Source: Bacteroidaceae bacterium (GTDB taxonomy: Bacteria > Bacteroidota > Bacteroidia > Bacteroidales > Bacteroidaceae). From it: a DNA stretch of 36,020 nt. Below are positions 1 through 36,020 of this stretch, piece after piece. Within the stretch, counting starts at the first letter, position 1; every line of letters begins with the position of its first letter. The position numbers and the translations under genes are program-made. The stretch is from the NCBI GenBank assembly GCA_017617335.1, contig JAFZWK010000034.1, positions 70,774-106,793 on the forward strand, written 5' to 3'. The notes beneath the pieces are model-generated. The model searched no databases. It saw only the letters and a list, made by a program, of their open reading frames with translations, and was not told the origin of the DNA.

Positions 1-20
1 CATCTGTACAATAACTGCAA

Positions 21-68
21 CGGGAAACATTTCACCTCTTACACATATGATTTCCCGCAAATATTTGC
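21..68. repeat. Inverted repeat and palindrome at the window's left edge
   Basis: CGGGAAA (21-27) and TTTCCCG (51-57) form a 7-bp inverted repeat with a 23-base loop. It runs directly into the perfect 12-base palindrome GCAAATATTTGC (57-68). It could be the terminator of a gene left of the window or part of the leader of the following phospholipase gene. The sequence does not decide between these, and no TAnnTTTG promoter box was found upstream of the gene. Confidence 0.3.
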
Positions 69-152
69 AGATTTCAGTTTTATTTTCGAATTTTGTAAAA
101 GATTATGCTTAGTTACGTGTTTTCAGTAAATGATTCAACTAATAGATACTCT

Positions 153-2366
153 ATGAAACGTCGCATTCTTTTCCTCATTCTAACCATATTGTTTACTGTC
201 CCATGCATTAGCGAAGTCCCTCGAAGAAAGGTAGCCGTAGTACTTTCTGGCGGTGGAGCCAAGGGAGTCGCCCACATCGGAGTTCTTAAAGTCATCGAGA
301 AGGCTGGTCTTCCAGTTGATATTGTAACAGGAACCTCAATGGGAAGTATCGTTGGTGGTCTCTATAGCATAGGATATACACCTCAGCAGTTGGATTCCAT
401 CGTGCGTAACCAAGACTGGCTTTACCTGCTATCCGATGAAGAAAACTTGAGGAATCAGAGCATTGAAGACCGTGAGAAGAAAAACACCTATATACTAAGC
501 AAACATCTTACTCTTAGTAAACGACAAATATCTGCAGGGGGTATAATCAAGGGGAAAAACCTACAAACGCTCTTCCGGTGCCTGACCGAGGGATACACCG
601 ACTCTATCAGTTTTGATGTTTTCCCCCGCAAATTTGCATGTGTTGCAACAGACTTAGTTACAAACAACGAGTATGACTTTCATAGTGGAGTTCTCGCTGA
701 AGCCATTCGCTCCAGTATGTCCATCCCAGCCGCTTTCGCGCCTGTTAAAAAAGGTGATATGGTTTTGATAGATGGAGGCATGTGTAACAATTATCCAGCT
801 GATTTGGCTCGCAACATGGGTGCTGAATATATCATCGGCTCCACTGTACAAGGTCCAGAAAAGACTGCACAGGACCTGCGTAACACCATGTCCGTCGTGA
901 GTCAAATAATTGATATAAACTGTAAACGTAAATACGACGACAATCTCGCTATTACAGACATACCTATCCGTGTTGATACCAAACCCTATGGAACCACCAG
1001 TTTCAGTGCCGAAGCTGTTGACACTCTGATCCGGCGTGGCGAGGAGGAGGCTATGCGTCATTGGGATGAACTGGTTGCCTTGAGACGAGAATTAGGTTTG
1101 CCCGATGACTATAAAGTGGAACCAATCCGCCATCAGCAACCCATTTTAATGTCACAAAAACACAAAGTTGACCATTTCAATTTTCTCAATCTTAACCCAC
1201 ATCATATAAAATTCCTGCGCAGCAAATTCTCACTCAAAGACGGCGACAGCATCGACTATAACCGTGCAGAGCAGGTTACCACTTCTATGCGCATAGATCT
1301 CTTCTACAACGGCGCCGACTACAATCTGTCACACCAGCCCGAAGGACAAGTCATGACATTCGAGGCAGGACTAAAGACAGGAGCAGAATTCAACGTGGGT
1401 GCCAGGTTCGATACTGAAGAAATGGCAGCCTTGCTGATCAATTGCAAGTTGCCCATGCACACTAACTTGCCACTCTGTTTTGATACAAACGTCCGTTTGG
1501 GAAAACGAATCAAGGTACGAGAGGAGATGATTTTCCATCCAATCAGCTTCACCAAACTGCGCCTCGCCTATGAGTACAACCACAACGACATCAACATCTA
1601 CAATCATGGTGACCGAACCTACAACACTACTTTCAGCTACCATAATGTGGATGCAACCTTATTGGACTTCAATGTTCGTAATTTCAATTGCACACTCTTT
1701 GGACGATGGGAATACTATCACATGGACAAAGTTCTTACCGATCCAGACATCATCATAGACATGAAATTCCGTCCACAAAATGAGCATTACTACAGCTATC
1801 ATTTCCGTACCCAATACAACTCTGAGAATGATTGGTACTTCCCCACTCGTGGTTCACGTCTCAGAGCAGGATTTGGTTATTACACAGACAATTTCGCCAA
1901 ATACAATGATCATTGGGGATTTTCTGCAACGGATGCCTCCTGGCGTATAGCCATCCCTCTTTCCAAACGATTTGTTCTCCAACCCCTTCTTTATGGTCGA
2001 TTGCTGCTTGGAAAGGAAATATGTCCCATGATGTCTAACATCATTGGCGGCAATCATTTTAGGCATTATCTGAATCAGCAGATGCCATTTGCTGGAATCG
2101 GACACGTAGAACCCGTTGATGACCAAATCATCGCAGCCCAACTCAAAGCGCAACAGCGTATCGTCAAGAGCATATATCTGATAGCCAGAGTAAATTATGC
2201 CAAATCTGCTGACAAGCTTCGCAACATTCTGCAGGGTCACGATCTATGGGGAGCACAGATTGGTGCATACTACAAGACAATCCTTGGCCCGTTAGGAGCT
2301 CACGCAGGATGGAGTAATCGTACCAAGAAACCAAACTTCTACATCAATTTGGGATACGAATTCTAA
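153..2366 (+). CDS. Patatin-like phospholipase with C-terminal outer-membrane barrel
   Basis: A 737-residue protein starting at ATG 153, chosen because it opens directly with a signal peptide (MKRRILFLILTILF...). An in-frame ATG at 105 would add 16 residues that spoil the signal. The patatin domain shows the oxyanion motif GGGAKG (residues 33-38), the nucleophile elbow GTSMG with Ser62, and the catalytic Asp in DGG (Asp207), so the Ser-Asp dyad is intact. The rest, about residue 330 to the end, fits a POTRA-like linker followed by a beta-barrel of the Omp85/surface-antigen type, ending in aromatic YEF as outer-membrane barrels usually do. The family (RssA/PlpD-like, type Vd autotransporter architecture) is a membrane lipid hydrolase placed at the outer membrane. 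The substrate is unknown here. The gene stands alone on the plus strand. Confidence 0.85.
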   Translation: MKRRILFLILTILFTVPCISEVPRRKVAVVLSGGGAKGVAHIGVLKVIEKAGLPVDIVTGTSMGSIVGGLYSIGYTPQQLDSIVRNQDWLYLLSDEENLRNQSIEDREKKNTYILSKHLTLSKRQISAGGIIKGKNLQTLFRCLTEGYTDSISFDVFPRKFACVATDLVTNNEYDFHSGVLAEAIRSSMSIPAAFAPVKKGDMVLIDGGMCNNYPADLARNMGAEYIIGSTVQGPEKTAQDLRNTMSVVSQIIDINCKRKYDDNLAITDIPIRVDTKPYGTTSFSAEAVDTLIRRGEEEAMRHWDELVALRRELGLPDDYKVEPIRHQQPILMSQKHKVDHFNFLNLNPHHIKFLRSKFSLKDGDSIDYNRAEQVTTSMRIDLFYNGADYNLSHQPEGQVMTFEAGLKTGAEFNVGARFDTEEMAALLINCKLPMHTNLPLCFDTNVRLGKRIKVREEMIFHPISFTKLRLAYEYNHNDINIYNHGDRTYNTTFSYHNVDATLLDFNVRNFNCTLFGRWEYYHMDKVLTDPDIIIDMKFRPQNEHYYSYHFRTQYNSENDWYFPTRGSRLRAGFGYYTDNFAKYNDHWGFSATDASWRIAIPLSKRFVLQPLLYGRLLLGKEICPMMSNIIGGNHFRHYLNQQMPFAGIGHVEPVDDQIIAAQLKAQQRIVKSIYLIARVNYAKSADKLRNILQGHDLWGAQIGAYYKTILGPLGAHAGWSNRTKKPNFYINLGYEF

Positions 2367-2388
2367 GTAATTTGTGATGTTTGAAAGG

Positions 2389-2476
2389 TCACACGTTGAA
2401 AGGGAAAAGACAACGTGTTGTGTTTGCGGTTTCAACGTGTTGTAATCGAGGTTTCAACACGTTGTGTTTTTCTTCC
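2389..2476. repeat. Four-unit 22-bp-period palindromic repeat
   Basis: The decamer CAACGTGTTG occurs at 2411-2420 and 2433-2442, and its reverse complement CAACACGTTG at 2455-2464. A degenerate copy (TCACACGTTG) is at 2389-2398. The four starts are exactly 22 bases apart, about two helical turns, while the spacers differ. A degenerate relative occurs at 35870-35946. It lies between the phospholipase stop and the tRNA. It could be a REP-like element or a binding site for a dimeric protein; no function is assigned. Confidence 0.65.
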
Positions 2477-2533
2477 TCATTTGTGGCACCTAATAGGGGA
2501 AAAACACATCAGGACATCTTGACGTATTGGATG

Positions 2534-2606
2534 AGCGATAGACGGGACTCGAACCCGCGACCCTCGGCTTGGGAAGCCAATGCTCTACCAACTGAGCCAC
2601 TATCGC
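2534..2606 (-). tRNA. tRNA-Gly (anticodon CCC)
   Basis: On the minus strand the 7-bp acceptor stem pairs GCGATAG (from 2606) with CTATCGC (to 2535), with T as discriminator at 2534. The anticodon stem TTGGC/GCCGA encloses the loop TTCCCAA, so the anticodon is CCC, reading GGG glycine codons. The T arm has the usual GGTTCGAGTCC core. No CCA is encoded. A TATCTTTG promoter box sits on the minus strand at 2617-2624, ten bases before the 5' end, which fits a single-tRNA transcript. Confidence 0.95.
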
Positions 2607-2616
2607 ATTTCGTTCG

Positions 2617-2624
2617 CAAAGATA
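2617..2624 (-). promoter_or_regulatory. -7 box of the tRNA-Gly promoter
   Basis: TATCTTTG on the minus strand matches the Bacteroidetes -7 consensus TAnnTTTG and lies ten bases upstream of the tRNA 5' end. No clear TTTG is seen at the -33 position. Confidence 0.6.
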
Positions 2625-2686
2625 ACACATTTTTCTTACCCCATGAAATTTTGTTCCCACTTTTTAAAACATTTCACACTTTTTGC

Positions 2687-2717
2687 TTTGCACTAATCAA
2701 AAAAAGCGATACATTTG
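2687..2717 (+). promoter_or_regulatory. Promoter of the rubrerythrin gene
   Basis: TTTG (2687-2690), a 19-base spacer and TACATTTG (2710-2717) match the Bacteroidetes TTTG/TAnnTTTG promoter well. The start codon follows about 55 bases downstream, leaving an AT-rich leader. No peroxide-regulator operator could be recognised by eye. Confidence 0.75.
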
Positions 2718-2773
2718 CCAAAGAGATGTTATAATAACAATCATTATTAATTAGTAAAACCAATTGCGAATCT

Positions 2774-3325
2774 ATGAAAAAGAAATTTGTTTGTACCGTA
2801 TGCGGTTACATTTACGAGGGAGAGGAGCCTCCAGTTAAGTGCCCTCAGTGTGGCGTGCCAGCCAGCAAGTTCAAGGAAATCAAAGAGAACGAGGGTAACA
2901 CCTATGTGACAGAACACGAGATTGGTGTAGCAAAAGGTTGTCCTGAAGAGATCTGGAAAGGATTGCAGGCACACTTTGCTGGAGAATGCACCGAAGTGGG
3001 TATGTATCTGGCTATGTCTCGCCAGGCAGATCGTGAGGGTTATCCAGAGATTGCCGAGGCCTTCAAACGTTATGCTTTCGAGGAGGCAGATCATGCCAGC
3101 CGTTTCGCTGAGTTGATTGGCGAGGTTGTATGGGACACAAAGACCAACCTGAAGAAACGTGCTGAGGCAGAGGCTGGAGCATGTACTGGCAAGATGGACA
3201 TCGCCAAGGCTGCCAAAGCTGCTGGCCTGGATGCCATCCACGATACAGTTCACGAGATGGCTAAGGATGAAGCACGTCATGGCCGCGGCTTCGAGGGCTT
3301 GCTGAAGCGTTACTTTGGAGAGTAA
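2774..3325 (+). CDS. Reverse rubrerythrin (N-terminal rubredoxin domain)
   Basis: A 183-residue cytosolic non-haem diiron protein. The rubredoxin-like iron site comes first: CxxC at Cys7/Cys10 and CPQC at Cys23/Cys26. The four-helix diiron domain follows, with the ligand helices [19 protein letters not shown] and DEARHGRGF supplying the Glu and ExxH ligands. This order, rubredoxin before the diiron domain, is the opposite of classical rubrerythrin and defines reverse rubrerythrin. The family reduces hydrogen peroxide with electrons from NADH through other redox proteins and protects anaerobes from oxygen. The gene has its own promoter and is followed by a hairpin terminator, so it is probably monocistronic. 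There is no signal peptide. Confidence 0.93.
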
Positions 3326-3378
3326 TTCCGCAGTAAGATAATTGTATTGTAGTCCAAAAACGGACCTATAAGAGTTGA

Positions 3379-3413
3379 CGAGGAGCATACCGACAAGTAT
3401 GCCCCTCGTTTTT
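3379..3413. terminator. Hairpin terminator between convergent genes
   Basis: CGAGGAGCATAC and GTATGCCCCTCG form a 12-bp stem with one A-C mismatch around the loop CGACAA, followed by TTTTT. It sits between the rubrerythrin stop (3325) and the protease stop (3459) and best fits the plus strand. It could also slow transcripts from the opposite direction. Confidence 0.8.
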
Positions 3414-3458
3414 ATTCTATTCTATAACTTCTGCAACGATTGGGTACTCTTCTGATCC

Positions 3459-6400
3459 CTACTTCAGCAACTCTTTGACGGCAGTCTCCAGTTGAGTATC
3501 GTGTCCTGTCAGAAGATCCTCAGGTGTGATGTAGCACTCGATATCTGGTATGAGTTCCTGATTCTCCAGAAGATGATCTCTATTATCCAAATTACCTACC
3601 ATAGGAATCCCAAACACATAGCCGCCAATGTGTTCCCACCATACAGCAGTCATTGTGCCAGCAACAGGTGTTCCTATCAACTTGCCGATTCCCAATTCTC
3701 TGTATAACCAGGGTGTACCATGAGCATTCGAATAGTCATCCTCGCAGACAAGCATGCAGGAGGGTTTTACCCAACGATTGTAGGGGTCGTCTCCAATGTA
3801 CTGACCACGCCACATGAAACGAACGGTTCTTTTACCTGAAAGTAAAGCACAAACATCGTTGTGAAGCCAACCACCTCCATTGTGTCGTACATCCACGATA
3901 GCTGCCTCTCGCTTACGATTCTTGTCAGAGAGCAGTTCACGATAGAGATCGTGGAAAGATTCTCCATCCATTGCTTTGATATGCACGTATGCTAATCTTC
4001 CTCCTGAAAGGCTATCCACAATATGTTCGTTGCGTCGAACCCAACGTTTGTAAAGCAAATCATTTTGTTGACCACTTGAGATGGGACGCAGGATGATGTC
4101 TTTCTTCTCGCCCTTCACGGTGAGGCGTGTGCTGATTCCTGCTTTTCCAGCAAGCAAGGGGAAATAGTCAAGCGACCTCTCTATCTTCACACCATCAATG
4201 GCTGTGATGACGGAACCTGCATGAATACGCGTCTTGGTGTCCAAGGGACCACCAGGCAACACCTCTGCGATACGGATTCCTTCACCATCGTAACTCTCAT
4301 CAATCAAAGCTCCCAACTCGGCAGTCAATAGACATTGTGGGGCAGGACGATAACGGCAACCTGTATGCGAGACATTCAGTTCGCCCAGCAACTCAGACAT
4401 CATCTCGCTGAAATCATATCCGTTATTGATATGTGGCAGAAATCGTTTGTACGTCTCGTGCAAGCGTTCCCAGTCAGCTCCATTCATGTTTGGGTCGAAA
4501 AGCTTCTCGTTGGTTTGTCGCCACATGTGTTCAAAGAGGTAGGCTTGTGTTTCTTGTGGACGCACGTTGATGAACGTCTGGAAGGGAATGTCCTTGATCT
4601 GTGAATTAGCCAATTCCAGTTGCTTGATGCTGCCTCCGTATCCGCTGAAATATGCGATTGAGCCATCACGACTCAGATTGAAACGATTACCTTCAATGTT
4701 CTGAAGTCTCAATTCATTCTTCTCCTCCTTCAAATCACGCATCCAGAGAGCTCTGTTTCCATTATAAGGCGCAATATAGTAAAGTTTAGTGCCCTCCTTG
4801 TCCATCACTGCATCACCCAAATTGGTACTTCCCATAGTCAAACGCATAGTGCGCGTATCCAAGTCAGAAAGTTCAAACTTCAGGTCCTTCACCTTCTCAC
4901 TCTTTTCTTCAGTACTATCTTTCTTTTCCTCTTTTTTCTTGTCCCCTTCCTCTGCTTCTTTCTTCAGAGCTAACTCTTCCTTGTTCATACGGAATTCTTC
5001 GTATGCTTCTGGTTCAAAGAACATGATGTATTCGTCACGCTCAGCGCCCCAACTGCCGTGAGCACGATAACCGGCACGATCGCTCTGGAAGATCATAGCT
5101 CTGCCACCCATCACCCAACGAGGATGCTCATCGCTGTATCCACTTTCTGTCAGATTGATGGGCTCAGCCTTTCCGTCTGCCTGTATAAGTGCAATATCAC
5201 CAATGCTCCATCCCCTCGTGCCAATGTAGTCGGCCAAAATCCATTTGCTGTCAGGACTCCATGTGAAATATTGGTCACCATCACTATAACTGTAAGCGTA
5301 CTTGCCATCCATGGCGGTGTGAATCTTACCGTTCTTCAGGTTGATAACACGGATGGCATTGCGGTTCTCCAGATATGCCACTTGCTTTCCATCAGGACTG
5401 TAGGAAGGTTGGAAACTGGTGGTCTTTCCGTCAGTCAGACGTTCCTCACGCAACTGCGTTGAGTAACTAAAATTCTTCTCGTCCTTATCTACCAATTCCG
5501 TTTGGTAAATCGACCAAATACCGTCCCGTTCGGAATCATAAACCAAAGCTCGGCCATCCTCGCGGAAATCCACCGTGCGCTCACGTTCTGGAGTATCAGT
5601 TATTTGCTTGGTAGTCTTGTATTCAAGATTGGTCACGTAAACGTCATTGTTCAGGATGAAGGCAATTTCCTTTCCCTTAGGAGAAACTACCACGCTGCTG
5701 GCACCTGCGTTGGTCAATTCACGGATAACATCACGAGGTTTCAAATCGTTTACGATACGTATATCCACTTTTTTCGCATCGCTGCCTGGCTGTTGCGTAT
5801 ATATCTCGCCATCGTAACAGAAGCAGAGTAAGTCCTGTCGGCTGGCAGAGAGATAACGTACCGGATTGCCCTGAAAATGTGTCAGTTGCGTATCACCTCC
5901 AGACAGTTTGTGAACATAAACATTCAGTGTCCCATCCTTTTCACTTAGATAATAAAAACTCTCACCATCCTTACTCCAGACAGGATTGCGATCCTCGCCC
6001 TTGAAGTTGGTCAATTGACGATATTGTCCATCAGCAAAAAGAAAGACATCACGAGTAATCGCGCTGGTATGATGCTTGCGGAAAGTGTCCTCGTAACCTT
6101 TTACGTTGACGTAAAGAACACGTTCTTTCTCATCGATCGACACGTCGTCCATCGCCAATTCAGAGTACAGCAGTTGTCGGCCTCCCTGAATCCCTACCTT
6201 ATATAAATGATTGAAGGGACGAGCAGGAAATGCCAAATCGGAGACGGTAGGATTTCCAAAGCGATTGACCAAGACGGTCTCAGCATCTAACCATCCACTG
6301 GGTGTCTCTATGCCACTATGCGTGGTCAATCGAGTCGCCTTTCCGCCCTCTGCATCCATCACGAATACGTCCATGCTCCCTTCCCTGTCGCTGGCGAATG

Positions 6401-6641
6401 CCAGATGCTTGCCATCTGGGCTCCACTTTGCCTGCCCGTCATATCCATCATAAGTGGTCAGTTGTCGAGCTACACCTCCACGAGAAGGAACAACGTAAAT
6501 GTCACCCATGTAATTAAAGGCAATGGTCTGTCCATCAGGTGAAATCTGAGCGTATCGCATCCACAAGGGAGCATCCTCAACACCATGTATACTAAGTGGG
6601 GACAACATCATCACGAACCCCCAAAACAACATTCTTCTCAT
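3459..6641 (-). CDS. Tricorn-like S41 serine protease
   Basis: A 1060-residue exported protease. A signal peptide (MRRMLFWGFVMMLSPLSIHG) is followed by two TolB/WD40-like beta-propeller regions, recognisable by repeated SPDGK-type turns (about residues 30-545). A Lys/Glu-rich linker lies near 548-585. Then come the tricorn C1-type helical domain, a PDZ domain (about 770-860) and the S41 catalytic domain. His759 (ELNVSHTG) and Ser971 (DDYSNAHG) occupy the positions of the tricorn catalytic His and nucleophile. HNGGGW matches the conserved glycine stretch of the active-site region. The length is typical of bacterial tricorn homologues. It probably degrades peptides in the periplasm. Start at ATG 6641; an alternative in-frame ATG lies three codons later. 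No operon partner is visible. Confidence 0.93.
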   Translation of the reverse strand: MRRMLFWGFVMMLSPLSIHGVEDAPLWMRYAQISPDGQTIAFNYMGDIYVVPSRGGVARQLTTYDGYDGQAKWSPDGKHLAFASDREGSMDVFVMDAEGGKATRLTTHSGIETPSGWLDAETVLVNRFGNPTVSDLAFPARPFNHLYKVGIQGGRQLLYSELAMDDVSIDEKERVLYVNVKGYEDTFRKHHTSAITRDVFLFADGQYRQLTNFKGEDRNPVWSKDGESFYYLSEKDGTLNVYVHKLSGGDTQLTHFQGNPVRYLSASRQDLLCFCYDGEIYTQQPGSDAKKVDIRIVNDLKPRDVIRELTNAGASSVVVSPKGKEIAFILNNDVYVTNLEYKTTKQITDTPERERTVDFREDGRALVYDSERDGIWSIYQTELVDKDEKNFSYSTQLREERLTDGKTTSFQPSYSPDGKQVAYLENRNAIRVINLKNGKIHTAMDGKYAYSYSDGDQYFTWSPDSKWILADYIGTRGWSIGDIALIQADGKAEPINLTESGYSDEHPRWVMGGRAMIFQSDRAGYRAHGSWGAERDEYIMFFEPEAYEEFRMNKEELALKKEAEEGDKKKEEKKDSTEEKSEKVKDLKFELSDLDTRTMRLTMGSTNLGDAVMDKEGTKLYYIAPYNGNRALWMRDLKEEKNELRLQNIEGNRFNLSRDGSIAYFSGYGGSIKQLELANSQIKDIPFQTFINVRPQETQAYLFEHMWRQTNEKLFDPNMNGADWERLHETYKRFLPHINNGYDFSEMMSELLGELNVSHTGCRYRPAPQCLLTAELGALIDESYDGEGIRIAEVLPGGPLDTKTRIHAGSVITAIDGVKIERSLDYFPLLAGKAGISTRLTVKGEKKDIILRPISSGQQNDLLYKRWVRRNEHIVDSLSGGRLAYVHIKAMDGESFHDLYRELLSDKNRKREAAIVDVRHNGGGWLHNDVCALLSGKRTVRFMWRGQYIGDDPYNRWVKPSCMLVCEDDYSNAHGTPWLYRELGIGKLIGTPVAGTMTAVWWEHIGGYVFGIPMVGNLDNRDHLLENQELIPDIECYITPEDLLTGHDTQLETAVKELLK

Positions 6642-6672
6642 TTGAAAACTTTTTTAATATTAATTTTGATTG

Positions 6673-6680
6673 CAAAAGTA
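6673..6680 (-). promoter_or_regulatory. -7 box of the tricorn protease promoter
   Basis: TACTTTTG on the minus strand matches TAnnTTTG and lies about 31 bases before the start codon. The -33 element is not convincing. Confidence 0.55.
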
Positions 6681-6851
6681 CGGATAAATTTTGGATTATT
6701 CTTGTCTGGTGAATTAAAAATTGTCAATTCGAAAATCAGTTATGAAAAGTGAGCTTTCATCCTTTTCAACAATGACGATGATAGGAATCTGAAAACATCG
6801 AAAAACGCGAAATGGCACAAAAGAATGAGAGTTTCAACAGAAAGGAAAAAC

Positions 6852-7000
6852 ACTCTACACTCTGCACCAGAGGCTTTTAACTCTCTAATTACCAATAGAA
6901 AATGAAGGTGTAGAGTGGGTGTAGAGTCGTTAGATACTCTACACCCATGTATAATGCTGTACTTCAACAAATTACATGGTACGGGTGTAGAGTGTAGAGT
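6852..7000. repeat. Nested GTGTAGAGT direct and inverted repeats
   Basis: A 149-base intergenic block. Outer arms: 6852-6868 and 6984-7000 are reverse complements over 17 bases with one C/T difference. Inner arms: 11 bases, 6936-6946 (ACTCTACACCC) and 6983-6993 (GGGTGTAGAGT), perfect, backed by ATGTA/TACAT. Further direct copies lie at 6907-6916 and 6917-6927. The right end can pair with either left arm, so alternative folds are possible, and a T-run (ATTTTTG) follows. No protein is supported across it. The origin could be a mobile miniature element or a regulatory RNA; neither is shown. Confidence 0.6.
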
Positions 7001-7221
7001 ATTTTTGAGTTCATAAAAAATTTCGCTGAGAGGCAGGAGGTTCGATGAAGTAAAAACCACGAAAAATGCAGAAAGGACGGGAATCAATCGAAGTGAATTC
7101 TTTCTGAGAACGAAAACACAAATCTACGCGACATCGAAGGATTAACAAAACCATAGGAGTGAACGAAAATCTGGCGCAATCACAAAAAAAGTGCAGTTTT
7201 AGTCAATATTTTTGAGAAAAG
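7001..7221. other. Spacer without recognisable genes
   Basis: AT-rich sequence between the GTGTAGAGT repeat block and the promoter of the first BspA gene. No credible coding frame, RNA gene or hairpin was seen on either strand. Confidence 0.5.
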
Positions 7222-7252
7222 TTGGCACAATCGCATGATTTTTATATCTTTG
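7222..7252 (+). promoter_or_regulatory. Promoter of the first BspA-dockerin gene
   Basis: TTG (7222-7224), a 20-base spacer and TATCTTTG (7245-7252) fit the Bacteroidetes promoter. The start codon is 107 bases downstream, so the mRNA has a long leader. That leader holds a hairpin and a nine-codon open frame. Confidence 0.75.
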
Positions 7253-7263
7253 CGGTATCAGGA

Positions 7264-7281
7264 GCCATCCTAAGGGATGGC
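7264..7281 (+). promoter_or_regulatory. Leader hairpin
   Basis: GCCATCC (7264-7270) and GGATGGC (7275-7281) form a perfect 7-bp stem with the loop TAAG, about 10 bases after the predicted transcription start. It may stabilise the mRNA or take part in control. A nine-codon frame (ATG 7298, stop at 7325-7327, peptide MKKTFSSLY) follows in the same leader. Confidence 0.45.
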
Positions 7282-7359
7282 AAGTGATCATTACTATATG
7301 AAAAAGACATTTTCGAGTTTATATTAACCACAAGAATAATACATAAAAAATAATACATT

Positions 7360-10300
7360 ATGAAAAAGTTCAGATTTCTACTGGCCACCCTGCTGGCCAT
7401 CGTTAGTGCCTCTTCGATGAAGGCCCAGAGTGACCCTGAGGCTTATGCCGTACTCTCCAATGGAGTATCTCTTACCTTCTATTACAACACAGAGAAGTCT
7501 TCGTATGCGAGTAACCCAGAAAATGAAATCTTCGATCTTCCTTGGGGACTGAGCATTCCTGGCTGGACTCAATATGATGGTAATGAGGATATTACTTACG
7601 TGGAGTTCGACGGTTCGTTTGCTAACTACCACCTACAGAGTACAGCCTATATGTTCTGGGGACTGGCAAATATTGAACAGATTCATAACCTCAAAAACCT
7701 GAACACAGATGAGGTTCGATATATGACACAAATGTTCTGTTCCTGTGAACGCCTCAATAGCCTCGACCTAAGTACGTTTGATACAAAAAATGTAACAAAT
7801 ATGGCAGGCATGTTCCAAGGTTGCGAATCTCTTTCTTCGCTCACTTTGGGAGACAAATTCGTCACATCAAACGTAACAGATATGCACGTAATGTTCAGTT
7901 GCTGTTCATCACTCAGGGCACTCGATCTGAGCAACTTTGACACAAAAAACGTAACAAACATGTCAGAGATGTTTCTTGATTGTACTGAACTTCGCTCGCT
8001 TGATGTCTCGAGCTTCAAGACAGACAATGTCACTAACATGTACCAGATGTTCTATAACTGCAATAACCTTGGTTCAATCGATGTGAGCAAATTCAATACG
8101 GAAAACGTAAAAAAGATGCATTATATGTTCTGTAAATGCTCCAGCCTTACCTCTATCGATCTGAGCAACTTCAATACAGACCAAGTTGAATCCATGATGC
8201 TGATGTTCCAGGAATGCTCATCACTCAAGGAACTCGACCTGCGAAATTTCAATATAGATCATGTGGGATCCTTAGAAAATATGTTCTATGGTTGCTCTTC
8301 TCTTGAAACCATCTATTGCGCAAAAGGAACTAATTGGAGTGGCGTTAACTTCACAACAGACATGTTCACGGGTTGCGTCAAGCTACAAGGAAGATGCGGG
8401 ACAAAGACATTCCCGTTTGATTCGAACTATACCGATGGGGCCTATGCCAAGGTCTATAAAGGGGGCACAGAGGGCGGTTACTTCTCTGAGATACATGAGC
8501 CATACGCCGTGCTTGACGGTAATACCCTCACATTCTATTACGACCCAAACAAGCCGACGGGTGCTTACGACATTCCTTGGAGTAATGACTCCCCTGGCTG
8601 GAGTAACAACTCCTCCATCCAGACCGTTACGTTCGATGCCTCCTTTGACCTATATCATGGTTTAACAAGCACAGAAAAAATGTTCAAAGAATTATCTCAT
8701 CTTCAGACCATCAACCACCTTGAATATCTACATACTGAGAACGTGACAAACATGAGGGCCATGTTCTCTGCCAATATATCACTCACTTCGATTGATGTAA
8801 GCAATTTTAATGTAAGTAAGGTGACAGATATGAGTGAGATGTTCGCTTGGTGCACGTCCCTCGAGACCATCTATTGTGCACCAGATGCTGATTGGAGTGG
8901 CGTTAACAATAGAGGCTACAACTACATGTTCAGCAACTGTCCTTACCTGACTGGAAAATGTGGAAACAAGACATTCTCATATAACTCTTCATATCCGAAC
9001 GGAGACTACGCCAGGGTTTGTACGGCTTCCCAGAATGGTTACTTCACCTCTATCGTTGAAACCTATGAGCCCTACGCCGTGCTTGATGGTAATACCCTGA
9101 CATTCTATTACGACAATAACAAGCCGACGGGTGCCTACGATATGAACTGGGGAATTGGCTTCCCTGGTTGGACAAATGATGGTAACGGAAACAACACCAT
9201 CACCACCGTTACTTTCGATGCATCGTTTGATGACTACACAGAGCTGAGCAATGCATACGCCTTTTTTAAAGGATTGAGTGCACTCACCACCATCAACCAT
9301 CTCGAGTATCTGCATACAGACAACGTTACAGACATGGCGCGTATGTTCCATGAATGTTCTTCTCTTACATCACTTGATTTGAGCACCTTCAATACAGGAA
9401 ACGTGACACAAATGATGGAGATGTTCTTTCGCTGCTCTAACCTCGAGACCATCTATTGCGCAGAAGGAACAGACTGGAGTACCAATAGTGCTAACAAGCG
9501 GGATATGTTCTCCAGTTGCTCCAAGCTGAAAGGAAAATGTGGAAACAAGACATTCTCATATAACTCTTCATATCAGGATGGCACCTACGCCAAAGTTTAC
9601 ACAGGAAATGATGAAGTGGGTGGCTACTTCACCAGCATCGTTGAAACCTATGTGCCCTACGCCGTGGTTTCTGACGAAGGTGCTACCCTGAGTTTCTATT
9701 ACGACAATCGGAAGTCAACGTATGAGAGCGACGAGAATGTAGAAGTGTACAATATTCCCTGGAAATGCGATGAGGAAAGAGATGTCCCTGGTTGGACGGA
9801 CTATACCAATGGCAACAACAAGATTACCACTGCTGTATTTGACGCTTCCTTTGCCAACTATCATGGACTAACAAGTACATATAACATGTTCGCAGGTTTG
9901 TTTAAGCTAAAAAACATTGAAAACCTCAACTACCTGAACACAGAGAATGTCACGAACATGAAATATATGTTCTGGTCTTGCGAGAAACTCATCACGCTCG
10001 ATGTGAGCAACTTCAATGTTAGTAATGTGACAGATATGGGTCAGATGTTCGCTTGTTGTAGCAGACTCAAGACTATCTATTGTGCACCAGATGCAAATTG
10101 GAGTAACGAACACTACAAATCCATGTTCACTGGTTGTGATCTTTTATCAGGAAAATGCAGGGGCATGGAATTCAAGTATAGTGCCACTTATGTTCATACT
10201 GAAGATGGCTATTATGCCAGGGTTTATACAGGAGATGATGAAGTGGGCGGCTACTTCACCTCGATCGCAGAAAGAAAGGGCGATGCCAACGGGGATGGTG

Positions 10301-10533
10301 TAGTTGATGCTGTTGACTTCAACATGATTGCCAACGAGATTCTTGGCTACCACCAAGACAATTTCGACAGAGTAGCAGCCGACATCAACGGTGACAACGA
10401 GATAGATGCAATCGACTTCAATATGATTGCCAACAAAATCCTCTATGGCAGTTTTTCTGGCGAGCAAGGAAGCAAGAAGAACAAGGGAAAGACGAAGGAA
10501 ACAGAAAGTGAGGACTCTAAGGAACCTATGTAA
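7360..10533 (+). CDS. BspA-type 26-residue-repeat surface protein with C-terminal dockerin (gene 1)
   Basis: A 1057-residue exported protein. The signal peptide MKKFRFLLATLLAIVSASS ends near MKAQ/SDP. Four large modules follow. Each begins with a [AP]YAV...LTFYYD segment, then a W..PGW turn and FDASF, then runs of the BspA/DUF285 repeat (NVTNMxxMFxxCxxLxxLDLSxFNT), and closes with a Cys-bearing LETIYC...GKCG...GGYFTSI end. Module starts are near 7441, 8500, 9067 and 9651. Modules 2 and 3 are close at DNA level, a sign of recent internal duplication. Residues 974-1057 are the dockerin cassette. BspA-type repeats are known in adhesins that bind host proteins or other bacteria; the ligand here is unknown. 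No enzyme domain and no T9SS C-terminus is visible, so surface retention may depend on the dockerin. Confidence 0.85.
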   Translation: MKKFRFLLATLLAIVSASSMKAQSDPEAYAVLSNGVSLTFYYNTEKSSYASNPENEIFDLPWGLSIPGWTQYDGNEDITYVEFDGSFANYHLQSTAYMFWGLANIEQIHNLKNLNTDEVRYMTQMFCSCERLNSLDLSTFDTKNVTNMAGMFQGCESLSSLTLGDKFVTSNVTDMHVMFSCCSSLRALDLSNFDTKNVTNMSEMFLDCTELRSLDVSSFKTDNVTNMYQMFYNCNNLGSIDVSKFNTENVKKMHYMFCKCSSLTSIDLSNFNTDQVESMMLMFQECSSLKELDLRNFNIDHVGSLENMFYGCSSLETIYCAKGTNWSGVNFTTDMFTGCVKLQGRCGTKTFPFDSNYTDGAYAKVYKGGTEGGYFSEIHEPYAVLDGNTLTFYYDPNKPTGAYDIPWSNDSPGWSNNSSIQTVTFDASFDLYHGLTSTEKMFKELSHLQTINHLEYLHTENVTNMRAMFSANISLTSIDVSNFNVSKVTDMSEMFAWCTSLETIYCAPDADWSGVNNRGYNYMFSNCPYLTGKCGNKTFSYNSSYPNGDYARVCTASQNGYFTSIVETYEPYAVLDGNTLTFYYDNNKPTGAYDMNWGIGFPGWTNDGNGNNTITTVTFDASFDDYTELSNAYAFFKGLSALTTINHLEYLHTDNVTDMARMFHECSSLTSLDLSTFNTGNVTQMMEMFFRCSNLETIYCAEGTDWSTNSANKRDMFSSCSKLKGKCGNKTFSYNSSYQDGTYAKVYTGNDEVGGYFTSIVETYVPYAVVSDEGATLSFYYDNRKSTYESDENVEVYNIPWKCDEERDVPGWTDYTNGNNKITTAVFDASFANYHGLTSTYNMFAGLFKLKNIENLNYLNTENVTNMKYMFWSCEKLITLDVSNFNVSNVTDMGQMFACCSRLKTIYCAPDANWSNEHYKSMFTGCDLLSGKCRGMEFKYSATYVHTEDGYYARVYTGDDEVGGYFTSIAERKGDANGDGVVDAVDFNMIANEILGYHQDNFDRVAADINGDNEIDAIDFNMIANKILYGSFSGEQGSKKNKGKTKETESEDSKEPM
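10279..10533 (+). repeat. Dockerin cassette copy 1
   Basis: An 84-codon cassette plus stop. Two calcium loops, DANGDGVVDAVD and DINGDNEIDAID, carry Asp/Asn/Asp/Asp/Asp at loop positions 1, 3, 5, 9 and 12. Each is followed by nearly the same helix, FNMIAN(E/K)IL. A tail of about 27 residues, Lys-rich then Glu/Asp-rich and ending in EPM, completes it. By eye it differs from copy 2 (16819-17073) at about 13 of 255 bases. The similarity continues past the stop (TAAGATAAGAATGTTTA). Confidence 0.85.
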
Positions 10534-10586
10534 GATAAGAATGTTTAATAATGAGACTCAGAAGTTAAGCGATTTAACCATTTAAA

Positions 10587-10615
10587 GAAGAGGCTGGCGG
10601 TTCGCTGGCCTCTTC
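10587..10615 (+). terminator. Strong hairpin after gene 1
   Basis: GAAGAGGC (10587-10594) pairs with GCCTCTTC (10608-10615). Inner pairs (two of them G-T) extend the stem to 13 bp with a 3-base loop. There is no immediate T-run; the next one comes about 20 bases later. It is related in sequence to the terminator at 28310-28343 (shared AAAGAAGAGGCT[AG]GCGG). Confidence 0.65.
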
Positions 10616-10650
10616 ACATGAAAGGAGAAAACATTTTTTAAAACGCGTTT

Positions 10651-10788
10651 TGGTGAGAATGGGAAAACATTCACACCTTATTTGTTTGGTGCGACACAAA
10701 ATATATGACATAACAAAGGCTCTTAACGATATGTTTATTGGATAAGCATCCGCTTCAACACTTGTCTTTCCGTCAACGGAAAGTTTTT
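10651..10788 (+). terminator. Spacer with a second terminator hairpin
   Basis: The rest of the 351-base gap between genes 1 and 2. GGTGAGAATG/CATTCACACC (10651-10677) gives a weak hairpin with one A-A mismatch. CTTTCCG (10766-10772) and CGGAAAG (10777-10783) with loop TCAA and TTTTT (10784-10788) form a convincing intrinsic terminator about 30 bases before the gene 2 promoter, insulating it from gene 1. No coding sequence is supported. Confidence 0.65.
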
Positions 10789-10819
10789 ATGTTCAAAAAG
10801 AGAAAAAAAAGATAATCTT

Positions 10820-10849
10820 TTGCAATTCATCTAATTATTCTTATTTTTG
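10820..10849 (+). promoter_or_regulatory. Promoter of gene 2
   Basis: TTG (10820-10822), a 19-base spacer and TATTTTTG (10842-10849) match the Bacteroidetes consensus. The start codon lies 35 bases downstream. Confidence 0.75.
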
Positions 10850-10884
10850 CAGCAGAAAAAGTTAAACAGAAAAAAACAAAAGAA

Positions 10885-13800
10885 ATGAAAAACCGAATCA
10901 CAAAGTTGTTGCTAATACTTTCAGCTCTCGTACTGACGGGCGCAGCAAAGTTATGGGCAGACGAGAACTATAAGGTATATGCCCGAATCAACAAAGCTTC
11001 TCTTACAATGGAGCTCCACTACGATGGGATGTTCGAGGCAAACATGACCAGTGATGAAGTTTCCTATTTGGCGGACAATGGTTATGGCACTCCCGGGTGG
11101 TGGAGTGATCCCGACATTCTTCCTATTGTCCAAAGTATCAAGAAAATAGAGTTCTATCCTGGGTTTGAAGACGCACCCATTACTAGCATGAAAGGTTGGT
11201 TCAAGAATATGTACTTTCTGACTACTTTCGTAACGCTCGACCACTTCCCCTCCAGTGTCACCGACATAAGCGAAATGTTCCAAAATTGCATAAGACTCAC
11301 CGAAGCCGATCTGACTGCTATGGACGTTTCCAACGTCACCAACATGAGCCGGTTGTTCTACGACTGCGAACAACTCCAGAGCGTCAACCTGAGCGGATGG
11401 AACACGGCCAAGCTTACCAACGTAAACCAAATGTTCGATGATTGTGATGTGCTCTCCACCATCAACCTAAGCAACTGGACCAACACCGTGCTCACGGACA
11501 TGAGTAGCATGTTCGCCAACTGCAAGGCACTCACCTCACTCAACCTGACGGGTTTCAAGACGGCCGCTGCCACCAACATGAGCAATATGTTTTCCGGCTG
11601 CAAAAACCTCACCAGTATAAGCTTGCTCAACTTCAATACCAGCAAAGTAACCAACATGAGCGGCATGTTCAATGGGTGCAGTAAACTGACGAGCATCACC
11701 TACGGCAGCAATTGGAACACCAGCAAGGTGACAGACATGAGCTACATGTTCGCCGACTGCACCTCTCTGGCCAGTCTCAACCTGAGCAGTTACAATCCTT
11801 CCAGCGCTACCAATATGAACCACATGTTCTCAGGTTGTACCAATCTACAAAGCATCACCTACGGCAGCAACTGGAATACCAGCAAGGTGACGGACATGAG
11901 CTACATGTTCGCCAACTGTAGCAAGCCGACGAGTCTCAACCTAACCAGCTGGAACACCTCCAGCGTCACTAATATGAGTTACTTGTTCACTGGTTGCAGC
12001 AATTTGTCGTCCCTCTCGTATGGCAGCAACTGGAACACCTGCAAAGTGACGGACATGAGCTACATGTTTGAGAACTGCTCCAACTTTACCACTATCAATC
12101 TGAACAGTTACAACACTTCCAGCGTCACCAATATGGCAGGCTTGTTTAAAGGTTGCAGCAAAATGACGGGATTCTCATATGGCAGCAACTGGAACACCAA
12201 CAACGTAACGGACATGAGTCTCATGTTCTCTGGATGCGAACAATTATCAAGCATCGACCTGGGCAGTACCAGCACCTCCAATGTCACGGACATGAACAAC
12301 ATGTTCAGTGGCTGTACATCACTCGCCACCATCAACAACCTCGGCAGCCGAAATACCAGTAACGTGACGAACATGAACTCCTTGTTCAACGGATGCTCAT
12401 CTCTCACCAATTTAGACATGGGCAGTTGGAACACCGCCAAAGTCACGGACATGAGCAGCATGTTCAACAGTTGTACCCACATCACCAGCCTCAACCTGAG
12501 CAGTTGGAACACCTCCAAAGTCACGGACATGAGCAGCATGTTCAATGGCTGTTCCAACCTCTCCAGCCTTAATCTGAGAGGTTGGAACACCGCCGCCGTT
12601 GTCGACATGGAAGGCATGTTCTATAACTGCACCAACCTCTCTACCCTCACTGGTATCAATGCATGGAATACCAGTTCACTTTCCGAAATGGAAGCCATGT
12701 TTCGAAACTGTTCCACCCTCAGAGACCTCGACCTGACAAGCTGGAACACCAGCAACGTGGTGATCATGGAAAACGTATTCAACGGCTGCTCCAACCTCGT
12801 CACCCTCACTTTGACTGGATGGGACACCTCCAACGTCATCGATATGGAGAATATTTTCAATGACTGCAGTCGTCTCACTACCATCAACGTGTCAAGCGGA
12901 TGGAACGTATCTAAAGTCTCTGTTTTTCACTCTCTGTTCGGCAACTGCACAGCTTTGAAGGGCGGCAAAGGCACAACATGGAACAGTTCTCACGTCGACA
13001 AGACCTATGCCCACATCGACGGAGGTTCGAGCAACCCAGGATACCTTACTGAGATATTTGCCGAATCCTATGCCGAATATACCCCAGGCAATACCACGCT
13101 GACGTTCTACTTTGATTTACTGCGCAGCGCGCGGACGGGCACCACATACAACATACCTGCGGGCAACGAAACTCCCCAATGGAATTCAAGCGTTACATCC
13201 CGTAACGTGACCAATGTGGTGTTCGATGCCTCGTTTGCCAACATCCATCCAACGAGTATGGCCCACTGGTTCGAGGGGATGTCTAAGCTCAGAAGCATCA
13301 CAGGTTTCGAAAACATTAATACAAGTGAGGTAACAGACATTGGAAATATGTTTTCTGGCTGCACGTCGCTATCAGAACTTGACCTGAGTGGTATCGACAT
13401 ACAGCATGTAGTTTCGACAACAAAACTATGTCAGAATTGCAGTAGCTTGGCATCCGTTACGTTACCGACCACCCTGTCCACCCTTGGGGCAAATGCTTTC
13501 CAAGGTTGTTCTTCCCTAACCACCATTGAAATTCCGCAACATGTCACCGAGATTCGAGATTATGCGTTCCAAGGCTGCTCTTCCTTAACCACCATTGAAA
13601 TTCCGCAGCATGTCACCGAAATTCGAGATTATGCTTTTGATGGTTGTTCAAAACTGAAGATTGTGAGGGTGAACTGGACAGAACCGATAGCGACTGTTGC
13701 CAATGCTTTCCCCAACCGTGCCAACCAGGTGCTCTTCGTTCCCGAAGGCACTAAAGCCGCCTATCAGAGTGCAGATGTCTGGAAGGATTTCCATTGGATT

Positions 13801-16800
13801 CTTGTCCCCAGCGACAACATTGACATCTATGCCATCTACAATACCACCACCAAAACACTTACCTTCTACAACGACGATCAGGTCTTCTCTCGCACAGGAA
13901 CTGGTTATTTCCTGAACACGGGCAATAACATACCTGAATGGAGCGTAAATAGTGGAGAAGTTACTAAAGTGGTGTTCGATGCCTCGTTTGCCAATGTACA
14001 ACCAACTTCCACAGCTCACTGGTTTGAAGGGATGAGTAACCTGATCACCATCTCCGGACTCGCCAACCTGAAGACGCAAAGTGTGACAACGATGGCCTCG
14101 ATGTTCAAGGGTTGCGGCAAGCTGACAAGTCTCGATCTGAGCGGTTTCAGTACGGTGAATGTGACCAGTTGGGAGAGCATGTTTGAAAATTGCAACAGCC
14201 TGACATCCTTAAATGTGAACGGCTTCACTACTGCAAGTGCTGCTACAGTCAACCTGAGCCGTATGTTCTATGGATGCAGTGCGCTGACCAGCCTCGATTT
14301 GACAAACTTCAATACATGGAAAGCATCAACGATGGCTGGCATGTTTCAAGGGGACTACAGACTGACGAATCTCGACCTGAGCGGTTTCAACACAGTGAAT
14401 GTGACAGATATGAGTTCGATGTTCCAAGGCTGCACCAATCTGACGACGGTGGACCTGAGCAATTTCAATACAGAGCATGTAACGACGATGGAAGGTATGT
14501 TCCAAGGCTGCCAACAGAAGCTGAAAGTTCTTGACTTGAGCAGTTTCAATACGGCAGCGGTGTCGAACATGAGTATGATGTTCAACGGTTGCAACAATAT
14601 AATTGCCATTGTTGTCAGCGATAATTGGAACACGACAAACGTGTCAAACTCGTCGAATATGTTTGCCAGTTGTAGCAACCTCGTGGGTGGAAACGGTACG
14701 AAGTATAACAGTGCTTTCACTGACAAAACACGTGCCTGCATTGATAAGCCAGGAACTTTGGGATACCTTACGGGTGATGACAGCGCTCCCTCGCCCTATG
14801 TTGTGCTTTCCTCTGACGGAACGACACTAACATTCTATTGTGACGGACTGCGTCTGACACATGCGGACGAGACTATATATTATCTGAACAGCGGTTCCAA
14901 TCAACCTGAATGGAATGTAAAGAATGGTGCAGTTAATACAGAGACAGCAAATGTGGAGACGGTCGTGTTCGACGAATCATTTGGCTTCGCCCGTCCGACA
15001 ACATGCTATCAATGGTTCTACCAGAGGAGTGCACTTCTGAACATCACGGGTATTGAAAACCTGAATACTTGTGAAGTAACAAACATGCAGGAAATGTTCC
15101 GTGAATGTACGGGATTGACAAACCTCGACCTGAGCACCTTCAATACGGCAAAGGTAACGAAGATGACAGATATGTTCCATGGTTGCACAGGCCTGCAGAC
15201 CCTTAACGTGAGTGGGTTTACGACGGCAAGCAACTCCTCACAGGTGGAACTAAGCGGCATGTTCGATGGATGTAGCGCCCTCACTAACCTCAACCTAATG
15301 GACTTCGATACTCAGTATGTGGTGTGGATGTCCTTTATGTTCCGCGGTTGTTCCTCGCTGACATTCCTTAACCTGAGCAGTTTCAATACGGCAAAGGTAA
15401 AGTATATGAACGGCATGTTCTATGATTGCACCAAACTGAAGATCATTGTTGTTGGGGATTTGTGGAGCACGGGGGCAGTACTGAATGGTAACACTATGTT
15501 CTATAACTGCAGCAACGTCGTTGGCGAGAAGGGTACGACATTTGATTCCAATCATGTGGACAAACTGTATGCTCGCATCGACGGTGGTATATCCAGCCCT
15601 GGTTACCTCACAGAAAAATTGACCTATGCCCAACTCTCTACAGACGGAACAACGATGACATTCTACTGTGATAACAAAAAAGAATCGCGACCAGGTAAAT
15701 CATTCGACCTGAATACGGAATCCACTAACCCTGAGTGGTATGCCAATCGTACAAGTGTTACGAATGTGGCGTTCGATATCTCGTTTGCCAGTGTACTGCC
15801 TACGACCACTTATCGCTGGTTCTACGGAATGAAGAATCTGACTAACATTGAGGGTATCGGATATCTCCATACGGACAATGTCACGACAATGAAGGAGATG
15901 TTCAGCGGTTGTAATGCTCTGACCGACCTCGATGTAAGCAGCTTCAATACCAGCAACGTGACCAATATGAACTATATGTTCTATGGTTGCAAACTACTCA
16001 CGGAACTGGAAGTCGCAGGTTTTGAGACGGGAAATGTGACAGACATGAGCGGCATATTCAGCGGTTGTAATGTTCTGGAAGACCTCGATGTGAGTGGTTT
16101 CAATACGGGCAATGTGACAAACATGGCTTCTATGTTCAGCGGTTGCAATGTTCTGGAAGACCTCGATGTGAGTGGCTTCAATACGGACAATGTGACAAAC
16201 ATGAGTTACATGTTCAGTGGTTGCAAATTACTCACAGAGTTGGATGTCGCAGATTTTGAGACGGGAAATGTGACAAACATGAACAGTATGTTCCTCAACT
16301 GCCAAGCATTGACCAACCTCAACGTTAGCAACTTCAATACCGACAACGTGACGAACATGGCAAACATGTTCAGTTATTGCTATGGTTTGACGAGCCTCGA
16401 CCTGACCAATTTCAACACAGGAAATGTGACAACAATGGAGAAAATGTTTTATTATTCCAATAGTTTGACAAACCTCGACCTGAGCAGCTTCAACACCAGC
16501 AATGTGACGACCATGGCAAGCATGTTTGAGCAATGTGGCGGACTGAAGGAACTCGACCTGAGTGGCTTTGAGACTCCGAAGGTGAAGAATTTCCAATACA
16601 CCTTCAACGGATGTAGCAGTCTGGTTACAATATATGCTGGAAACTGGAGCAATGCCGCATTAGAATATGACTCCTACATGTTCAGCGGTTGTTCAAAAAT
16701 CAAGGGAGGCAGTGGCACAACCTATGTTAACAAACCTGTTGGATCATTTATGTATGCTCACATCGACGGGGGCTCTGACAATCCGGGTTACTTTACGGAG

Positions 16801-17073
16801 AAACATGACTTCCTGCTGGGCGATGCCAACGGGGATGGTGTAGTCGATGCCGTTGACTTCAATATGATTGCCAACGAGATTCTTGGCTACCACCAAGACA
16901 ATTTCGACAGGGCAGCTGCCGACATCAACGGTGACAGCGAGGTAGATGCAATCGACTTCAACATGATTGCCAACAAAATCCTCTATGGCAGTTTTTCTGG
17001 CGAACAAGGAAGCAAGAAGAACAAGGAAAAGACGAAAGAAACAGAAAGTGAGGACGCTAAGGAACCTATGTAA
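10885..17073 (+). CDS. Giant BspA-type repeat surface protein with dockerin (gene 2)
   Basis: A 2062-residue exported protein with signal peptide MKNRITKLLLILSALVLTGA...LWA/D. Nearly all of it is a long array of the 26-residue (78-base) BspA/DUF285 repeat (pattern NVTDMSxMFxxCxxLTxLNLSxWNTS). Module headers resembling [SI]YA...LTFY.D occur near 13069, 13831, 14794 and 15625. Within it, about residues 855-975 switch to LRR_5/BspA leucine-rich repeats (LTTIEIPQHVTEIRDYAFQGC) ending in the usual VLFVPEGTKAAYQSADVWK cap. The C-terminal 84 residues are the dockerin cassette. The array is rich in Asn, Ser and Thr and has very few charged residues, like other large adhesins. Gene 3 starts 37 bases after the stop, so both are probably cotranscribed. 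The function is likely surface adhesion; the ligand is unknown. Confidence 0.85.
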   Translation: MKNRITKLLLILSALVLTGAAKLWADENYKVYARINKASLTMELHYDGMFEANMTSDEVSYLADNGYGTPGWWSDPDILPIVQSIKKIEFYPGFEDAPITSMKGWFKNMYFLTTFVTLDHFPSSVTDISEMFQNCIRLTEADLTAMDVSNVTNMSRLFYDCEQLQSVNLSGWNTAKLTNVNQMFDDCDVLSTINLSNWTNTVLTDMSSMFANCKALTSLNLTGFKTAAATNMSNMFSGCKNLTSISLLNFNTSKVTNMSGMFNGCSKLTSITYGSNWNTSKVTDMSYMFADCTSLASLNLSSYNPSSATNMNHMFSGCTNLQSITYGSNWNTSKVTDMSYMFANCSKPTSLNLTSWNTSSVTNMSYLFTGCSNLSSLSYGSNWNTCKVTDMSYMFENCSNFTTINLNSYNTSSVTNMAGLFKGCSKMTGFSYGSNWNTNNVTDMSLMFSGCEQLSSIDLGSTSTSNVTDMNNMFSGCTSLATINNLGSRNTSNVTNMNSLFNGCSSLTNLDMGSWNTAKVTDMSSMFNSCTHITSLNLSSWNTSKVTDMSSMFNGCSNLSSLNLRGWNTAAVVDMEGMFYNCTNLSTLTGINAWNTSSLSEMEAMFRNCSTLRDLDLTSWNTSNVVIMENVFNGCSNLVTLTLTGWDTSNVIDMENIFNDCSRLTTINVSSGWNVSKVSVFHSLFGNCTALKGGKGTTWNSSHVDKTYAHIDGGSSNPGYLTEIFAESYAEYTPGNTTLTFYFDLLRSARTGTTYNIPAGNETPQWNSSVTSRNVTNVVFDASFANIHPTSMAHWFEGMSKLRSITGFENINTSEVTDIGNMFSGCTSLSELDLSGIDIQHVVSTTKLCQNCSSLASVTLPTTLSTLGANAFQGCSSLTTIEIPQHVTEIRDYAFQGCSSLTTIEIPQHVTEIRDYAFDGCSKLKIVRVNWTEPIATVANAFPNRANQVLFVPEGTKAAYQSADVWKDFHWILVPSDNIDIYAIYNTTTKTLTFYNDDQVFSRTGTGYFLNTGNNIPEWSVNSGEVTKVVFDASFANVQPTSTAHWFEGMSNLITISGLANLKTQSVTTMASMFKGCGKLTSLDLSGFSTVNVTSWESMFENCNSLTSLNVNGFTTASAATVNLSRMFYGCSALTSLDLTNFNTWKASTMAGMFQGDYRLTNLDLSGFNTVNVTDMSSMFQGCTNLTTVDLSNFNTEHVTTMEGMFQGCQQKLKVLDLSSFNTAAVSNMSMMFNGCNNIIAIVVSDNWNTTNVSNSSNMFASCSNLVGGNGTKYNSAFTDKTRACIDKPGTLGYLTGDDSAPSPYVVLSSDGTTLTFYCDGLRLTHADETIYYLNSGSNQPEWNVKNGAVNTETANVETVVFDESFGFARPTTCYQWFYQRSALLNITGIENLNTCEVTNMQEMFRECTGLTNLDLSTFNTAKVTKMTDMFHGCTGLQTLNVSGFTTASNSSQVELSGMFDGCSALTNLNLMDFDTQYVVWMSFMFRGCSSLTFLNLSSFNTAKVKYMNGMFYDCTKLKIIVVGDLWSTGAVLNGNTMFYNCSNVVGEKGTTFDSNHVDKLYARIDGGISSPGYLTEKLTYAQLSTDGTTMTFYCDNKKESRPGKSFDLNTESTNPEWYANRTSVTNVAFDISFASVLPTTTYRWFYGMKNLTNIEGIGYLHTDNVTTMKEMFSGCNALTDLDVSSFNTSNVTNMNYMFYGCKLLTELEVAGFETGNVTDMSGIFSGCNVLEDLDVSGFNTGNVTNMASMFSGCNVLEDLDVSGFNTDNVTNMSYMFSGCKLLTELDVADFETGNVTNMNSMFLNCQALTNLNVSNFNTDNVTNMANMFSYCYGLTSLDLTNFNTGNVTTMEKMFYYSNSLTNLDLSSFNTSNVTTMASMFEQCGGLKELDLSGFETPKVKNFQYTFNGCSSLVTIYAGNWSNAALEYDSYMFSGCSKIKGGSGTTYVNKPVGSFMYAHIDGGSDNPGYFTEKHDFLLGDANGDGVVDAVDFNMIANEILGYHQDNFDRAAADINGDSEVDAIDFNMIANKILYGSFSGEQGSKKNKEKTKETESEDAKEPM
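13495..13632 (+). repeat. 69-base tandem duplication (LRR_5 unit)
   Basis: 13495-13563 and 13564-13632 encode the same 23 residues (AFQGCSSLT...EIRDY, residues 871-893 and 894-916). The two copies differ at six bases by eye, all silent (for example GCT/GCG, TGT/TGC, CAA/CAG). A third copy starts at 13633 but diverges within a few codons. Confidence 0.8.
16057..16212 (+). repeat. 78-base tandem duplication (BspA repeat unit)
   Basis: Units 16057-16134 and 16135-16212 are one 26-residue repeat apart. Over the first about 70 bases (to 16126 and 16204) they differ at only three positions by eye, marking a recent unit duplication inside the gene 2 array. Confidence 0.75.
16819..17073 (+). repeat. 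Dockerin cassette copy 2
   Basis: The same 84-codon cassette as at 10279-10533, with loops DANGDGVVDAVD and DINGDSEVDAID. The Asn-to-Ser change at loop-2 position 6 does not touch a ligand position. The tail ends AKEPM where the other copies have SKEPM. Confidence 0.85.
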
Positions 17074-17110
17074 GATAAGAATGTTTAAAATACAATAAAA
17101 ATAATACATT

Positions 17111-20100
17111 ATGCAAAAGTTCAGATTTCTACTGGCCGCCCTGCTGGCCATCGTTGGTGTCTCCTCGATGAAGGCACAGAGTGACCCTGAGCCATACGCC
17201 GTGCTTGACGGCACTGCGCTGACATTCTACTATGATAATCAGAAAGCTTCCGTTGATCCTGGAAAAACAGTGTATGATTTCCCTACTCCCATTTCCTGGA
17301 TTCCTGGTTGGGCATCTAACTCCACCATTACGATAGCCACGTTCGATGAATCATTTGATAATTACACAGGATTGAAGGATGCTTATCGCTTCTTTGGTGA
17401 TCTGACGGCACTCGAAGTTATCAACCATCTCGAGTACCTGCACACAGACAATGTAACCTACATGGGCCATATGTTTGAAAATTGTTCTTCCCTTACCTCG
17501 CTCAACCTGAGTTTGTTCAATACGGAGAAAGTGACCAACATGCAGGACATGTTCTCTGGTTGCTCTAAGCTCGAAACGATCTATACTGCTGACGATGCAG
17601 ATTGGCATGAAGTTAGTCCTACAGCTGGCATGTTCTCTGGTTGTACCAAGCTGTCAGGCAAATGTGCAGGAAATCCATTCACGTTTAAGAGTGACAAAAC
17701 TGATGGCACCTACGCCAAAGTTTACAAAGGTGGCACAGAGGGTGGCTACTTCACCTCCATCATGGAAAGACAGGCATACGCCGTGCTTTCTGACGACGGT
17801 AAAACCCTGACATTCTACTACGATGCGGACAAACCGACAGGTGCTTACGACATTACATGGGCTGACAACGATCTACCAGACTGGTCAAAACAAGAAGAAA
17901 ACCAAACCACTATTAAGACCGCTGTCTTCGACAAGTCGTTTGGCGAATATTACGGATTGACGAGTACATCCAGAATGTTCGCTGATCTGGAAGCTCTCAA
18001 AACTATCAGTAACCTAAAGTATCTGAATACCGAGGGCGTGACAAACATGAGCATGATGTTCAAGAACTGTAAGAAACTCACCTCGCTCGACCTGAGTAAT
18101 TTCAAGGTGACCAGCGGGACAGATATGTCTGGCATGTTCGCTTATTGCAGTACCCTTCAAACTATTTATTGCCCAGAAGAAACAGATTGGAGTGGCTTTA
18201 GCAATAATGAAGGCATGTTCAATCAATGCATCAACCTGTCAGGAAAATGCGGAGGAAGGGAACCTTTCGTATGTGATGGTGTGAATAACATCAATGGCAC
18301 CTACGCCAAAGTTTGTACTGCTTCTCAGGGGGGCTATTTCACCTCCATCGCAGAAAGACAGGCATACGCCGTGCTTGATGTCGATGGTGAAACACTGACA
18401 TTCTACTACGACGCCAATAAGCCGACTCCATCAGAGGGAATAGAAGTCTATGACATTCCTTGGGAGGACTATCCTCTTTGGGGATCTAGTTCGAATGCTT
18501 CAAAAGTCACGAACGCATCGTTCGATGTATCTTTTGACGGATATTGCAATTTAGCGAGCACAATGGGCATGTTCTATGGTTTGTCAAGTCTTACTGCTAT
18601 CAATGGCCTCGAGTACTTCGATACTCAGAAAGTGACCAATATGACGGGTATGTTCCAGAACTGCTCTTCACTCACCTCGCTTGACCTGAGTACATTCAAT
18701 ACAGAAAACACCACATTCATGGACTATATGTTCTCTAGATGTGGATCGCTTAATTCGCTCACTCTGGGAGACAACTTCAAGACGTCAAAAGTGAAAGACA
18801 TGTCTTACATGTTCTACTATTGCAAGGTCCTCGAGACGCTCGACCTAACCAACTTCTATACAGCGAACGTGACTGACATGAACAATATGTTTAATAGGTG
18901 TTCTGCCCTCGAGACAATCAACTGGACCAGTAACTTCGACACTCAAAATGTGACTAACATGGAGTCTATGTTCCAAGACTGTACATCACTTGAATCACTT
19001 GACCTGAGCAACTTCAACACAAGTAGAGCAACAAACATGTTCAGGATGTTTTCAAGCTGCTCTACCCTTCAGACGCTCGACTTGCCCCGTTTCTATACAG
19101 TGAATGTGACTAACATGAACTATATGTTTTATGGTTGTTCTGCACTCCAGACGATCAACTGGACCAGCAACTTCGACACTCAAAATGTGACCAACATGGC
19201 CAACATGTTTGACGGTTGTGTAGTTCTCGCTTCACTCGATTTAAGCAACATTGATACAAAAAATGCGACAGACATGTCCTTCATGTTTCAAAGATGCCTT
19301 GCCCTCACCTCGCTCGATGTGGGCAACTTCAATACAGAGAACGTGACAAACATAGCGGGTATGTTCCAAGGTTGTTCCTCCCTCACCTCGCTCGATGTGA
19401 GCAACTTCAATACAGAGAACGTGACAAACATGGAGTATATGTTCTATAACTGCTCTTTGCTTAAGACCATCTACTGCAACGAAGACTGGCAAAAGGAAGG
19501 ACTAACATCTACCAACATGTTCGCTGGCTGCACCAGTCTCAAGGGAGGCAATGGCACGCCATACGATGACTCCAATATAGATGTCTCTAATGCCCGCCCT
19601 GACACTCGACTCAATCCTGGCTACTTCACCCTAAAGACTACCTATGGACTACAGATAGGTGGCATCGCTGTGACTCCTCTTAACGCAGGGGATTTATCAT
19701 CTACAAATTTCCCAGCATTGAAAAGAGGCACAGTATCCTATGATATCAATACCAATACGTTGAGAATAAGGAATGTCACAATAGAGTCATTAGGTACTAC
19801 AATGGACTTGTATCCTATTCATTTCACAAAGCCTGGAACACTTATTCTGGAAGGGGAAAATACCCTTACAACAGAACATGATCCTGCTATACAAATAGAC
19901 GCAGATGTGACCATCAGGGGAGATGGCAGCCTCACGGCAACAAGCTCCTGGGAGTGTGGAATCTTCATCAATTCAGCAAAGCTGACTATCCAATCATGTG
20001 CTGTTACGGCTCAAAGTTCTCATAATAGTGGTATCGCTGGTTTTAGGGCAGATGGTTCTCTTGTCATCGATGGAGCGATAGTTAAGGCTTCAAGTGGAAA

Positions 20101-21502
20101 TAACGGTGGATCCATCTTCGATTTGGAGTCATTCACTCTGACAAATGCCACCCTTACTTCGCCTGAAGGAGCTGTGTGGAACGACTTTAAGCATGCCGTC
20201 TGCAATGAAGCAGGTGAGGAAGCTACGGTTATTCGCAGCGAAGTAATCATTACCCCCACTGTAAGTCCTTATGCCGTGCTTGAAGGTACTGAACTTAAGT
20301 TCTACTACAACGCGAATAAACCGACTGATGCCTATGACTTTGAAAGGAATATGTTCGGCAATTTTGGCTGGACAAGCTCAGCTCCTAATTCCAATATCAA
20401 GACGGTTTCCTTCGATGAATCCTTCGCTGGATACCATGATTTGACGAATGCAAGCAGCATGTTCAAGAATATGAGTGGACTTACTGCTATCAACGAACTC
20501 CAGAATTTCGACACTCAGAATGTGACAAACATGGAGAGTATGTTCGAGAACTGCCAAGCTCTTACTTCGATTGAACTGAACATCTTCAATACCGACAATG
20601 TGGAAAATATGCAGGCGATGTTCCAGAACTGTCAGGCTCTTACTTCGCTTGACCTGAGCAACTTCAATACCGACAATGTTGGAAATATGCAGGGTATGTT
20701 CTCAAGTTGCTCTTCTCTTACCTCGCTTGACCTGAGCAAGTTCAATACTTCCAATGTGACAAACATGCAAGCCATGTTCTCAAGTTGCCAAGCTCTTACT
20801 TCGCTCGACCTGAGTAATTTCAACACCTCCAATGTGGAAAACATGCAGGGTGTATTCTATTGGTGTCAGGCTCTCAAGAACCTTAAACTGAGCAGCAACT
20901 TCGTCACAACCAGCGCAAAATATGATATGTCGAACATGTTCAATCACTGCAAAGCTCTCACCTCTCTCGACTTGAGTAGTTTTGTTATATCATCCGATGT
21001 GACAGACATGCATGGAATGTTCTATGGTTGCTCTAACCTTGAAACCATCTTCTGTGTTGATGACGCTAATTGGTATAACAGCAATATTGATCAAAGAAAC
21101 ATGTTCGATGGTTGCGTCAAGCTAAAAGGAAAATGCGGAGGCAGAGAACCCTTTGCATGTGATGGCAGCACCAATATTGATGGAGACTACGCCAGAGTTT
21201 GTACGCCTACTCAAGACGGCTACTTCACCTCTATCACAGAAAGAAAGGGCGATGCCAATGGTGATGGTGTCGTCGATGCAGTTGACTTCAACATGATTGC
21301 CAACGAGATTCTTGGCTACTACCAAGACAATTTCGACAGAGCAGCTGCCGACATCAACGGTGACAACGAGGTAGATGCAATCGACTTCAACATGATTGCC
21401 AACAAAATCCTCTATGGCAGTTTTTCTGGCGAACAAGGAAGCAAGAAGAACAAAGGAAAGAGGAAGGAAACAGAAAGTGAGGACTCTAAGGAACCTATGT
21501 AA
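17111..21502 (+). CDS. BspA-type repeat surface protein with beta-helix insert and dockerin (gene 3)
   Basis: A 1463-residue exported protein. Its signal region is almost that of gene 1: the first 27 codons differ at six bases, and AAAAATAATACATT just before the start is shared. YAVL...LTFYYD module headers occur near 17197, 17776, 18364 and 20268, each followed by BspA/DUF285 repeats and a Cys-bearing GKCG...GYFTSI end. Between about residues 844 and 1050 the repeats are interrupted by a different domain (YGLQIGGIAVTPLN...GTVSYDINTNTLRIRNVTI...LILEGENTL) that reads as a right-handed parallel beta-helix, of a kind often linked to carbohydrate binding. The dockerin cassette closes the protein (residues 1380-1463). 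It lies 37 bases after gene 2 without a visible promoter, so it is probably the second gene of that operon. Confidence 0.83.
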   Translation: MQKFRFLLAALLAIVGVSSMKAQSDPEPYAVLDGTALTFYYDNQKASVDPGKTVYDFPTPISWIPGWASNSTITIATFDESFDNYTGLKDAYRFFGDLTALEVINHLEYLHTDNVTYMGHMFENCSSLTSLNLSLFNTEKVTNMQDMFSGCSKLETIYTADDADWHEVSPTAGMFSGCTKLSGKCAGNPFTFKSDKTDGTYAKVYKGGTEGGYFTSIMERQAYAVLSDDGKTLTFYYDADKPTGAYDITWADNDLPDWSKQEENQTTIKTAVFDKSFGEYYGLTSTSRMFADLEALKTISNLKYLNTEGVTNMSMMFKNCKKLTSLDLSNFKVTSGTDMSGMFAYCSTLQTIYCPEETDWSGFSNNEGMFNQCINLSGKCGGREPFVCDGVNNINGTYAKVCTASQGGYFTSIAERQAYAVLDVDGETLTFYYDANKPTPSEGIEVYDIPWEDYPLWGSSSNASKVTNASFDVSFDGYCNLASTMGMFYGLSSLTAINGLEYFDTQKVTNMTGMFQNCSSLTSLDLSTFNTENTTFMDYMFSRCGSLNSLTLGDNFKTSKVKDMSYMFYYCKVLETLDLTNFYTANVTDMNNMFNRCSALETINWTSNFDTQNVTNMESMFQDCTSLESLDLSNFNTSRATNMFRMFSSCSTLQTLDLPRFYTVNVTNMNYMFYGCSALQTINWTSNFDTQNVTNMANMFDGCVVLASLDLSNIDTKNATDMSFMFQRCLALTSLDVGNFNTENVTNIAGMFQGCSSLTSLDVSNFNTENVTNMEYMFYNCSLLKTIYCNEDWQKEGLTSTNMFAGCTSLKGGNGTPYDDSNIDVSNARPDTRLNPGYFTLKTTYGLQIGGIAVTPLNAGDLSSTNFPALKRGTVSYDINTNTLRIRNVTIESLGTTMDLYPIHFTKPGTLILEGENTLTTEHDPAIQIDADVTIRGDGSLTATSSWECGIFINSAKLTIQSCAVTAQSSHNSGIAGFRADGSLVIDGAIVKASSGNNGGSIFDLESFTLTNATLTSPEGAVWNDFKHAVCNEAGEEATVIRSEVIITPTVSPYAVLEGTELKFYYNANKPTDAYDFERNMFGNFGWTSSAPNSNIKTVSFDESFAGYHDLTNASSMFKNMSGLTAINELQNFDTQNVTNMESMFENCQALTSIELNIFNTDNVENMQAMFQNCQALTSLDLSNFNTDNVGNMQGMFSSCSSLTSLDLSKFNTSNVTNMQAMFSSCQALTSLDLSNFNTSNVENMQGVFYWCQALKNLKLSSNFVTTSAKYDMSNMFNHCKALTSLDLSSFVISSDVTDMHGMFYGCSNLETIFCVDDANWYNSNIDQRNMFDGCVKLKGKCGGREPFACDGSTNIDGDYARVCTPTQDGYFTSITERKGDANGDGVVDAVDFNMIANEILGYYQDNFDRAAADINGDNEVDAIDFNMIANKILYGSFSGEQGSKKNKGKRKETESEDSKEPM
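21248..21502 (+). repeat. Dockerin cassette copy 3
   Basis: The same 84-codon cassette, with loops DANGDGVVDAVD and DINGDNEVDAID. It has GYYQDNF in the linker where the other copies have GYHQDNF, and KGKRKE in the tail. Confidence 0.85.
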
Positions 21503-21531
21503 GATAAAGAATATTTAACTACTAGTAGGAC

Positions 21532-21640
21532 AAGAAGTTTCTATTGTCCCTATTAGCAGTTATGATATCCTCCACCATTTCGCCCTCTTCTACCTCATCG
21601 TCGAAGAGGGCGAATTTGTGAAAGGCGAAATCTCTTTTTA
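21532..21640 (+). pseudogene. Remnant of a second cohesin-like gene unit
   Basis: Bases 21532-21575 match the start of the intact cohesin-like gene (26716-26759) at about 37 of 45 positions, including 15 identical bases at the left. Translated it still reads KKFLLSLLAVMISST, but the start codon is gone and a TAG precedes it. Further right, TCATCGTCGAAGAGG (21595-21609) and AAAGGCGAAATCTCTTTTT (21621-21639) resemble 28391-28405 and 28408-28430, which lie beyond the intact cohesin gene and its peptide gene. The simplest reading is a deleted copy of the whole cohesin unit in which only its two ends remain. A shared signal-peptide codon pattern alone would not explain the right-hand match. Confidence 0.6.
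21579..21614 (+). terminator. Hairpin after gene 3
   Basis: TTCGCCCTCTT (21579-21589) and AAGAGGGCGAA (21604-21614) form a perfect 11-bp stem with a 14-base loop, followed by TTTG. TTTCGCC at the left can instead pair with GGCGAAA (21624-21630), giving a competing fold. It probably ends the gene 2-gene 3 transcript. Confidence 0.6.
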
Positions 21641-21830
21641 CTGAATGGATTAATATTCATTGTGGATAATCCTGTCAAGAAGGGCTTGAATTTTTTTAGG
21701 TTATATACCTTATTATATATGTAGGTGCATTTTCGAGAGAAAAAAGAGCAAAAGAAATACAATTTTGACACCTAAAATGCCATTTATGGGAATAAATTAG
21801 GATATTATGATAGTTTTTTCAAGTTAAAAG
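21641..21830. other. AT-rich spacer before gene 4
   Basis: No gene is seen. TCAAG/CTTGA (21675-21679, 21685-21689) with TTTTTTT at 21691-21697 could be a weak terminator, and AGGTTATATACCT is a short palindrome just after it. Confidence 0.4.
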
Positions 21831-21861
21831 TTGTTTATCAACGATAGTATTTGTAAATTTG
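21831..21861 (+). promoter_or_regulatory. Promoter of gene 4 and the cohesin-like gene
   Basis: TTG (21831-21833), a 20-base spacer and TAAATTTG (21854-21861). Transcription should start near 21867, which rules out a TTG start at 21859 and makes ATG 21874 unlikely. It favours ATG 21901. Confidence 0.75.
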
Positions 21862-21900
21862 TTGCGATTATATATGCAAAAAATACATATGATACAACGC

Positions 21901-24900
21901 ATGAAACATCTTAAACTCTTTTTTGCGCTTTTCGTCACGTGTATGATGGGAGCAAATGCGTGGGCTACTGATTTGAACATTGACGAGTACATGTCCACGT
22001 TCAATGGCCAGTACAGCTACAACGTGCTGATGACAACACCTGAGAGTGACTGGCATTGGACAACGGCGACAACTCCTAATTCAGATAGCTCTGAATATCC
22101 TTCCTGGGGCGGTAGCAGTTATCTTTATCCCTATGCTGTGACCAGCAAAGAATCTGTGGAAGAAGGTTCAGTTCGCATCACTCTTGATTGCTCGTTTAAA
22201 CGTTATTCGAGCAGTTATTATAAATGTCGTGTAGAAGTATTTGTCGGTGACAAACTTCTATATTGCCAGTATGCTAAAGATAATCGCTATTACTATAATT
22301 ATGCAGATATCGAGACTACTGATTACAATACAGTTGACCAAATGCTTACGTTTGTATCATTTGGAAAGGTAAGTGGAGAGGTCTCCGTTAGAGTCAATCG
22401 TTATTCTGTCAACGGTGCTTATACTGGAACTTTTTCTCTTAGGTCCATTAAGGTTGAGCGGACGAACCTTGTGCCTCCCACCGTCGTGAGTGACCAGCCC
22501 AATCCTGCTGAGGTTGACTATACCCTTACTGTTACTAATGATGATCCTGATGCCGATCTTTATTGGACATCGAATCAGAGCAACCCTTATAATGACGGAT
22601 ATACCCCTAATGCCATTGAAAGCGGTTTCCAACAAACCTATGACGATGATTATTCTCACTCATTTTATGCATATACCAATAGAGAAGGTTTCTATAGCGA
22701 ATTTGTGGGTGGAACCTACCAGAAGAAGGTTGTGCGCAATATCCAGTACTCGCGTGAAGGAGGTTACTTCCTGTCTAATACTCTGCCGTCGTCTGTGGCT
22801 ATCACTTGTAACAACCTGAAAGAAGGTGACAAACTCTTCTATCAGAAATTATTCAAGGATACTGAATGGAAAGAAATCACGTCGGGGACAACTATTTATA
22901 TCAATAATGACGACATTTATTCTGATTATAATAATCCTTCAGCTGTAAGACTCTCGGCCAAAGTGGTAAATGCCTCTGGAATGGAGAGCGAAGAGAAACG
23001 TTTATATTTGTCGGTTGTTAGTGTTCCTGATGTTAGCTTCAATGGTTTCTGTAACTCTAATAATAAGTACGAATGGGAGTTTGATGGGCCACAGGAAATG
23101 ACTCTTGGCTTTTCCTCATACCCAGTTGAAGGCTTACGCTTACAATACAGCTACGACGGCGAAAACAATAATTGGCAAAATTATAATCCAAATAATAAAC
23201 CTGTTATCAGTTCCACGAAAAGAGTTTGGGGAAGGTTCGTGTACGACAGCAGTGGTGATGTTGTCAAGAATGCTAATTTCAATTACATTATCAATCCCGC
23301 TCATGTGACGGGTTCCTGCTTGTATAATTATTATACGGATATGCCCTTTGACGTCACTATTGGCTGTTCGTCGTTTGTCAACACATACGTGGCTTATACG
23401 ACAGATGATAGCGATCCAAGGACGAGTTCGACTGCCGTGGAGGTAAGAGGTGAAGAACAGACGGCGCATATCGCAGAGTCATGTACACTGAAGATGGCAG
23501 TCAACCAAAGTGGCAGTTGGGGCAATGTAGTTGAAAGGACGATGAGCATCCAGCTGAATCAGCCAATGTTCAGCTTCAAACAGAATCAATTCGTTCCTGA
23601 TTATAATGACTCAAGAAGCTTGGGTGCAGATTCCTGGCTGCGGAACAAGACACCGCTTTCTTGCAAACAGTACCCGTATTACAACGTTTACTACGATAAT
23701 GGAAATGTGGGCTCATGGTCTATGAGCTCTACTAATTACGGCTTTTTCGAAGTGAAAGACGGTCTTGGCGAATGTACGTTTGACGTTATGGGAGATGTGG
23801 ATACAGACGGTGACAATAGCTCTGATACCCGTTATGAAACCCACATGGTAGTAACCTCTTTGGATCAGTGGAATGTTCATGACAGCATTGACTTCAACCG
23901 TACAGACCAGACTCTCTTCACGACCTACGAGGCTAATGGCTGCACATGGCAGACCGATGCTAACGGCAAGAGGTTCCTGCTGATTCCACAAGGGGCGACA
24001 ATTACGGTTGCAGCTCCTGAAGGTATAAACCTCGTTGGGGTGTTCCTTAATGGAGGAAACAACGAGGCAAACATCAATCACTTGCGACAGGATGTGGAAG
24101 GTTGCTATGTCAGTCAAGTGCCCGTCAGCGATTGGTATTGCAAATGGATAGGCCGCAGTCAAAGCGTTACCTTTGTGGCTGATGCTGAGTCACGTGTCTA
24201 TGGCATTGAGAGTTTCTACTATCTTACTCCTTCTGAGATTTGGATTAATTACTATAACAATGAAGTTGTCGTAGGACGTACAATCAAGCCTGATTATGTA
24301 GACAATCCTTATAATTTGCCTATTAGCTACTCGTCAAGCGATACGAGCATAGCTACTGTAGATGCAGAGACAGGCGTCGTTACGGGTGTTGCAGTTGGTA
24401 TATGCACTATCACCGCTGAATTTGCAGGCGATGGCGAATATGCTCCTTTCAAGCAATATTATGAGATTCAGGTAATACCAGATGTCTCAACCGTAAAGTT
24501 CATGGGACAAGAGCTCAAGAGCGTGACCGAGACGATGACAGGCGAGATCGGTAATGGCACGTGGACCTTCTCATGGGAAGAAGAGGAGGAACAGGAATTT
24601 TCTGGTGGTGGTGAAGCCTGGGCTCCCAGGGCCCGCTACGCTCCACGTCGCAATGTTGGCAGTGGAAATATCATTCAGGTTCCTGTACTCACCTTGAATA
24701 ATGTGAACCTACAATATAATGGCGAAGGCCCTGTCATCGAGGTGAATGATTATAGTGAGTTCCGCATCCGCCTTATTGGTGAGAACTCCATTACAATGAC
24801 AAACAACTGTCCACCCATTGCTATCGGAACATTAAACGGACAGCCAAGCCGCGGTGCTTCCGTGCTTATCACCAATGAAGAAGGAGTGTGGGAAACTAAC

Positions 24901-26670
24901 CAAGGTGGTGGCGGTTATGAACCCCTTTCGGCGCCAATACGTCGTGTAAAACGTAAAACTAATGGCACTGGCAGTGTAGCCAAACTTACTCTTGCCGGAG
25001 GTCCTATGGGTATCTATGTCTGCAACGGAAATCTTTTCATTGCCGATTGCGAAGTAGATGCAAGCGGTACTGATTATGGTGTATTCTTCACCGACTATGA
25101 AGAAGAAAGTGGTGGTGAGGAATTTAATGCTCCTCAGGTAAAGGAGCCTAAGAAAGTTCTGCCTACTTATAATTGGTCATCCCAATTTGAAATTAACGAA
25201 AATACCAAGTTGAAACTTCAAGGTGACCAAGCTGCCATATATGGACAGCTCTCTAATAGAAACTGGCAATTCAACTATGATGCTGTCGAGCTGAAAGATT
25301 GCGATATTGAAGATGGATATTTCGAATACTATTGGGATAACAACGATAAACAGATTTATTCCTATATGCAGTATGATAGTGATCAAGAAACATACATCTT
25401 TGCCAAATTACTTGAGTTCGCCAACGACTATTTCACAGCTAAGACTGTTGAAGGCGTAAAAATGAAGTTCAAGGTTCTCGACGAAGATACCAAGACGTGT
25501 CAGGTGTATGGGACCTATGATATGGATAATTATTATGGAAATCCTGCTATCGAGCAATACTACTCGGGCTCTGTCACTATCCCTTCAAAGGCGATGGGGT
25601 ATCAGGTGGTAGGAATTAGTGATTATGCTTTTACCGCATGTTCTCTTTCCTCAATTACAATTCCTGCCAGCGTCACAAGCATTGGAGAAGTGGCATTTAT
25701 AAACTGTAACAACCTTGCTTCCGTGACTTTGCTCGATCCTCCTACAGAAGATTCCATAGCATTACCAATCCAAGAGAATGGTGATAATTCATATCATGTA
25801 TTTGATGACATCAAAGAAAATGCCGTTCTCTACGTGCCTGCAAATGCTGTTGAAGCTTACGAGGACTCAGATTGGGCAGAATTCTTCACTATTAAGCCTT
25901 TCGGCGCTGAAGGCTTTGTCTTTAGCGTAGATACTCCGCAAGATGATGAGAATATGGTTAGAATGACTTTCATGGTAACCCGTGCAGAAGAAAATAATTA
26001 TACTGTACAGACCTATGGTTATTGGGCAGACGGCTATGCTGAAACGGCCATCCCCAGAAATTATCAAGGTTCCCTCACCATTCCTGAAAAGGTAATTTAT
26101 GATGGTGTTGAATATACAGTTACAGCAATTGGTGAAGAGTCATTTGATGCTGACAACTCACCGTCTTTGCAACTCACTAAAATCACGATTCCAAGTACTG
26201 TTACGCAAATCGGAGATTATGCTTTCTGTTACTGCTATCCAAATGCTGTCTATACCTATGCTGAGAATCCACCTACATTAGCAGAATGGAATCCTTTCTC
26301 TTCTGATTCAGGTACCCTCTATGTTCCTATAGGACATGTTGAGGACTATGAAGAAAGTGACTGGGCTCAGTATTTCAACAACATCGTTGAGATGGGTAGC
26401 GGTGAAGTAGTTCAAGGCGATGCCAGCGGTGATGGTATAATCGATGCCGTTGACTTTAACATGATTGCCAACGAGATTCTTGGCTACCACCAAGACAATT
26501 TCAACAGGGCAGCTGCCGACATCAACGGTGACAACGAGGTAGATGCAATCGACTTCAACATGATTGCCAACAAAATCCTCTATGGTAATTTTGATGGTGT
26601 ACAAGGAAATAAGATGAACAAGAAAAAGACTGAAATAACTGAAAGTGAGGATTCTAAGGAACCTATGTAA
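21901..26670 (+). CDS. Large multi-domain surface protein with Ig-like, beta-helix, LRR_5 and dockerin modules (gene 4)
   Basis: A 1589-residue exported protein. ATG 21901 is chosen because it opens directly with a signal peptide (MKHLKLFFALFVTCMMGANAWA/T) and lies about 35 bases after the predicted transcription start. In-frame ATGs at 21874 and 21889 would add non-signal residues. The N-terminal part holds beta-rich modules, including stretches like chitobiase C-terminal Ig domains (DLYWTSNQSNPYNDG...; TTDDSDPRTSSTAV). A Big_2 Ig domain spans about 777-860 (SYSSSDTSIATVDAETGVVTG). A beta-helix-like domain lies at about 868-1113, related in pattern to the insert of gene 3 but with a Glu/Gly-rich low-complexity stretch. 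Two LRR_5 segments follow (about 1238-1335 and 1408-1500), then the dockerin cassette (1506-1589). Unlike genes 1-3 it has no DUF285 array. It is probably a surface binding protein. The cohesin-like gene follows 39 bases later. Confidence 0.8.
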   Translation: MKHLKLFFALFVTCMMGANAWATDLNIDEYMSTFNGQYSYNVLMTTPESDWHWTTATTPNSDSSEYPSWGGSSYLYPYAVTSKESVEEGSVRITLDCSFKRYSSSYYKCRVEVFVGDKLLYCQYAKDNRYYYNYADIETTDYNTVDQMLTFVSFGKVSGEVSVRVNRYSVNGAYTGTFSLRSIKVERTNLVPPTVVSDQPNPAEVDYTLTVTNDDPDADLYWTSNQSNPYNDGYTPNAIESGFQQTYDDDYSHSFYAYTNREGFYSEFVGGTYQKKVVRNIQYSREGGYFLSNTLPSSVAITCNNLKEGDKLFYQKLFKDTEWKEITSGTTIYINNDDIYSDYNNPSAVRLSAKVVNASGMESEEKRLYLSVVSVPDVSFNGFCNSNNKYEWEFDGPQEMTLGFSSYPVEGLRLQYSYDGENNNWQNYNPNNKPVISSTKRVWGRFVYDSSGDVVKNANFNYIINPAHVTGSCLYNYYTDMPFDVTIGCSSFVNTYVAYTTDDSDPRTSSTAVEVRGEEQTAHIAESCTLKMAVNQSGSWGNVVERTMSIQLNQPMFSFKQNQFVPDYNDSRSLGADSWLRNKTPLSCKQYPYYNVYYDNGNVGSWSMSSTNYGFFEVKDGLGECTFDVMGDVDTDGDNSSDTRYETHMVVTSLDQWNVHDSIDFNRTDQTLFTTYEANGCTWQTDANGKRFLLIPQGATITVAAPEGINLVGVFLNGGNNEANINHLRQDVEGCYVSQVPVSDWYCKWIGRSQSVTFVADAESRVYGIESFYYLTPSEIWINYYNNEVVVGRTIKPDYVDNPYNLPISYSSSDTSIATVDAETGVVTGVAVGICTITAEFAGDGEYAPFKQYYEIQVIPDVSTVKFMGQELKSVTETMTGEIGNGTWTFSWEEEEEQEFSGGGEAWAPRARYAPRRNVGSGNIIQVPVLTLNNVNLQYNGEGPVIEVNDYSEFRIRLIGENSITMTNNCPPIAIGTLNGQPSRGASVLITNEEGVWETNQGGGGYEPLSAPIRRVKRKTNGTGSVAKLTLAGGPMGIYVCNGNLFIADCEVDASGTDYGVFFTDYEEESGGEEFNAPQVKEPKKVLPTYNWSSQFEINENTKLKLQGDQAAIYGQLSNRNWQFNYDAVELKDCDIEDGYFEYYWDNNDKQIYSYMQYDSDQETYIFAKLLEFANDYFTAKTVEGVKMKFKVLDEDTKTCQVYGTYDMDNYYGNPAIEQYYSGSVTIPSKAMGYQVVGISDYAFTACSLSSITIPASVTSIGEVAFINCNNLASVTLLDPPTEDSIALPIQENGDNSYHVFDDIKENAVLYVPANAVEAYEDSDWAEFFTIKPFGAEGFVFSVDTPQDDENMVRMTFMVTRAEENNYTVQTYGYWADGYAETAIPRNYQGSLTIPEKVIYDGVEYTVTAIGEESFDADNSPSLQLTKITIPSTVTQIGDYAFCYCYPNAVYTYAENPPTLAEWNPFSSDSGTLYVPIGHVEDYEESDWAQYFNNIVEMGSGEVVQGDASGDGIIDAVDFNMIANEILGYHQDNFNRAAADINGDNEVDAIDFNMIANKILYGNFDGVQGNKMNKKKTEITESEDSKEPM
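26416..26670 (+). repeat. Dockerin cassette copy 4
   Basis: The most divergent of the four copies: loop 1 DASGDGIIDAVD (Ser for Asn at position 3, still a possible calcium ligand), loop 2 DINGDNEVDAID, and NFDGVQGNKMNKKKTEIT in the tail. The helix sequences FNMIANEIL and FNMIANKIL and the final ESEDSKEPM are unchanged. Confidence 0.85.
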
Positions 26671-26709
26671 GATAAAAAATACAATTTGTTTAATATAATA
26701 ATTATTATT

Positions 26710-27942
26710 ATGAAAAAGAAGTTTCTATTGCCCTTATTGGCTGTGATGATAGCCTTTACCACGGGCAGAGCAGAAGAAAGTGATTTATCGCAATTCACGG
26801 ATGCCGTCTATGTGCAGTCAACGGAAGTTGCAAGAGGCACACAGCAAACGTTGTCTATCCAAATGAAGAACTCCTTCTCTGTTCAGACAATTCAATTTGA
26901 TCTTTACCTTCCCGCCGGACTAACCGTTGTGAACGAGGATGGACTGATGACGGAAAGCAAAGAGAGAATTAGTAAATTCAACTATTTCGAAAGTTCTCTG
27001 CAGGGCGATGGCGCAATACGTCTACTTGCTCAGGCCACAACCACAAATTTTGCTGTTGGTGAGGGTGAAATAGCAAAAGTAAAAGTAAGTATTAACGCAG
27101 AAACAGCCCCCGGTGATTATCCAATTAGTGTAAAGAATATCAAACTGGTTTCCAAAGATAATGTTGAGAAACACGTCGAGGAAGTGACTACTAAGATCAC
27201 CGTCACAAGCTGTTTAGTATTGGACGAAACTTCCACAACCGCACCAGGATCTGCCACAGGAGTCAATGTCTGCGTGCTTCGCACGATCAATGCCAACGAG
27301 TGGAGCACTATTTGCTTACCATTCGCTATGAGCGAGGCACAAATACAGACAGCCTTCGGTGAAGATGTCGATGTTGAGTTGGCAGACTTTACTGGTTACG
27401 ATCTCGAGTATGATGATGAAGACAATGTAGTGGGAATCAATGTCTTATTCAACGACGCACATGCCATAGAAGCAAATCATCCCTATATTATCAAGGTGTC
27501 TCAGCCTGTGACACAGATTACAGTCGATGGCGTTGACGTAGAGCCTACTGATTATCCAGGAGTGTGTTATGGATCTGAATATGGTAGGCCCAAAGTATAT
27601 CATCCTAAGGATTTCATAGGGACATACGTAGCTGACTTCAACTTCTTCGCTGATGCTCAAAGCGGGCATGCGATCTTCCTTAACAGCAATAAGTTTTGGT
27701 ATGCCACAGCGAGCACCAAACACATGAAAGCTTTCCGTGCTTATTTCGATTTCGACGACGTGCTGCCAGAGGCAGAGAATTCCGTCAAGATGTATTTCAA
27801 TAAAGATGGAGAGTTGACTCGCATTAATGAGTTGATGCCAGAGACATCCGATGATGCCATTTATGACCTGGCAGGCCGCAAAGTAGAGAAGGCAGAGAAA
27901 GGTATTTATATTGTTAACGGAAAAAAGGTGCTGGTTAAGTGA
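26710..27942 (+). CDS. Cohesin-like surface protein with T9SS-like C-terminus
   Basis: A 410-residue exported protein starting at ATG 26710, which opens the signal peptide MKKKFLLPLLAVMIAFTTGRA. Residues about 32-166 follow the cohesin pattern: YVQSTEVARGTQQTLSIQMKN, then VQTIQFDLYLPAGLTVV, then GAIRLLAQAT, GEGEIAKVKVSI and a closing GDYPISVKNIKLV strand. Residues about 170-375 form a second beta-rich domain (NEWSTICLPFAMSEAQIQTAFG...) often seen in Bacteroidales surface proteins. The last about 28 residues (IYDLAGRKV...KGIYIVNGKKVLVK) resemble a type A T9SS sorting domain. It follows gene 4 after 39 bases, so it is probably cotranscribed. Inferred role: surface anchor for the four dockerin proteins. 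The cohesin call is by pattern and could be wrong; cohesin-like folds also occur in proteins that do not bind dockerins. Confidence 0.62.
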   Translation: MKKKFLLPLLAVMIAFTTGRAEESDLSQFTDAVYVQSTEVARGTQQTLSIQMKNSFSVQTIQFDLYLPAGLTVVNEDGLMTESKERISKFNYFESSLQGDGAIRLLAQATTTNFAVGEGEIAKVKVSINAETAPGDYPISVKNIKLVSKDNVEKHVEEVTTKITVTSCLVLDETSTTAPGSATGVNVCVLRTINANEWSTICLPFAMSEAQIQTAFGEDVDVELADFTGYDLEYDDEDNVVGINVLFNDAHAIEANHPYIIKVSQPVTQITVDGVDVEPTDYPGVCYGSEYGRPKVYHPKDFIGTYVADFNFFADAQSGHAIFLNSNKFWYATASTKHMKAFRAYFDFDDVLPEAENSVKMYFNKDGELTRINELMPETSDDAIYDLAGRKVEKAEKGIYIVNGKKVLVK

Positions 27943-27958
27943 TAAGCCTCACCGTCAG

Positions 27959-27980
27959 CCCCTCTCCTCAAAGAGAGGGG
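27959..27980. repeat. GC-rich hairpin between cohesin-like gene and peptide gene
   Basis: CCCCTCTC (27959-27966) and GAGAGGGG (27973-27980) pair perfectly around CTCAAA. There is no T-run, so it is more likely an mRNA-processing or stability hairpin, or a dispersed intergenic repeat, than a full terminator. Confidence 0.5.
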
Positions 27981-28035
27981 AGCAAAGGGTGGCAATGAAT
28001 AAATAAAAATGATAACAAGAAAAAAAGATAAGATT

Positions 28036-28227
28036 ATGAAAAAAATATATTCAGTACCTGAAATGGTAGAGGCAGACCTTACAGAGGTAACGATGCTGGC
28101 AGCCAGCGGCGCAAAAGGCAAAATAGGTGATACAAATATAATAGATTATGGTGGCGTGGACGCAAGTGGTTCCAAGGATCCCGCAGTAAAGCAAAATAAC
28201 GGATGGTCAGACTGGGACGACGAGTAA
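28036..28227 (+). CDS. Small peptide with conserved-type leader and acidic Trp-containing end
   Basis: A 63-residue product starting at ATG 28036 (MKKIYSVPEMVEADLTEVT...). An in-frame ATG at 28009 would add a Lys-rich stretch and is less likely. The N-terminus follows a pattern I associate with short Bacteroidales proteins (MKKxYxxPxxxxxxL...MLAASG). The rest is Gly/Asn/Asp-rich and ends NNGWSDWDDE. There is no membrane segment or classical signal peptide. The gene lies 93 bases after the cohesin-like gene and before a strong terminator, so it probably belongs to the same transcript. The leader-plus-variable-core layout recalls modified-peptide precursors, but no maturation enzyme is in the window. 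The function is unknown. Confidence 0.55.
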   Translation: MKKIYSVPEMVEADLTEVTMLAASGAKGKIGDTNIIDYGGVDASGSKDPAVKQNNGWSDWDDE

Positions 28228-28253
28228 TCTGATTGACCATTTAACAATTTACG

Positions 28254-28371
28254 ATTTCTTGCGCTCCATAGGTGCTCAGGCGAGTAAACACGGAGTACCA
28301 TATTATAAAGAAGAGGCTAGCGGATTTCCGCTGGCCTTTTTTTACATTTCTTGCGCTCCAATGGGCGAGTA
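28254..28371. repeat. Short imperfect direct repeat around a terminator
   Basis: ATTTCTTGCGCTCCA occurs at 28254-28268 and 28346-28360, each followed by GGCGAGTA (28279-28286 and 28364-28371). The two copies flank the terminator at 28310-28343. No coding frame is supported here. Confidence 0.5.
28310..28343 (+). terminator. Intrinsic terminator of the gene 4 operon
   Basis: AGGCTAGCGG (28314-28323) and CCGCTGGCCT (28328-28337) form a 10-bp stem with one G-T pair and loop ATTT, followed by a run of seven T (28337-28343). It ends the gene 4, cohesin-like and peptide transcript. Confidence 0.85.
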
Positions 28372-28407
28372 CCAGTTAATAACGTTTACGTCATCATCGA
28401 AGAGGAT

Positions 28408-28430
28408 AAAAGGAAGAAATCTCCTTTTTT
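28408..28430 (+). terminator. Second terminator-like hairpin
   Basis: AAAAGGA and TCCTTTT form a 7-bp stem with loop AGAAATC, followed by further T. The segment resembles 21621-21639 after gene 3. Confidence 0.5.
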
Positions 28431-28526
28431 CAAAACTATTTTGGGGAAAACGTGTTTCAGGATATTATTTCAGGGGTATTTGTTTCATTTTTTTCCTCGA
28501 CTGGCTTATAAGTGGAAAATTATATC

Positions 28527-28534
28527 TATCTTTG
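28527..28534 (+). promoter_or_regulatory. -7 box of the prs promoter
   Basis: TATCTTTG lies about 65 bases before the prs start. The -33 element is weak (TGG near 28502). Confidence 0.55.
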
Positions 28535-28599
28535 TACATTAAGAAGGCGAAACCAGAAATGGCTGCCTTACTAACTCAAAAAATAATATAATAAAGGTC

Positions 28600-29544
28600 A
28601 TGGAATCAGTTGACAAATCAACTTTCAAGGTTTTCTCAGGAACAGCCACGCGCTATCTGGCAGAGAAAATCTGCGCCAGTCTTGACTGCAAACTTGGCAA
28701 TCTGTCCGTCACTCGATTTGCTGATGGTGAGTTTGAAGTCTGTTTCGATGAGTCCATACGTGGACAGGATGTATTCTTGATTCAGAGCACTTTCCCCAAT
28801 GCTGACAATCTGATGGAGCTCCTGCTGATGATTGATGCCGCCAAGCGCGCATCAGCCAACACCATTAATGCCGTCATTCCCTACTTCGGTTGGGCTCGTC
28901 AGGACCGCAAGAGCAAGCCTCGTGTCAGCATCGCAGCAAAACTGGTAGCAGACATGCTTTCTGTAGCAGGAATCAAACGTCTCATCACGATGGATCTTCA
29001 TGCTGATCAGGAACAGGGCTTCTTTAACGTACCTGTGGATCATCTCTATGCCAGCAGCGTGATGCTTCCTTATATTGAAAGTCTCCATCTGGAAAATCTG
29101 GTGATTGCGGCTCCTGATGTTGGCGGTTCAAAGCGTGCCAGTGCATACAGCAAATACCTCAAGTGCCCAATGGTCCTCTGCAACAAGACACGAAAAAGGG
29201 CCAACGAGGTGGATAGCATGCAGATCATCGGTGATGTATTTGATGCTGATGTGGTTCTGGTAGACGATATTGTGGACACAGCAGGCACCATTACAAAAGC
29301 AGCCGATCTGATGAAGGAAAATGGAGCACGTACCGTTCGCGCTATTGCCAGTCACTGTGTGATGAGCGGTCCCGCCAGTGAACGTGTTCAAGCAAGTGCT
29401 CTCGAGGAGATCGTGTTCACCGATTCCATTCCCTACAGCAATCGTTGCGCTAAAGTAAAGCAAATCAGCATTGCTGACCTGATTGCAGAGACCATTCGTC
29501 GCGTACTCCAGAACGAGTCAATCAGTAGCCAGTATCTAATCTAA
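28600..29544 (+). CDS. prs: Ribose-phosphate pyrophosphokinase
   Basis: A 314-residue cytosolic enzyme making PRPP from ribose 5-phosphate and ATP, the entry metabolite for purine, pyrimidine, histidine, tryptophan and NAD synthesis. Visible motifs are the ATP-binding flexible region YFGWARQDRKSKPR, the metal/substrate motif DLHADQ, and the PRPP-binding loop VVLVDDIVDTAGT. The length and motif order match class I enzymes. The ATG at 28600 gives the normal N-terminus (FKVFSGTATRYLAEKI). It is followed after 22 bases by a thioredoxin-like lipoprotein gene, so the two may share a transcript. Confidence 0.95.
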   Translation: MESVDKSTFKVFSGTATRYLAEKICASLDCKLGNLSVTRFADGEFEVCFDESIRGQDVFLIQSTFPNADNLMELLLMIDAAKRASANTINAVIPYFGWARQDRKSKPRVSIAAKLVADMLSVAGIKRLITMDLHADQEQGFFNVPVDHLYASSVMLPYIESLHLENLVIAAPDVGGSKRASAYSKYLKCPMVLCNKTRKRANEVDSMQIIGDVFDADVVLVDDIVDTAGTITKAADLMKENGARTVRAIASHCVMSGPASERVQASALEEIVFTDSIPYSNRCAKVKQISIADLIAETIRRVLQNESISSQYLI

Positions 29545-29566
29545 TGTTTAATTTATCCAAAGAATT

Positions 29567-30118
29567 ATGAAGAAGATTCTTATCATATCCGTTATCGCTG
29601 CTTCCATGATTTCATGCGGCAGCAAGACTACAAATGAAAGTAACGACACGAAGGAACAGGATTCTACTCAGGTAACTGAGTCTGTTGATTTCTCTCCTGA
29701 AGAAGGGAATCACTATCTCGATATCTCCGTTCCCATGATGGGTGGAGGCGAACTTCGTCTGAGCGAGTTTATTCCTGAGAACAAGCTTACCATCGTGGAT
29801 TGCTGGGCAAGCTGGTGCCCTCCCTGTGTAGCCGAAATGCCCAATCTGGTAGCCATCTATGAGAAGTATCACTCTCAAGGACTTGAGATTTTAGGCATTT
29901 CTTTCGACAAGGAGGAGAAAGCTTGGACCAATAAAGTAGCTGAATTGGGAATGACCTGGCCACAGGGAAGCGAACTCAATGGATGGGAGAATCAGATGAT
30001 GGAAAAATATGGAGTCAACAGCATTCCTTGCACCTTTGTCATCAATCAGGAAGGCATCATCCTGGCTCGTGGCCTACGAGGTGAGGAACTCGATGTATTT
30101 ATTCAGCAGAACTTATAG
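29567..30118 (+). CDS. TlpA-like thioredoxin-fold lipoprotein
   Basis: A 183-residue protein with a lipoprotein signal (MKKILIISVIAASMISC, lipid-bearing Cys17), a Ser/Thr/Asp-rich linker and a thioredoxin-fold domain of the TlpA/ResA type. The redox motif is WCPPC (Cys84, Cys87), and the cis-proline segment is NSIPCTFVIN. The family reduces or isomerises disulfides in the periplasm, with electrons from a membrane donor such as CcdA/DsbD. The substrate is unknown here. Its stop codon TAG (30116-30118) directly abuts the stop of the convergent gene. Confidence 0.9.
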   Translation: MKKILIISVIAASMISCGSKTTNESNDTKEQDSTQVTESVDFSPEEGNHYLDISVPMMGGGELRLSEFIPENKLTIVDCWASWCPPCVAEMPNLVAIYEKYHSQGLEILGISFDKEEKAWTNKVAELGMTWPQGSELNGWENQMMEKYGVNSIPCTFVINQEGIILARGLRGEELDVFIQQNL

Positions 30119-31669
30119 TTAGTTGACCCGTATCTCACTGATAGACTCGAACGGATGTCCTTCGGCATCTGTTCCTTGCAAAATGATTTGATAGTTTCCG
30201 GCATCCTGGGGTGCCGGAAATTCTGTTTGACGAGCATTCACTGCCGGATTCCAATAGACTGTACTGATCTTGCTCTTGGCAGGAATCAGGCAGTTGGGAT
30301 GATCTTGAGGGAATTCGTAAGTCACCAGACGTGAACCTTCATCCAACGTGTAGTTCGAGAGCAATCCGTGACGTGAAACGAATGAGATCACACCCTGACA
30401 GACAGTAGTTCCAAAAGTAAATACACCAGAATATACCTCGATGTATTTCAACAGACGTGCGTCATAACCCAAGATATCATCTACGTCATACACGGGCATT
30501 CCATCCAATAATACCAAAGCGGGCCAATCGGTATAGTTTTTCTTGTTCTCCGAGATAGTGAAGAGTTGGTTCGTACCGTGCACCTTCCTCTTTCTTACTC
30601 CTTTCACAAACTCCAGCAAAGCCTCTCTAACCGTGTTGAACTTTGTGTACTCATCCATATCATAACTGTAATCAGGCCTCTTCGACAAGAATTCTCCCGT
30701 GTGGGCCAACGTGTCGCGACTCATCCAGGCAACCAAAGCCTGTTCTTGCTGGGCACCGATGCTTCGTTCCTTGAGTTCCTGCTCCGAGCACCATACCTGT
30801 AGTCTTGGCAATGATTCAGGAAGCGATTGGACATAGGGCGTAATAAACTCTAAAGGAGCAGGTTTCAGCTCATTATCGTATCCATTAATCAAAGTGGGTT
30901 GGGCAGCATGCACATCGTGGGTGTAATAGAGCCATGTTCCGTCAGCCTGTTGCTGTCCATCATAGACATCTGCCCCCTTTCCAATCATCACCATACGACT
31001 GGTTTCAGTTTTGATAGAGTTCGATGATCGAGCCATCACGATGTGGCCTTCCATTTCTGCCACGTAGTTATTTGCAATTTGGGATGAATTTTTTCCGACA
31101 TACCCATCCATCGTATATTCTGCTGTTCGCAGGTTACCTCGTACCACAGAGAGTGTGCGTATAATCATGGCTGAATCTTTGGGAAGTGCCACTCTAACTC
31201 CCTGTCCAGCTTGATATTCCTTGATAATGATACTCAATTTATGATCTTCTTCCTTCATAAAGGTTATATTGTCCAGTTGACTGGTTCCTTCAGGGTTAAT
31301 TACCGAGATGATTTTGCGGCAGAAAGCCTTCTCTCCCTCATTCCGCATTGCTCTGGTATAAGCAGTCAACATATAATTGCCACTATGCATTCCTTCAGGC
31401 AAGCTCACTTCGGCCCATCCTTGTCCATCCTTCAGGTACATCATGGCGTGTGCCACCATACGAGCCGTATCAGCAATTTCCACGTACGCTACCTTGCTCA
31501 GATCCAACGTGTTGTGATTCTTATCGGTAACAAGTACACTCACGTGCATCCGCTCACCTGTCAGATAACAAGACTTGTCGGTATATGCCTCCACACGCTC
31601 GCCCAGTTGTTGGGCATTCAGCAACAAGCAAGCTTGGCAAATGAATATGGTCAATATTACTCTTTTCAT
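30119..31669 (-). CDS. MG2-type and plug-like protein, last gene of a TonB-receptor operon
   Basis: A 516-residue exported protein (signal peptide MKRVILTIFICQACLLLNA). Residues about 22-115 resemble the MG2 domain of alpha-2-macroglobulin-like proteins (VEAYTDKSCYLTGERMHVSVLV...GNYMLTAYTRAMRN). Residues about 375-440 resemble a TonB-receptor plug (ALVLLDGMPVYDVDDIL...LKYIEVYSG...GVISFVSRHG), but no barrel follows. Proteins of this layout accompany DUF4249 lipoproteins and TonB receptors in Bacteroidetes. The role is unproven; assistance in ligand capture or receptor gating is possible. It lies 19 bases after the DUF4249 gene. Confidence 0.7.
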   Translation of the reverse strand: MKRVILTIFICQACLLLNAQQLGERVEAYTDKSCYLTGERMHVSVLVTDKNHNTLDLSKVAYVEIADTARMVAHAMMYLKDGQGWAEVSLPEGMHSGNYMLTAYTRAMRNEGEKAFCRKIISVINPEGTSQLDNITFMKEEDHKLSIIIKEYQAGQGVRVALPKDSAMIIRTLSVVRGNLRTAEYTMDGYVGKNSSQIANNYVAEMEGHIVMARSSNSIKTETSRMVMIGKGADVYDGQQQADGTWLYYTHDVHAAQPTLINGYDNELKPAPLEFITPYVQSLPESLPRLQVWCSEQELKERSIGAQQEQALVAWMSRDTLAHTGEFLSKRPDYSYDMDEYTKFNTVREALLEFVKGVRKRKVHGTNQLFTISENKKNYTDWPALVLLDGMPVYDVDDILGYDARLLKYIEVYSGVFTFGTTVCQGVISFVSRHGLLSNYTLDEGSRLVTYEFPQDHPNCLIPAKSKISTVYWNPAVNARQTEFPAPQDAGNYQIILQGTDAEGHPFESISEIRVN

Positions 31670-31688
31670 TCCTAAGATTCCTGTTTTT

Positions 31689-32912
31689 TTATTCTTGCCA
31701 GAAGGAAGGCCTTTGCAAAGTGCACTTCCAGAAAGAATTCCTACAATCTATACACCAGGTAGGACACCATTGCACATTTGCCACGGTTTCCTTGTAAGGA
31801 GGATCGTAGGTAAGCACTTGGTTACCAGCCCAATAAAGCTCGCTCCAAGATTTCGCCTTCACCAGATCTTCGCTCACCATGTAAGGGGTTCTCAAGGGAG
31901 TATATTTTATTTTGCCTTTCCTGATATACATCTCACAGCTAGCCACACTACCCCGTACGCCTACAAACCCTATTGCCTTGCGGTCTTCTTCCAGACAATG
32001 TATGTTCGAGGGCAATTCGCTTGGCTGAGGAGTGAAAAGGCCACCCATCTGAAAACTCTGCCTGTTGCGCAAGTCCTCGTATTCATATTCCGCCTTGGAA
32101 ATGGCATACTCTTTCACACGTGTAAAGTAGCAAGTCTGCAATCGGTTATCAGTATGATCAATGCTGTAGAGACGATACTTCTGTAGTCGATTATCCTTGA
32201 AGGCTTCACTGCTAGCTGAAATGGGTGATTCGCTCAATGCGGTTGCCCATCCATGATGCTTCTTAACCGCCACATCAATAATCTTGTCAGTTTGGGGATC
32301 ATACTCCATCGTTGCTGTCCAGGGCGTGTATATCTCCCACCATTCCTCATATTCCCAGCGTGTGTACTGCGGCTCGTCTGTCTCAGATGAAGCTGTACTT
32401 ACCTGGATATCCACTTCCAAATCTTCTCTCTCCTGAGCATAAGATAGACTATCTATGGGGACAGCGAAGATTGGCACCTGAGGTTCGCTTTCGTATGTTA
32501 GGCTATCCAACTTCACTTGCAGCCAGTATTTTACTCCCCGCTTCAGAGTTCCCACCTTTACCTGATAGGCGACTCCAACATAGCCCCCATAATTGGGATC
32601 ATAATTGCCAGGAAAGGTAGTTCCGTCAGATCCCATCACGCTTATTTTGACATTCGAGAAATCCATCTGGACAGCACGAACGTCATACCCTCCACCGAAT
32701 CCAATACCCCAATATGACTGTTCGTGCAATCCTTGGGTACTGCTTAGATGGAAGGAGCAAATTGAGTCAGAGTAGATGCTTCCCTCCACAACCAGAAGTT
32801 GCTGATCCTTCTCATCGATGTCGGCGACAAAGTCCTCTATGCAAGAGGTTATCAGTAGGGTACCCACCAGCAACATCCAAAATGTCTTGTATGTTAGTTT
32901 CAGATTCATCAT
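31689..32912 (-). CDS. DUF4249 outer-membrane lipoprotein
   Basis: A 407-residue lipoprotein. The signal ends in LLITSC with lipid-bearing Cys24. The mature start IEDFVADIDEKDQQLLVVEGSI and the following beta-rich body match the DUF4249 family, which is regularly encoded next to TonB-dependent receptors and is thought to sit on them much as SusD-type proteins do. Start at ATG 32912; an ATG immediately follows and could serve as well. It lies 11 bases after the receptor stop, so it is cotranscribed with it. The ligand is unknown. Confidence 0.85.
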   Translation of the reverse strand: MMNLKLTYKTFWMLLVGTLLITSCIEDFVADIDEKDQQLLVVEGSIYSDSICSFHLSSTQGLHEQSYWGIGFGGGYDVRAVQMDFSNVKISVMGSDGTTFPGNYDPNYGGYVGVAYQVKVGTLKRGVKYWLQVKLDSLTYESEPQVPIFAVPIDSLSYAQEREDLEVDIQVSTASSETDEPQYTRWEYEEWWEIYTPWTATMEYDPQTDKIIDVAVKKHHGWATALSESPISASSEAFKDNRLQKYRLYSIDHTDNRLQTCYFTRVKEYAISKAEYEYEDLRNRQSFQMGGLFTPQPSELPSNIHCLEEDRKAIGFVGVRGSVASCEMYIRKGKIKYTPLRTPYMVSEDLVKAKSWSELYWAGNQVLTYDPPYKETVANVQWCPTWCIDCRNSFWKCTLQRPSFWQE

Positions 32913-32923
32913 TCGTCTTTCGG

Positions 32924-35806
32924 TTAGAACTTTAGATTATAGGAAACGAAGGGAATGGGCACTCCAAAGATTGACAACTTGTATCCTCGTATCGTACCAT
33001 AATGCACTTTGTAATATACACTATACACGTTGTGGCGGCCCAACAGGTTGTATACCCCAAACGAGAACCAACTATGGGTCTTCGCAGTCAGATGATGACC
33101 TGGCTCGATGTTGAACGACAAATCAATGCGGAAGTTGTCAGGCAAACGGTAACCGTTACGTTCTGTATAATACGGAAGCCAGCTTTTGAGTTTACTGTCA
33201 TAGAATCTTCCGGCAGGTATGGTGGTAGGACGTCCCGTAGCGTAATCCAGATTCAAGCTGGCGCTGTAGCGTCGCGTAAACCTGTAGTTTGCCACCACAT
33301 TCAGTTCATGAGGGCGGTCACAATCCGCATTAAACCAGTCGCCTCCGTTGACAGGCAGAGCCGAATCGTCCTTCTGGCGCAAGAACGTGCGTGAATAGCT
33401 GTAACTGATCCATCCGTTCAGTTTGCCTACAGGTTTCTTCAGCTGAACCTCGAAGCCGTATGCTTGTCCCTGGGCTCCAAAGACATCATCCTCCAGATGC
33501 TCGTTCATGATCAGTTGGGCTGCGCTTCGATACGTCAGATAGTTGCTCATCCGTTTGTAGTAGATTTCTGTAGTCAGTTCCAACTGGCGGTCTTCCGTAC
33601 GCATGTTGTATCCTGCTCCTATCTGCCATCCGTGCTGAGGCTTTATCTGCGAGTTCGAGAGACTCCAGATATCCGTCGGCGACATGATCACCGTGTTGCT
33701 TACCTTATGTATAAATTGGTTCATCGTATTGAAACCCACCTTCAGGCTCTGGTTCTCGTTCAGCATATAGCTCGTGGAAAAACGCACTTCAGGAGCCTGA
33801 TACATCTTCTTCATGCCCTCGCGCATCGATTGGAAGATGGAATAGCGCAGTCCTCCGTTCAGCTTCCACTTCTTGTCTATTTCCCATTCGTCTTCCACGA
33901 AAAGAGCACCTTCTATTGCCTTGTCGCGATCCAATTCCCTTAGGGCAACGCTGGAAACCTCTCCTATAGGTTCATACTTTCCAGGACAGAGATGATAGAA
34001 AAGGGTATTCCAACCGAACTTCACCTCATTGCGTTCATTTGCCTTCAGGATAAACAGGCCTCTGATGAATTGTTGCTGGAGGTTGAACGAGAGGCGTGCA
34101 GCCATCGTGGATATCTCTTTTTCATCGTTCAGGTAATCGTAGTGGTCCATTCCGGTACTGATGGTACTCTGCAGGCGGTCTGACCAGTATGCCTTCCATT
34201 CCGCACTTCCATTGATGTTGCAATAGCCATACTTATCAAATTCGGTGAAAGAAAAGCGGTCGTGGCTTCCGTAGCCATACACATTCACGAAGTGCCGCTC
34301 ATTCACCGTCCAGGCAAGCGTTCCGTTCAAATCATAGAATCCAGCCTTGCCATCGTGATACTCGCTCTTCTCCGGTATCTTTTTCATCAGCCAATCAGAA
34401 TACGTCGTTCGGCCAGCCAGCAGAAGCGAGAGATGGTTCTTCACGAGAGGAACTTCCAGGTGAGCCTTACTGGTCAGTAATCCTGCGCTGAACGAGCCGT
34501 GCCATTCCTGCTTGCTTGCCTGTTTGCCCGTCATGTTCATGACCGAGGAAATTCTTCCCCCGTACTGAGCGGGAATGCTGCTTTTGAACAGCTCTACATC
34601 ATTGATGGCATCGGTATTGAAGGCCGAGAAAAGGCCAAACATGTGCATGGGATTGTACAGCGTATTGCCACTCAGCAGGATGAGATTCTGATCGGCAGCT
34701 CCGCCTCTTACGTTGAATCCGCTGCTTGCCTCTCCCATCGTCTTCACTCCAGGCAGCGTCTCCACCATCTTCATGATGTCCGACTCACCCAACGCCATCG
34801 GCACGTTTCTCAACTCTGAAGGACGGAACTTCTCCACTCCCATCTGCACGATTCCGACGTTCGAGCGGAAGGCAGTCACCTCCACCTCACTCAGGAACTT
34901 GTCCTCCGTCAGGGGTTTCAGGCTCTCTATGCCCGCCGTACCCTCGTTGTGCTCAACTTCTGCCCGCTGGCGCACAGCTGTGCTCCCTTCGCGGAACACC
35001 TCGTAGGCAGGTACTTCCGTTGTGATGTTATCTGTCAGAAGCGACTGCGGCACATCTACAGTCTTTGTTACCGTATCCACAGCCACCTCTTCCTCTTGCG
35101 ATGCAGGCAGCAACCCATCCAGATATATCGTCAGAAGGGCCAGACTTCGTCCGCGCTCATCGCCCTTGAACTTCAAATTATACTGCTGGGCATATCTTTT
35201 CAGCTGTTTTTTGTATTCCGGATACAGCGATTGCAGGCTGCGAAGTCCCTTCACCCCAAAGTCTCCATCCTGACGATGAAGCATGAAAACATCCTCTGTT
35301 CCAAGTCGCTTGAAGGAATATCCGTCGATCACCACATTGGTTATCTTGTGCTTGGTGCGCTGGCGATGGAAACTCACAGTCTTCCCCTGATAATCCTGAC
35401 GTACAAAGATGTCTCCATAGCGCACAAAACGGAAGCCGTCCATCGTGAAGTAGTCAATCTTCTCCTGATCGGGCAGCACAACGAACTGACGTTGGGGGGT
35501 CTGCACCTCCACCACGTGGTTCACCACATCATAACGAAGGAACACGTGCGGGTACACAACGCCACGAAAACCGACCTCGCCCTCATGGAACTCTTCGTCA
35601 TCCCAATAAGGATGACTCAGCCAACCCGTCGACTGGTAGTTCGTTGTCAAGGCCTTTCCCCTGTACAGCGCCGCATTGTCGCCCGCCGACTCGAAATATT
35701 GCTGCTGATACGACTTCTCGCCTGGGGTTTGCGCCCACAGCCCTCCAAGGTTGAAACAAAGCATCAACCCCACGAAAAACCATATCTTTTTACCTTCTCT
35801 AATCAT
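32924..35806 (-). CDS. TonB-dependent outer-membrane receptor with unusual N-terminal domain
   Basis: A 960-residue receptor starting at ATG 35806, which opens the signal MIREGKKIWFFVGLMLCFNLGGLWA. A TTG at 35833 could add nine residues but lies upstream of the promoter box. The plug begins near residue 305 (EVEVTAFRSNVG...GESDIMKMVETLPGVKT...GFNVRGGAADQNLILLSGNTLYNP) and the beta-barrel runs to the C-terminal aromatic F. The first about 270 mature residues are not the usual carboxypeptidase-like domain and are not recognised in detail. It heads an operon with DUF4249 and MG2/plug-like genes. The family imports ligands such as glycans, peptides or metal complexes; the substrate is not predictable here. 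Confidence 0.88.
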   Translation of the reverse strand: MIREGKKIWFFVGLMLCFNLGGLWAQTPGEKSYQQQYFESAGDNAALYRGKALTTNYQSTGWLSHPYWDDEEFHEGEVGFRGVVYPHVFLRYDVVNHVVEVQTPQRQFVVLPDQEKIDYFTMDGFRFVRYGDIFVRQDYQGKTVSFHRQRTKHKITNVVIDGYSFKRLGTEDVFMLHRQDGDFGVKGLRSLQSLYPEYKKQLKRYAQQYNLKFKGDERGRSLALLTIYLDGLLPASQEEEVAVDTVTKTVDVPQSLLTDNITTEVPAYEVFREGSTAVRQRAEVEHNEGTAGIESLKPLTEDKFLSEVEVTAFRSNVGIVQMGVEKFRPSELRNVPMALGESDIMKMVETLPGVKTMGEASSGFNVRGGAADQNLILLSGNTLYNPMHMFGLFSAFNTDAINDVELFKSSIPAQYGGRISSVMNMTGKQASKQEWHGSFSAGLLTSKAHLEVPLVKNHLSLLLAGRTTYSDWLMKKIPEKSEYHDGKAGFYDLNGTLAWTVNERHFVNVYGYGSHDRFSFTEFDKYGYCNINGSAEWKAYWSDRLQSTISTGMDHYDYLNDEKEISTMAARLSFNLQQQFIRGLFILKANERNEVKFGWNTLFYHLCPGKYEPIGEVSSVALRELDRDKAIEGALFVEDEWEIDKKWKLNGGLRYSIFQSMREGMKKMYQAPEVRFSTSYMLNENQSLKVGFNTMNQFIHKVSNTVIMSPTDIWSLSNSQIKPQHGWQIGAGYNMRTEDRQLELTTEIYYKRMSNYLTYRSAAQLIMNEHLEDDVFGAQGQAYGFEVQLKKPVGKLNGWISYSYSRTFLRQKDDSALPVNGGDWFNADCDRPHELNVVANYRFTRRYSASLNLDYATGRPTTIPAGRFYDSKLKSWLPYYTERNGYRLPDNFRIDLSFNIEPGHHLTAKTHSWFSFGVYNLLGRHNVYSVYYKVHYGTIRGYKLSIFGVPIPFVSYNLKF

Positions 35807-35810
35807 ACCA

Positions 35811-35841
35811 CAAAGATACAGCTTTTTTTTCAATTATGCAA
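35811..35841 (-). promoter_or_regulatory. Promoter of the TonB-receptor operon, abutting the start codon
   Basis: On the minus strand TTG (35841-35839), a 20-base spacer and TATCTTTG (35818-35811) match the consensus. The box ends only four bases before ATG 35806, so transcription should begin at or about the start codon. Confidence 0.7.
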
Positions 35842-35869
35842 GGGGAAATACATTTTTTTCGCTTAACCC

Positions 35870-35946
35870 CAACACGTGGGAACACATATTCCGACACGTT
35901 AAAAACAGCGGATTCAACAAGTCAAAACCCACACGACAAAACGTTG
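35870..35946. repeat. Second, degenerate 22-bp-period repeat
   Basis: CAACACGTGG (35870), CGACACGTTA (35892), CAACAAGTCA (35915) and a final ACGTTG (35941-35946) keep a spacing of 22-23 bases and the core of the 2389-2476 array. It lies upstream of the TonB-receptor operon promoter. No gene is supported between 35842 and the end of the window. Confidence 0.5.
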
Positions 35947-36020
35947 CCTTTTGCAATTTTCTTGCACTCTCCATCGTAATCGTGCGCCACAACGCCACAA
36001 CGCCACAACGTATCATTAAG

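Follow-up and report, generated by a model that had tools for sequence, protein, structure and literature searches.

How do proteins without a sorting signal get to the cell surface? The question is raised by the window, the 36,020-nucleotide stretch of DNA analysed here, from a Prevotella-like member of the Bacteroidaceae, in which four adjacent open reading frames on one strand, P0001 to P0004, each close with a complete type I dockerin followed by a charged tail ending in EPM. The gene behind them encodes a small protein, P0005, which carries a cohesin-like module and a sorting-like tail. The features, all on the plus strand, are these:

7360..10533, +: P0001, 1057 aa, exported PARCEL-repeat protein with a C-terminal dockerin and without a sorting-like tail
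10276..10443, +: type I dockerin of P0001, residues 973-1028 (Pfam Dockerin_1, 43.7 bits)
to 10530, +: charged tail after the P0001 dockerin, ending EPM
10885..17073, +: P0002, 2062 aa, PARCEL and LRR_5, C-terminal dockerin
16816..16983, +: type I dockerin of P0002, residues 1978-2033 (43.3 bits); tail to 17070
17111..21502, +: P0003, 1463 aa, PARCEL and LRR_5, a weak Cthe_2159-like stretch, C-terminal dockerin
21245..21412, +: type I dockerin of P0003, residues 1379-1434 (43.7 bits); tail to 21499
21859..26670, +: P0004, 1603 aa as listed (true start probably the ATG at 21901), LRR_5 and Big_2, C-terminal dockerin
26413..26580, +: type I dockerin of P0004, residues about 1519-1574 (38.2 bits); tail to 26667
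26710..27942 (ORF 26686-27942), +: P0005, 410 aa from the ATG at 26710, the carrier
26806..27204, +: cohesin module of P0005, borderline by Pfam score and placed with solved cohesins by a family profile
27250..27774, +: CLPF domain of P0005, without a Pfam or NCBIfam match
27856..27939, +: short sorting-like tail of P0005, AIYDLAGRKVEKAEKGIYIVNGKKVLVK

The sequence-only reading of this DNA had described four neighbouring giants with complete two-loop type I dockerins, and the description holds. The Pfam model Dockerin_1 (PF00404), with a curated cut-off of 22.9 bits, gives 38.2 to 43.7 bits in P0001 to P0004 (E 1.6e-9 to 3.1e-11), and both calcium loops, DANGDGVVDAVD / DINGDNEVDAID in P0001 to P0003, are complete in all four when read by eye. 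A profile of the dockerin family finds 4fl4_A as its best solved structure (E 5e-13). The P0004 dockerin is 88-90% identical to the other three and sits on a body that is mostly unrelated to theirs. Its two repeats are 69% identical over 13 compared positions. Among free dockerins, by which we mean dockerins at a protein end without a sorting-like tail, the identity of the internal repeats is 0.615 within against 0.225 between dockerins (0.67 against 0.31 in the held-out set). The binding modules named in that reading were right in part: LRR_5 is above cut-off in P0002 to P0004 and the Ig-like Big_2 in P0004, but the main repeats of P0001 to P0003 are DUF285/TIGR02167 PARCEL repeats (14, 45 and 19 stretches, respectively; 316-950 bits for TIGR02167, cut-off 30), and the beta-helix model Cthe_2159 gives P0003 only 22.4 bits, below its cut-off of 25.8. 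P0004 does not reach the TIGR02167 cut-off. As had been claimed, the profile scan finds no enzyme domain above curated cut-offs in the four proteins; it finds no glycoside hydrolase and no Cohesin match in them either.

The assignment of the P0005 module, also proposed in that reading, is borderline with Pfam and firmer with the family. The Cohesin model (PF00963, cut-off 24.1) scores the full-length protein just below cut-off (22.7 bits, E 1.2e-4) and its N-terminal part, scanned alone, just above it (25.3 bits). P0005 is not among the matches of a whole-genome Cohesin search, and as a single sequence it finds no cohesin among solved structures, the best match being unrelated (E 0.56). Cohesin matches at E <= 1 appear in just 15 of 42 carrier modules. 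The profile built from these 42 modules, however, has 5n5p_A as its best solved structure (E 3.1e-7), and eight solved chains, every one bearing the name of a cellulosomal scaffoldin or of a cell-wall anchoring protein, fall at E < 0.005, which supports the view that the P0005 module belongs to the cohesin family. Since P0005 has one such module, a one-to-one anchor or carrier seems a better description of it than the surface scaffold first suggested; the multi-cohesin proteins of this genome, C1_725 and C61_1929, lie outside the window. The second domain we call CLPF, a name coined here from its motif NEWSTICLPF.

We then asked whether the pairing of the two genes is general. A search with six window-type dockerins at E 1e-8 (28 of 150 genus genomes) mixed dockerin types, and we therefore took the carrier as the anchor for all counts. 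Within the genus, 48 loci were picked solely by similarity to P0005, and 36 of the 46 scorable carriers sit directly downstream of a free-dockerin gene. The same position is held by 2 of 131 other genes of at least 250 aa, both of them free-dockerin genes that themselves precede a carrier, and by none of six other tail-bearing genes. The ten remaining carriers comprise two fusions, two with an internal-dockerin neighbour and six without a dockerin neighbour. In six other genera the arrangement recurs in 26 of 29 carriers (the fixed rule finds 24, and L178 and L182, hidden from it by an over-extended start, add two). L122 is a true exception; L136, whose carrier was hidden by an opposite-strand ORF, was left out of all counts, and its layout agrees with the pair. 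Six natural dockerin-linker-cohesin fusions are observed (L098, L100 and L147-L150). Pfam finds the dockerin in 15 of 16 scanned free-dockerin proteins at E <= 1e-3 and misses that of L102.

Besides being linked, the two modules diverge together, which supports the earlier treatment of them as one system. In the genus, dockerin divergence follows that of the downstream cohesin (r 0.656, n=42, 0/5000 permutations) and not that of the CLPF domain of the same carrier (r 0.002); with 27 representatives the values are 0.476 and -0.226. The held-out set from other genera, in which correlations rest on the first 24 pairs found and not on 26, gives r 0.722 (n=24, 0/5000 permutations), with 0.53 for the CLPF domain and a partial r of 0.37 given the cohesin. 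In eight of nine same-genome locus pairs the two loci are unlike, with identities of 23-40% for the dockerin and 20-36% for the cohesin; in the ninth, that of this genome, they are 79% and 64%.

According to these results, we consider it likely that the window encodes a cohesin-dockerin lock that is non-cellulosomal and specific to its locus, and by which giant proteins without a tail are attached to a carrier that has one. In place of a sorting-like tail, the four exported giants would have a type I dockerin with two-fold symmetry, all four being of a single specificity, and P0005, encoded next, would supply the matching cohesin together with a tail like a shortened T9SS sorting signal. The window dockerins would plug into the P0005 cohesin in a calcium-dependent manner, and the carrier would thereby keep the giants in place, most likely on the cell surface, with a possible role in adhesion. 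Dockerin-cohesin types differ at other loci and in other species, so each locus may have its own lock and key. A gene pair that recurs while its plug and socket change together points to an enzyme-free surface assembly system.

The tail of P0005 had been called T9SS-like. The likeness to a shortened sorting signal is apparent by eye; the T9SS type A sorting model, TIGR04183, does not match P0005 and matches only 1 of 41 carrier tails (E 0.04). The genome holds at least 58 such tails and also encodes the T9SS component SprA (2645 bits). All 15 tail-positive genomes have SprA, a co-occurrence that is uninformative because, of the 119 genomes compared within the order, 112 have it. A Bacteroidota promoter pattern has three matches against 0.60 expected, one of them just 5' of P0002 (10819-10849), and is too weak to use.

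Could the dockerin and its charged tail themselves be an export or sorting signal that stands in place of the usual tail, the cohesin protein serving as a chaperone or receptor and not as a stable anchor? The window dockerin proteins do lack the tail found at no fewer than 58 other places in the genome, and extended dockerin ends close with [DEN]P[QMED] in 18 of 23 cases (12 of 19 held-out, 2 of 102 in the background). Many free dockerins, however, stop right behind the dockerin, the ending being present in 18 of 42, and we regard such a signal as unlikely. We judge it quite unlikely that the dockerin's chief partner is a cohesin of the same polypeptide or of another copy of it, as an intramolecular clasp or a head-to-tail chain, the carrier being merely a linked gene. 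In 29 of 42 free-dockerin proteins a cohesin lies just ahead of the dockerin; it tracks the dockerin better than the carrier cohesin does (r 0.78), and where it is present the downstream cohesin retains a partial r of 0.18 (70/5000). Against this, none of the four window proteins has a Cohesin match, and where a cis cohesin is absent (13 loci), dockerin and carrier cohesin correlate at r 0.802. Moreover, cis and trans cohesins are 36% identical within one locus against 23% between loci, which would be expected of two cohesins that bind one and the same dockerin.

It is very unlikely, in our view, that the correlation reflects linkage only, that is, passive structural modules swapped as one DNA block. 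Dockerin and cohesin adjoin within a few hundred bases (gene gaps of -17 to 180 bp), so that one-block exchange could yield part of the correlation, and the protein bodies track the cohesins too (r 0.52). Yet the P0001 dockerin, 16 kb from the P0005 cohesin, is of the same type as the other window dockerins. All seven of the other free dockerins resemble the proximal one of their locus (62-90% identical), whereas 13 internal dockerins of the same regions do not (24-38%, against a mean of 39% between different loci). C1_725 lies on another contig of this genome with no carrier beside it; its body is 73-74% identical to three carrier-adjoined relatives, its dockerin is 37-38% identical to theirs, and its dockerin DNA is 90-91% identical to that of the window dockerins. 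By this comparison of sequences, C1_725 has traded the dockerin of its relatives for one of the window type, which thus sits on a foreign body. It seems highly improbable that the window shows just the non-catalytic subunits of an enzyme-bearing, cellulosome-like complex. Subtilisin-like proteins with an internal dockerin adjoin C1_725 and its relatives, and a CotH kinase domain occurs in 2 of 16 sampled free-dockerin proteins of relatives, so that the absence of enzymes, true of the window four, is not universal. However, these internal dockerins are of another type, and no glycoside hydrolase is found in the window four or in the 16 sampled (of 42 linked) proteins. Membership in a cellulosome was rejected because enzymes are lacking; P0005, moreover, has one cohesin-like module.

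Beyond the proposed lock, we speculate, as a possibility that we hold to be doubtful, that this is a split surface-cargo system in which the dockerin replaced the sorting tail. Giants unable to sort alone would be exported by, or fixed via, the tailed cohesin carrier, with a lock and key per locus; dockerins could move between proteins to re-address them, as in C1_725, and the genomes of the family would hold independent, enzyme-free surface assemblies. The cohesin-dockerin interaction is the best known protein plug-and-socket and has been studied nearly wholly in cellulose degradation. If many unlike natural pairs sit on surface proteins of Prevotella-like bacteria, the reading of dockerins in this group would change, and a natural set of separate pairs would become available for engineering.

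A survey of cohesin and dockerin modules outside cellulosomes was reportedly made by Peer et al. in 2009. Cellulosomes of clostridia and Ruminococcus share with the present system a Dockerin_1 with two calcium loops and two-fold symmetry, and the same cohesin profile; here, in contrast, a carrier has a single cohesin, a genome may hold several dockerin types, and glycoside hydrolases are absent from the window and from the 16 sampled relatives. The presence of SprA and the shortened-looking tail resemble T9SS type A cargo, but the tail is not recognised by TIGR04183. The repeats of P0001 to P0003 are those of the PARCEL/DUF285 surface proteins (PMC2996958); from the main text of that paper the terms dockerin, cohesin, Prevotella and Bacteroid- are absent. 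Bacteroidetes-affiliated genomes are stated to lack cellulosomal parts (PMC5831590, in part), and the titles and abstract openings of the open-access literature searched hold no description of such pairs in Prevotella. The excerpt of PMC8542988 describes in Candidatus Stygibacter (Cloacimonadota) a cellulosome-like complex, inferred, like ours, from sequence, which shares a cohesin protein with a conserved C-terminal cell-surface attachment domain and dockerins on exported partners. Its 3,755-aa scaffoldin has tandem cohesins and CBMs, with dockerins on GH18, GH57 and peptidases, whereas here a small one-cohesin carrier accompanies LRR, Ig and PARCEL proteins. The two-protein assembly of Clostridium perfringens is likewise a non-cellulosomal pair joining exported proteins; in the available part of PMC5429695 it has a single binding mode, and two-fold dockerin symmetry is tied to dual binding, whereas the dockerins described here are internally symmetric.

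The window lies on contig C5 of a Prevotella-like draft genome (G000; 2.37 Mb, 73 contigs, 62% complete). The sequence-only reading had described four adjacent proteins with terminal dockerins, and this description held: all four ORFs match Dockerin_1 at 38-44 bits (cut-off 22.9), and in each a charged tail with an EPM end follows the dockerin. The next ORF encodes P0005, the carrier, whose Cohesin match straddles the cut-off (22.7 bits for the whole protein, 25.3 bits for the N-terminal part alone).

7360, P0001, PARCEL-repeat protein with terminal dockerin
10885, P0002, PARCEL-repeat protein with terminal dockerin
17111, P0003, PARCEL-repeat protein with terminal dockerin
21859, P0004, LRR_5/Big_2 protein with terminal dockerin
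27250-27774, CLPF domain of P0005, without a Pfam or NCBIfam match

A Bacteroidota promoter pattern matches at 10819-10849, just 5' of P0002 (three matches in the window against 0.60 expected). The body of P0004 does not match those of P0001 and P0003, and shares with P0002 only short LRR-level matches; despite this differing body, its dockerin is 88-90% identical to those of P0001-P0003. Genome-wide, 13 dockerins and four cohesins exceed the cut-offs, a listing from which the P0005 cohesin is absent, and two dockerin classes are apparent. Class A comprises six near-identical C-terminal dockerins without a sorting-like tail, namely the window four and those of two ORFs elsewhere, C1_725 (three cohesin-like modules by alignment, two by HMM) and C61_1929 (two such modules). 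Another carrier, C61_401, follows C61_1929 and shares 57% identity with P0005. Class B dockerins are internal, about 160-180 residues ahead of a sorting-like tail. At locus L024 (11618-17976, minus strand), two LRR_5 proteins each carry in one chain an internal dockerin of a different, asymmetric type (the second class), a cohesin-like stretch and a sorting-like tail.

The dockerin-carrier gene pair recurs beyond this genome. In RUG13587, a rumen Prevotellaceae draft genome (L063), two tail-less LRR_5 proteins ending in cohesin-dockerin precede a carrier. When the genus was searched with three carriers (E 1e-15), 107 of 139 genomes had matches, many of those listed spanning the CLPF domain alone; many large proteins across the genus also bear this domain toward their C-terminal end. 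Among the matches listed, we retained the 48 places outside the own genome where the alignment covered the cohesin part, beginning no later than model position 61, and extended as far as the tail, and scored 46 (L136 fell to the ORF filter, L138 lies at a contig edge). Thirty-six of these carriers sit directly after a gene whose dockerin is within 40 residues of the C-terminus. Of the ten others, two are fusions (L098, L100), two have an internal-dockerin neighbour (L112, L140) and six lack a dockerin neighbour (L111, L113, L116, L122, L124, L126). Among control genes of at least 250 aa from the same regions, 2 of 131 directly follow a free-dockerin gene, both being free-dockerin genes in line ahead of a carrier, and none of six tail-bearing controls does. 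Carriers at L111, L116, L124 and L126, with no dockerin gene adjoining, have similar tails (IDGKKVAIK); at L116 and L126 a free dockerin ending VTIADVTALVN..ILGK occurs elsewhere in the fetched region. Carriers were found in 27 of 201 sampled family genomes and 7 of 30 genera (E 1e-30, own genus included); the order sample had them in two of its 119 genomes, one being the own genome. With 29 held-out carriers from other genera, the same rule paired 24, and inspection added L178 and L182; L157 missed by 2 bp (gap 202), and at L176 and L181 the dockerin lies 65 and 181 residues from the end.

Dockerin and cohesin also diverge together. In a first set of 42 pairs (36 of the 48 genus loci, the window, L024 and L063, and L142-L144, fetched for other reasons), distances among dockerins correlated with distances among the downstream cohesins (r 0.656, 0 of 5000 permutations; 0.56 with body and CLPF controlled for) versus 0.002 for the CLPF domain of the same downstream protein. 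For 27 representatives below 60% cohesin identity, the values were 0.476 (0 of 5000) and -0.226. The body correlated with the cohesin at 0.52, or 0.34 given the dockerin. In 24 held-out pairs, dockerin-cohesin reached 0.722 (partial 0.653) and cohesin-CLPF 0.41, and the contrast with CLPF was only partly repeated because dockerin-CLPF also correlates (0.53; partial 0.372). At the 29 loci with a cohesin inside the dockerin protein, this own cohesin tracks the dockerin better (0.78), leaving the carrier cohesin a partial r of 0.18 (70 of 5000); at the 13 loci without one, carrier cohesin and dockerin correlate at 0.80.

The pairs fall into types. Where a locus has additional free dockerins, they share 62-90% identity with the one nearest the carrier (7 of 7); for 13 nearby internal dockerins the figure is 24-38%. 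Two loci of one genome have unlike dockerins and cohesins in eight of nine cases, the ninth being the source genome, with one common type. Over 620-630 residues, C1_725 shares 73-74% identity with proteins from three relatives (L106, L110, L118). In all three a carrier comes next; in the 62% complete source genome, none follows C1_725. Its dockerin is 37-38% identical to those of the relatives, but 90-91% in DNA to the window dockerins. A need to match a resident cohesin predicts this pattern, although further carriers may be out of view since the genome is incomplete. Next to C1_725 (L023:9628-13581, minus strand) and its relatives (L106, L110, L112, L118) is a protein that looks subtilisin-like by eye; it bears a sorting-like tail, and its dockerin is internal and asymmetric.

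When the two repeats were compared at 13 positions, 61.5% agreed within 40 proximal free dockerins, versus 22.5% from one dockerin to another (0 of 2000). Agreement within the dockerin is 39.4% for 24 others, a mixed set that includes fusions, and 67% versus 31% for 20 held-out dockerins. Such internal symmetry is tied to dual binding in PMC5429695. Dockerin and cohesin are joined in one chain in six proteins, with CLPF (L098, L100) or without it (L147-L150). The ending [DEN]P[QMED] closes 18 of 23 first-set free dockerins with at least nine residues past the dockerin and 12 of 19 held-out ones (background 2 of 102), and is absent at the fusion joints. It stands after variable linkers, for example at 10522-10530 and 26659-26667 in the window and at L095, L097 and L101.

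Domains were scanned in 16 of the 42 linked dockerin proteins. Dockerin_1 was detected in 15, together with LRR_5, Big_2, InlB-type B repeats, HYDIN/ASH Ig-like and DUF7619 domains across the set, and CotH with a ricin-type lectin in two free-dockerin proteins (L105:5844-8855, L135:1999-4914); none of the 16 had a glycoside hydrolase at E 1e-3.

The most economical reading is a lock that would hold giants lacking a sorting-like tail to a carrier that has one. We consider dockerin-cohesin binding within types highly probable and anchoring at the cell surface likely, if somewhat less so; that the carrier takes the giants through the outer membrane is less likely than not. SprA in the genome and the resemblance of the tail to a shortened signal suggest a T9SS link; the curated T9SS model TIGR04183 did not accept the carrier tail. 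The nearest published case is the Ca. Stygibacter complex (PMC8542988), which was likewise inferred.
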